Shown: one piece after another, positions 1 to 64,000 of the stretch | Numbering within the stretch: position 1 is the stretch's first letter | How the letters are laid out: every line of letters begins with the position of its first letter | Source of the DNA: Bolinopsis microptera | Lineage: Eukaryota; Ctenophora; Tentaculata; Lobata; Bolinopsidae | NCBI RefSeq assembly: GCF_026151205.1 | Contig: NC_087076.1 | Coordinates: 558,001-622,000 of the forward strand | Reading direction: 5' to 3' | DNA: 64,000 nt | Notes under the pieces: generated by a model | The model's input: the letters and a program-made list of their open reading frames with translations, nothing else | Database searches by the model: none | Told to the model about the DNA's origin: nothing | Program-made: the position numbers and the translations under genes

Positions 1-1370
1 ACCCCTCAAAAGTGGTAAAATTTTTCCCCCCCCAAAAAAGCGGGATATTTCCCCCATTAAAAAACGGTTTTTTAAACCCCTTCCTAAAAACGGTAAAAAT
101 TTCCCCCTTTTAGTGGGATAAATTTCCCCTCAAATAGCGGATATTACCCCTCATAAAAGCGGATATTTTCCCCCCCAAAAAGCGGAATTTTCCCCCCATA
201 TAACGGTATTTTACCCCCCCATATAACGTATATTAAACCCCCCAAAATTAAAAGTATATTACCCGTCATAAAAAAGGGGTTTTTTTTCCCCCCCAAAATA
301 ACGGGATATTACCCGTAAAAAAACGGTATATTTCCCCTCATATAAAGGTAATTACCCCCATTTAGCGGATAAACCCCATATAACGGGTTTATTACCCCCC
401 TATAGTTGTATTTTTTACCCCTCCAAAAGCGGTATTTACCCCCCATATAACGGGATATTTTCCCCCATTTTTAAATGTATTTACCCCTTAAAATTACAGT
501 GTTTACCCCTCTAAAACGGTATATTACCCCTCATATAACCCTTAAAAATTTCCCCCCAAAAATTTAAAGGTTTATTACCCTTTATTTTAAAAAGGAATAT
601 TTCCCCTGTATACCCCTCGTATATTACCCTCATATAACGGTATATTTTCCCCCCAATAAAAGGTTAATACCCCTCATATAACGGTATATTACCCCTCATA
701 TAACGGTATAATACCCCCATTTTAAAAAGGTATTTACCCCTAAAAAAGCGGTATAATACCCCTCATATAACGGTATAATACCCCTCATATAACGGTATAT
801 TTCCCCCCATAAAAAAGGGATAAAACCCCCAAATAAAGGTATAATACCCCCCCATATAAGGGGTAATTTTCCCCTCAATTTGCGGTTTTTAAAATACCCT
901 CAAATAGCGGGAAATTTCCCCTCATATACGGAAAATACCCCTATAAACGGGTATATTACCCCCCATTTTAGCGGGATATTACCCCCCCCAATACGGAAAA
1001 TTTTCCCCCAAAAACGGTATTTTCCCGCATATAACGGTATTTTTTACCCCTCAATAACGGGATAAAACCCTCAAATAGCGGTTTTTTCCCCTCATATTCG
1101 GTATATTCCCCTCAATAACGGTTTTATTTCCCTCCCTAAAAACGGGATAATTTCCCCTCTTATAGCGGTATATTTTCCCCCCCCTATACGGTATATTTTC
1201 CCCCCAAATAGCGGGATAAATTTCCCCTAAATAACGGTATAAAAACCCCTATTTTAACGGTTTTATTAACCCCACTTAGCGGTACATTACCCCTCATATA
1301 GCGGTAAAAATTTTCCCCTTTATTTTACGGGATATTAACCCCCGTATACCCCCGTATAATTTCCCCAATA
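1..1370. repeat. Degraded tandem array, about 20-bp unit
   Basis: Copies of a unit like ataacggtatattacccctc, with many indels confined to homopolymers (CCCC, AAAA, TTTT, GGG of varying length). The irregularity is very unlike the clean arrays elsewhere and looks like uncorrected sequencing or consensus noise. Confidence 0.8.
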
Positions 1371-2092
1371 AAAGGTATAATTCCCATCTTGTCGGGGCAG
1401 CTGTAAAATTTTAAAAATACCTGTTTTCCAAATTTAAAAGGCAATTTATATCGGAAAAAAGAAAAAAGGGGAAAAAAAATAAACCCGTAGCACAAAATTT
1501 TTTTTTGGGGCTGGCATCCCCCCAAAAAGGTTTTCAAAAGAACCTGTTTCCGGGGTTTTCTGCCCCCCGCTATAAAAGGGTCGTCGCAGTTTCAACACGA
1601 ACCCCATTCGTTCACAGTTCATGCACAATTCCCCCAAGGCTGGGGGGTTTTCTATTCTAGTTTCACAGTCCTCTCTATCCCTCCCCCCTATCCGGTCCAG
1701 GCCACAAATTTGGACCTAAAATGTAATTCGAAAACCGGTTTTAGGGGCTATTTCATTTAAACGGGGTTTCCCCTCCCCTGTGCACAGACGCCACGTTTCT
1801 TTTCCCCCCCCCCCACCCCCTGTTTGTTCAAAAACGTGTTTTCAACCAAAGGGCACGTGATCAATTTTAAAAATTTATTAAAACTTTTAAAATTTTACAA
1901 TTTATTTAGTATTGGGGATGAAGATAAGAGCTTGTTTTACCAGTTTGGCAGGAAATCTTTACTTTCCCTCTCTAGGGTTTATCAACCTTTCAAGTTTGGA
2001 AACAACCCTTTCCCCATTCAGGGACCCCAGGGCCCGTGACCCCTTTTCTCGGGGCAGGAACCAGGGTCACACGATCCCCACTCGTCCCACTC
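1371..2092. other. No gene seen; homopolymer-rich unique sequence
   Basis: AT-rich sequence with runs of C, G, A and T. Short open frames occur but none resembles a protein, and homopolymer errors would break any that existed. Confidence 0.5.
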
Positions 2093-2168
2093 TACAGAAT
2101 CTGAGGAGACTTTGCTAAACAAGACGAAGTTACAGAATCTGAGGAGACTTTGCTAAACAAGACGAAGT
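2093..2168. repeat. Two copies of a 38-bp unit
   Basis: A direct duplication starting tacagaatctgaggagac at 2093 and 2131. The phrase atctgaggaga also occurs in the large array at 2.4-3.8 kb. Confidence 0.85.
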
Positions 2169-2296
2169 TAGCTCAATTATGCAAACTAGCAGGAACCCGT
2201 CTAACAATGCGAATAAGTTATGTAAATCTCAACAAGCTAGCTTAAGATAGCTATACTCAAAGCTCTATAATACTGTAAGCTATGCTGCATTAGTAA

Positions 2297-2415
2297 CTAA
2301 CAGCAAGGTACATCCTCATCCTCAGAAGCGCAGCCGTTCTCACAGTTCCTCCACCTTAACTGTCTGCAGTCCTCCCCACACTGATCCACATACTCCCACG
2401 GACTGCACTTGCAAT
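2297..2415 (-). CDS. Possible last exon of a cysteine-rich (thrombospondin-type-1-like) protein
   Basis: Minus strand: acceptor aatctcttcag, then an open stretch ending in a stop at 2297-2299. The peptide has nine cysteines in about 39 residues, with CSPWEYVDQCGEDCRQLRWR and NCENGC, then EDEDVPCC and the stop. Trp, CG and R.R.C spacing recall a thrombospondin type-1 repeat, but the match is partial. Support comes from an array that begins exactly at the acceptor, as it does at several phosphodiesterase exons. Upstream exons of the same gene were not found; the adjoining 3.9-4.5 kb is unreadable. Confidence 0.4.
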
Positions 2416-3835
2416 CTGAAGAGATTATATAAGGTAGCTAGTATCGAGTAGAGTATTCTAGGTGCAGTTAAGGTTGCAATCTGAAGACATTAAATAAGGT
2501 AGCTAGTATCGAGTAGAGTATTCTAGGTGCAGTTAAGGTTGCAATCTGAGGAGATTATTATATAAGGTAGCTAGTATCGAGTAGAGTATTCTAGGTGCAG
2601 TTAAGGTTGCAATCTGAGGAGATTATTATATAAGGTAGCTAGTATCGAGTAGAGTATTCTAGGTGCAGTTAAGGTTGCAATCTGAGGAGATTATTATATA
2701 AGGTAGCTAGTATCGAGTAGAGGATTCTAGGTGCAGTTAAGATTGCAATCTGAGGAGATTATATAAGGTAGCTAGTATCGAGTAGAGGATTCTAGGTGCA
2801 GTTAAGGTTGCAATCTGAGGAGATAATATAAGGTGGAGTATTCTAGGTGCAGTTTAGATTGCAATCTGAGGAGATAATATAAGGTAGAGTATTGAGTATT
2901 CTAGGTGCAGTTAAGGTTGCAATCTGAGGAGATAATATAAGGTGGAGTATTCTAGGTGCAGTTTAGATTGCAATCTGAGGAGATAATATAAGGTAGAGTA
3001 TTGAGTATTCTAGGTGCAGTTAAGGTTGCAATCTGAGGAGATAATATAAGGTGGAGTATTCTAGGTGCAGTTTAGATTGCAATCTGAGGAGATAATATAA
3101 GGTAGAGTATTGAGTATTCTAGGTGCAGTTAAGGTTGCAATCTGAGGAGATAATATAAGGTAGAGTATTCTAGGTGCAGTTAAGGTTGCAATCTGAAGAG
3201 ATAATATAAGGTAGAGTATTCTAGGTGCAGTTAAGGTTGCAACCTGAGGAGATAATATAAGGTAGAGTATTCTAGGTGCAGTTAAGATTGCAATCTGAAG
3301 ACATTAAATAAGGTAGCTAGTATCGAGTAGAGTATTCTAGGTGCAGTTAAGGTTGCAATCTGAGGAGATTATTATATAAGGTAGCTAGTATCGAGTAGAG
3401 GATTCTAGGTGCAGTTAAGATTGCAATCTGAGGAGATTATTATATAAGGTAGCTAGTATCGAGTAGAGGATTCTAGGTGCAGTTAAGATTGCAATCTGAC
3501 GACATAAATAAGGTAGCTAGTATCGAGTAGAAGTAATCTAGTGCAGTTAAGATTGCAATCTGAGGAGATAAAAAGGTAGAGGATGAGTAGTATTCTAGGT
3601 GCAGTTAAGGTTGCAATCTGAGGAGATAATATAAGGTGGAGTATTCTAGGTGCAGGTTTAGATTGCAATCTGTGAGATAAAATAAGGTAGAGTATTGAGT
3701 AATCTAGGTGCAGTTTAAGGTTGCACTCTGAAGGAGATAATATAAGGTGTATGAGTAGAGTATCTAGGTGCAGAAATTTAATGGTCTGCATTTCGGGTGT
3801 AATTTGAAATGAATGCTGTGGTTTGAGTATTCTAG
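2411..3835. repeat. Tandem array, units about 50-66 bp, carrying acceptor copies
   Basis: About 22 units built of gcaatctgaggagat, tataaggtagctagtatcga and tctaggtgcagttaaggtt, with longer and shorter subtypes in alternation. On the minus strand each unit contains tctcctcagattgca, a near copy of the acceptor of the exon at 2297-2415. Beyond about 3,500 the units degrade. Confidence 0.9.
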
Positions 3836-4440
3836 GTGTCATTAGTTGAATTTTTTAGATATCTTTAATAAGGTATGGTATTTAGGTTATGTTAATGTTG
3901 CACATCAAAGAAACAAAATATGAATTAAAGGGGGTTCTAGTGCATGGGGTTGAATGGGGTTTTGGGGGAGGGGGGGTGGGGGGTTCGGGGGTTTGAGGGG
4001 GGGGGGGTTTTCTGGGGGGAAAAAAGGTTTGCTTGGGGTTTTTAAAAAGGTGAAAAGGGGGGGGGGAGGGTTGGGGAAAAAAGGTGTGCGGGGGACGGTC
4101 TTTTAATTAAAAAAATTTATATAATTTTTTTTTAAATTTATTTTTTTTTTTTAAAATTTTTTTTTTTTTTTTTTTTTCTTTTTTTTGCTTTTTTTTTTTT
4201 TTTTTTTTTTTTTATTTTTTTTAATCTAAATAAAATAAAAAAAAATTTTAAAAATTTTTTTTTTAAAAAATTAAATAATAATTTTAAAATTTTATTTTTT
4301 AATTGAATTTAAAAAAATTAATTTTTTACATTAATTCAAAAAAAAAATAAATTAATAAAAAAAAAAAATTTTTATTTGAAAAAAAAAAAAATTTCCTTTT
4401 CCCTTTTTAGGGAAAAAATTTTTAAAAAAAAAAAAAGGGG

Positions 4441-4478
<38 letters not shown>

Positions 4479-4530
4479 AAAAAAAAATTTAAAAAAAAAA
4501 CCCTTTTTTTTTGAAATTAAAAAAAAGATA
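3836..4530. other. Homopolymer smear, probably low-quality sequence
   Basis: Poly-G, then poly-T and poly-A tracts joined by nearly two-letter sequence. No biological feature can be read; most likely an assembly or base-calling failure. Confidence 0.75.
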
Positions 4531-4536
4531 AAAATT

Positions 4537-4695
4537 ATGGAAATTAAAGCGGGCTTCACCCTGAATAACATATATGAGAACATAATAAAAGTTAAAGAAT
4601 TACAAATTTCTTACTCGGATCTGGAGCAACTCCTCTTTTTTCAATGGGTATTCGAGAATTATATTTCAAACCCTGAAAATATTGACTCAATCTAG
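4537..4695 (+). CDS. Short open reading frame, unrecognised
   Basis: 52 codons from ATG at 4537, with a non-repetitive composition (YENIIKVKELQISYSDLEQL then FFQWVFENYI). No family recognised. It lies just past the unreadable region and may be the remainder of a longer frame or chance. Confidence 0.15.
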   Translation: MEIKAGFTLNNIYENIIKVKELQISYSDLEQLLFFQWVFENYISNPENIDSI

Positions 4696-4699
4696 GACA

Positions 4700-5265
4700 G
4701 CTATCTAGAATAAAGCACATCGCCAGGTTTATCAAATTTAGAGGAAGGACTAAATTGGTTAATTATATAATTATAGAAATAAGATATTGTCAATGAATTT
4801 TAGCGGAGACTGAAGTTATCAGTATTAGCCGGTAGATCGCTCTATTACCTTCACTGAAGTAAGAATATGGAAAAATACCGCAACCGCTAGTAAAAATAAA
4901 ATACTGTAATCGGACATCCTTGGTCACTTGAAAAAGATGCGTTGCAAAAGAGAAGGATTAGAAAATGAAATGTTAGGGGGTTTTAGGCGATTTGTTGTGA
5001 CTATCTGGATCAATATTGTTGAATTTACAGTCCTTGTTAAAACGCAGTCAAGGGTCGTCTTACAATACAGGCACTACCGTCCTGTTCTCGTTCAAACAAT
5101 CCCAACATGATGCCATATTATAAAGGGCAACAAAGCCACAATAGAATATTTTAAGTCAAGGTGATTAAATATTAATTAATACTAATGCTGACAATTTACT
5201 GTGTTGATACTTAGACATTATTTTTAAAGAAGATAATAAGGACATTTACCGATAGTCGAAATTCG
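4700..5265. other. No feature seen
   Basis: Unique AT-rich intergenic sequence; the short frames inside it resemble nothing known. Confidence 0.5.
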
Positions 5266-5267
5266 AC

Positions 5268-5375
5268 ATCTAGCGCTAGATGACGCTAGATGACGCTAGA
5301 TGACGCTAGATGACGCTAGATGACGCTAGATGACGCTAGATGACGCTAGATGACGCTTGATGACGCTATCTAGCG
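5268..5375. repeat. 10-bp tandem array (tgacgctaga), about 9 copies
   Basis: Perfect copies, bounded on both sides by the palindrome ctagcgctag. Confidence 0.9.
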
Positions 5376-5632
5376 CTAGAGATACCGTCAGTTAGCGACA
5401 GTTTAATTTTAAGCACACTTGGACATTTAGACCCTAGCATTTTGTTATTATTATCTTGAGGCACGGTTATTGATTAGTCACATGTTTATAATTCTTAGCT
5501 TTGTATTGTTCTCATTGTTTTATATCTGCTATTGGAACCCTGGATTAAGATCTGGTTAGTAGGATTGGCAAGGCATCCTGACACCAGACACAGACAAGGA
5601 TCAGAATATACAGAGAATATGTACTAACAGTA

Positions 5633-5791
5633 TTGCCGTACGGAAGCGAGACTTGGCCAAACATCAAAAGCCATGTGCACCGAGTGGAGGTGTTACATCA
5701 GAGATGTCTGAGGAGGATTCTAAGGATTAAGTGGTTCATGAAGACAAGCAAGGAAACAGTTCTACAGCGGACTCTTAGACTACCTAGTTGA
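5633..5791 (+). pseudogene. LINE reverse-transcriptase C-terminal remnant
   Basis: Reads LPYGSETWPNIKSHVHRVEV then LHQRCLRRILRIKWF, ending at a stop at 5789-5791. YGSETW...CLRRIL.I.W is the typical C-terminal tail of non-LTR retrotransposon reverse transcriptases. Only the last 52 residues remain. Confidence 0.75.
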
Positions 5792-5898
5792 GTGTGTTCC
5801 ACAACCTAGCACCCTGCCTAAACGTTCGGAACTCCCGGACCTATGTGGCAAGCCTGCTCCCTGAACAAAACAAAAAAAGAAGAAAAAAAGAAGAAGAC

Positions 5899-6485
5899 AT
5901 GGCAAAAATTTGTGATTTGCAGGAGAATTTAGCTTTGAACTTGAAGAATGGTGATGAGATTGGAACTGTGAAAAGTGCAGCTCAGAAAGAGATCAAAACC
6001 TTTTCGTCTCTTTTGAAAAACACGTGCAAAAAGAAGAAAAGATTAAGAAAATCCAAGCTGCGGTGAAAAGGGTTGCCCTCGAAGAAGATCGAAGTAAAAG
6101 TCTGATAATCTTTGGGCTTCCGGCGACTGAGGAGAACTTGCATGCTAAGGTATCGGGTATTCTGTTGGACCATCTCAATGAAAAACCGAAAATCTTGAAC
6201 TGTAAACGAGTTGGAAAGGACACAAGTACAAGTGAGCGAGTCAAGCCAGTGAAATTCACTTTGTATAGTTCAGATCAAGCTCGTACCATCTTGAGCAAGA
6301 CTAAACTATTAAGACATGTTGAGGGGTTTAGCTCAGTTTATATCACTCCTGATAGATCAGCTGCATACAGGATGGCCTACAAGAAAGTTGTCGACAAGCT
6401 ACTCAATAAAAGGACAGCAGAGCCGGACAAAGTTCACGTAATCAGGAACTCTAGAGTCGTAATTAGCTCAGAGAAGGAACCTTGA
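5899..6485 (+). pseudogene. LINE ORF1-like (L1-type RRM/transposase-22-like) frame, frameshifted
   Basis: ATG at 5899 opens MAKICDLQENLALNLKNGDE, which runs to a stop at 6066. The main homologous frame (open to 6485) overlaps it in another register: KSLIIFGLPATEEN, then GKDTSTSERVKPVKFTLYSS, VYITPDRSAAYRMAYKKVV and VIRNSRVV. This resembles the ORF1 RNA-binding protein of animal non-LTR elements (LVI.GLPE...RPVKVTF...VYINPDLT...IRNGKIV). A Lys/Glu-rich coiled-coil-like stretch precedes it. The frame switch near 6,000-6,030 suggests a frameshift. Confidence 0.55.
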
Positions 6486-6837
6486 GAGTTATAATATATA
6501 TTTTCTATAAATAAAATATTATATGTTTTGATTCATTGATTAATTTGTTTTTTTGCTAGGGCCCAATGTTATTGCGGGTGTGGTATTTCTTACTGCACAC
6601 TACCGTGTTTTGGTTACCCCTCTTTCAAATTCAATACATAGTTTGGGTTTCGATATACTGGGATACTATTACCTGAAACTGTGAAAGTAATAGGCCAACT
6701 AAAAATTTGCACGAAAAAAGCACGCGCGGCGAACAAGCGCCGTGCAGCATTTTTAGCGAAAATTGCTACACGGTAGAATTATTTTATTCACATTTTTAGA
6801 CAACTTCTGGTACCAAATTTATCGAAATCGGAAGAAA

Positions 6838-7276
6838 ACAAGAATTTCGCCGTGGTTAAACCACGCACGATCAATTTTCCCTACGACGCGATGTACTTGT
6901 ATTTTGTACCATTAATTCTTTCGAGTGCAGAGTAAAAAGTGTCACTGGAAAAAATAATAAATGAGTGGGATTCGCGCATGGTAAAAATTGACGATTTATT
7001 TGACCAATGTAGCGCCGCGCGCATCAACAATAAATGAATCCAGAAAATTGCGGAAAATAACTTTGCGAAGGAGGAACTTCACTGTAATTAATTAACACAT
7101 GGCTAGCGTCGCGCGCAGCATAACAGACGCTTCCAATACACATAATTATAGGAGAGTGGTCTATATTGCAAAGGAGCAGACTTTTGTCGACACCGTAGGA
7201 CCGTCGGGCCACCTCATATATCCAAACCCGATTACTTATTCCCTACGATCTTTTTGCCTTCGGCAAGAGTAGGGAA
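6838..7276. repeat. Dispersed repeat, copy 1
   Basis: Shares long blocks with 12248-12838: agaatttcgccg.ggttaaa, gaatccagaaaattgcgg, acacatggctagcgtcgcgc, and gccgtcgggccacctcatat. The same orientation and block order imply one interspersed family, probably a non-autonomous transposon. Flanking TG/CG-rich sequence from about 6690 may belong to it. Confidence 0.8.
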
Positions 7277-7404
7277 AAAAATTCCGTGTCAACTCATCGC
7301 GCTTATATTTACATTTTCAATTCCGCGAATATCGCGAACCAAGATATGGGCAATTTTGTTCAATTTTTTAGTCATGAAGAGGAGTTAACTAGGATTAGAG
7401 GGTG

Positions 7405-7567
7405 AAGTGTACTATCACAAGAGTTACCGTGGTAACAGTTACCATGGCTGCCGTGGTAACAGTTACCATGGCTGCCGTGGTAACAGTTACCATGGATGCC
7501 GTGGTAACAGTTGCCATGGCTGCCGTGGTAACAGTTACCATGGCTGCCGTGGTAACAGTTGCTGCTG
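7405..7567. repeat. 24-bp tandem array, about 6 copies
   Basis: Unit contains gtggtaacagttaccatggc. Each unit holds GTTACC/GGTAAC half-sites; open frames on both strands here result from a unit length divisible by three. Confidence 0.9.
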
Positions 7568-7569
7568 CT

Positions 7570-8980
7570 GCTAAGAGAGCAGTAGCAACAGCTAACAAAA
7601 TTTTAAAATAATACTGAAATAAATTTCTGGAAGTTGTAGTTACTTTTCACATACTGATTATTATAATTAGAATATTCTTATATACTATTAGATAAAGTCC
7701 TACCTGCCTAAATAAAGTAAACAAAATAAAAAGCTTGTATTACATCTGGTATCTCTAATGAATAAAAACTTTGGCACAACATAATCATCATCACAGTACA
7801 TAATAACAAATGGAGGTACTAAATACGCATCAGGGAGATTAAGCAACTAGAACTATATGACGTGTCGTAGTGCATATTATTTTGAATACCCTTTAATAAG
7901 AAATGTCACTGGTAATAAATGTAAACTGAATGAGGGGTACTATCTGCCCCACCAAATTGAAAGTACACGTTACGAATAGCAATACGCAAAGTTGCGCCTA
8001 ATGCAGCATTATGACGTCACACCACGTGTCATGACGTCACTTCCTGCTTGGGCTGCTTCCAGTGACAATGAAACAAACCATCCTTTAATTATTACCGCAA
8101 CGACCAACAATTTGAGAAAAGATCTGCAATATTTGGGCCGATAAAGTAAACATAAAGAACATTTCCATTATAACCATGCGACTAAGTACTCAAGAAAAAT
8201 TAGAAAAGTTTGGTAACCACGGTAACCACTTCAGTAAACTAGTGGTACTAGTGTAAACTAGTGGTAACTACTACAGTAAACCAGTGGTAACGACTAATAT
8301 ACAGTAAATAGGTAAATGTACATCAGGAAGACTAAAACGAAACTCATTTCATTATTGTAAAATATTTTCAGTTCCGGTCACGCAATATTCCCTGGTTTTC
8401 ATTTCGACACGTTTCTGAAGAGGGTTTGTGTAGTAGGGTCAACACAGCATATCCAATATAACCCCTCACTTCAAATAGTGTGGTGTATTGGTGTAGTGGT
8501 GTAGTGGTGTAGTCGTACTAATATTATACTACGTAATACTGTGATCCCTGCAAACACCCTGAATGTTCTGTGTTGCAAACACAATGTAGTGTGGTGTAGT
8601 AATCACACTGATGATTGCAGTCCAGTAAGACACTAAAGTAGTAAGCCACTAAAGTAGTAAGACAATAAGAACTGAGATGAAATAGACAAAATCCAATTCT
8701 GCATTATTCAAAATGTTATATGTTACATACACTACTTGTACTTCATTGTAACTAGTAGTGACTTGAGTTTAAGCTCTGAAGTAATATTTGAGCCGACCTA
8801 TCCTCACAGATATTGCCGCTAGAGACACTGACAAGTGGAGGAAATATTCACCTCATGTATACCTCTTTTAAGGATAGGTTATATTATAGTTATAGTAGTA
8901 GTAACTCATGTATAGTGGTGTACTGAAGCTACAATGTCATGTGATGTCCACATGTGGTATGATACTGAAGTCATTTGTTG
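7570..8980. other. Intergenic; scattered short repeats only
   Basis: Contains ggtaaccacggtaaccac at about 8213, a few gtagtggt repeats at 8480-8520, and a 10-bp repeat at 8630-8660. No gene is visible. Confidence 0.5.
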
Positions 8981-8981
8981 A

Positions 8982-9872
8982 GATGAAGCAGGTGTCATAG
9001 TAACCGGGAGGTGAAGCAGGTGTCATAGTAACCGGGAGGTGAAGCAGGTGTCATAGTAACCGGGAGGTGAAGCAGGTGTCATAGTAACCGGGAGGTGAAG
9101 CAGGTGTCATACTAACCGGGAGGTGAAGCAGGTGTCATAGTAACCGGGAGGTGAAGCAGGTGTCATAGTAACCGGGAGGTGAAGCAGGTGTCATAGTAAC
9201 CGGGAGGTGAAGCAGGTGTCATAGTAACCGGGAGGTGAAGCAGGTGTCATAGTAACCGGGAGGTGAAGCAGGTGTCATAGTAACCGGGAGGTGAAGCAGG
9301 TGTCATACTAACCGGGAGGTGAAGCAGGTGTCATAGTAACCGGGAGGTGAAGCAGGTGTCATAGTAACCGGGAGGTGAAGCAGGTGTCATACTAACCGGG
9401 AGGTGAAGCAGGTGTCATAGTAACCGGGATGTGAAGCAGGTGTCATAGTAACCGGGAGGTGAAGCAGGTGTCATAGTAACCGGGAGGTGAAGCAGGTGTC
9501 ATAGTAACTGGGAGGTGAAGCAGGTGTCATAGTAACCAGGAGGTGAAGCAGGTGTCATAGTAACCGGGAGGTGAAGCAGGTGTCATAGTAACCGGGAGGT
9601 GAAGCAGGTGTCATAGTAACCGGGAGGTGAAGCATGTGTCATAGTAACCGGGAGGTGAAGCGGGTGTCATAGTAACCGGGAGGTGAAGCAGGTGTCATAG
9701 TAACCGGGAGGTGAAGCAGGTGTCATAGTAACCGGGAGGTGAAGCAGGTGTCATAGTAACCGGGAGGTGAAGCAGGTGTCATAGTAACCGGGAGGTGAAG
9801 CAGGTGTCAAAGTAACCGGGAGGTGAAGCAGGTGTCATAGTAACCGGGAGGTGAAGCAGGTGTCAAAGTAAT
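8982..9872. repeat. 28-bp tandem array, about 31 copies
   Basis: Unit contains gtgaagcaggtgtcatagta and accgggag. Copies are nearly identical; variants (catact, caaagt, tgggag) are scattered. Confidence 0.95.
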
Positions 9873-10196
9873 AAAGGAACAAACTGCGCAGTATGACCTA
9901 GAACACGTCACAGACATCAGTAGAGTGGGATCGCACGCTGGAATAATCCTGTAACCATAGTTACCGGCGCCTCATCCTTCTACCCCTGATTCTTCTTCTG
10001 GCTGATTTGAGAGAGTACCAACCTGAGGTAAGAATGTTAGTATTGGAAGTGATGTGGCTCCCTCGTTTAAACAGTTATGTAACCGCTACTGTTAATCTCC
10101 AAGGAGATAATATGCTAAACAATGACACGGTACACTTGGCAATATAATGAGGAAAAGTGCTTGACATTTATAATTAACTTATCCTGTGACGACGGT

Positions 10197-11221
10197 ATAG
10201 TGTAGTGTAGTGTAGTGTAGTGTAGTGTAGTGTAGTGTAGTGTAGTGTAGTGTAGTGTAGTGTTGTGTAGTGTAGTGTAGTGTAGTGTAGTGTAGTGGAG
10301 TGGAGTGTAGTGTAGTGTAGTTTAGTGTAGTGTAGTGTAGTGTAGTGTAGTGCAGTGCAGTGCAGTGCAGTGTAGTGTCGTTTAGTGTAGTGTAGTGTAG
10401 TTTAGTGTAGTGTTGTGTAGTGTAGTGTAGTGTAGTGTAGTGTAGTGTAGTGTAGTGTAGTGTAGTGCAGTGCAGTGGAGTGTAGTGTAGTGCAGTGCAG
10501 TGCAGTGCAGTGCAGTGTAGTTTAGTGTAGTGTAGTGTAGTTTAGTGTAGTGTAGTGTAGTGTAGTGTAGTGTAGTGTAGTGTAGTGTAGTGTAGTGTAG
10601 TGTAGTGTAGTGTAGTGTAGTGTAGTGTAGTGTAGTGTAGTGTAGTGTAGTGTAGTGTAGTGTAGTGTAGTGTAGTGTAGTGTAGTGTAGTGTAGTGTAG
10701 TGTAGTTTAGTGTAGTGTAGTGTAGTTTAGTGTAGTGTAGTGTAGTGTAGTGTAGTGTAGTGTAGTGTAGTGTAGTGTAGTGTAGTGTAGTGTAGTGTAG
10801 TGTAGTGTAGTGTAGTGTAGTGTAGTGTAGTGTAGTGTAGTGTAGTGTAGTGTAGTGTAGTGTAGTGTAGTGTAGTGTAGTGTAGTGTAGTGTAGTGTAG
10901 TGTAGTGTAGTGTAGTGTAGTGTAGTGTAGTGTAGTGTAGTGTAGTGTAGTGTAGTGTAGTGTAGTGTAGTGTAGTGTAGTGTAGTGTAGTGTAGTGTAG
11001 TGTAGTGTAGTGTAGTGTAGTGTAGTGTAGTGTAGTGTAGTGTAGTGTAGTGTAGTGTAGTGTAGTGTAGTGTAGTGTAGTGTAGTGTAGTGTAGTGTAG
11101 TGTAGTGTAGTGTAGTGTAGTGTAGTGTAGTGTAGTGTAGTGTAGTGTAGTGTAGTGTAGTGTAGTGTAGTGTAGTGTAGTGTAGTGTAGTGTAGTGTAG
11201 TGTAGTGTAGTGTAGTGTAGT
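10197..11221. repeat. Pentanucleotide (TGTAG)n microsatellite, about 1 kb
   Basis: About 200 copies, with TGCAG, TTTAG and TGGAG variants concentrated in the first half and a nearly pure second half. Confidence 0.98.
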
Positions 11222-11321
11222 GACGATTGGGAGAAGTTCAAAGTTAACTAGGTAGATTGGGTTTATAATGATTTTCCTAAGTCTAGGAAAAGTTTGGTGA
11301 AGTTGTCCAGTAGCACCCTCA

Positions 11322-11412
11322 CGTGATGCCTGTATATGGGGTGCAGTGACACGTGATGCCCATATATGGGGTGCAGTGACACGTGATGCCCATATATGGG
11401 GTGAAGTGACAA
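11322..11412. repeat. 30-bp tandem repeat, three copies
   Basis: Unit contains acgtgatgcccatatatggg. Each copy holds the palindrome cccatatatggg, which fits an SRF-type CArG box. Confidence 0.85.
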
Positions 11413-11587
11413 ATTCGTCGTGCAATGCTAGTTGTCAACTTAGTAAAGGAGATAAATAGAAACAATAGAGTATACAACAGCATACTCAGCTACACTTGGC
11501 TTCTAGAGTGAGCATTATAAGCTATGAAGCTACGGTGTAAGGCTATTAAGAGTGCTGTAAAGAACATCATGAGTGATTTAATGATTC

Positions 11588-11900
11588 CACCACCACTACA
11601 CCACTACACCACACTACTACACTACACCACTACACCACTACACCACTACACCACTTCACCACACTACACCACTACACCACTTCACCACACTACACCACTA
11701 CACCACTTCACCACTACACTACACTACACTACACCAAAACACTACACTACACTACACTACACTTCACTACACTACACCACTACACCACTTCACCACTACA
11801 CTACACTACACTACACCAAAACACTACACTACACTACACTACACTTCACTACACTACACTACACTACACTACACCACAACATTACACTATACCACCACTA
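11588..11900. repeat. (CTACA)n / ctacaccac array
   Basis: Complement-like counterpart of the (TGTAG)n array 400 bp upstream, mixed with 8-bp ctacacca units; the apparent 125-residue frame here is repeat. Confidence 0.95.
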
Positions 11901-11907
11901 AACCGGG

Positions 11908-11934
11908 AGGGGGGGGGGGGGGGGGGGGGGGGGG
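11908..11934. repeat. Poly-G tract
   Basis: A homopolymer of about 25 G; its length is probably not reliable. Confidence 0.9.
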
Positions 11935-12247
11935 ATCAGGTACTAAGTTCTGTACGTGACGTCGACTTAGTGTAATTTTGGAATTTTGTCAAAAGACCCA
12001 CCCACCCCCTTTGCGGTACTAACTGTTTTTTTGGATAATAATTAAGACACCCACCCCCTTTTGCCGGCTTTTGTGGTTGAGAAAAAAATTGCTTTAAACA
12101 GCTCATTAAACATTGGGAAATGGGCAAATTATACCCACTATTAGTAGGGGTTTTGTTTTCAATGTAGTCGAATAAGATAAAAAGTTACAAAAACAGGAAA
12201 AAATTCAAAAAAACCCAAAAAAACCTCTAAAGTCTAAACCCATTCCA

Positions 12248-12838
12248 ACAAGAATTTCGCCGCGGTTAAACCACGCACGATCAATTTTCCCTACGATGTC
12301 CTTGTTTCATTAATTCTTTTGAGTGAAAAGTGTGACTGGAAAAAAGTGCAACATATTTACATACTATTAGTGCTTTTCATTCAAACAAGTAAAAACAAAT
12401 CTTTTATGTCATGTTTCCAGGGTTTGGACTGGAATTGCCCGCTTAAAGAACTTCCATCGCGTTACATTACATAATTTTCTCAATAAATGTAATAGATTTG
12501 TAGTGTTGTAATTAGTTTAATTTGTGCATGGTAAAAATTTACGATTTATTTGACCAATGTACAATGTAGCGCCGCGTACCAACGACAACAATAAATGAAT
12601 CCAGAAAATTGCGGAAAATAACTTTGCGAAGGAGGAATTTCACTGTAATTAATTAACACATGGCTAGCGTCGCGCGCAGCATAACAGACGCTTCCTACAC
12701 ACTTAATCATAGGGGAGTGGTCTATATTGCGAAGGAGCAGACTTTTGTCATCAACGCAGGTCCGTCGGGCCACCTCATATCTCCCAACCTGATTACTTAC
12801 AACGATCTTTATGCCTTCGGCAACAGTAGGGGAAAAAT
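12248..12838. repeat. Dispersed repeat, copy 2
   Basis: Second copy of the family at 6838-7276, carrying an extra 150-200 bp in the middle (about 12340-12530). A 62-codon frame from 12660 (MASVARSITDASYTL) is shared, with substitutions, by copy 1. Confidence 0.8.
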
Positions 12839-12954
12839 TGAAATTTGAGGTAAAATGGGTCTTTTTGGGGTTGGACACCCCCCTAAGTACCATGTACTAA
12901 CTGTTTTTCTGGGAAATGTACCATGCACTAACTGTGTTTTGGAAGAAAATAATG

Positions 12955-13062
12955 ACCCCCCCCCCCCCCCGACTACACGTACGGTACTGACTGTATGATC
13001 CCCCCCCCCAACGTCACGTACGGTACTGACTGTATGATCCCCCGACTACACACCGATAATGA
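12955..13062. repeat. Two to three copies of a C-run plus cgtacggtactgactgtatg unit
   Basis: A short direct repeat with variable poly-C runs between copies. Confidence 0.8.
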
Positions 13063-13406
13063 AGATATATATCGTTCTTTTTCTTCTTATCGCGTGCTCT
13101 TACATTTAAGAAATCAGAAAGAAAGTGAGGTGGTTGGAGGTGCTTCAAGAGCTGCCGATAGGCTGCAGGTAGAATGATAGGCTGCAGGTAGAATGACAGC
13201 AGGTAGGGGCAGTTATTAATTAACAATTGGTGCTCATTGTATTAACTACACCACTACTGTAATTGTATTAATTCACACTCGCCAGCGCACTGTCACGTGA
13301 CACGTTAGCGCGCTCATATACCTTAAAATGTTTATTTTCGGAAAAATGGCTGAAAAACAGATTTTTGCCGAGCGAGCAATGAAAATACTCACAAATGGGC
13401 TATTGG

Positions 13407-13677
13407 CAGTGGCGTAACGAAAGGCCCTGCTGACCCCGCTGTGCAGGGGGGCGCCAAATCGTCGTTTGAATGTGGGACAATTTCGAAAACTTAACTAAAG
13501 TACTAGCAAAACTGCGCGTTTTGCTCTAGATACACACTTTTTTAGAGATTTTACCGGCGTATTCTTTAAAATCACCTAATTTGTTCAATTTTAGGGAGGG
13601 GCACCAAAAGGGGAGGGGGCGCCAACAGGGGGGCGCTTTTTTCGTCAGGGGCGCCAACAGGCAACGTTACGCCACTG
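13407..13677. mobile_element. hAT-type MITE, 271 bp
   Basis: Termini cagtggcgtaacg and cgttacgccactg form a 13-bp perfect inverted repeat. It is flanked by an 8-bp direct duplication gctattgg (13399-13406 and 13678-13685). An 8-bp duplication with CAG...CTG ends is diagnostic of hAT. No coding capacity; the interior has repeated gggcgcc motifs. Confidence 0.9.
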
Positions 13678-13689
13678 GCTATTGGACTC

Positions 13690-14430
13690 AGGACTGGTAA
13701 CTAGAAAGGTCCTAAAGACTCGTGAGCAACATAAAATTTGTCCCAAGATGCAAGATAATTTACTTGGTGTTCAGAAACATCTAAAAAGTTGGAGAATGAT
13801 CTACTTAATTGGGCATTTCTCTTAATAAGCCAGGTATATTTGTGTCTTACAAAACGGCAAGATTTCAAAAATTCGGTTTAGGCCAAAAGGTCTTCTGCTG
13901 TTTGCTAACACCAAATAGTTCGCAATTGCCGACTCATGCACATTATATAATATTCAAAAACGTTCAGTTTAAGGTAATTAGTAAATAACTACTGCATGAT
14001 CTGTGAAAACATTTCATGCCAATTGCCAACAAAGAACCGAACCAAATTGTTGGGCAAGGATCTTGATCGATCTTGATCGATCAAAGTTTTCCTTGGCATC
14101 AATTTAACCAAAATGTGATGACCAAAATTCAACTTCAAACTTTTAATTCATTCATACGATGAAACCACGGTAACCACGGTAACCACGGTAACCATGTTAC
14201 CAAGAATACCTGACCTACAATAATTCGGCACATTGCAGATTTTCCCATCGTATGATAATATGTGTCATCCCCTCATTGTAATCAAGTGGTTACTGGCTAG
14301 CATTTTAACGGTTTAACCTTGATTGACCATGACTGTGGCACAATACTGGAGTATTCAAGATGGAGGTCTTCTATATGATTAATTACGATATCAACCAAAT
14401 TTAGGGTGGGTTTTGCCATAGTTTGAATTC
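13690..14430. other. Intergenic and phosphodiesterase 3' flank; no gene seen
   Basis: Unique sequence with a short tandem ggtaaccac run at about 14166-14200 and a gatcttgatcgatc repeat at about 14060. Confidence 0.5.
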
Positions 14431-14432
14431 AG

Positions 14433-14485
14433 TCACTTGTCCATTATCGAATCAGCCTTTGAGAGATAGTCAACATCATCCATAC
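14433..14485 (-). CDS. PDE possible last coding exon
   Basis: Candidate 3' end. In the same frame as exon 21 the sequence reads [16 protein letters not shown] and a stop at 14433-14435. Phase 0 from exon 21 fits an acceptor at ctctcaaag (coding from 14456: ADSIMDK, stop). The acceptor atattag at 14486-14487 would need a different incoming phase, unless the array is translated straight through. No clear poly(A) signal was seen downstream. Confidence 0.35.
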
Positions 14486-17400
14486 CTAATATAAAAAACA
14501 TACCTAATATAAAAACTACTCTATAAAAAACTAATAACTGCCCCGTATAATATGTATTAAATAATAATTTGACAGTGCTCGCTAATTTCACAGTGCTCGC
14601 TAATTTCACAGTGCTCGCTAATTTGACAGTGCTCGCTAATTTCACAGTGCTCGCTAATTTCACAGTGCTCGCTAGTTTCACAGTGCTCGCTAATTTCACA
14701 GTGCTCGCTAATTTCACAGTGCTCGCTAATTTCACAGTGCTCGCTAATTTCACAGTGCTCGCTAATTTCACAGTGCTCGCTAATTTCACAGTGCTCGCTA
14801 GTTTCACAGTGCTCGCTAGTTTGACAGTGCTCGCTAATTTCACAGTGCTCGCTAATTTCACAGTGCTCGCTAATTTCACAGTGCTCGCTAATTTCACAGT
14901 GCTCGCTAGTTTCACAGTGCTCGCTAGTTTCACAGTGCTCGCTAGTTTCACAGTGCTCGCTAATTTCACAGTGCTCGCTAGTTTCACAGTGCTCGCTAAT
15001 TTCACAGTGCTCGCTAATTTCACAGTGCTCGCTAGTTTCACAGTGCTCGCTAATTTCACAGTGCTCGCTAATTTCACAGTGCTCGCTAGTTTCACAGTGC
15101 TCGCTAATTTGACAGTGCTCGCTAATTTCACAGTGCTCGCTAATTTCACAGTGCTCGCTAGTTTCACAGTGCTCGCTAGTTTCACAGTGCTCGCTAATTT
15201 CACAGTGCTCGCTAATTTCACAGTGCTCGCTAATTTCACAGTGCTCGCTAGTTTCACAGTGCTTGCTAGTTTCACAGTGCTCGCTAATTTGACAGTGCTC
15301 GCTAATTTCACAGTGCTCGCTAATTTCACAGTGCTCGCTAATTTCACAGTGCTCGCTAGTTTCACAGTGCTCGCTAGTTTCACAGTGCTCGCTAGTTTCA
15401 CAGTGCTCGCTAGTTTCACAGTGCTCGCTAGTTTCACAGTGCTCGCTAATTTCACAGTGCTCGCTAATTTCACAGTGCTCGCTAGTTTCACAGTGCTCGC
15501 TAGTTTCACAGTGCTCGCTAGTTTCACAGTGCTCGCTAGTTTCACAGTGCTCGCTAGTTTCACAGTGCTCGCTAGTTTCACAGTGCTCGCTAATTTCACA
15601 GTGCTCGCTAGTTTCACAGTGCTCGCTAATTTCACAGTGCTCGCTAGTTTCACAGTGCTCGCTAATTTCACAGTGCTCGCTAATTTCACAGTGCTCGCTA
15701 ATTTCACAGTGCTCGCTAATTTCACAGTGCTCGCTAGTTTCACAGTGCTCGCTAATTTCACAGTGCTCGCTAATTTCACAGTGCTCGCTAATTTCACAGT
15801 GCTCGCTAATTTCACAGTGCTCGCTAATTTCACAGTGCTCGCTAATTTCACAGTGCTCGCTAATTTCACAGTGCTCGCTAATTTCACAGTGCTCGCTAAT
15901 TTCACAGTGCTCGATATGCTCACTAGTAGGACGTGGCCTGGCTCGGCCAAGTCAGGAGTGGGAGTCTTGCCATCGTCCTCCTGGCTATGCACTATATTGT
16001 CCTCCTGGTCTTCATCTGACATTTCATCAGAAAACCTTGCTTCTCTGGGCTAGGGGGAGGGCGTGACAATGAGGGCGCAGTAAAAAGTAAACGTGGTAAA
16101 GTAAACGTGGCAAAGTGAATGTATATAGTATATAGTACAAGAGATTAGTAATGAGGTGAGGTGATTATTGAAATCACAATGCTTGAGGCATGACACTAGA
16201 GAAACTAGCAATACTAGACTAGTATACTAACCCTGGAGGCATGACACTAAAGAAACTAGCAATACTAGACTAGACTAGACTATAATAGACTAGACTAGAC
16301 TAGTCTAGTCTAGACTAGACTAGACTAGACTAGACTAGACTAGACTAGACTAGACTAGACTAGACTAGACTAGTATACTTACCCGGTTAGTGTTTATAGA
16401 GGTAAGGGTGATGTTGGCGCTGGAGATGTCCGCAAACGAGGTCCGTCTTTCACACAGATTGGACCAGTTGCGTCGGTTACTTAAACAGCCGTCTAGAAGC
16501 GGCCGGAAAAGGGGGTTCGCTTTCTCTAATGACTGAAGAAACGAGCATGTTGGATCAGGTTTTTGAAACATTCTCACTATCAAAATAAACAAGTAAAGAA
16601 AAGCAGAGGCACATATTAGGTGCGGTAAAAAAATCGAAATTATGCGGTACCGCACCCGACTATAAAGGTAAAATGTGCGGTAAGGTGCGGTAAATTTTTA
16701 CCAATTATGCGGCAATTATGCGATTTTTTCGAAATTTGTGCGGGAATTGTGCGGTTTTCTTTTGCATTTTCTGAAGGACTTTGGAAATTCTAAACGTATA
16801 ACCGCCGCTCTTATCAAAAATAGGTCTGTTTATGTGTTACTGAGGGTGTAGTTCTTTACTAAGACCATGATTGAACGTATATTGAGATTCAGTTATCTGA
16901 GAACAGCGACTTGATCTGGTAGAGATCAGGAGACAGTTATTTGAAGACGCCTCTTGATAGAGTCGATCAGATCCCATGCGTGATCGCAAATATGTGACAC
17001 GCTTGTTGGCATTGATCGTCAGTACTTGTAAACCATTTGATCAAAGATCCATTAAGCCCACTATAAAGCCAACGCTACAACGAACAGAGCTCATTACCCG
17101 ATAAAAAGGGCTGCAGTTATGATCGAAGTACGGTAACGACGAGGGTTCCATAACGGCCTGGGTCACGGTCCCGAAAGGGCCTGGGTCACGGTCCCGAAAG
17201 GGCCTGGGTAACGGTCCCGAAAGGGCCTGGGTCATGGTCCCGAAAGGGCCTGGGTCACGTGGTAACCGGGTCACGTGGCCTAGGCAGGAGTTCCAAAAGG
17301 GCCTGGGTCACGGTCCCGAAAGGGCCTGGGTCAGGGTCCCGAAAGGGCCTGGGTCACGTGGTAACTGGGTCACGTGGCCTAGGTATGAGTTCCAAAAGGG

Positions 17401-20400
17401 CCTGGGTCACGGTCCCGAAAGGGCCTGAGTCACGGTCCTAAAAGGGCCTGAGTCACGGTCCCGAAAGGGCCCGACTTTTAACATATTTTGGTTTTTACAC
17501 TCGAAAATCTTAACGTGAAAATTTCAAAATTATGCGAAATTACGCGGAAAATGCTAGATTATGCGGAAATATGCAGAAAATTACAAAATGTGCGGAAAAC
17601 AATAAATTATGCGGAAATGTGCGTAAAACGGTAAATTGTGCGATCCCGCACCCATCGCACCTAATATGTGCCTCTGAAGAAAAGTGAAAAATCTTATAGT
17701 TTCTTTATCTACAAACACAGATTAAACGAATCTTGTGCATTGTTATCCACTATACTGTCTCGACTCGTGTAATGGTTTAAAAGAAATGTAATGTTTGGTT
17801 TAATTTGAATATCATGTCATTAGTAAACATGTATATTGCAGAAGTTGACTACGCTTGTATCTTCAATTTTGATAGTGTTTCAAAATCTGTGAATCTTTAC
17901 CTCATAGAGCTCCAAGCAAATATTGTCAATGAATCCGACTTGCATTTTGGGAAGTTCATCTCGTTTACTTCTGTCCATCATGTACGCTGGCGTGTGTCCA
18001 AACTTATCCCGCTAATGGTACAACAATTCAATAAAGAAACCAAGTAAGAAATTACTATTCTAAAGTTTAACCAATATTGAGACTATTACATGGTATAACC
18101 AGTATATGTACCTCAATGTCCCCCTGATTGAAGAACTCGCTGGTTACCTGGTTACCTGGTTACCTGGTTACCTGGTTACCTGGTTACCTGGTTACCTGGT
18201 TACCTGGTTACCTGGTTACCTGGTTACCTGGTTACCTGGTTACCTGGTTACCTGGTTACCTGGTTACCTGGTATAACCAGTATATGTACCTCAATGTCCC
18301 CCTGATTGAAGAACTCGCTGGTTACCTGGTTACCTGGTTACCTGGTTACCTGGTTACCTGGTTACCTGGTTATTTGGTTACCTGGTTACCTGGTTACCTG
18401 GTTACCTGGTTACCTGGTTACCTGGTTATTTGGTTACCTAGTTACCTGGTATAACCAGTATATGTACCTCAATGTCCCCCTGATTGAAGAACTCGCTGGC
18501 GATCTTCTCAGCTACCATTCTCTGAACCTCCCAAGGTTTAGTGATAGCAGAGAGATCACATCCAGTTATCATCATAGAGCGGAGCAGTACTCTGTTGTCT
18601 CCATCGTCCCAATTAGTGTCCGGGTTTTCCACCAGCTGCTTGAACAGGGATTTATGCCTGGTAAAAGAGAAAGTGTTGATATCAATACTGCAACTTCAGC
18701 TTGATATGAAAGGTTATCAGGATTAAGCTCATTAATGAGAACTCACTTGAAGTACAGAGCCAGGTCAGTAGCCAGGATTGTGGTCTTGGTGAGATCTAAG
18801 AACTGGGAATGTTCCTGCTCGTTGAGCCCTTTAAAGATGTTGTTCCCCTCCACTTGGGAGATGGTGAGGAAGTGGTTGAAGTGATGGTACTCCATAAAGG
18901 AGGTGCTGTACAGGTTAGCTAGTGGACTGTCAGATCTGCGGTAAACAAGTTAGCTAGTGGTTAACAAGTTAGCTAGTGGTTAACATGTTAGCTAGTGGTT
19001 AACATGTTAGCTAGTGGTTAACAAGTTAGCTAGTGGTTAACAAGTTAGCTAGTGGTTAACAAGTTAGCTAGTGGTTAACAAGTTAGCTAGTGGTTAACAA
19101 GTTAGCTAGTGGTTAACAAGTTAGCTAGTGGTTAACAAGTTAGCTAGTGGTTAACAAGTTAGCTAGTGGTTAACAAGTTAGCTAGTGGTTAACAAGTTAG
19201 CTAGTGGTTAACAAGTTAGCTAGTGGTTAACAAGTTAGCTAGTGGTTAACAAGTTAGCTAGTGGTTAACAAGTTAGCTAGTGGTTAACAAGTTAGCTAGT
19301 GGTTAACAAGTTAGCTAGTGGTTAACAAGTTAGCTAGTGGTTAACAAGTTAGCTAGTGGTTAACAAGTTAGCTAGTGGTTAACAAGTTAGCTAGTGGTTA
19401 ACAAGTTAGCTAGTGGTTAACAAGTTAGCTAGTGGTTAACAAGTTAGCTAGTGGTTAACAAGTTAGCTAGTGGTTAACAAGTTAGCTAGTGGTTAACAAG
19501 TCAGCTAGTGGTTAACAAGTTAGCTAGTGGTTAACAAGTTAGCTAGTGGTTAACAAGTCAGCTAGTGGTTAACAAGTCAGCTAGTGGTTAACAAGTTAGC
19601 TAGTGGTTAACAAGTTAGCTAGTGGTTAACAAGTTAGCTAGTGGTTAACAAGTTAGCTAGTGGTTAACAAGTTAGCTAGTGGTTAACAAGTTAGCTAGTG
19701 GTTAACAAGTTAGCTAGTGGTTAACAAGTTAGCTAGTGGTTAACAAGTTAGCTAGTGGTTAACAAGTTAGCTAGTGGTTAACAAGTTAGCTAGTGGTTAA
19801 CAAGTTAGCTAGTGGTTAACAAGTTAGCTAGTGGTTAACAAGTTAGCTAGTGGTTAACAAGTTAGCTAGTGGTTAACAAGTTAGCTAGTGGTTAACAAGT
19901 CAGCTAGTGGTTAACAAGTCAGCTAGTGGTTAACAAGTTAGCTAGTGGTTAACAAGTTAGCTAGTGGTTAACAAGTTAGCTAGTGGTTAACAAGTTAGCT
20001 AGTGGTTAACAAGTTAGCTAGTGGTTAACAAGTTAGCTAGTGGTTAACAAGTTAGCTAGTGGTTAACAAGTTAGCTAGTGGTTAACAAGTTAGCTAGTGG
20101 TTAACAAGTTAGCTAGTGGTTAACAAGTTAGCTAGTGGTTAACAAGTTAGCTAGTGGTTAACAAGTTAGCTAGTGGTTAACAAGTTAGCTAGTGGTTAAC
20201 AAGTTAGCTAGTGGTTAACAAGTTAGCTAGTGGTTAACAAGTTAGCTAGTGGTTAACAAGTTAGCTAGTGGTTAACAAGTCAGCTAGTGGTTAACAAGTT
20301 AGCTAGTGGTTAACAAGTCAGCTAGTGGTTAACAAGTTAGCTAGTGGTTAACAAGTCAGCTAGTGGTTAACAAGTTAGCTAGTGGTTAACAAGTTAGCTA

Positions 20401-23400
20401 GTGGTTAACAAGTTAGCTAGTGGTTAACAAGTTAGCTAGTGGTTAACAAGTTAGCTAGTGGTTAACAAGTTAGCTAGTGGACTGTCAGATCTGCGATTAA
20501 CAAACTCTAATTCAAATAATTTCATAAATCTTTTAGCGATGCTATATGAAAGGAAACCTAGCATTCTTGTTGAACTGGTATCGTAACTGGTAACATAACG
20601 ATAATTTAGTTGTACAACATTACATAATAGCAGTGTTACTAAGTACTATGGGGGGGGGGGGGGGGGGGGCGTACTATGCAGTTGAAACAACACATTAGTG
20701 TACATAATACGATTTGGTAGTTGTTGTAGTTTATTGGGGGACATGCAACGACCATTAATGACCATTAATGACCATTAATGACCATTAATGACAATGTCAG
20801 TATTGGCAAAAATAAAAATACTGACATGGTTTTTTCAGCACTTTATGGAACGAAAGTTAGGGCAACCATAGCTATATTTATAGGTCTTTCATGCAGAGAT
20901 TTGATTGAGAAAATTAAAAGGCTAAGCTTCTTTGGTTAGGTAGATCTTTCAGAGCAGAATTACCCTAGAGACTTGAAAAATGAGAGAAAATCGAAATGTC
21001 TTAAAATACAATATTATACATACAATTCATACTGTTAGAAGACTTATCTACTATGGCCTATACTATGGATACTGACTTTTGTCTCCCCCCCCCTGTATAA
21101 TCAAGATACTAGAAAATGCGAGTCTCCATTTGCGGCCAAAAATTGTCCAGAAAAATCGGTGTCACCAATTACATTCGGCTTTATAATACAGATTGGCATA
21201 AACGATGATTATTGGTTGTTAATGATTTTGTCAAAATTTAAAATATTCAGCTGTTAACTGAGGGACTTAAAACTGCAGAAACAATGCGATTTATTGCGCA
21301 TTCCTCTATCAAAATGGAATCACATTTCTAAACCCAACGCTTTTATTTTGTAGAGTTGTCAAAATCAGGAACTACAAAAAAACAATTTCACAAAAGGGCT
21401 AGGCAAGTCACACAAAGGTGTTACAAAAGGGCGATAACTATACTAGCGTTCGAAATATATGATATAGCCGAGACTACAAAGTAGAAGTTTTAAGTTGTAA
21501 CTTCGAATTTTGATCATTTTCTTAAAATTAATTTCCCCCAGTTTGTAAGTTAACTGGTACTCACAATTTCTGGAACTGATTAGTAGTGCCCCGGTGGTCA
21601 ATGTCGTGACAAAGAGAGCCCACCAGAAGAGCAAACACCTCAATATCAGTAAACTGCTGAGACATTTGGCCGGACGTTAACATAGCGAACATCATTTGAG
21701 CCACGTTGAATCCGTGTCGCCAGTTATGGTACATAACGTCTCTGTAATTCTTACGCACTGTTATTGACCATCTGATCAAACTCTGGAAATCAATCCTGGG
21801 GGACAGTTTGTTAGGCGACTCCAAATTCGGATCACATTTATATTAAACAAGTTCACTTCAAGTATATTAAAATATCAAAACAGTGAAAAGAAGAAAACAA
21901 GAGAACACCTGAATTTGTTGATAAGGTCGAGGTCTATGAACATTCTGATAGTGGCTAGAACCGTCTGGTCTGTTTCCAGGGAATGATCCGCAAACTCAAA
22001 CGACAGTATATTGAGCGATTGGGCGCTGGGTATCTCTTCTCGCTGCAAATGAACACGTTTAATATCAGAAGATAAAATTGTACTTGATTACTAAGAGAAA
22101 TGGTTAATTTGAAATATACATTTATACTACTACTTCTAGAACTAGTAGTAGTAGTACTAACTATCTCCCACAGTGTGGGGCCCACACCATACCTCAATTA
22201 GCGAGACTTCGTCCTTGCTGGCGCTGGCGTGGTACGACAGTATCTGAAACCGTAACATTATAAATACTAATGATGATTTAAGTTATGAACAATGTTATAT
22301 CCCCGCTCAAAGCGTGGGCGACATCTTTCAATGTACATATTATTGGCCTGGCTGCAGCTTACTTATGAGTTACTGCCTAGCTTCTTAGTTCTTACAGCTG
22401 TTATGGCTTACTCATTATTTTGTTACAAGTGATAATGATTCTATTTTCTAGTTGAACAGCAAAGTCAGCCTGCTGTTAATTTTTACACCCTGACTGACTG
22501 GCTCTCTTCGCATTTACAGGTGCTCTCTTCGCCCTTGCTTTTCTCATGCCATATCTTCCGTGCCACTGCTTACATTTCATCAGAGACAAGAGAAATTTGC
22601 TAAATTCATAAAATAATTAATGGTTCAACAACTGAAACTAAACGTGAATTTCGATAGATGATTCCCGAATCGGTCATTAATAATAATTGTTGCAGGGTAA
22701 CACGCTGGCTTCAAGTTCGCTGTACTGAGCAGAAACGCGCGTGTTGCGCTACTATCAATGTACCAAATAAGATCGCGCGTTCCGTAGAAAATATAGATTG
22801 CCGTCTCGAAAGGGAGTAAACGAAAATAATTAGCAAAATTGTTAGTGAACAGCGACATTTATCTGTAATCAAAGGTAATATTATCAAAAAGACAGAAAAT
22901 TCACCTCAAGCACCACTTTCTGAGCATTATTAGCTTTAATAAGTCGCTCGAAGTTGATAACATTATAGATTCCCAAGCCACAGAAAAGCGTAAATGCCTG
23001 TAAATGTAAGTAAATTAGTTAGAGAGCAAATTTAAATCTATTTCGAAGGAAAATAAAATCAGATTTGTAAATTCTGATTTCTACTAAATGACAGAGTTGC
23101 ATTTGCAGGGACTCATTTTAAAGTTACCTCAAATAGGGACTCATTTTAAAGTTACCTCAAATAGGGACTCATTTTAAAGTTACCTCAAATAGGGACTCAT
23201 TTTAAAGTTACCTCAAATAGGGACTCATTTTAAAGTTACCTCAAATAGGGACTCATTTAAAAGTTACCTCAAATAGGGACTCATTTTAAAGTTACCTCAA
23301 ATAGGGACTCATTTTAAAGTTACCTCAAATAGGGACCCATTTTAAAGTTACCTCAAATAGGGACTCATTTTAAAGTTACCTCAAATAGGGACTCATTTTA

Positions 23401-26400
23401 AAGTTACCGCAAATAGGGACTCATTTTAAAGCTACCTCAAATAGGGACTCATTTTAAAGTTACCTCAAATAGGGACTCATTTTAAAGCTACCTCAAATAG
23501 GGACTCATTTTAAAGTTACCTCAAATAGGGACTCATTTTAAAGCTACCTCAAATAGGGACTAATTTTAAAGTTACCTCAAATAGGGACTCATTTTAAAGT
23601 TACCTCAAATAGGGACTCATTTTAAAGTTACCTCAAATAGGGACTCATTTTAAAGTTACCTCAAATAGGGACTCATTTTAAAGTTACCTCAAATAAGGAC
23701 TCATTTTAAAGTTACCTCAAATAGGGACTCATCGTTCCTGTCGAAGCGCTCCTCTCCTTTCTTGTTCAAGATCTCTACAACACCTGAATAAAAAGAGGCT
23801 GATTCGCTTGCACATTCCAATATGAGACATTTTGCAGCTTCAGAATAATGAACAATGGGTAGTAGCTTACCAGAGTGTAAGTATACAATGGGTGGTAGCT
23901 TACCAGAGTGTAAGTAGTAGCTTACCAGAGTGTAAAGCTGCGTATCACACAGGAGTGTGCACAGGTTAATTAAAATAAACACCTTTAAAGAATCTTCTTA
24001 TTGAAGATAATTAAATTTATGCACCTAGTTGGATTATATGGCGCTATCTAAAACCATTAGAAATTTAATCAAACTATTAAGAGGGAGCTTCTATGGTCCG
24101 CTCAGATGAGAGAGTTGAAACGCCGCAGCAACACGGACACGTGCCCATAAAACGCCGCAGTAACACGGACACGTGCCCATAAAACGCCGCAGTAACACGG
24201 ACACGTGCCCATAAAACGCCGCAGTAACACAGACACGTGCCCATAAAACGCCGCAGTAACACGGACACGTGCCCATAAAACGCTACAGTAACACGGACGT
24301 CGGACACGTGCCCATAAAACGCTGCAGTAACACGGACACGTGCCCGTAAAACGCACCCTAATTGTATTGCTAGAAGGAAAGTGTTTTGTGTGAAGAGAAG
24401 TTAGTAAAGTGGACCACGTGATGTCTTACCAAGCACGTTTCTGGACTCGTTGAGTATAGGCATGGCGAGGATACTGCGTATTTCCCTGTCTGCTCCGATT
24501 GTCTCCGCACACACCATACCCTCAAACCCGTCTATCTGCTCGCCTGGAACTGCATTAACCGTCTTGAGATTGGAAGCTACATATCTAGCTAGCGTGTCTT
24601 GCGGAGTAAGAATGTTCTGGAACTCGTACTCATCTCCGGTCTCCTTGTTCTTAATGTCATCCCCTGTGTAGATCTCAAAACAGCTCACAAACGCATCTGC
24701 AGTCTTCACTACCTGGCCCTGCGTGGTTTATACACTTAGCACTCAGTTCATAATAACATCACTCAGTTCATAATCACATCACTCAGTTCATAATCACATC
24801 ACTCAGTTCATAATCACATTACTCAGTTCATAATCACATCACTCAGTTCATAATAACATCACTCAGTTTATAACCACATCACTCAGTTCATAATAACATC
24901 ACTCAGTTCATAATCACATCACTCAGTTCATAATCACATCACTCAGTTCATAATCACATCACTCAGTTCATAATCACATCACTCAGTTCATAATCACATC
25001 ACTCAGTTCATAATCACATTACTCAGTTCATAATCACATCACTCAGTTCCTAATCACATCACTCAGTTCATAATAACATCACTCAGTTCATAATAACATC
25101 ACTCAGTTCATAATCACATCACTCAGTTCATAATCACATCACTCAGTTCATAATCACATCACTCAGTTCATAATCACATCACTCAGTTCATAATAACATC
25201 ACTCAGTTCATAATCACATCACTCAGTTCATAATCACATTACTCAGTTCATAATCACGTCACTCAGTTCATAATAACATCACTCAGTTCATAATCACATT
25301 ACTCAGTTCATAATAACATCGCTCAGTTCATAATATTGGCAGGACATTTCAGATTATAACTTAAAAAGTACCAGTGAAAACTGAAAATGTTATGAAAAAG
25401 ATAACATAATTCATTTCGTTACCATGGTAACATATCACTATGTTAACAGATCATTATATTAACATGATAAAACTCACATTATCTGGTTTATCAAGATTAA
25501 GACCATCACTTTCAGGGCACTCCATAAGCAATATCCTGCACCCAGTGGAACTAAACATCTCGCACCCTTTCTTCAGTACCCGCCGCAACAGATTGTCCAT
25601 ATCCCGCTGCTCCTCGAATATGTAGTGAGCTAACAGCACCAGCGACTGCAAGGAGTTATCCGTCAATAATAATAACAATCACGTGACTTACTGCTTAGCA
25701 ATCACGTGACCAGGTGTCACACGGACCCATACTAACAGCTTACTGCTTAGCAATCACGTGACCAGGTGACACACGGACCTTCTCCAGGTGTTTTTTAACA
25801 CGTGCTATTTTACACCTCCGCTAAATTAACAATAGGATAGTATCAGGATTATGGTATTAGCTCCTGTATGGTGATATAGTAATACTTTATGTAAAATGTC
25901 CACATAATGAAGTGGAAATACTAATAAAGTAATAATCCTATTGTTTCACTTCATAATACAGAGTACAAAGTTATAAACGTTAGTGCAGGGTAAAGATATT
26001 ATACTGGTTATCGTATAGTTATATCTTTATATAATAATATGTAGTAACAATTATAAGTACTTTGTGCATGCAGTCACAATAAGGTGGTAAACGTGTGATT
26101 TCATGCACTATATTGAGGTGCACTATGTTGAGGTGCACTATGTTGAGGTGCACTATGTTGAGGTGCACCATGTTGAGGTGCACTATGTTGAGTTGCACTA
26201 TGTTGAGTTGCACTATGTTGAGGTGCACTATGTTGAGGTGCACTATGTTGAGGTGCACCATGTTGAGGTGCACAATGTTGAGGTGCACTATGTTGAGGTG
26301 CACCATGTTGAGGTGCACAATGTTGAGGTGCACTATGCTGGGGTGCACTATGTTGGGGTGCACTATGTTGAGTCATGCATCAAAGGACGGTTTTAAAGAC

Positions 26401-29400
26401 GTGACACTCTGGAATTTTCAAAGTTATAGCGATTTTCCGTGTCTGCAGTTAGCTGATCTAGTGGTTTTAAAAGAAACTGAGGTATGATGTGACTAACTAA
26501 ACTTGAAGCTCAAAACTGAGGCAAATGCTTTTCATTCAGGTGCTCAAAATGAACTCCAAATTATTGAGCTGAGTTAGGGCTAGCTGAATTTATAGAGCTC
26601 CTCCCTACTACTAGTTCCAGCTGTAAGGTGACTAGGGACTGTGTAGTATGAACACTCTCTCTCTCTGTAAAACAAACCTGCTGCATTCGAGGCTGGATGT
26701 AAATTAGGTCTGCCTGAGTACATGAATTGTCACCAAGATACCCAACATAGTGCACAACATAGTGCACAACATAGCGCAAAATATAGTGCAAAACATTAGT
26801 GCACAACATAGTGTACAACATAGTGCACAACATAGTGAAAAACATAGTGCACAAAATAGCGCACAACATATCGCACAATATAGTGCACAACATAGTGCAC
26901 AACATTAGTGCACAACATTAGTGCACAACATAGCGCACAACATAGTGCACATGATACATACAAATCGTCTCTATAATATAATATAATATAACGTATTATT
27001 TACACTTCACTCTGCATTACAAGGAGTAAGATAATATCATGTTATAAACATTAGTGCAGTGTAAAGGTAGCTCAAGTAGAATGTGTAGCTGTTAGATTTG
27101 ACTCTCAGTATATACAGATACAGTCACTAGTCAGGTATAACGGAAACACATTCTCAGGAACAAGAGTAAAGCATTAGCGCTTATATACACTCACTACAAC
27201 GGCAATGTACAAGTGTTGTTGGAACTAGGAATCTACTAGACTACTGGAGAGGTGATGCCTGGTGTGGGGTGCAGAGCGGGGTGGTGACTGGTGTGGGGTG
27301 CAGAGCGGGGTGGTGACTGGTGTGGGGTGCAGAGCGGGGTGGGGACTGGTGTGGGGTTCAGAGCGGGGTGGTGACTGGTGTGGGGTTGAGCCGGGTGGTG
27401 ACTGGTGTGGGGTGCAGAGCGGGGTGGTGACTGATGTGGGGTGCAGAGCGGGGTGGTGACTGGTGTGGGGTGCAGAGCGGGGTGGTGACTGGTGTGGGGT
27501 GCAGAGCGGGGTGGTGACTGATGTGGGGTGCAGAGCGGGGTGGTGACTGATGTGGGGTGCAGAGCGGGGTGGTGACTGGTGTGGGGTGCAGAGCGGGGTG
27601 GGGTGCAGAGCGGGGTGGTGACTGGTGTGGGGTGCAGAGCGGGGTGGTGACTGGTGTGGGGTGCAGAGCGGGGTGGTGACTGGTGTGGGGTGCAGAGCGG
27701 GGTGGTGACTGGTGTGGGGTGCAGAGCGGGGTGGTGACTGATGTGGGGTGCAGAGCGGGGTGGTGACTGGTGTGGGGTGCAGAGCGGGGTGGTGACTGGT
27801 GTGGGGTTCAGAGCGGGGTGGTGACTGGTGTGGGGTGCAGAGCGGGGTGGTGACTGGTGTGGGGTACAGAGCGGGGTGGTGACTGATGTGGGGTGCAGAG
27901 CGGGGTGGTGACTGGTGTGGGGTGCAGAGCGGGGTGGTGACTGGTGTGGGGTTCAGAGCGGGGTGGTGACTGGTGTGGGGTGCAGAGCGGGGTGGTGACT
28001 GGTGTGGGGTGCAGAGCGGGGTGGTGGCTAGTTCCTACCTAATTCACTAGTTTCTACCTCTGTCCTTCAATGAAACTCCTTGAGCATCACTTATCGTAAC
28101 TTCATATTATATTGTATTGTACAGCGAAATATTCAAAAAATTTTATTTTATTCATGTTTTACTGGAACGCAGTTCTCTTTATATGAACAAAAAGCATTAC
28201 AGCGGATCAAAACAAATCAATAGGACGTGTCAATGATTAACTACAACCCCCACACACACAGTAATGATTATCTACATGCTGCAAACTTACATCGCTACGT
28301 TTGTACATGATGACAGACGACTGGAAAAGGAGGGCGTTTGTGATTCCGATACCGCAGAAAGTCAGGTATCTCTCGAATATCTTCTCATCATTAGCTGTGA
28401 AGGGTCCTTCTTCGTCCTTCTTGTTAATCACTTGAGCCACGCCTACAATCTGCAAGATTGTTTGATTGAGCTACTGTGGGGGATGCTAGTGGGAGTGGCG
28501 GTACACCCTTACTGTGTGAGTTGCACATATTATTGTGTTCATAAGCGTAAAAATCGTTTGATCTTCATCATTCTAGTAATATAATCTTACAATGTTTAGT
28601 TCTACCATCTCACACACAATCATGCTAAATTTGCGCAGCATTGACGGCATTACAACAATATGTCGTATTGTATATTATATATTATATATATTGAAATATG
28701 CTTGTATAATTCACATTTTCGAGCGTATGTTATTTTAAATATTCAGCTACTGGATTGTGTCACAGTAGCTGAAATACACAACAAGGCGGTAATAGTGATT
28801 AGACGGGTAGTTATAATACCCCAACAGTAAGGGCGTACCCCACTACCACTAGCAACCCCCACAGTAAGGGCGTACCCCACTACCACTAGCAACCCCCACA
28901 GTAAGGGCGTACCCCACTACCACTAGCAACCCCCACAGTAAGGGCGTACCCCACTACCACTAGCAACCCCCACAGTAAGGGCGTACCCCACTACCACTAG
29001 CAACCCCCACAGTAAGGGCGTACCCCACTACCACTAGCAACCCCCACAGTAAGGGCGTACCCCACTACCACTAGCAACCCCCACAGTAAGGGCGTACCCC
29101 ACTACCACTAGCAACCCCCACAGTAAGGGCGTACCCCACTACCACTAGCAACCCCCACAGTAAGGGCGTACCCCACTACCACTAGCAACCCCCACAGTAA
29201 GGGCGTACCCCACTACCACTAGCAACCCCCACAGTAAGGGCGTACCCCCACTACCACTAGCAACCCCCACAGTAAGGGCGTACCCCACTACCACTAGCAA
29301 CCCCCACAGTAAGGGCGTACCCCCACTACCACTAGCAACCCCCACAGTAAGGGCGTACCCCACTACCACTAGCAACCCCCACAGTAAGGGCGTACCCCAC

Positions 29401-31223
29401 TACCACTAGCAACCCCCACAGTAAGGGCGTACCCCACTACCACTAGCAACCCCCACAGTAAGGGCGTACCCCACTACCACTAGCAACCCCCACAGTAAGG
29501 GCGTACCCCACTACCACTATCAACCCCCACAATAAGGGCGTACCCCACTACCACTAGCAACCCCCACAGTAAGGGCGTACCCCAACTACAGTTGCATTTG
29601 ATAAGTTGATAATGACTATGATGTGCAGTTTATACCTGGTTACTCTTGAATACTCACCTCTGATTGGTTGTTCTTGACTGGCATACAGAGAATACTCTTC
29701 GTTCTGAAACCCGTTTGCATATCGATAGCTTTGTTAAACCGCTCGTCCTGAAGTGTTTCTACAATGAAGTGGATTAAAATTAGAGAAGTATTCTAGTGAG
29801 CCGTATAAGTGGAGTAAAAAATAACATTGGATGACTAGGCGTAATTAGAATAACAATCAAATTTAATTGTAATGATTATTGTAACGGAAGTGTGGGTAAA
29901 CTACTAGATTATGATACCTTACGAGACATATTTATGTTCGACATAATTCCAGTGACCTTAATGATTTGGGAACGAAAATATGGGAATTTTTACCGAAAAC
30001 CGTCACATTTCGTACCCCAAATTAAATCATGGTATTTGGGGATTTTTTCATCTCCTTATTTTACAAAAATGAAACCCAATATTTGAGAAAATTAAATACA
30101 AAAATCTTCTCTGATTAGCTGTTCATCTTGTAAACAATTTCTCCGGAGCCTTTGAAAGTTAGCCTCAACTTAATTTATAATCCTCCAGAGGGTATAGGTA
30201 GGAGACCGACAGTGTTTGTTATCTTCCACTAATCCCAGAATTTCACCGCCGTGGCCAATAAAGTAGTGACAGAGCCTGCTTATTTTTAATGGAACGTGTC
30301 CAAAATCCCTTTTAAAGCAATAATTCATGATCGAATACTAGTGTTCATTAATTGTTTGATGAATCATGTTTATAACTTACTATATTGATAAGTTGATAGT
30401 AAATCGAGAAAGTCATAATTAAGGAAAATATATGAAACATAATTTGAGGAAAATAATGATGGTGACCTAAATTTTGGTGGTCCGAAAATATGGTGTTTTT
30501 TTGTTGTTGAATAACCACCGACTTTCGTACCATTTAAATATGTCTCGTAAGGTATACAATACTATTATACTTCTCTACAGCACTATAACATCTGGGCACT
30601 AGTTTGGCAATGTGCCAGGCTGACAAGTGGGCACTAGTTTGGCAATGTGCCAGGCTGACAAGTGGGCACTAGTTTGGCAATGTGCCAGGCTGACAAGTGG
30701 GCACTAGTTTGGCAATGTTCCAGGCTGACAAGTGGGCACTAGTTTGGCAATGTGCCAGGCTGACAAGTGGGCACTAGTTTGGCAATGTGCCAGGCTGGCA
30801 AGTGGGCACTAGTTTGGCAATGTTCCAGGCTGACAAGTGGATACTAGTTTGGCAATGGGCCAGGCTGACAAGTGGGCACTAGTTTGGCAATGTTCCAGGC
30901 TGACAAGTGGGCACTAGTTTGGCAATGTGCCAAGCTGACAAGTGGGCACTAGTTTGGCAACGTGCCAGGCTGACAAGTGGGCACTAGTTTGGCAATGTTC
31001 CAGGCTGACAAGTGGGCACTAGTTTGGCAATGTGCCAGGCTGACAAGTGGGCACTAGTTTGGCAATGTGCCAAGCTCACAAGTGGGTACTAGTTTGGCAA
31101 CGTGCCAGGCTAATGATCCTACTCTCTTATCATCGTTAAATTTAGAGGCGCATGTAAGTAGTGGTAAGTAGTATGTAGCATGATGACTCTGATTGCTAGT
31201 TGGGGATGTGGTGTACTTGCTAA

Positions 31224-31254
<31 letters not shown>

Positions 31255-34200
31255 TAGTTTCTAGCGAGGGTGGGAGTGAACTTGCTAAAGGGGGGAGTGG
31301 GGCATAGTTTCTAGTGAGAGTGGGGGTGTACTTGCTAAGGGGGGGGGGGGGGGGGGGGGGCATAGTTTCTAGCGAGGGTGGGAGTGAACTTGCTAAAGGG
31401 GGGAGTGGGGCATAGTTTCTAATGAGAGTGGGGGTGTACTTGCTAAGGGGGGGGGGGGGGGGGGGGGGGATAGTTTCTAGCGATGGTTGGAGTGAACTTG
31501 CTAAAGGGGGGAGTGGGGCATAGTTTCTAGTGAGAGTGGGGGTGTACTTGCTAAGGGGGGGGGGGGGATAGTTTCTAGCGAGGGTGGGAGTGAACTTGCT
31601 AAAGGGGGGAGTGGGGCATAGTTTCTAATGAGAGTGGGGGTGTACTTGCTAAGGGGGGGGGGGGGGATAGTTTCTAGTGAGAGTGGGGGTGTACTTGCTA
31701 AGGGGGGGGGGGGGGGGGGGGGATAGTTTCTAGTGAGAGTGGGGGTGTACTTGCTAAGGGGGGGGGGGGGGGGGGGCATAGTTTCTAATGAGAGTGGGGG
31801 TGTACTTGCTAAGGGGGGGGGGGGGGGGGATAGTTTCTAGCGATGGTTGGAGTGAACTTGCTAAAGGGGGGAGTGGGGCATAGTTTCTAGTGAGAGTGGG
31901 GGTGTACTTGCTAAGGGGGGGGGGGGGGGGATAGTTTCTAGCGATGGTTGGAGTGAACTTGCTAAAGGGGGGAGTGGGGCATAGTTTCTAGTGAGAGTGG
32001 GGGTGTACTTGCTAAGGGGGGGGGGATAGTTTCTAGCGAGGGTGGGAGTGAACTTGCTAAAGGGGGGAGTGGGGCATAGTTTCTAATGAGAGTGGGGGTT
32101 GTACTTGCTAAGGGGGGGGGGGGGGGATAGTTTCTAGCGATGGTTGGAGTGAACTTGCTAAAGGGGGGAGTGGGGCATAGTTTCTAGTGAGAGTGGGGGT
32201 GTACTTGCTAAGGGGGGGGGGGGGGATAGTTTCTAGCGAGGGTGGGAGTGAACTTGCTAAAGGGGGGAGTGGGGCATAGTTTCTAATGAGAGTGGGGGTT
32301 GTACTTGCTAAGGGGGGGGGGGGGGGGATAGTTTCTAGCGATGGTTGGAGTGAACTTGCTAAAGGGGGGAGTGGGGCATAGTTTCTAGTGAGAGTGGGGG
32401 TGTACTTGCTAAGGGGGGGGGGGGGGGATAGTTTCTAGCGAGGGTGGGAGTGAACTTGCTAAAGGGGGGAGTGGGGCATAGTTTCTAGTGAGAGTGGGAG
32501 TGAACTTGCTAAGGGGGGGGGGGGGGGGGGGGCATAGTTTCTAGTGAGAGTGGGGGTGTACTTGCTAAGGGGGGGGGGGGGGGTGAGGTTGTAGTTACTA
32601 GTGGGGTGTAGTTGTTAGGAAGGGGGGGGGGGGGGGAGGGACGTAGTCGCTAGAGGTTGACGTAGTTGCTAGTGGGGCGGGGTGGGAGTGTAGTTTCTAG
32701 TGAGGGAGGGGTGGTGTAGTTGCTATTTCTCTATTTGTCGTAAATATTTTGTGACAATTTGCCTCAGGACCCAACTAATCTTTATAAAGTACATGGCAGC
32801 AGTTTTATATAGCAAATGGTATAATAGATTTCATCTTTAAAACCAACATTTTAAATCACATAATAGGACTAATTAAGGAAGAGGTATGAAGGAGGGTTTA
32901 AATAGCGCTGTAAGTACTAGTATTGCGGAGGTATCTGCTCCTTTGTCTTATAATGACATGTGGTGTAATGTTATGCACGTGGTGTACCAGTGGGGTGTAG
33001 TACTTGGGTGATGGTGTAGTAGCAACACCAGTGGGGTGTAGTACTTGGGTGATGGTGTAGTAGCAACACCAGTGGGGTGTAGTACTTGGGTGATGGTGTA
33101 GTAGCAACACCACCAAGTGTAGCAGTGGGGTGTAGTACTTGGGTGATTGTGTAGTAGCAACACCAGTGGGGTGTAGTACTTGGGTGATGGTGTAGTAGCA
33201 ACACCACCAAGTGTAGCAGTGGGGTGTAGTACTTGGGTGATTGTGTAGTAGCAACACCAGTGGGGTGTAGTACTTGGGTGATGGTGTAGTAGCAACACCA
33301 CCAAATGTAGCAGTGGGGTGTAGTACTTGGGTGATGGTGTAGTAGCAACACCAGTGGGGTGTAGTACTTGGGTGATGGTGTAGTAGCAACACCACCAAGT
33401 GTAGCAGTGGGGTGTAGTACTTGGGTGATGGTGTAGTAGCAACACCACCAAGTGTAGCAGTGGGGTGTAGTACTTGGGTGATGGTGTAGTAGCAACACCA
33501 GTGGGGTGTAGTACTTGGGTGATGGTGTAGTAGCAACACCACCAAGTGTAGCACTGGGGTGTAGTACTTGGGTGATGGTGTAGTAGCAACACCACCAAGT
33601 GTAGCAGTGGGGTGTAGTACTTGGGTGATGGTGTAGTAGCAACACCACCAAGTGTAGCAGTGGGGTGTAGTACCTGATAAGCGTCCGGAATGTTGACGAT
33701 CTCCCCGCTCTCAGCCACGTACCCCACAATGCCCTTACCGTACGGTATCCTGATCGGCTTGTGCTCGTACATGTCTGTAAGCTGACTGTTCTCTGTCACG
33801 TCAAACAGCTTACTCACCAGAAACCTGTCGCATTTCACCAGGGTAACATGAAGAATGGAGTATAGTATATAGGAGGGCCGGAGGGGGAGGTTTGATTGTT
33901 CGCATACTACATTAAGAAAGTTTAAAAGATATGAGACACTGCGGTGTAGTTACTGATTACTGCAGTACTGCATTATTCCTGCATTATCTGTAGATTTACA
34001 ATTGGTCACTGTGTCCTCCATTGAATGCCAATGTACATGAAACTCACATAGAGAGGTACTAATGCTACAGCCCTCCCCCCCTAGTATCAGGGAGAGGTAC
34101 TAATGCTACAGCCCCCCCACTAATGATACACCCCCCACTAATGCTACACCCCCCACTAATGCTACACCCCCCACTAATGCTACACCCCCCCCCCCTAGTA

Positions 34201-37200
34201 TCAGGGAGAGGTACTAATGCTACAGCCCCCCCCACTAATGATACACCCCCCACTAATGCTACACCCCCCACTAATGCTACACCCCCCCCCCTAGTATCAG
34301 GGAGAGGTACTAATGCTACACACCCCCCCCACTAATGCTACACCCCCCCTAGTAGGGAGAGGTACTAATGCTACACCCCCCCCTAGTATCAGGGAGAGGT
34401 ACTAATGCTACAGCCCTCCCCCCCTAGTATCAGGGAGAGGTACTAATGCTACAGCCCCCCCACTAATGATACACCCCCCACTAATGCTACACCCCCCACT
34501 AATGCTACACCCCCCCCTAGTATCAGGGAGAGGTACTAATGCTACACACCCCCCCCACTAATGCTACACCCCCCCTAGTAGGGAGAGGTACTAATGCTAC
34601 ACCCCCCCCCCCCTAGTATCAGGGAGAGGTACTAATGCTACAACCCCCCCCCCCCCCCCCCCCTAGTAGGGAGTTGTACTAATGCTACACCCCCCTAGTA
34701 GGGAGAGGTACTAATGCTACACCCCTCTAGTATCAGGGAGAGGTACTAATGCTACAACCCCCCCCCCCTAGTAGGGAGTTGTACTAATGCTACACCCCCC
34801 CCCCCACTAATGCTACACCCCCCCCTAGTAGGGAGAGGTACTAATGCTACACCCCCCCCCTAGTATCAGGGAGAGGTACTAATGCTACAACCCCCCCCCC
34901 TAGTAGGGAGTTGTACTAATGCTACACCCCCCCCCTAGTATCAGGGAGAGGTACTAATGCTACAACCCCCCCACTAATGCTACACCCCCCCTAGTAGGGA
35001 GAGGTACTAATGCTACACCCCCCCCCCCCCCCCCCCCCCCTAGTATCAGGGAGAGGTACTAATGCTACAACCCCCCCCCCCCCTAGTAGGGAGTTGTACT
35101 AATGCTACACCCCCCCCCCACTAATGCTACACCCCCCCCCCCCCTAGTAGGGAGTTGTACTAATACTACACCCCCCCCCCCCCACTAATGCTACACCCCC
35201 CCCCCACTAATGCTACACCCCCCACTAATGCTACACCCCCCCTAGTAGGGAGTTGTACTAATGCTACACCCCCCTAGTATCAGGGAGAGGTACTAATGCT
35301 ACAACCCCCCCCCCCCCCCCCCTAGTAGGGAGTTGTCATATGTCCAGCAATTGTTGTAACCTAATAATGTAGCAGTCCTGGCAGGGAGTTAGGGGCCGGT
35401 CTACGCTAATACCCGCTTATTGGGTAATATCCCCATGGGACATTAGTGGGGGAGTGTAGTGGGACCTTGTTTACTGTTCCAATAATACAAGCTGGTGGCA
35501 CCGTGTATAAACGGCGTTCTCAAAATACACATAAAATTATCAATCGAAATTCAAAAGGTCGAGATTTGCACGCCGGCTTGAGACCTCGTGAAATCTATCG
35601 GTGAAGCGGCGTCTGGCGGCGGCGTACATACCTTGGTAACTGTCCTAATAATTAAATACCCTGCTACTCCTTCCATTACATACCTTGGTAACTGTCCTAT
35701 TAATTAAATACCCTGCTACTCCTTCCATTACATACCTTGGTAACTGTCCTAATAATTAAATACCCTGCTACTCCTTCCATTACATACCTTGGTAACTGTC
35801 CTAATAATTAAATACCCTGCTACTCCTTCCATTACATACCTTGGTAACTGTCCTAATAATTAAATACCCTGCTACTCCTTCCATTACATACCTTGGTAAC
35901 TGTCCTATTAATTAAATACCCTGCTACTCCTTCCATTACATACCTTAGTAACTGTCCTAATAATTAAATACCCTGCTACTCCTTCCATTACATACCTTGG
36001 TAACTGTCCTAATAATTAAATACCCTGCTACTCCTTCCATTACATACCTTAATTCCCAAAAATTTGGGCGACCAAAAATTTGAGCGGGCCTCTCGCCCAA
36101 ATTTTTTGCAGACCAAATTAATTGCATAAATCTTTTCCGTCTGCTAAATTTTTTGCTAACCAAACTTTTGGCATTTGGCCTGTGGCCCTGAAATCTATAG
36201 AAAGATGGCTTTTTCTTCATATCCAAGTGAAATAATATTTGAAATTTTAGTTTTCTAATCTGTCATTCATAGCTTGACCAAGTAAACGGGCTTATATTTT
36301 AAATGAATAGAAATAACTGGAATTAGACTTCAAGACCTTTGGTCCGGGTTTACAGTAGTTCGCTACACACAATTATGTTTCCCCCAAAGCTAAGCGTATG
36401 TGCCGCTTAGTTTGATAAATCATGGTGTAAACCTTATAATTTTCTTCCAAACCTTTCGACCATCTGGTGAGGCGTCATAATGATAATTGTATGTGAAAGG
36501 GGTATGATAAGATATGCTGAGTGTAAGTAGACTAAACTATCTGATTGAGAGACTAAATATCACTATTGTATATCTATCATATTGTACTGTGCCATCATCA
36601 CTGTATTTTTTAGTAGTTACTGGGCAGATCGTAAATTTCATAATGTGAAACAACTCAGACTACCACCTACATGCTTAAAATTGAAAGCAAAATGACTGGA
36701 ATAATAATGAACTAAGGAAAATATCTAACTGAAATTTTAGTGGAAAATCGTTCATTTTTCGAAGAATTTGTGCCCAAATTTTCGGTCGCCCAAATGAGTT
36801 CAAATTTTCTGCCCAAATTTTTCGGGCTCAAATAAATTGTGCTCAATATAATGGCACACAAATTTTTGGGAACTAAGGTACCTTGGTTACTGTCCTAATA
36901 ATTAAATACCCTGCTACTCCTTCCATTACATACCTTGGTAACTGTCCTAATAATTAAATACCCTGCTACTCCTTCCATTACATACCTTGGTAACTGTCCT
37001 GATAATTAAATACCCTGCTACTCCTTCCATTACATACCTTGGTAACTGTCCTAATAATTAAATACCCTGCTACTCCTTCCATTACATACCTTGGTTACTG
37101 TCCTATTAATTAAATACCCTGCTACTCCTTCCATTACATACCTTGGTAACTGTCCTAATAATTAAATACCCTGCTACTCCTTCCATTACATACCTTGGTA

Positions 37201-40200
37201 ACTGTCCTATTAATTAAATACCCTGCTACTCCTTCCATTACATACCTTGGTAACTGTCCTAATAATTAAATACCCTGCTGCTCCTTCCATTACATACCTT
37301 GGTAACTGTCCTAATAATTAAATACCCTGCTACTCCTTCCATTACATACCTTGGTAACTGTCCTAATAATTAAATACCCTGCTACTCCTTCCATTACATA
37401 CCTTGGTAACTGTCCTATAATTAAATACCCTGCTACTCCTTCCATTACATACCTTGGTAACTGTCCTAATAATTAAATACCCTGCTACTCCTTCCATTAC
37501 ATACCTTGGTAACTGTCCTAATAATTAAATACCCTGCTACTCCTTCCATTACATACCTTGGTAAACTGTTCTGATAATTAAATACCCTGCTACTCCTTCC
37601 ATTACATACCTTGGTAACTGTCCTGATAATTAAATACCCTGCTACTCCTTCCATTACATACCTTGGTAACTGTCCTATTAATTAAATACCCTGCTACTCC
37701 TTCCATTACATACCTTGGTAACTGTCCTAATAATTAAATACCCTGCTACTCCTTCCATTACATACCTTGGTAACTGTCCTAATAATTAAATACCCTGCTA
37801 CTCCTTCCATTACATACCTTGGTAACTGTCCTAATAATTAAATACCCTGCTACTCCTTCCATTACATACCTTGGTAACTGTTCTATTAATTAAATACCCT
37901 GCTACTCCTTCCATTACATACCTTGGTAACTGTCCTGATAATTAAATACTCTGCTACTCCTTCCATTACATACCTTGGTAACTGTCCTAATAATTAAATA
38001 CCCTGCTACTCCTTCCATTACATACCTTGGTAACTGTCCTAATAATTAAATACCCTGCTACTCCTTCCATTACATACCTTGGTTACTGTCCTAATAATTA
38101 AATACACTGCTACTCCTTCCATTACATACCTTGGTAACTGTCCTAATAATTAAATACCCTGCTACTCCTTCCATTACATACCTTGGTAACTGTCCTGATA
38201 ATTAAATACCCTGCTACTCCTTCCATTACATACCTTGGTAACTGTCCTAATAATTAAATACCCTGCTGCTCCTTCCATTACGTTCTTTTTCCGGGATTGT
38301 TGAGTGGCATTTGCGGTTCAGTTTAACGAATTCATGCAATAAACTCAGCTCATCCAGCCGCCCCCCCTCCCCCTCCCCCTCCCCCTCCCCCTCCCCCTCC
38401 CCCTCCCCCTCCCTCCCTCCCTCCCCTCCCTCCCTCCCCCTCCCCCTCCCTCCCCTCCCCCCCTCCCCCCCCCCCCCTCTCTCCCCCCTCAGCTACCCGG
38501 GGAGATGGATATAATATATTTGTGGTCTCATTACACAGTGTATATATAATATGACACAGTGCTTCCTGATATTTATAGAATTATACCCGGTTATTCCCCG
38601 ACCAGATGTCGGAACGTGACAATTTAAAATATGGATGAAAATTGAAAATCCGTAAGACCAACCTCTGATCTCCACTGCCGAATATAAGAAATAGCGAACA
38701 TCTGTCCCCGTTCGTCAATATCCCAACATTGAGCAGAATCTTAAAGCAGAGGGACACTAGATCGAGATCCTGAGCGATGTCTCTGACAAGCTCCATCATA
38801 AGGTCAGGCTCGTTCAGCTGCCTCCATTCCTCACGGGACCTCCGCCGTGCTGAGGGCTCTTCTGAAGGGTTCTTGCTTTTAGTGGGCAAACAAGCGGGGG
38901 GTTCAGAGACCAGGGAGATTTTCCGGGTCTTATTAGAAAAACAACCAGAGAGAAAGCTGAACAAGCTGGCGAGGTTTCGCATACGAATTCTCTGAGAAGA
39001 AACTGGACAAAAGTGTGTGTACATTGTAATAATAGCTACTACACAGTACCTATACTGCTCCTACTGTTGTCATTCTAGTATAAATTAGTTCGTGAATTAC
39101 TTACCACCAAACAAAGATAGAATACCTATCACATGCTACACATTAAAATGTTTCTCAATTCTCGCTGCTCGAAATTATGCCTAAATAATTCTGATTGTAC
39201 TGACATGCCTTTAATATGATTAACAAGGAATTTAGGAATTTTCAAAGAAGAGACGGAATTTCCATAAGTACAAGTACAAGTACAAAGACGGAAAAGCCGA
39301 AGGTTTCTGATGAAATAAGTTTTATTTGACATCATGTTTGGCTGGCAGTGGAGTGGTCATCATAACTAATAGTGAATAGTAATAACTATCATTGTTCACC
39401 GGTGCCAGCCATATTTGGTCCAATTTCGGCTAAATTTTGCCAAATCATCTTAACATGTCCAATTCTTCAGAAAGGAGTGACGGAACAGAGCCTGTATTTT
39501 AACAGCAGCGCGAAAAAACAGGCAATATGATTACCCCCCCCCCTCCCTTAATACTTACCTCCAGGTTCGCCTGGGAGCTGTAGATTAGTCGGGAGCAGGG
39601 AGCGGATGTTGATGAGATCGTCCGAGAAGGACCTGGGGAGAAAGTTCATGTCAGTTTGTAGAATTAGTCTCATCTGGTATCATAGAGTGTAAGCAGTGTG
39701 GAAACTGAGGAAATAGTGAAATAGAGAAATAGAGAAATAGTGAAATAGTGAAGTAGTGAAGTAGTGAAGTAGTGAAATAGTGACATAGAAAAATAGTGAA
39801 ATAGTGAAATAGAAAAATAGTGAAGTAGTGAAGTAGAAAAATAGTGAAGTAGTGAAGTAGAGAAGTAATGAAATGGTGAAATAGTGAAATAGTGAAATAG
39901 AAAAATAGTGAAATAGTGAAATAGAAAAATAGTGAAGTAGTGAAGTAGAAAAATAGTGAAGTAGAGAAGTAGTGAAATGGTGAAATAGTGAAATAGAAAA
40001 ATAGTGAAATAGTGAAATAGAAAAATAGTGAAGTAGTGAAGTAGAAAAATAGTGAAGTAGTGAAGTAGAGAAGTAGTGAAGTGGTGAAATAGTGAAATAG
40101 TGAAATAGAAAAATAGTGAAATAGAAAAATAGTGAAGTAGTGAAGTAGAAAAATAGTGAAGTAGTGAAGTAGAGAAGTAGTGAAGTGGTGAAATAGTGAA

Positions 40201-43200
40201 ATAGTGAAATAGAAAAATAGTGAAATAGTGAAATAGAAAAATAGTGAAGTAGTGAAGTAGAAAAATAGTGAAGTAGTGAAGTAGAGAAGTAGTGAAATGG
40301 TGAAATAGTGACGTTTGGGCACGTTAAAACAACACAAGGGTTACGTAATACTACTGGTTACGCTGTCTAAACAGAGGAAGTTACTTTGTTACATGCTATT
40401 TACAGTTCATATCAATGTTATAATATGTATTATTGTGGGTGTCTGCTGACAGAGCTATAGCTAGGAAGCTTAATAACGAGTCCAGGCTTATATTATTAGT
40501 TATTCATTGCAGTTACCATAACCCACCTCACAAATCACAATACACAGTACCTTCAGGTACCTATACTACAGGTACCTATACAGTACCTATACTACAGGTA
40601 GCTATATACAGGTACCTATATACAGTACCTATACTACAGGTAGCTATATACAGGTACCTATATACAGTACCTATACTACAGGTAGCTATATACAGGTACC
40701 TATATACAGTACCTATACTACAGGTAGCTATATACAGGTACCTATATACAATACCTATACTACAGGTAGCTATATACAGGTACCTATATACAGTACCTAT
40801 ACTGCAGGTACCTACACACAGTACCTATACTACAGGTACCTACACACAGTACCTACACAGTACCTATACTGCAGGTACCTACACAGTACCTACACAGTAC
40901 CTATACTTCAGGTACCTATATACAGTACCTATACTACAGGTACCTATATACAGTACCTATACTACAGGTACCTATATACAATACCTATACTACAGGTAGC
41001 TATATACAGTACCTATATACAGTACCTACACAGTACCTACACACAGTACCTATACTACAGGTACCTATACTTCAGGTACCTATACTACAGGTACCTATAC
41101 TACAGGTACCTACACACAGTACCTACACAGTACCTATACTGCAGGTACCTACACAGTACCTACACAGTACCTATACTTCAGGTACCTATATACAGTACCT
41201 ATACTACAGGTACCTATATACAATACCTATACTACAGGTAGCTATATACAGGTACCTATATACAATACCTATACTACAGGTACCTATATACAATACCTAT
41301 ACTACAGGTACCTATATACAGTACCTATACTACAGGTAGCTATATACAGTACCTATATACAGTACCTACACAGTACCTACACACAGTACCTATACTACAG
41401 GTACCTATACTTCAGGTACCTATACTACAGGTACCTATACTACAGGTACCTACACACAGTACCTACACAGTACCTATACTGCAGGTACCTACACAGTACC
41501 TACACAGTACCTATACTTCAGGTACCTATATACAGTACCTATACTACAGGTACCTATATACAATACCTATACTACAGGTAGCTATATACAGGTACCTATA
41601 TACAATACCTATACTACAGGTACCTATATACAATACCTATACTACAGGTACCTATATACAGTACCTATACTACAGGTACCTATATACAATACCTATACTA
41701 CAGGTACCTATATACAGTACCTATACTACAGGTACCTATATACAATACCTATACTACAGGTAGCTATATACAGGTACCTATATACAATACCTATACTACA
41801 GGTACCTATATACAGTACCTATACTACAGGTAGCTATATACAGTACCTATATACAGTACCTACACAGTACCTACACACAGTACCTATACTTCAGGTACCT
41901 ATACTTCAGGTACCTATACTTCAGGTACCTTTATACATTACAGGGTTGTATCTCCACAATGTACACGCTAAAATGAGGGATCTGCAAGAATTATCGGAAT
42001 GTGATTGTGACGGAGAAGTGTTGAGAGCTCTCTCAGTACAGCTCACAGAGCTGTGTGTGTAATTACAGGCGTGTAGGGTGCTGTGTGTGTAATTACAGGC
42101 GTGTAGGGTGCTGTGTGTGTAATTACAGGCGTGTAGGGTGCTGTGTGTGTGTAATTACAGGCGTGTAGGGTGCTGTGTGTGTGTAATTACAGGCGTGTAG
42201 GGTGCTGTGTGTGTGTAATTACAGGCGTGTAGGGTGCTGTGTGTGTAATTACAGGCGTGTAGGGTGCTGTGTGTGTGTGTGTAATTACAGGCGTGTAGGG
42301 TGCTGTGTGTGTGTAATTACAGGCGTGTAGGGTGCTGTGTGTGTGTAATTACAGGCGTGTAGGGTGCTGTGTGTGTGTAATTAGAGGCGTGTAGGGTGCT
42401 GTGTGTGTGTAATTAGAGGCGTGTAGGGTGCTGTGTGTGTGTGTGTAATTACAGGCGTGTAGGGTGCTGTGTGTGTGTAATTACAGGCGTGTAGGGTGCT
42501 GTGTGTGTGTAATTAGAGGCGTGTAGGGTGCTGTGTGTGTGTGTGTAATTACAGGCGTGTAGGGTGCTGTGTGTGTGTAATTACAGGCGTGTAGGGTGCT
42601 GTGTGTGTGTAATTACAGGCGTGTAGGGTGCTGTGTGTGTGTAATTACAGGCGTGTAGGGTGCTGTGTGTGTGTAATTACAGGCGTGTAGGGTGCTGTGT
42701 TTGTGTAATTACAGGCGTGTAGGGTGCTGTGTGTGTGTAATTACAGGCGTGTAGGGTGCTGTGTGTGTGTAATTACAGGCGTGTAGGGTGCTGTGTGTGT
42801 AATTACAGGCGTGTAGGGTGCTGTGTGTGTGTAATTACAGGCGTGTAGGGTGCTGTGTGTGTTTAATTACAGGCGTGTAGGGTGCTGTGTGTGTGTAATT
42901 ACAGGCGTGTAGGGTGCTGTGTGTGTGTAATTACAGGCGTGTAGGGTGCTGTGTGTGATAAAGCATTACTACTCATTAGTCTGAACTAATATACACTACT
43001 ACTGCTACTAACTATAATAGTCCGTGTAACAACGTAATATATTCACAGACTGTAACTATGACAACGAATATATACATTATACATATAGCGTAATTATGAC
43101 AAAGTATGTACACAGAGTGTAACTATGACAACATTTGTACACAGAGTGTAACTATGTCAACGTTTGTACACAGAATGTAACTATGACAACGTTTGTACAC

Positions 43201-46200
43201 AGAGTGTAACTATGACAACGTTTGTACACAGAATGTAACTATGACAACGTTTGTACACAGAGTGTAACTATGACAACGAATATATACATTATACATATAG
43301 CGTAATTATGACAAAGTATGTACACAGAGTGTAACTATGACAACATTTGTACACAGAGTGTAACTATGACAACGTTTGTACACAGAATGTAACTATGACA
43401 ACGTTTGTACACAGAGTGTAACTATGACAACGTTTGTACACAGAGTGTAACTATGACAACGTTTGTACACAGAATGTAACTATGACAAAGTATGTACACA
43501 GAGTTTAACTTTGACAACGTTTGTACACAGAGTGTAACTATGACAACGTTTGTACACAGAATGTAACTATGACAACGTTTGTACACAGAGTGTAACTATG
43601 ACAACTTTTGTACACAGAGTGTAACTATGACAACTTTTGTACACAGAGTGTAACTATGACAACGTTTTTACACAGAGTGTAACTATGACAACGAATATAT
43701 ACATTATACATATAGCGTAATTATGACAAAGTATGTACACAGAGTGTAACTATGACAACATTTGTACACAGAGTGTAACTATGACAACGTTTGTACACAG
43801 AATGTAACTATGACAACGTTTGTACACAGAGTGTAACTATGACAACGTTTGTACACAGAGTGTAACTATGACAACGTTTGTACACAGAATGTAACTATGA
43901 CAACGTTTGTACACAGAATGTAACTATGACAAAGTATGTACACAGAGTTTAACTTTGACAAAGTTTGTACACAGAGTGTAACTATGACAACGTTTGTACA
44001 CAGAATGTAACTATGACAACGTTTGTACACAGAGTGTAACTATGACAACTTTTGTACACAGAGTGTAACTATGACAACTTTTGTACACAGAGTGTAACTA
44101 TGACAACGTTTTTACACAGAGTGTAACTATGACAACGTATGCATTAGGGACGATAGGGTCGTTTTTATGATCCACCTTTTCTAGAGGACAAACCAAATTA
44201 CTAAACGCTATAACAAATCTATAGCATATTATATGCTTAAAATTTATTGGGCTACATTATATGAAGCCCAATAAATTTTGAGCATATATGCTATAGATTC
44301 GTTATAGCGTTTATTAATTTGGTTTGTCCTCTAGAAAAGGTGGGTATATGAACGACCCTATCGTCCCTAATGGGTTAAGGGGAGCTGAAGTTAAAAAACA
44401 AAATATTTGTAAAAGAACAATCGGCCGGTACTTGCAAATTAATCGTACAATTGAGAAAACATATTCTGAGATTCTGTGATTAAATTTATTTTGTTGATTA
44501 TGATGTTGTGACTAGGTGATTGCATAATTTATTGTTAATATAATATTATATTTCAGTATTATGTAACACGATGGAAATATTTTAAGCGGGCAATATCCTG
44601 TCCAAACCCTGGATATATAACATGAAGACTTTGTTGTAACTTTGTATGAAAAGCATTAATATTCTGTTTAAATGAAGGAGCATATGGCCTTGTACAATAG
44701 AGCTACAATAATTAATTACGCCATTACCCCCAAGTACCTTAATATTACCCCTGCGTACCTTAACATGACCCCTGCGTACCTTAACATTACCCCTGTGTAC
44801 CTTAATATTACCCCTGTGTACCTTAACATTACCCCTGCGTACCTTAACATTACCTCTGCGTACCTTAACATTACCCCTGCGTACCTTAACATTACCCCTG
44901 CGTACCTTAACGTTACCCCTGCGTACCTTAACGTTACCCCTGCGTACCTTAACATTACCCATGCGTACCTTAACATTACCCCTGCGTACCTTAACATTAC
45001 CCCTGCGTACCTTAACATTACCCCTGCGCACCTAAACATTACCCCTGCGTACCTTAACATTACCCCTGCGTACCTTAACATTACCCCTGCATACCTTAAC
45101 ATTACCCCTGCGTACCTTAACATTACCCCTGCGTACCTTAACATTACCCCTTCGTACCTTCACATTACCCATGCGTACCTTAACATTACCCCTGCGTACC
45201 TTAACATTACCCCTGCGTACCTTAACATTACCCCTGCGTACCTTAACATTACCCCTGCGTACCTTAACATTACCCCTGCGTACCTTAACATTACCCCTGC
45301 GTACCTTAACATTACCCCTGCGTACCTTAACATTACCCCTGCGTACCTTAACATTACCCCTGCGTACCTTAACATTACCCCTGCGTACCTTAACATTACC
45401 CCTGCGTACCTTAACATTACCCCTGCGTACCTTAACATTACCCCTGCGTACCTTAACATTACCCCTGCGTACCTTAACATTACCCCTGCGTACCTTAACA
45501 TTACCCCTGCGTACCTTAACATTACCCATGCGTACCTTAACATTACCCCTGCGTACCTTAACATTACCCCTGCGTACCTTAACATTACCCCTGCGTACCT
45601 TAACATTACCCCTGCGTACCTTAACATTACCCCTGCGTACCTTAACATTACCCCTGCGTACCTTAACATTACCCCTGCGTACATTAACATTACCCCTGCG
45701 TACCTTAACATTACCCCTGCGTACCTTAACATTACCCATCGACTTACGACTCGACTTAGGGCGACTTCAACGTCCGAACAGAGATAGTTTTATTCCAAAT
45801 CTGTCTATCCAGCATGAGTTTGTTAATCTCCTTGCTGTTGTCAAGCCCCGTGTCCTTCCTATCCGAAGGATGTCAATATAATATGTGAGGTTTGGTCTTC
45901 CCCGCGTACCTTAACATTACCCCTGTGTACCTTTATATTACCCCTGCGTACCTTAACATTACCCATGTGTTATTGCTGCGTACCTTAATATTACCCATGC
46001 GTACCTTAACATTACCCATGCGTACCTTAACATTACCCATGCGTACCTTAACATTACCCATGCGTACCTTAACATTACCCCTGCGCACTTTAACATTACC
46101 CCTGCGTACCTTAACATTACCCCTGCACTGCGTACCTTAACATTACCCATGCGTACCTTAACATTACCCCTGCGCACCTTAACATTACCCCTGCGTACCA

Positions 46201-49200
46201 TAACATTACCCCTGCGTACCTTAACATTACCCCTGCGTACCTTAACATTACCTCTGTGTTATTGCTGTGTACCTTAATCACCTTGTTAACGACGCAAAAT
46301 ATTCTTTCACAAATTGTGGCTGATAGTACAAATGTTTCAGACAGAAAGTGAGTATTATTGATGCATACAAAAACCTACTAAAGTGTTGCAATCTGTAATA
46401 CGTTATAACCAAGAACTACGTGCTCACATGACTAGCCCACGTGCTCACATGACTAGCCCACGTGCTCACATGACTAGCCCACGTGTTGAGCTGCTCACTA
46501 ATTGAAGTCCTTGGATCGAGCACGCGAAATGGTCTAACAGCTCTGTCGCTATTGTCAGGGTCGTGCTAATGGACATTACTCCAGTGTTATTGTTTTTATC
46601 TTTTTTGTAGACTGATAAATTGTAACCCGTTCTAGCACACAGTGTTATGAATATTGCGGCAACTATGACGTACGCTCGCTGTCCCCACCCCTCTATCTCT
46701 CCCTGCCCCTCTATCTCTCTTTGTCCCTCTTTCTCTCTTTGTCCCTCTATCTCTCTTTGTCCCTCTATCTCTCCCTGCCCCTTTATCTCTCCCTGCCCCT
46801 CTATCTCTCTTTGTCCCTCTTTCTCTCTTTGTCCCTCTATCTCTCCCTGCCCCTCTATCTCTCCATGTCCCCTCTATCTTTCCCTGCCCCTCTATCTCTC
46901 CCTGCCCCTTTATCTCTCCCTGCCCCTCTATCTCTCCATGTCCCTTTATCTCTCCCTGCCCCTTTATCTCTCCCTGCCCCTCTATCTCTCTTTGTCCCTC
47001 TTTCTCTCTTTGTCCCTCTATCTCTCCCTGCCCCTCTATCTCTCCATGTCCCCTTCATCTCTCCCCACCCCTCTATCTCTCCCTGCCCCTCTATCTCTCC
47101 CCACCCCTCTATCTCTCCATGTCCCCTTTATCTCTCCCCACCCCTCTATCTCCCCCTGCCCCTCTATCTCTCCATGTCCCTCTATCTCTCCATGTCCCCT
47201 TTCTCTCCCTGCCCCTCTATCTCTCCCTGCCCCTTTATCTCGTCTTGTCCCTCTATCTCTCCATGTCCCCTTATCTCTCGCTGCCCCTCTATCTTTCTTT
47301 GTCCCTTTATCTCTCCAATCTTCATGTCCCCTTATCTCTGAATCTCTCCCTACTCCTCTATCTCTCCCTCTATCTCTCTCTGCCCCCCTATCCCTCCCTG
47401 CCCCTCTATCTCTCTCTGCCCCTCTATCTCTCCCTCTATCTCTCTCTCCCTCTATCTCTCTCTCTCCCTCTATCTCTCTGCCCCTCTATTTTGTGAAACG
47501 CTTTGGGGGTGTGATGAATGAAAGGTACGATATTGCTCATATGACATCTTTTTAAAATTAACATCATGCAAACTTAGAAACTGTTTCTAAATGACTGGAC
47601 TATAGAAACTGTAGTCTCAGAGGCTATTTTTCTTAATGGCAACATGCACGCATTTCCCACAAACATGCCTGATTATACAAAATATACCGCCATTTAAATT
47701 GATACCTTTTAGACCCTTTTAGACCCTTTTAGAGGACAAGAGAACACTTATTTGCTAAGGTGTCTAACCACTAACAATGTGTTTAGTAGTTTAGTGGTTA
47801 GTAACCACATTAATTGTGCACTGTTTAATATTGTGCACTGTTTACTATTGTGTACTGTTTAATATTGTGCACTGTTTACAATTGTGTACTGTTTACTATT
47901 GTGCACTGTTTAATATTGTGCACTGTTTACAATTGTGCACTGTTCACAATTGTGCACTGTTTACTATTTAATCATTGATATATGAAACATTGTCACTCTT
48001 AAATATTAAAAGAGCAATATCCAAGAAAAGTAATTTATTAATAGAAATTAATAAAGGAGATGTTGTCATTAGAACTTATCAGTAGTCACAGTATAGCCAG
48101 CTAGTTAGAGCACATTTCACACTATCAGTAAAGATAAAGTCGCATCTTAATACAGACACATTGGCAAATCTTAATAATGTTACCCAGGTTACTAGGAAGT
48201 GAGACCGTAGAAGATACAAATCAACAAGTATTGTACACCAAGCCGCGAGAAGAGTTGACTCGGTTTGAGATAGACACAGAAATCACACTAGCACTAATCA
48301 TCTGACCCCTTTACCTTGCTTCATGGAAGTCAAACGTTCCCATTATCTCACTTTTATTTGTGCGAATTTATATAAAAACGACAAAACGACAAAAGCTTGC
48401 CGATCAAAACACTATACTAAGAAGCTTCCATATTCTAAAATAAATATTTTATTGGTGGGGGGGGGGGGGGCACTTCCCCCCTTTACTAGATGGGGGGGGG
48501 GCCGGGGGGACATGTCCCCCCTTTACTAGATGGGGGGGGGGGGAGGCGGGGGCACTTCCCTCCTTGACTAGATGGGGGGGGGGGGGCGGGGGGACATGTC
48601 CCCCCTTTACTAGATGCAATAGTCTTATCTATTAGTCAACGAAGAAAATTGTTTCGGCTACATCTCAATATTTTGAGTGCCATGTGGAGCGCAACTTCCA
48701 TGTAGCAGGGTAAATATAAGATCACTCAATAGCTCACTCATTCACCGTGCGTTACGATCGTTACTATGGTTACTTGCCATGAGTCCCGCCAAGTTGGTTG
48801 GTAGCTTCGTCTCGGGAAGTTAGTTCCCGTTTCCCGCGAACCATTTCCCGAGGCGAGTTGGGTGAGGGTCCGAGAAACCAAAGAGTGCCCAGACGCAAAA
48901 CCAGGAGGACAGCTGTTCCGGTTTTCGCTGCGCAGAAAGTTTGATATATATGAGAGTTACTAATGCGTTACTAATGCGTTACTAATGCGTTACTAATGAG
49001 TTATCAAAGCAATACTATTCAATTATTGATGGGTTACTAATGCTACAATGCGTCACCAACTTGTTTCACCATTTCACACGCGTTCTTGGCATAACCATCG
49101 TGCAAATTAATTAAGGGTTTATGTTTCAACTGTAGCTTTTAGGGACCTGTTATAATTTCTGGCACTATCTAGATCAATACTACATTCCCGCTCATCTGAT

Positions 49201-52200
49201 TTAACTGTACTGTTCTAAATCAATCAAGTGTACGGTCACTGTACACTCTACAGGTGACACTAAATATTGAAGTAGTTCTATAATCTAGCACACAGTTGAC
49301 AAGTAGTTCTATAATCTAGCACACAGTTGACAAGTAGTTCTATAATCTAGCACACAGTTGACAAGTAGTTCTATAATCTAGCACACAGTTGACAAGTAGT
49401 TCTATAATCTAGCACACAGTTGACAAGTAGTTCTATAATCTAGCACACAGTTGGCAAGTAGTTCTATAATCTAGCACACAGTTGACAAGTAGTTCTATAA
49501 TCTAGCACACATTTGACAGGTAGTTCTATAATCTAGCACACAGTTGGCAAGTAGTTCTATAATCTAGCACACAGTTGACAAGTAGTTCTATAATCTAGCA
49601 CACAGTTGACAGGTAGTTCTATAATCTAGCACACAGTTGACAAGTAGTTCTATAATCTAGCACACAGTTGGCAAGTAGTTCTATAATCTAGCACACAGTT
49701 GACAAGTAGTTCTATAATCTAGCACACAGTTGGCAAGTAGTTCTATAATCTAGCACACAGTTGACAAGTAGTTCTATAATCTAGCACACAGTTGACAGGT
49801 AGTTCTATAATCTAGCACACAGTTGACAGGTAGTTCTATAATCTAGCACACAGTTGACAAGTAGTTCTATAATCTAGCACACAGTTGACAAGTAGTTCTA
49901 TAATCTAGCACACAGTTGGCAAGTAGTTCTATAATCTAGCACACAGTTGACAAGTAGTTCTATAATCTAGCACACAGTTGACAAGTAGTTCTATAATCTA
50001 GCACACAGTTGACAAGTAGTTCTATAATCTAGCACACAGTTGACAAGTAGTTCTATAATCTAGCACACAGTTGACAAGTAGTTCTATAATCTAGCACACA
50101 GTTGACAAGTAGTTCTATAATCTAGCACACAGTTGACAAGTAGTTCTAAAATCTAGCACACAGTTGACAAGTAGTTCTATAATCTAGCACACAGTTGACA
50201 AGTAGTTCTATAATCTAGCACACAGTTGACAAGTAGTTCTATAATCTAGCACACAGTTGGCAAGTAGTTCTATAATCTAGCACACAGTTGACAAGTAGTT
50301 CTATAATCTAGCACACAGTTGACAAGTAGTTCTATAATCTAGCACACAGTTGACAAGTAGTTCTATAATCTAGCACACAGTTGACAAGTAGTTCTATAAT
50401 CTAGCACACAGTTGACAAGTAGTTCTATAATCTAGCACACAGTTGACAAGTAGTTCTATAATCTAGCACACAGTTGACAAGTAGTTCTATAATCTAGCAC
50501 ACAGTTGACAAGTAGTTCTATAATCTAGCACACAGTTGACAAGTAGTTCTATAATCTAGCACACAGTTGACAAGTAGTTCTATAATCTAGCACACAGTTG
50601 ACAAGTAGTTCTATAATCTAGCACACAGTTGACAAGTAGTTCTATAATCTAGCACACAGTTGACAAGTAGTTCTATAATCTAGCACACAGTTGACAAGTA
50701 GTTCTATAATCTAGCACACAGTTGACAAGTAGTTCTATAATCTAGCACACAGTTGACAAGTAGTTCTATAATCTAGCACACAGTTGACAAGTAGTTCTAT
50801 AATCTAGCACACAGTTGACAAGTAGTTCTATAATCTAGCACACAGTTGACAAGTAGTTCTATAATCTAGCACACAGTTGACAAGTAGTTCTATAATCTAG
50901 CACACAGTTGACAGGTAGTTCTATAATCTAGCACACAGTTGACAAGTAGTTCTATAATCTAGCACACAGTTGACAAGTAGTTCTATAATCTAGCACACAG
51001 TTGACAAGTAGTTCTATAATCTAGCACACAGTTGACAAGTAGTTCTATAATCTAGCACACAGTTGACAGGTAGTTCTATAATCTAGCACACAGTTGACAA
51101 GTAGTTCTATAATCTAGCACACAGTTGACAAGTAGTTCTATAATCTAGCACACAGTTGACAAGTAGTTCTATAATCTAGCACAAGTTGACAGGTAGTTCT
51201 ATAATCTAGCACACAGTTGACAAGTAGTTCTATAATCTAGCACACAGTTGACAAGTAGTTCTATAATCTAGCACACAGTTGACAAGTAGTTCTATAATCT
51301 AGCACACAGTTGACAAGTAGTTCTATAATCTAGCACACAGTTGACAAGTAGTTCTATAATCTAGCACACAGTTGACAAGTAGTTCTAAAATCTAGCAAAC
51401 AGTTGACAAGTAGTTCTATAATCTAGCACACAGTTGACAAGTAGTTCTATAATCTAGCACACAGTTGACAAGTAGTTCTATAATCTAGCACACAGTTGAC
51501 AAGTAGTTCTATAATCTAGCACACAGTTGACAAGTAGTTCTATAATCTAGCACACAGTTGACAAGTAGTTCTATAATCTAGCACACAGTTGGCAAGTAGT
51601 TCTATAATCTAGCACACAGTTGACAAGTAGTTCTATAATCTAGCACACAGTTGACAAGTAGTTCTATAATCTAGCACACAGTTGGCAAGTAGTTCTATAA
51701 TCTAGCACACAGTTGACAGGTAGTTCTATAATCTAGCACACAATTGGCAAGTAGTTCTATAATCTAGCAAACAGTTGACGAGTAGTTCTATAATCTAGCA
51801 CACAGTTTACAAGTAGTTCTAAAATCTAGCACACAGTTGACAAGTAGTTCTATAATCTAGCACACAGTTGGCAAGTAGTTCTATAATCTAGCACACAGTT
51901 GACAAGTAGTTCTATAATCTAGCACACAGTTGACAAGTAGTTCTATAATCTAGCACACAGTTGACAGGTAGTTCTATAATCTAGCACACAGTTGACAAGT
52001 AGTTCTATAATCTAGCACACAGTTGACAAGTAGTTCTATAATCTAGCACACAGTTGACAAGTAGTTCTATAATCTAGCACACAGTTGACAAGTAGTTCTA
52101 TAATCTAGCACACAGTTGACAAGTAGTTCTATAATCTAGCACACAGTTGACAAGTAGTTCTATAATCTAGCACACAGTTGACAAGTAGTTCTATAATCTA

Positions 52201-55200
52201 GCACACAGTTGACAAGTAGTTCTATAATCTAGCAAACAGTTGGCAAGTAGTTCTATAATCTAGCAAACAGTTGACAAATAGTTCTATAATCTAGCACACA
52301 GTTGACAAGTAGTTCTATAATCTAGCACACAGTTGGCAAGTAGTTCTATAATCTAGCACACAGTTGACAAGTAGTTCTATAATCTAGCACACAGTTGACA
52401 AGTAGTTCTATAATCTAGCACACAGTTGACAAGTAGTTCTATAATCTAGCACACAGTTGACAAGTAGTTCTATAATCTAGCACACAGTTGACAAGTAGTT
52501 CTATAATCTAGCACACAGTTGACAAGTAGTTCTATAATCTAGCACACAGTTGACAAGTAGTTCTATAATCTAGCACACAGTTGACAAGTAGTTCTATAAT
52601 CTAGCACACAGTTGGCAAGTAGTTCTATAATCTAGCACACAGTTGACAAGTAGTTCTATAATCTAGCACACAGTTGACAAGTAGTTCTATAATCTAGCAC
52701 ACAGTTGACAAGTAGTTCTATAATCTAGCACACAGTTGACAAGTAGTTCTATAATCTAGCACACAGTTGACAAGTAGTTCTATAATCTAGCACACAGTTG
52801 GCAAGTAGTTCTATAATCTAGCACACAGTTGACAAGTAGTTCTATAATCTAGCACACAGTTGACAAGTAGTTCTATAATCTAGCACACAGTTGACAAGTA
52901 GTTCTATAATCTAGCACACAGTTGACAAGTAGTTCTATAATCTAGCACACAGTTGACAAGTAGTTCTATAATCTAGCACACAGTTGACAAGTAGTTCTAT
53001 AATCTAGCACACAGTTGACAAGTAGTTCTATAATCTAGCACACAGTTGACAAGTAGTTCTATAATCTAGCACACAGTTGACAAGTAGTTCTATAATCTAG
53101 CACACAGTTGACAAGTAGTTCTATAATCTAGCACACAGTTGACAAGTAGTTCTATAATCTAGCACACAGTTGACAAGTAGTTCTATAATCTAGCACACAG
53201 TTGACAAGTAGTTCTATAATCTAGCACACAGTTGACAAGTAGTTCTATAATCTAGCACACAGTTGACAAGTAGTTCTATAATCTAGCACACAGTTGACAA
53301 GTAGTTCTATAATCTAGCACACAGTTGACAAGTAGTTCTATAATCTAGCACACAGTTGACAAGTGGTTCTATAATCTAGCACACAGTTAACAAGTAGTTC
53401 TATAATCTAGCACACAGTTGACAAGTAGTTCTATAATCTAGCACACAGTTGACAAGTAGTTCTATAATCTAGCACACAGTTGACAAGTAGTTCTATAATC
53501 TAGCACACAGTTGACAAGTAGTTCTATAATCTAGCACACAGTTGGCAAGTAGTTCTATAATCTAGCACACAGTTGACAAGTAGTTCTATAATCTAGCACA
53601 CAGTTGACAAGTAGTTCTATAATCTAGCACACAGTTGACAAGTAGTTCTATAATCTAGCACACAGTTGACAAGTAGTTCTATAATCTAGCACACAGTTGA
53701 CAGGTAGTTCTATAATCTAGCACACAGTTGGCAAGTAGTTCTATAATCTAGCACACAGTTGACAAGTAGTTCTATAATCTAGCACACAGTTGACAAGTAG
53801 TTCTATAATCTAGCACACAGTTGACAAGTAGTTCTATAATCTAGCACAAGTTGACAGGTAGTTCTATAATCTAGCACACAGTTGACAGGTAGTTCTATAA
53901 TCTAGCACACAGTTGACAAGTAGTTCTATAATCTAGCAAACAGTTGACAAGTAGTTCTATAATCTAGCACAAGTTGACAGGTAGTTCTATAATCTAGCAC
54001 ACAGTTGACAGGTAGTTCTATAACCTAGCACACAGTTGACAAGTAGTTCTATAATCTAGCAAACAGTTGACAAGTAGTTCTATAATCTAGCACAAGTTGA
54101 CAGGTAGTTCTATAATCTAGCACACAGTTGACAGGTAGTTCTATAACCTAGCACACAGTTGACAAGTAGTTCTATAATCTAGCACACAGTTGACAAATAG
54201 TTCTATAATCTAGCACACAGTTGACAAGTAGTTCTATAATCTAGCACACAGTTGACAAGTAGTTCTATAATCTAGCACACAGTTGACAAGTAGTTCTAAA
54301 ATCTAGCAAACAGTTGACAAGTAGTTCTATAATCTAGCACACAGTTGACAAGTAGTTCTATAATCTAGCACACAGTTGACAAGTAGTTCTAAAATCTAGC
54401 ACACAGTTGACAAGTAGTTCTATAATCTAGCACACAGTTGACAAGTAGTTCTATAATCTAGCACACAGTTGACAAGTAGTTCTATAATCTAGCACACAGT
54501 TGGCAAGTAGTTCTATAATCTAGCACACAGTTGACAAGTAGTTCTATAATCTAGCAAACAGTTGACAAGTAGTTCTATAATCTAGCACACAGTTGGCAAG
54601 TAGTTCTATAATCTAGCACACAGTTGACAGGTAGTTCTATAATCTAGCACACAATTGGCAAGTAGTTCTATAATCTAGCAAACAGTTGACGAGTAGTTCT
54701 ATAATCTAGCACACAGTTGACAAGTAGTTCTAAAATCTAGCACACAGTTGACAAGTAGTTCTATAATCTAGCACACAGTTGGCAAGTAGTTCTATAATTT
54801 AGCACACAGTTGGCAAGTAGTTCTATAATCTAGCACACAGTTGACAGGTAGTTCTATAATCTAGCACACAATTGGCAAGTAGTTCTATAATCTAGCAAAC
54901 AGTTGACAAGTAGTTCTATAATCTAGCACACAGTTGGCAAGTAGTTCTATAATCTAGCAAACAGTTGACAAGTAGTTCTATAATCTACCACACAGTTGAC
55001 AATCACTCGTTGCTGCACGGAAGAAAAAGAAAGGCGTAATTAAATCTGAAGTTGTTTTCAGTGGATCACAGTGAAACTTACTATTTCACCTATAAAAGTA
55101 TGAAGGTAAAATTTTCAACCATGCTCGCATTTTTTTTTCAAGTCAAACCAAAAAACAAGATTCTTTCTTTAATGATTATGTGCATTTTATTGAACACGAA

Positions 55201-58200
55201 AAATCCTCAGAGAAAAGCATGATCACGTGATATGTAGGCAAGAATGAACAATTTCTATCTGTCTCCTACCGATCCTACAGATCCTAGTGGTATGATACAA
55301 TGCATCCCAGACCCTAGTGGTATGTTACAATGCATCCCAGACCCTAGTGGTATGTTACAATGCATCCCAGACCCTAGTGGTATGTTACAATGCATCCCAG
55401 ACCCTAGTGGTATGTTACAATGCATCCCAGACCCTAGTGGTATGTTACAATGCATCCCAGACCCTAGTGGTATGTTACAATGCATCCCAGACCCTGGTGG
55501 TATGTTACAATGCATCCCAGACCCTAGTGGTATGTTACAATGCATCCCAGACCCTGGTGGTATGTTACAATGCATCCCAGACCCTGGTGGTATGTTACAA
55601 TGCATCCCAGACCCTAGTGGTATGTTACAATGCATCCCAGACCCTAGTGGTATGTTACAATGCATCCCAGACCCTAGTGGTATGTTACAATGCATCCCAG
55701 ACCCTAGTGGTATGTTACAATGCATCCCAGACCCTAGTGGTATGTTACAATGCATCCCAGACCCTAGTGGTATGTTACAATGCATCCCAGACCCTAGTGG
55801 TATGTAACAATGCATCCCAGACCCTAGTGGTATGTTACAATGCATCCCAGACCCTAGTGGTATGTTACAATGCATCCCAGACCCTAGTGGTATGTTACAA
55901 TGCATCCCAGACCCTAGTGGTATGTTACAATGCATCCCAGACCCTAGTGGTATGTAACAATGCATCCCAGACCCTAGTGGTATGTTACAATGCATTCCAG
56001 ACCCTAGTGGTATGTTAGAATGCATCCCAGACCCTAGTGGTATGTTACAATGCATCCCAGACCCTAGTGGTATGTTACAATGCATCCCAGACCCTAGTGG
56101 TATGTAACAATGCATCCCAGACCTTAGTGGTATGTTACAATGCATCCCAGACCTTAGTGGTATGTTACAATGCATCCCAGACCCTAGTGGTATGTTACAA
56201 TGCATCCCAGACCCTAGTGGTATGTTAGAATGCATCCCAGACCCTAGTGGTATGTTACAATGCATCCCAGACCCTAGTGGTATGTTAGAATGCATCCCAG
56301 ACCCTAGTGGTATGTTAGAATGCATCCCAGACCCTAGTGGTATGTTACAATGCATCCCAGACCCTAGTGGTATGTTACAATGCATCCCAGACCCTAGTGG
56401 TATGTTACAATGCATCCCAGACCCTAATGGTATGTTACAATGCATCCCAGACCCTAGTGGTATGTTACAATGTATCCCAGACCCTAGTGGTATGTTACAA
56501 TGCATCCCAGACCCTAGTGGTATGTTACAATGCATGCCAGACCCTAGTGGTATGTTACAATGTATCCCAGACCCTAGTGGTATGTTACAATGCATGCCAG
56601 ACCCTAGTGGTATGTTAGAATGCATCCCAGACCCTAGTAGTATGTTACAATGCATCCCAGACCCTAGTGGTATGTTACAATGCTATACGAGCTGTTATGG
56701 AGACAGTTTGAACTTGCTTAATCTTGCCGTGTCGTCATGGTAACAGGTACTACAGTGGGTACACAAAGGAGACAGTTGCCATGTTGTCATGGAAACTAGT
56801 CAGGAACTACACAAAGGTGTCACAAGTAATCTCACTTAAGCTTATTCTGAATGTAGGCAATGTTTTTAGGAAGTGAGGCTGAGAAGCTAAAGCTGGATTC
56901 GCCCGTGAGACTGAACTCCCTGAGGTTGTGGTAGCTGTAATTACCATGGTTACAGGTAATTACCATGGTTACAGGTAATTACCATGGTTACAGGTAATTA
57001 CCATGGTTACAGGTAATTACCATGGTTACAGGTAATTACCATGGTTACAGGTAATTACCATGGTTACAGGTAATTACCATGGTTACAGGTAATTACCATG
57101 GTTACAGGTAATTACCATGGTTACAGGTAATTACCATGGTTACAGGTAATTACCATGGTTACAGGTAATTACCATGGTTACAGGTAATTACCATGGTTAC
57201 AGGTAATTACCATGGTTACAGGTAATTACCATGGTTACAGGTAATTACCATGGTTACAGGTAATTACCATGGTTACAGGTAATTACCATGGTTACAGGTA
57301 ATTACCATGGTTACAGGTAATTACCATGGTTACAGGTAATTACCATGGTTACAGGTAATTACCATGGTTACAGGTAATTACCATGGTTATTGGTTACAGG
57401 TAATTACCATGGTTACAGGTAATTACCATGGTTACAGGTAATTACCATGGTTACAGGTAATTACCATGGTTACAGGTAATTACCATGGTTACAGGTAATT
57501 ACCATGGTTACAGGTAATTACCATGGTTACAGGTAATTACCATGGTTACAGGTAATTACCATGGTTACAGGTACTACTGGGAGCTGTAGGGGGGGTCTGC
57601 TACAGCTGTTATTCAGAGCTGACAGGTGTATGTTTTCAGACCATATCTTAAGTGTTATTATTGTAATTGCTACAAATTAACTGACAACTTAGCTCGCTAA
57701 AATGAGAGGCTCTGAGTAAGCGACAATAGTAAGTATTCTACAGTAGTGTGGGTATTGAGTGCAGTACAGCAGGTGATTCTTGACGTCACATGACTACATT
57801 TTTAGCCTTGATGGAGACTTTCCATCTAAACAAGGCCGGGATTTTGAGCTTCATAAGATACATATCTCCATAGTAACGAGAAAGTAAAAACAAGCATAAC
57901 AAGGTCATACAGCCTCTCCATGACAACCATGAGCCGTCCCCATGACAACCAGCTAACTTACCTCCTGTATGGTTTGAGGATGGGCGCACCCTCCCTTGAC
58001 AAGGTCTTCCTGAACTGTCTGTTGGGGAAGTGATGTAACTGCTTGCCAGGTGGCACTGCTGGTACTGCTGGTACCACGTCCATTGCTTCCTCCCTTACAG
58101 GCGGGTCTGGGAACAAGAGTAAGTTAGCGAAACTATGCTCGGTCAGAATACCTGTCAGCAGCGTGACAAATATCCAGCTCTGTCTCACAGTTCTTCCAAC

Positions 58201-60403
58201 AAGTTATTAATAATAGTTAATAAATGCCTTTATAAATGCCTTAATATGGTAACTACAGTCCCAACTATGGTAACCATGGTAACCTACCTAAAGTAGCTTT
58301 GGTAACAGGAGGTACCACTAGCTGGTTGTCCACAATGGATGTCTTATGTTCTACTGTGTGGCACGACTTCCCCTCTTCTTCCGTTCTGCTGCGTTTCCGC
58401 TCTTTTTCCGTTGACGATTTTCTCCCATGGGCCTGATAGTGGTTGAGCTAGGTGTAAAATAAACTTAATCTAAGTAGAAAATTTAAAGTGTATCTGATTA
58501 CTTTTCAAATGTATTATTAATACTCGTTATTTGGTATTAACATCACATAATTACAATAACTTACACAAGGAATACGCGTGACACACAGGAGGCTTCCCAA
58601 TTCACAGTAGAGTTACTCTACTGTTCAGTTCAATGGTTTATCTTAAAACAGAAGCCACACAATTCCTAGCTCATCATTTGCCGGGCTTCGGTAACAAACA
58701 TGTTTTGAAACCAAATTTTGCAAATAAATCTTAATTTAAACGATTTAATTAATTAGCGTAAGCCGGTTTCCTTAGTTCTTGGCAGACTCTACAGTTTGAA
58801 ATGTAAGCGAGTGTAATGTGTAACTGAGGACAAGGTATCAATATGAAGAGAAACCCTAGATTAAATTAGATTACTGCAGTCTTCCAACTTAATAGTGACC
58901 CTGCCTTTAGCTGAACTATAGCAACTTAATAGTGACCCTGCTTATAGCTGAACTATACCAACTTAATAGTGACCCTGCTTATAGCTGAACTATAGCAACT
59001 TAATAGTGACCCTGCTTATAGCTGAACTATAGCAACTTAATAGTGACCCTGCTTATAGCTGAACTATAGCAACTTAATAGTGACCCTGCTTATAGCTGAA
59101 CTATAGCAACTTAATAGTGACCCTGCTTATAGCTGAACTATAGAAACTTAATAGTGACCCTGCTTATAGCTGAACTATAGCAACTTAATAGTGACCCTGC
59201 TTATAGCTGAACTATAGCAACTTAATAGTGACCCTGCTTATAGCTGAACTATAGCAACTTAATAGTGACCCTGCTTATAGCTGAACTATAGCAACTTAAT
59301 AGTGACCCTGCTTATAGCTGAATTATAGCAACTTAATAGTGACCCTGCTTATAGCTGAACTATAGCAACTTAATAGTGACCCTGCTTATAGCTGAACTAT
59401 AGAAACTTAATAGTGACCCTGCTTATAGCTGAACTATAGCAACTTAATAGTGACCCTGCTTATAGCTGAACTATAGCAACTTAATAGTGACCCTGCTTAT
59501 AGCTGAACTATAGCAACTTAATAGTGACCCTGCTTATAGCTGAACTATAGCAACTTAATAGTGACCCTGCTTATAGCTGAACTATAGAAACTTAATAGTG
59601 ACCCTGCTTATAGCTGAACTATAGCAACTTAATAGTGACCCTGCTTATAGCTGAACTATAGCAACTTAATAGTGACCCTGCTTATAGCTGAACTATAGCA
59701 ACTTAATAGTGACCCTGCCTTTAGCTGAACTACAGCAACTTAATAGTGACCCTGCTTATAGCTGAACTACAGCAACTTAATAGTGACCCTGCTTATAGCT
59801 GAACTATAGCAACTTAATAGTGACCCTGCTTATAGCTGAACTATAGCAACTTAATAGTGACCCTGCTTATAGCTGAACTATAGCAACTTAATAGTGACCC
59901 TGCTTATAGCTGAACTATAGCAACTTAATAGTGACCCTGCCTTTAGCTGAACTACAGCAACTTAATAGTGACCCTGCTTATAGCTGAACTACAGCAACTT
60001 AATAGTGACCCTGCTTATAGCTGAACTATAGCAACTTAATAGTGACCCTGCTTATAGCTGAACTATAGCAACTTAATAGTGACCCTGCTTATAGCTGAAC
60101 TATAGCAACTTAATAGTGACCCTGCTTATAGCTGAACTATAGCAACTTAATAGTGACCCTGCTTATAGCTGAACTATAGCAACTTAATAGTGACCCTGCT
60201 TATAGCTGAACTATAGCAACTCAATAGTGACCCTGCTTATAGCTGAACTATAGCAGGGTTGCTATAGTGACCCTGCTTACCTTGTACCAGTGCTCGTATA
60301 GCTCCTTAAGGTCTGTCTCGGAGAGATGGGTAACCACGTACTTGTGCAGATAACCGGGATGCTCCTCAAGGTACCTCTCTACATTGGGCTCCGACAACGG
60401 CAT
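14433..60403 (-). CDS. PDE5/6/11-family cyclic-nucleotide phosphodiesterase, PDE11-like; whole spliced gene
   Basis: Hydrolyses cAMP and/or cGMP to the 5'-monophosphate in the cytosol (family knowledge). The 21 coding segments listed separately join without a phase conflict into one frame of about 1,050 codons, against roughly 930 for human PDE11A4. Domain order by approximate residue: N-terminal helix 1-41; basic, Ser-rich linker 42-200; GAF-A about 235-440; GAF-B about 450-630; catalytic domain about 670-990; acidic tail 1006-1047. Visible catalytic features are YHNWRH (about 737), HDIDH with an Asn five residues on (about 778), [10 protein letters not shown] with the metal-ligand Asp (about 889), and the purine-binding Gln in KMQVGF (about 942). 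Both GAF domains keep the NK...F...DE motif. VNIPDAYQ in GAF-A and the [10 protein letters not shown] / FAMLT block resemble PDE11 more than PDE5 or PDE6; no CAAX box supports PDE6. Introns are packed with minisatellites. The extreme 3' end and any 5' non-coding exons are uncertain. Confidence 0.93.
14568..15912. repeat. 18-bp tandem array, about 74 copies
   Basis: Unit gtgctcgctaatttcaca with three variants (aat/agt; ttc/ttg; ctc/ctt). Open on both strands because 18 is divisible by three. On the minus strand every unit reads STVKLA, in frame with exon 21 of the phosphodiesterase. Confidence 0.97.
15924..16049 (-). CDS. PDE exon 21 (acidic C-terminal tail)
   Basis: 126 bp from acceptor tccccctag (phase 0) to a candidate donor gtgagc. 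Encodes an acidic tail ([20 protein letters not shown]) with no family similarity; accepted from composition, phase and splice sites. If the donor is not used, the frame stays open through the 18-bp array at 14.57-15.91 kb and adds about 74 copies of STVKLA. The intronic reading fits the pattern seen at other exons; the translated reading is discussed in the findings. Confidence 0.65.
16184..16372. repeat. Two copies of a 50-bp block plus (AGACT)n array
   Basis: A block starting ggcatgacacta occurs twice (16187 and 16240), followed by tagac repeats with a central inversion at about 16298-16310. Between the blocks tagtatactaaccc is a decayed copy of the exon 20 donor region. Confidence 0.85.
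16383..16532 (-). CDS. PDE exon 20 (end of catalytic domain)
   Basis: 150 bp, acceptor gtttcttcag, donor gtaagt, phase 0 both ends. Encodes [20 protein letters not shown] then [10 protein letters not shown], matching ...LKPMLDSVATNRSKWEEL at the end of the PDE11 catalytic domain, then a Ser/Thr/Asn-rich stretch. Between it and exon 19 sits a 1.07 kb hAT-like element. An AGACT array starts about 10 bases into the following intron. Confidence 0.92.
16604..17676. mobile_element. hAT-like non-autonomous element, 1,073 bp
   Basis: Terminal inverted repeats start cagaggcacatattaggtgc (about 22 bp, near perfect) and are flanked by an 8-bp duplication aagaaaag (16596-16603 and 17677-17684). Subterminal regions are rich in tgcgg / atgcggaaa motifs on both sides, as hAT transposase binding regions often are. 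The centre holds a 22-bp array. No transposase is present. It is inserted in the intron between phosphodiesterase exons 19 and 20. Confidence 0.92.
17150..17470. repeat. 22-bp tandem array inside the hAT-like element
   Basis: Unit contains cgaaagggcctgggtcacgg, about 13 copies, with a longer variant ggtaaccgggtcacgtggcc inserted twice. Confidence 0.9.
17901..18011 (-). CDS. PDE exon 19 (purine-binding Gln)
   Basis: 111 bp, acceptor taccattag, donor gtaaag, phase 0 both ends. Encodes [20 protein letters not shown] then CLELYE. The Gln after KM is the invariant residue that holds the purine ring. The exon starts REK-like (RDKFGHTP), as expected after FFNQGDIE. Confidence 0.96.
18092..18448. 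repeat. 178-bp higher-order repeat: exon 18 donor copies plus (ttacctgg)n
   Basis: Each period holds a copy of the exon 18 end and donor (about 50 bp) followed by some 16 copies of ttacctgg. Copies of gtataaccagtatatgtacc start at 18093, 18271 and, at the genuine exon, 18449: exactly 178 bp apart. Confidence 0.95.
18468..18657 (-). CDS. PDE exon 18 (catalytic core, metal-ligand Asp)
   Basis: 190 bp, acceptor cttttaccag, donor gtacat, phase 2 in and phase 0 out. Encodes [20 protein letters not shown] then [11 protein letters not shown]; the Asp of [10 protein letters not shown] is a metal ligand. The last 33 coding bases and the donor are repeated at 18290 and 18112. Confidence 0.96.
18747..18935 (-). 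CDS. PDE exon 17 (catalytic core)
   Basis: 189 bp, acceptor ttaccgcag at 18936-18937, donor gtgagt, phase 2 both ends. Encodes [20 protein letters not shown] then [12 protein letters not shown], matching LAQLYGTSATLEHHHFNH and SILATDLTLYF. A second identical acceptor lies at 20491-20492, beyond a 19-bp array grown from the first exon bases. Use of the distal acceptor reads into the array and meets a stop within about 13 codons. Confidence 0.95.
18936..20489. repeat. 19-bp tandem array, about 80 copies, at the exon 17 acceptor
   Basis: Unit ttaacaagttagctagtgg, with a tca variant. The first bases of exon 17 (gttagctagtggactgtcag) occur at both ends of the array, each followed by the same acceptor. 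Confidence 0.97.
20500..21560. other. Intron between exons 16 and 17 beyond the array
   Basis: Unique sequence with a poly-G run at about 20650-20669 and five copies of accattaatg at about 20750-20790. Nothing else is seen. Confidence 0.6.
21565..21795 (-). CDS. PDE exon 16 (catalytic core, HD motif)
   Basis: 231 bp, acceptor tcccccag, donor gtgagt, phase 2 both ends. Encodes [33 protein letters not shown] and [19 protein letters not shown]. It contains the catalytic His (YHNWRH) and the class I phosphodiesterase signature HD-x2-H-x4-N that binds Zn2+ and Mg2+. The best-conserved exon of the window, and the one that decides the family. Confidence 0.97.
21909..22042 (-). CDS. PDE exon 15 (start of catalytic domain)
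   Basis: 134 bp, acceptor atttgcag, donor gtgttc, phase 0 in and phase 2 out. Encodes [20 protein letters not shown] then [15 protein letters not shown], equivalent to the IHFDDFSLD...AALRMFMELGMVQKF segment of PDE11. Confidence 0.95.
22193..22243 (-). CDS. PDE exon 14 (linker to catalytic domain)
   Basis: 51 bp, acceptor ggtttcag, donor gtatgg, phase 0 both ends. Encodes [17 protein letters not shown]; the LSYHA motif is a hallmark of the PDE5/6/11 linker just before the catalytic domain. Confidence 0.95.
22905..22997 (-). CDS. PDE exon 13 (GAF-B end and linker helix)
   Basis: 93 bp, acceptor atttacag, donor gtgaat, phase 0 both ends. Encodes [20 protein letters not shown] and ends AQKVVLE, matching AFVIFCGLGINNTIMYDQV and the helix entering the catalytic domain. 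Confidence 0.95.
23107..23733. repeat. 28-bp tandem array replicating the exon 12 donor, about 22 copies
   Basis: Minus-strand unit is gagtccctatttgag (end of exon 12) followed by gtaactttaaaat. Nearly all copies keep an intact GT; variants alter single bases (acctc/accgc; actc/accc). The first unit is the exon end itself. Confidence 0.98.
23716..23783 (-). CDS. PDE exon 12 (GAF-B NKFDE motif)
   Basis: 68 bp, acceptor tttattcag, donor gtaact, phase 1 in and phase 0 out. Encodes [20 protein letters not shown] then LFE, the NK...F...DE motif of GAF-B. The last 15 coding bases plus the donor are the unit of the adjacent 28-bp array. Reading on past the true donor gives VTLK and then a stop, so use of any downstream donor copy would truncate the protein. 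Confidence 0.93.
24113..24355. repeat. 32-bp tandem array, about 7.5 copies
   Basis: Unit contains cgccgcagtaacacggacac then gtgcccataaaa. Each copy has a CACGTG E-box core. It lies in the intron between exons 11 and 12. Confidence 0.95.
24430..24718 (-). CDS. PDE exon 11 (GAF-B)
   Basis: 289 bp, phase 0 in and phase 1 out, donor gtaaga. It starts at acceptor ccacgcag (24718), or in frame six bases later at ggccag (24712). Encodes [21 protein letters not shown], then [19 protein letters not shown], corresponding to AELVASTGLPVNI and IRSVLCVPIWN of PDE11. The loop between them is divergent. A 20-bp array ends about 30 bp upstream of the acceptor. Confidence 0.92.
24737..25335. repeat. 20-bp tandem array, about 30 copies
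   Basis: Unit actcagttcataatcacatc, with c/a and c/t variants. It ends about 30 bp upstream of the exon 11 acceptor. Confidence 0.97.
25418..25431. promoter_or_regulatory. Perfect X-box-like palindrome
   Basis: gttaccatggtaac is a perfect 14-bp palindrome matching the RFX-factor X-box consensus. It lies about 50 bases into the intron after exon 10. Function unproven. Confidence 0.35.
25478..25645 (-). CDS. PDE exon 10 (start of GAF-B)
   Basis: 168 bp, acceptor ctccttgcag, donor gtgagt, phase 0 both ends. Encodes [20 protein letters not shown] then [19 protein letters not shown], matching the LFEEQTDLEKIVKKIM...CERCSVLLLE start of PDE11 GAF-B. Confidence 0.93.
25672..25785. repeat. Two copies of a block of about 60 bp near the exon 10 acceptor
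   Basis: Blocks share ttactgcttagcaatcacgt and gaccaggtg.cacacggacc. They lie 30-140 bp upstream of the acceptor. Confidence 0.85.
26101..26373. repeat. 15-bp tandem array, about 18 copies
   Basis: Unit aggtgcactatgttg. The long frames here on both strands are repeat artefacts. Confidence 0.97.
26743..26953. repeat. 11- to 13-bp array (catagtgcaca)
   Basis: Units acatagtgcac with cgc and att variants. It is related in reverse complement (gtgcactatgt) to the 15-bp array 400 bp away. Confidence 0.9.
27252..28028. repeat. 29-bp G-rich tandem array, about 27 copies
   Basis: Unit contains gtggggtgcagagcggggtg then gtgactgg. Lies between exons 9 and 10. Confidence 0.97.
28291..28449 (-). CDS. 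PDE exon 9 (GAF-A end and GAF linker helix)
   Basis: 159 bp, acceptor atcttgcag, donor gtaagt, phase 0 both ends. Encodes [17 protein letters not shown] and [19 protein letters not shown], including the NK...F...DE motif that supports nucleotide binding in GAF-A, followed by the long helix connecting to GAF-B. Confidence 0.95.
28819..29590. repeat. 37-bp tandem array, about 21 copies
   Basis: Unit contains cacagtaagggcgtacccca then ctaccactagcaaccc; almost invariant. It ends about 65 bp short of the exon 8 donor. Confidence 0.98.
29658..29747 (-). CDS. PDE exon 8 (GAF-A)
   Basis: 90 bp, acceptor acacttcag, donor gtgagt, phase 0 both ends. Encodes [20 protein letters not shown] and CMPVKN, matching the D.RFN.EID..TGYKTKS.LCMP block of GAF-A in PDE5/11. 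Confidence 0.95.
29915..30554. mobile_element. Non-autonomous DNA element, 640 bp, TA-flanked
   Basis: Ends taccttacgagacatattta and its reverse complement form an inverted repeat of about 20 bp beginning and ending with TA. This suggests a Tc1/mariner-type TA target duplication (inference). The interior is AT-rich with repeated gaaaatatgg motifs and no transposase. Inserted between exons 7 and 8. Confidence 0.75.
30594..31112. repeat. 35-bp tandem array, about 15 copies
   Basis: Unit contains gggcactagtttggcaatgt then gccaggctgacaagt. Each copy holds the TTGGCA...TGCCA inverted half-sites of an NF1-like motif. Confidence 0.95.
31221..32725. repeat. G-tract minisatellite, units about 45-90 bp
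   Basis: Two alternating modules, gatagtttctagcgagggtg and catagtttctagtgagagtg, separated by runs of 8 to 28 G. G-run lengths vary and are likely unreliable. Strong G-quadruplex potential on the plus strand. Confidence 0.95.
32730..32980. other. Intron spacer, nothing seen
   Basis: Unique AT-rich sequence between the G-tract array and the exon 7 donor array. Confidence 0.5.
32985..33672. repeat. 42-/57-bp tandem array derived from the exon 7 donor
   Basis: Units carry agtggggtgtagtacttggg then tgatggtgtagtagcaacac, with or without a 15-bp accaagtgtagc segment. On the minus strand each holds aagtactacaccccactg, against caggtactacaccccactg at the true donor. Confidence 0.95.
33674..33824 (-). 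CDS. PDE exon 7 (GAF-A core)
   Basis: 151 bp, acceptor gcgacag, donor gtacta, phase 2 in and phase 0 out. Encodes [14 protein letters not shown], then [20 protein letters not shown] and DAYQ, the GAF-A cyclic-nucleotide pocket region; it aligns closely with PDE11 (VSKFFDV; GKGIIGYVGEHGETVNIP). The donor sequence and the intron bases after it are propagated through the array at 32.98-33.67 kb. Confidence 0.95.
34053..35335. repeat. C-tract minisatellite
   Basis: Modules ctagtatcagggagaggtac, taatgctacac and ctagtagggagttgtactaa, joined by runs of 5 to 25 C. Quadruplex potential is on the minus (template-complement) strand. Lies between exons 6 and 7. Confidence 0.95.
35628..38281. repeat. 52-bp tandem array, about 35 copies, split by an insertion
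   Basis: Unit contains cataccttggtaactgtcct then taaataccctgctactcctt. About 8 copies precede and 27 follow the insertion at 36.05-36.88 kb. On the minus strand each unit has accaaggtatgtaatgg, a donor-like AAG/gtatgt, though no exon was found beside it. Confidence 0.97.
36045..36880. mobile_element. About 0.84 kb insertion within the 52-bp array
   Basis: Ends share an inverted ttcccaaaaatttg, extended outward to accttaRttccc on both sides. The interior repeats (g)cccaaattttt motifs near both ends and has no coding frame. The array resumes immediately, so this is an insertion into an existing array; the superfamily cannot be assigned. Confidence 0.7.
38359..38500. repeat. CT-rich low-complexity tract (ccccct)n
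   Basis: A pyrimidine-only stretch of about 140 bp near the exon 6 donor; the Ser-Pro frame here is an artefact. Confidence 0.95.
38663..39002 (-). CDS. PDE exon 6 (linker and start of GAF-A)
   Basis: 340 bp, ending at donor gttggt in phase 2. The first half is a basic, low-complexity linker ([10 protein letters not shown]) with possible kinase sites. The second half starts [24 protein letters not shown] then [16 protein letters not shown], matching LELVKDIS..LDLTSL and ADRCSLFLV of PDE11. Two acceptors fit: tttgtccag (exon from 39002, after exon 5) and tctcagag (from 38989, directly after exon 4). Confidence 0.92.
39559..39632 (-). CDS. PDE exon 5, possible cassette exon
   Basis: 74 bp with a strong acceptor (ctttctccccag) and consensus donor gtaagt. 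Read from the incoming phase 2 it is open ([19 protein letters not shown]) and leaves in phase 1, which fits exon 6 if that exon starts at 39002. If it is skipped, exon 6 can still be entered in frame at 38989, so this may be an alternative exon. It lies alone between a 17 kb repeat-filled intron and exon 6. Confidence 0.6.
39700..40312. repeat. 8-/9-bp tandem array (agtgaaat / agaaaaat / agtgaagt)
   Basis: Arranged as a higher-order repeat of about 90-130 bp. Starts about 65 bp upstream of the exon 5 acceptor. Confidence 0.95.
40541..41940. repeat. ggtacctata-type array with nested repeats
   Basis: Built of acctatactacaggtacct, atatacagtacctata and cacagtacct modules. A block of about 300 bp (41040-41340) is repeated at 41400-41700 as a higher-order unit. 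GGTACC palindromes throughout. Confidence 0.95.
42052..42957. repeat. 30- to 36-bp tandem array with embedded (GT)n, about 28 copies
   Basis: Unit contains aattacaggcgtgtagggtg then ctgtgtgtgt; length varies by whole GT steps, so slippage is superimposed on unit duplication. Confidence 0.97.
43060..44140. repeat. 27-bp tandem array with a higher-order structure
   Basis: Unit contains gtttgtacacagagtgtaac then tatgacaac. A distinct segment gaatatatacattatacata recurs at about 43065, 43279 and 43692, marking larger duplicated blocks. Confidence 0.95.
44142..44372. mobile_element. Hairpin (foldback) element, 231 bp
   Basis: Near-perfect inverted repeat over almost its full length: cattagggacgatagggtcg at the left, complement at the right, centre around ttgggctacattatatgaagccca. 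It sits exactly at the end of the 27-bp array. A typical foldback MITE; the target duplication is not clear. Confidence 0.8.
44375..44725. other. Intron spacer, nothing seen
   Basis: Unique AT-rich sequence between the hairpin element and the 21-bp array. Confidence 0.5.
44728..46275. repeat. 21-bp tandem array, about 60 copies, split by a LINE fragment
   Basis: Unit contains taccttaacattacccctgc; open in several frames on both strands because 21 is divisible by three. Copies at the outer ends are more diverged (cat, tgt, cgc variants) than those in the middle. Confidence 0.97.
45739..45898 (-). pseudogene. LINE reverse-transcriptase 3' tail fragment inside the 21-bp array
   Basis: Minus strand reads [20 protein letters not shown], then [14 protein letters not shown] and a stop near 45740. 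GRP..T..D......R.GL...E...L..DR..W is the usual C-terminal end of non-LTR reverse transcriptases. The array continues directly on both sides. Confidence 0.65.
46418..46485. repeat. 21-bp tandem repeat, about three copies
   Basis: Unit contains cacgtgctcacatgactagc; each has a CACGTG E-box. Confidence 0.9.
46678..47492. repeat. Pyrimidine-rich array (ctctatctctccctgcccct)
   Basis: 17- to 20-bp units of almost pure C/T on the plus strand over 0.8 kb. All long frames here are artefacts. A polypurine/polypyrimidine tract of this length can form triplex (H-DNA). Confidence 0.95.
47700..47970. repeat. Short arrays: cccttttaga and 15-/16-bp ttgtgcactgtttac
   Basis: Three copies of the first at about 47706-47735 and about nine of the second at 47813-47968. 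Confidence 0.9.
47975..48450. other. Intron spacer, nothing seen
   Basis: Unique AT-rich sequence; the frame from 48323 is not recognisable as protein. Confidence 0.5.
48452..48615. repeat. G-run array, unit about 50-60 bp, three to four copies
   Basis: Units contain tccccc.tttactagatgg and G runs of 8 to 12. Confidence 0.9.
48620..49270. other. Intron spacer
   Basis: Unique sequence, with a few copies of gttactaatgc at about 48957-49000. No exon seen. Confidence 0.5.
49273..55003. repeat. 31-bp tandem array, about 185 copies, 5.7 kb
   Basis: Unit contains aagtagttctataatctagc then acacagttgac. Very homogeneous; recurrent variants are ttggc for ttgac, aggt for aagt, gcaaac for gcacac, and a one-base-short cacaagttg form. 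Variants cluster near 51.6-51.8 and 53.8-55.0 kb, with blocks of the same variant order repeated. Lies in the 17 kb intron between exons 4 and 5. Confidence 0.98.
55010..55270. other. Intron spacer, nothing seen
   Basis: Unique AT-rich sequence between two arrays. Confidence 0.5.
55275..56682. repeat. 30-bp tandem array, about 47 copies
   Basis: Unit contains ccctagtggtatgttacaat then gcatcccaga, in perfect 30-bp register. Long open frames occur on both strands and in several registers, so they are not evidence of a gene. Starts about 150 bp past the exon 4 donor. Confidence 0.98.
56836..56934 (-). CDS. PDE exon 4 (linker)
   Basis: 99 bp, acceptor ttacag, donor gtgaga, phase 2 in and out. 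Encodes a Ser/Phe-rich linker ([17 protein letters not shown]) ahead of GAF-A. The 19-bp array at 56.94-57.57 kb ends directly on the acceptor, so the branch-point and pyrimidine-tract region is itself repeat sequence. Confidence 0.7.
56938..57572. repeat. 19-bp tandem array abutting the exon 4 acceptor, about 33 copies
   Basis: Unit ggtaattaccatggttaca, nearly invariant. On the minus strand it ends ...ccatggtaattacag at the acceptor. Each unit carries gtaaccatggtaat, close to an X-box. Confidence 0.98.
57580..57960. other. Intron between exons 3 and 4 beyond the array
   Basis: Unique sequence, nothing recognised. Confidence 0.5.
57962..58106 (-). CDS. PDE exon 3 (linker)
   Basis: 145 bp between acceptor gttcccag and donor gtaagt, phase 1 in and phase 2 out. 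Encodes a Pro/Val-rich linker followed by a basic motif [18 protein letters not shown]. The basic-Ser/Thr context is placed like the regulatory phosphosite upstream of GAF-A in PDE5/11 (inference). The open frame continues upstream of the acceptor but without family similarity. Confidence 0.75.
58288..58447 (-). CDS. PDE exon 2 (basic linker)
   Basis: 160 bp between acceptor cacctag and donor gtaggt, phase 0 in and phase 1 out. Encodes a highly charged linker ([19 protein letters not shown]), a possible nuclear-localisation or phosphorylation region, then a hydrophobic stretch ending in VTKATL. Not conserved in the family; accepted because phases and splice sites fit both neighbours. The donor is followed at once by ggttaccatggttacc, an X-box-like palindrome. 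Confidence 0.75.
58450..58878. other. Intron 1 spacer
   Basis: Unique AT-rich sequence upstream of exon 2, nothing recognised. Confidence 0.5.
58880..60253. repeat. 37-bp tandem array at the exon 1 donor, about 36 copies
   Basis: Unit contains gcaacttaatagtgaccctg then cttatagctgaactata. On the minus strand it includes ataagcagggtcactat, a copy of the intron start gtaagcagggtcactat with the donor GT changed to AT. Confidence 0.98.
60281..60403 (-). CDS. PDE exon 1 (N-terminal helix)
   Basis: 41 codons from ATG at 60403, ending in ELYEHWYK at a gtaag donor, phase 0. The [16 protein letters not shown] stretch matches the N-terminal helix of PDE5/10/11 enzymes (V..WLD.HP.F..Y type). The frame is open a few codons upstream (CVVR) to a possible acceptor ttgcag, so a further 5' exon and an earlier start cannot be excluded. 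The 37-bp array at 58.9-60.25 kb begins in the intron right after this donor. Confidence 0.8.
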
Positions 60404-60950
60404 CCTCACCACGCAACTGCAATTGCTACAGTCAATTAGTTAAGCTAGGAACGTTTGCGGAGTACAGCATCCTCGCCACATTAACGCCTAATTAATGGCA
60501 ATCTTCTAATTAATTAGTCATTATTGATTATCAAATCAGGTATGATCGTATAGAATGAAGATTTAATAGACATGAAATGGAGTGTGGATGAATGAAACAG
60601 GAGCTTACAATGAAGACACATCGTATGCTGGGTACAGTATAATCGTTGGTCGCTAAATTTTACAAATACCAAATTTTAGAATAAATGCTCAGTAATGAGC
60701 AAGAGAAGTTCTTTGATGAAAACCGCTTCACATCACATTACACAAGTAACAAGGATTTCAGATATTTTAATCATTTTAAAACAGAAATTTGTTGCAGGAT
60801 GCCCTATACTAAGATTATAACATTTAACCACACAATATTAACTATACACTCCTACACTCCTACACTCCTACAGAGTGCACAATGTATACACTGTTAAAAT
60901 GGGCACATTGCACCGTGTCAACATGACAACAAGACACGTGTTAACACACG
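60404..60950. other. 5' flank of the phosphodiesterase gene
   Basis: AT-rich, no clear TATA box or other promoter element identified. The frame at 60685-60897 has no recognisable similarity. Confidence 0.4.
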
Positions 60951-60957
60951 CATGTCA

Positions 60958-61745
60958 GTAAGTCAGTTACTAGGGAGTACGTTACTAGGGAGTACGTTAC
61001 TAGGGAGTACGTTACTAGGGAGTACGTTACTAGGGAGTACGTTACTAGGGAGTACGTTACTAGGGAGTACGTTACTAGGGAGTACGTTACTAGGGAGTAC
61101 GTTACTAGGGAGTACGTTACTAGGAAGTACGTTACTAGGGAGTACGTTACTAGGGAGTACGTTACTAGGGAGTACGTTACTAGGGAGTACGTTACTAGGG
61201 AGTACGTTACTAGGGAGTACGTTACTAGGGAGTACGTTACTAGGGAGTACGTTTATAGGGATACGTTACTAGGAAGTTACGTTTACTAGGGAGTTACAGT
61301 TATAGGGATAGTTACTAATGCTTACTAGGGAAGTACGTTACTAGGGAGTACGTTACTAGGGAGTACGTTACTAGGGAGTACGTTTACTAGGGAGTACGTA
61401 CTAGGAGTTACACGGTTACTAGCGATTGATTACACGTTTGTACTAGAGTTTACACAAAGTCAAAATGTACGTTAATCTTTACTAGTGAGTACGTTACTAG
61501 GGTAGTTAACTAAGTACGTTACTAGGGAGTACGTTACTAGGGAGTACGTTACTAGGGAGTACGTTACTAGGAGTACGTTACTAGGGAGTACGTTACTAGG
61601 GAGTACGTTACGAGGGAGTACGTTACTAGGGAGACGTTCTAGGGAGTACGTTACTAGGGAGTACGTTACTGGGGAGTACGTTACTAGGGAGTACGTTACT
61701 AGGGAGTACGTTACTAGGGAGTACGTTACTAGGGAGTCGTTAGTT
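60958..61745. repeat. 15-bp tandem array, about 45 copies, noisy in the middle
   Basis: Unit agtacgttactaggg. Clean at 60960-61250, badly disordered at 61250-61520, clean again to 61740. Single-base indels in the disordered part suggest a consensus problem. Confidence 0.95.
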
Positions 61746-62082
61746 AGGGTTTAGTTACCTGGTTTACTGTAGCCTTTTCGCAATTTTCACATTGTCTCTA
61801 AAGTGCTACATCAAGTTACCATTATAATACATCAAATTATCAATTATAATATTATAATGCATATAATATAATATATAATATATGATATATATATAATATA
61901 ATATTATATAGCTAGTAGTATTCTTTGAAAATAAATCACATACAGAAAGATTCATCCCAACCGAAGATACAGCCGATTTGAATGTAAAACAATTTGTACA
62001 CAACGTAATTACCACAAAACTGATCAAAATGTCGCTCTCCAATCTTTACACGTGCACGACGCACGTGCGTGTAACAACCCTC

Positions 62083-62096
62083 GTTACCATGGTAAC
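62083..62096. promoter_or_regulatory. Perfect X-box-like palindrome upstream of the phosphodiesterase
   Basis: gttaccatggtaac, about 1.7 kb 5' of the first coding exon. Matches the RFX consensus; role unproven. Confidence 0.35.
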
Positions 62097-62104
62097 TTTG
62101 CAAC

Positions 62105-62640
62105 TTAAAAATGAATGAACTGAAAGAGAAACGAACTGACAGAGAAATGAACTGACAGAGAAACGAACTGACAAATAAATGAACTGACAGAGAAATGAAC
62201 TGACAGAGAAATGAACTGACAGAGAAATGAACTGACAGAGAAATGAACTGACAGAGAAATGAACTGACAGAGAAATGAACTGACAGAGAAATGCACTGAC
62301 AGAGAAATGAACTGACAGAGAAACGAACTGACAGAGAAATGAACTGACAGAGAAATGAACTGACAGAGAAATGAACTGACAGAGAAATGAACTGAAAGAG
62401 AAATGAACTGACAAAGAAATGAACTGGCAGAGAAATGTACTGACAGAGAAATGAACTGACAGAGAAATGAACTGAAAGAGAAATGAACTGACAAAGAAAT
62501 GAACTGGCAGAGAAATGAACTGACAGAGAAATGAACTGACAGAGAAATGAACTGGCAGCGAAATGAACTGACAGAGAAATGAACTGACAGAGAAATGAAC
62601 TGAAAGAGAAATGAACTGACAGAGAAATGAACTGAGAAAT
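62105..62640. repeat. 16-bp tandem array, about 33 copies
   Basis: Unit aaatgaactgacagag, with fixed variants. All three minus frames are open by composition only. Confidence 0.97.
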
Positions 62641-62774
62641 AAGACACATTTATTGTCTAAAGAGTATGGCCCGATACACAAGACAGAGCGAAACCCTCAC
62701 AACTGCGCACATAATAAGAAGCCATGTGTATCTACTCAATGACCAGATCTATTGACTCTCATGACATGAAGACA

Positions 62775-63500
62775 CAGTAACAACTAGTAACCCTCACAGT
62801 TACAACTAGTAACCCTCACAGTAACAACTAGTAACCCTCACAGTTACAACTAGTAACCCTCACAGTTACAACTAGTAACCCTCACAGTTACAACTAGTAA
62901 CCCTCACAGTTACAACTAGTAACCCTCACAGTAACAACTAGTAACCCTCGCAGTTACAACTAGTAACCCTCACAGTTACAACTAGTAACCCTCACAGTTA
63001 CAACTAGTAACCCTCACAGTTACAACTAGTAACCCTCACAGTAACAACTAGTAACCCTCGCAGTTACAACTAGTAACCCTCACAGTAACAACTAGTAACC
63101 CTCACAGTAACAACTAGTAACCCTCACAGTTACAACTAGTAACCCTCACAGTTACAACTAGTAACCCTCACAGTAACAACTAGTAACCCTCGCAGTTACA
63201 ACTAGTAACCCTCACAGTAACAACTAGTAACCCTCACAGTTACAACTAGTAACCCTCGCAGTTACAACTAGTAACCCTCACAGTAACAACTAGTAACCCT
63301 CACAGTTACAACTAGTAACCCTCACAGTTACAACTAGTAACCCTCACAGTTACAACTAGTAACCCTCACAGTTACAACTAGTAACCCTCACAGTAACAAC
63401 TAGTAACCCTCACAGTTACAACTAGTACCCCTCACAGTTACAACTAGTAACCCTCACAGTAACAACTAGTAACCCTCACAGTAACAACTAGTAACCCTTG
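62775..63500. repeat. 22-bp tandem array, about 33 copies
   Basis: Unit contains gttacaactagtaaccctca. Two subtypes (gttac and gtaac; cac and cgc) are interspersed. Confidence 0.97.
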
Positions 63501-63531
63501 CGTAGCCGGCCTCTCACTCTACCATGTTAAG

Positions 63532-63658
63532 AGTCTTACTTGATGATTATCATTGAATACGGAGGCCAGGAACCATGGGAATTATTCATCAGTATGATGG
63601 AGAATAATCCGTCACATTTACTGAGCACGTCAGCTCTGTCTCAGCCTCTATTTGAGGG
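63532..63658 (+). CDS. Possible exon of an unknown neighbouring gene
   Basis: Plus strand is open for 42 codons with protein-like composition: SYLMIIIEYGGQEPWELFI then ENNPSHLLSTSALSQPLFEG. Candidate acceptor gttaag; candidate donor gtttgt (weak). The 30-bp array that follows starts from the last bases, the pattern seen at true exons in this window. The opposite strand is an alternative: acceptor aatagag and a short frame AETELTCSVNVTDYSPSY with a stop. No family recognised. Confidence 0.25.
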
Positions 63659-64000
63659 GTTTGTAATGTTATAATATCCTCTATATGAGGGGTTTGTAAT
63701 GTTATATCATATATGTGAGGGGTTTGTAATGTTATAAACTCTATATGAGGGGTTTGTAATGTTATATCCTCTATGTGAGGGGTTTGTAATGTTATATACT
63801 CTATTTGAGGGGTTTGTAATGTTATATACTCTATTTGAGGGGTTTGTAATGTTATATCCTCTATCATGTGAGGGGTTTGTAATGTTATATGCACTATTTG
63901 AGGGGTTTGTAATGTTATATACTTTATGTGAGGGGTTTGTAATGTTATATGCTCTATTTGAGGGGTTTGTAATGTTATATGCTCTATTTGAGGGGTTTGT
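63648..64000. repeat. 30-bp tandem array, continuing past the window end
   Basis: Unit contains tatttgaggggtttgtaatg then ttatatcctc, about 12 copies; one copy has an extra tca and one an extra aat. Confidence 0.96.

Follow-up and report, generated by a model that had tools for sequence, protein, structure and literature searches.

Tandem arrays at the splice borders of a comb-jelly phosphodiesterase gene, read as tolerated border duplications

Tandem arrays fill much of the intron sequence of the gene described here, and some of them begin directly at exon borders. This locus raises the question whether arrays lie at splice sites more often than their abundance would predict, whether they copy these sites, and whether a mutational process aimed at splice sites has to be assumed.

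The gene and its repeat load

A complete cyclic-nucleotide phosphodiesterase gene occupies positions 9972..60403 of the minus strand of the window, i.e. the whole stretch of 64,000 nucleotides that was analysed. According to spliced alignment, it comprises 21 coding exons that encode 978 amino acids in an unbroken frame, with a coding part of 2937 bp and introns of 47495 bp. The minus strand was spliced against the Mnemiopsis leidyi protein P0001; 20 exons were placed by alignment and exon 21 by its tail peptide. The 978-aa product is identical to P0001 at 901 of 969 aligned residues (93%) and to the relative P0003 at 668 of 922. The stretch therefore stems from a comb jelly close to Mnemiopsis (Lobata, Bolinopsidae) and, given the 93% protein identity, probably from a species other than Mnemiopsis leidyi. 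Pfam identifies PDEase_I (3.3e-78) and, in two stretches, GAF in the product. The exons referred to below are the following.

Exon 1: 60281..60403, minus strand; donor AAG|GTAAGC; from the spliced alignment
Exon 6: 33674..33824, minus strand; donor CAG|GTACTA, among the three lowest-scoring donors of the gene
Exon 11: 23716..23783, minus strand; donor GAG|GTAACT; from the spliced alignment
Exon 16: 18747..18935, minus strand; from the spliced alignment
Exon 17: 18468..18657, minus strand; donor GAG|GTACAT; from the spliced alignment
Exon 21, last coding exon: 9972..10022, minus strand; VGTLSNQPEEESGVEG; placed by the tail peptide

The first-pass annotation had ended the gene at 14433. This was wrong, as position 14433 is a stop codon met when reading through an intronic array and the last coding exon lies at 10022-9972. 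Read-through of the exon 20 donor keeps the frame open for 1491 nt (14433-16049, minus strand). In this frame, the hexapeptide ASTVKL is kept in 74 of the 75 units of the 18-bp array of intron 20, the last unit exiting the repeat. All 32 variants within the 73 inner units are synonymous, but they represent only three kinds of change. Coding use of this array was considered and rejected, with exon 21 and the exon length in Mnemiopsis favouring splicing at CTA|GTGAGC. The open frame may belong to an isoform that retains intron 20 and carries a long repeat tail, or it may have arisen by chance.

A six-frame Pfam search of the flanks (1-14433 and 60404-64000) yielded a single match above the cut-off. 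This match, to a GLTT repeat, probably represents the translation of an array. Other matches were below the cut-off or absent, and this search thus provided no second gene for replication. An open frame of 175 aa at 5958-6485 (plus strand) is without a Pfam match; we take it to resemble LINE ORF1.

Arrays were counted from a TRF score of 80 upwards unless stated otherwise. TRF arrays cover 37274 of the 64000 bases of the window. For Hormiphora californensis, another comb jelly, the excerpt of PMC8527503 states that TRF marked 13% of the genome. Within the gene, arrays occupy 30734 of 47495 intronic bases (65%), as opposed to 49 of 2937 exonic bases. The intronic arrays number 41 and are distributed over 14 of the 20 introns; for 34 of them, the distance to either splice site of the intron exceeds 10 bp. 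The longest array (49270-55002; 185 copies of a 31-bp unit in 5.7 kb) is found in intron 3, which spans 18.3 kb and holds 13 arrays of score 80 or more. Intron 5 carries one 52-bp unit, including the strong donor-like sequence AAGGTATGT, in two blocks (35625-36050 and 36879-38281) separated by 828 bp. The units of two arrays in intron 8, TGCACTATGTTG at 26104-26372 and CAACATAGTGCA at 26743-26951, are reverse-complementary and could in principle pair as a hairpin in the transcript.

Array edges and splice sites

An array edge lies within 10 bp of the donor, or overlaps it, in 6 of the 14 array-bearing introns. The donors concerned are those of exon 1 (gap of 1 bp), exon 6 (0), exon 11 (-17), exon 17 (-32), exon 19 (9) and exon 20 (10), where negative values indicate that the array overlaps the exon. 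Across all 14 introns, the donor gaps are -32, -17, 0, 1, 9, 10, 68, 75, 143, 174, 258, 264, 388 and 772 bp, such that in 8 introns the nearest array of score 80 or more is over 60 bp away from the donor. The corresponding acceptor gaps are 4, 21, 68, 74, 77, 109, 175, 214, 274, 368, 452, 458, 622 and 845, and the acceptor of exon 16 (gap 4) is the only anchored one. No enrichment is seen at the acceptors of the array-bearing introns (1 of 14, P 0.49), nor does it appear for acceptors in the rotation test or under the tolerant null described below. Clustering of arrays at exon boundaries, as described in the first-pass annotation, is therefore upheld for donors but not for splice sites in general. 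The contrast between six donors and one acceptor is small and suggestive.

The exon numbers of that annotation appear to exceed those of the present model by one, starting with the second exon it names. Its exon 4 is probably exon 3 of the present model, where 1.9 copies of a 22-bp unit are found 10 bp from the donor with a TRF score of 66, under the cut-off of 80. The array it placed near exon 11 probably refers to exon 10 (donor gap 75, acceptor gap 21).

Two null models were applied to the donor distances. In the point-insertion null, each array was reduced to a point and placed in what remains of its intron once the arrays are taken out; 6 donors have an array edge within 10 bp, compared to 0.65 expected (P about 0.00002), or 1.1 if the 50 bp before the acceptor are kept clear (P 0.0001). 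With the score cut-off loosened to 50, the count is 7 of 15 compared to 0.95 expected (P 0.00001). In the tolerant null, seed units of the observed period were placed in the collapsed intron and overlap with either exon was permitted. Under this model, 1.8-1.9 donors within 10 bp are expected (P 0.004-0.005), and P amounts to 0.06 at 5 bp and 0.0075 at 15 bp. Keeping 50 bp before the acceptor clear gives P 0.008 at 10 bp, 0.09 at 5 bp and 0.014 at 15 bp. P ranges from 0.008 to 0.019 when the six anchored introns are removed one at a time, and rises to 0.07 at 10 bp when introns 19 and 20 are removed together. Allowing for border-spanning duplications thus lowers the donor excess from roughly ninefold to roughly threefold. 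When the array map was rotated round the window, scored over 19 introns with intron 20 left out, the 5 donors observed compared with a mean of 0.84 and were reached in 0.16% of 1279 shifts. All of these P values are optimistic, since the cut-offs were fixed with the data in view, and in a window that a reader had selected.

Sequences repeated by the anchored arrays

The arrays anchored at splice sites, and one further border copy, are listed here.

Intron 1 array: 58885..60279, minus strand; 37-bp unit, 37.6 copies, starting at +2; units repeat the donor-side sequence TAAGCAGGGTCACTAT
Intron 6 array: 32986..33673, minus strand; 41/94-bp unit, starting at +1; units repeat GTACTACACCCC
Intron 11 array: 23107..23732, minus strand; 28-bp unit, 22.4 copies; includes 15 nt of the end of exon 11 and the donor
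Intron 15 array: 18940..20480, minus strand; 19-bp unit, 81 copies; stops 4 bp short of the exon 16 acceptor
Second copy of the exon 16 acceptor edge: 20465..20502, minus strand; at the far end of the intron 15 array; 12 intron and 26 exon nt, 3 mismatches
Intron 17 repeat: 18086..18499, minus strand; 178-bp unit, 2.3 copies; last 32 nt of exon 17, the donor and CAGGTAAC octamers
Intron 19 array: 16264..16373, minus strand; 5-bp unit, 22 copies; 9 bp past the exon 19 donor
Intron 20 array: 14565..15913, minus strand; 18-bp unit, 75 units; 10 bp past the exon 20 donor CTA|GTGAGC; units carry TAGCGAGC

The intron bodies were compared with the acceptor edges and with all 20 donor edges, each consisting of the last 30 exon nt and 6 intron nt. 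Introns 11, 15 and 17 alone stand out, and each copies its own neighbour: 23 of 23 nt in intron 11, 36 of 36 in intron 17, and 38 nt of the acceptor edge with 3 mismatches in intron 15. Their scores are 23 (intron 11), 36 (intron 17) and 29 (intron 15), as opposed to no score above 13 for any intron against the 19 other edges. If the intron side is included, the donor flank is also repeated in introns 1 (16 nt), 6 (24 nt) and 19 (21 nt, 1 mismatch), where it is the intron side of the donor alone, or nearly alone, that recurs. The match of intron 20 to its own donor is not above chance (flank score of 14 versus 13 for the best other donor; 7 for the donor itself).

The copied signals differ in their state of preservation. 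In intron 11, GAGGTAACT is present in 17 of 21 copies counted and the copied donor is intact. Intron 17 holds two extra copies of the exon edge, likewise with intact donors. The GT is kept in none of the 37 copies counted in intron 1 (ATAAGC in 34, AAAGGC in 3), and in all 14 copies counted in intron 6, GTACTACACCCC is preceded by CAA instead of CAG. Some 150 nt from its start, intron 19 has a single copy of the donor region, with GTTAGT for GTAAGT, and its 5-bp unit is without a donor. The intron 15 unit CCACTAGCTAACTTGTTAA resembles coding sequence of exon 16 and lacks the acceptor AG. It appears to combine exon 16 coding sequence with intron sequence from which the AG has been lost, as would result from a border duplication followed by deletion and amplification.

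It had been proposed earlier that several units contain an exon edge together with the donor or acceptor. This applies to the donors of exons 11 and 17; at exon 16, the unit has exon sequence but lacks the AG, and a single complete copy of acceptor plus exon is located at the far end of the array. Copying of splice sites, in the wording of that proposal, is thus full for two arrays (introns 11 and 17) and partial for four (introns 1, 6, 15 and 19). At the end of its exon part, the intron 11 unit reads ATTTGAG|GT, which is similar to the terminal AATTTGAG that the excerpt of PMC8527503 gives for the spliced leaders of comb jellies; since the sequence is coding, this likeness is probably a coincidence.

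Same-intron copies are common in this gene. In 12 of the 15 introns of at least 400 bp, they exist for 43-95% of 60 random 34-mers, the exceptions being intron 18 (25%) and introns 4 and 12 (none). The mere presence of a copy of a donor region is therefore no evidence, and edge distances were chosen as the statistic because copy presence is biased by length.

Donor-like sites were scored with a matrix derived from the 20 donors of the gene itself, and an array was counted as donor-like if a strong site occurred in a third of its units. Among the 41 arrays, no sense-strand bias was found (12 sense versus 14 antisense). Counting copies singly, arrays contain 9.4 and 8.8 sites per kb on the two strands, compared to 4.3 and 5.4 in other intron sequence. 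As the density is raised on both strands alike, arrays in general do not appear to be made from donors, and no general role in U1 docking is seen. The arrays of introns 11 and 17 contain 21 and 33 strong sense-strand sites, authentic donor included. The other 4 of the 6 donor-anchored arrays have no site above the threshold, below which the authentic donors of introns 6 and 20 also fall.

Origin of the anchored arrays and known systems

Splice-border arrays are a known structure, described in lancelets as mirages. It appears fairly probable that the anchored arrays are mirages as well, i.e. tandem duplications spanning or abutting a border that were amplified by ordinary repeat turnover (slippage or unequal exchange). 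A duplication wholly within an exon would be purged. One that spans a border would leave a complete exon-proximal splice site. The mRNA could then remain normal while the copies turn into unconstrained intron, from which arrays would grow away from the exon. The visible array edge would settle at the border because the exon part of the first copy is fixed while the rest drifts in concert. The donor side would be favoured because a donor needs only about six intron bases, and the acceptor side disfavoured because copies upstream of an acceptor would confront the splicing machinery with a decoy AG, branch point and pyrimidine tract. Tolerance is the simplest mechanism to account for the exclusion from exons, the exon-proximal position of the real site and the donor bias.

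Support for the mirage reading comes from the intact frame, the nearly array-free exons and the copied exon sequence in introns 11, 15 and 17. An in-frame stop follows within 82 nt of the donor in 18 of the 20 introns, and since stops follow so quickly, use of an inner donor copy would as a rule spoil the conserved protein. Conservation of this protein suggests that the gene is spliced correctly. The damage to copied signals (GT in intron 1, CAG in intron 6, GTAAGT in intron 19, AG in the exon 16 unit) points in the same direction. Against it stand the intact copied donors of introns 11 and 17, which indicate that copies need not be inactivated. In addition, two of the six donor-anchored arrays need not be mirages, because the 5-bp unit of intron 19 is without a donor and the intron 20 match is at chance level. 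The tolerant null removes much of the donor excess, which counts for mirages; it still leaves a threefold excess (6 versus 1.9, P about 0.005), which counts against them.

This remainder is what a donor-aimed mutational process would explain, in which tandem duplications arise more often near 5' splice sites than elsewhere, seeded by co-transcriptional R-loops, stalled forks or breaks. The excess is confined to donors (6 of 14 versus 0.65 or 1.9 under the two nulls) with acceptors at expectation, and it involves six unlike unit sequences of 5 to 178 bp. Yet the basis is one gene, in 8 of the 14 array-bearing introns the first 60 bp after the donor are free of arrays of score 80 or more, and selection is a simpler possible cause of the donor-acceptor contrast. 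Seeding at splice sites by R-loops or slippage is without independent support, because donor-like motifs show no sense-strand bias and the excess falls from ninefold to threefold; we regard a donor-aimed process as unlikely. The wider proposition that the comb-jelly 5' splice site is a transcription-coupled birth hotspot of tandem duplications, and that introns grow throughout the genome by way of donor-anchored minisatellites, is unlikely as well. Some small probability is kept for donor-targeted birth because tolerance explains the threefold excess only in part. Coincidence, by which some arrays must touch exons when 65% of the intron sequence is array and the gene was noticed for that reason, is rather unlikely but carries some weight. 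A single window was chosen after inspection, many random intron 34-mers have same-intron copies, and the tolerant-null P is 0.06-0.09 at 5 bp and 0.07 at 10 bp without introns 19 and 20. Placement does not explain the exon-edge copies in three introns, however, and P stays at 0.008-0.019 when any one anchored intron is removed. Functional retention of donor copies, e.g. for U1 snRNP docking along long introns or as alternative donors, is very improbable: the strong sites in introns 11 and 17 and the roughly twofold site density of arrays would agree with it, but the density is raised on both strands without a sense-strand excess, most donor-anchored arrays are devoid of sites above the threshold, and splicing at a downstream copy would usually run into stops. 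The anchored arrays are thus best read as tolerated duplications, and they are no proof of a new process aimed at splice sites.

The 34 arrays distant from both splice sites resemble ordinary intronic minisatellites; some of the anchored arrays differ from these in including splice-border sequence. In the Rogers model, which the excerpt of PMC3087553 names (see also PMC4974935), introns are gained by tandem genomic duplication of AG/GT proto-splice sites. The duplicated in-gene sequence with splice signals is shared with this model, but a new intron is made there, whereas the present arrays lie inside the introns of a conserved protein gene. In the open-licence literature, no report of mirage-type arrays in comb jellies was among the matches listed, and the excerpts of PMC11686069 and PMC3152781 contain nothing on splice sites.

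Lancelet mirages are the closest counterpart. The excerpts of PMC3087553 and PMC3902484 describe them as tandem duplications at intron-exon borders, with splicing said to be undisturbed, and record them gene by gene for Adh3, troponin C, the globins BflGb6 and BflGb9, and PGBD5 (Adh, troponin C, globin and PGBD5 in PMC3902484); their origin is called unclear. Shared with the present locus, as far as these excerpts go, are minisatellite-like repeats, many including AG/GT signals, that run across exon-intron borders at either end. Here, duplication concerns 5' borders, at the donors of exons 11 and 17, as well as a 3' border, at the acceptor of exon 16. Units spanning the border with exon sequence and splice signal are found in introns 11 and 17, in part in intron 15, and not fully in introns 1, 6, 19 and 20. 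Undisturbed splicing is reported for lancelets; for the present gene, the intact 978-aa frame gives it indirect support. Variation of copy number between haplotypes or cells is a further trait of mirages, and the present sequence stands for a single haplotype. The arrays described here further differ in occurring in a comb jelly, several per gene and with up to 81 copies, and in repeating the intron side alone, or nearly so, in introns 1, 6 and 19. In intron 11, about twenty almost perfect copies of the donor would confront the spliceosome within a few bases of the real one. A repeat-rich genome of this kind allows the birth rate of mirages at donors and acceptors to be counted; if donors were hotspots beyond tolerance, transcription or splicing would be implicated in the making of minisatellites. 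The presence of several mirages in one comb-jelly gene suggests that these structures are not a cephalochordate oddity.
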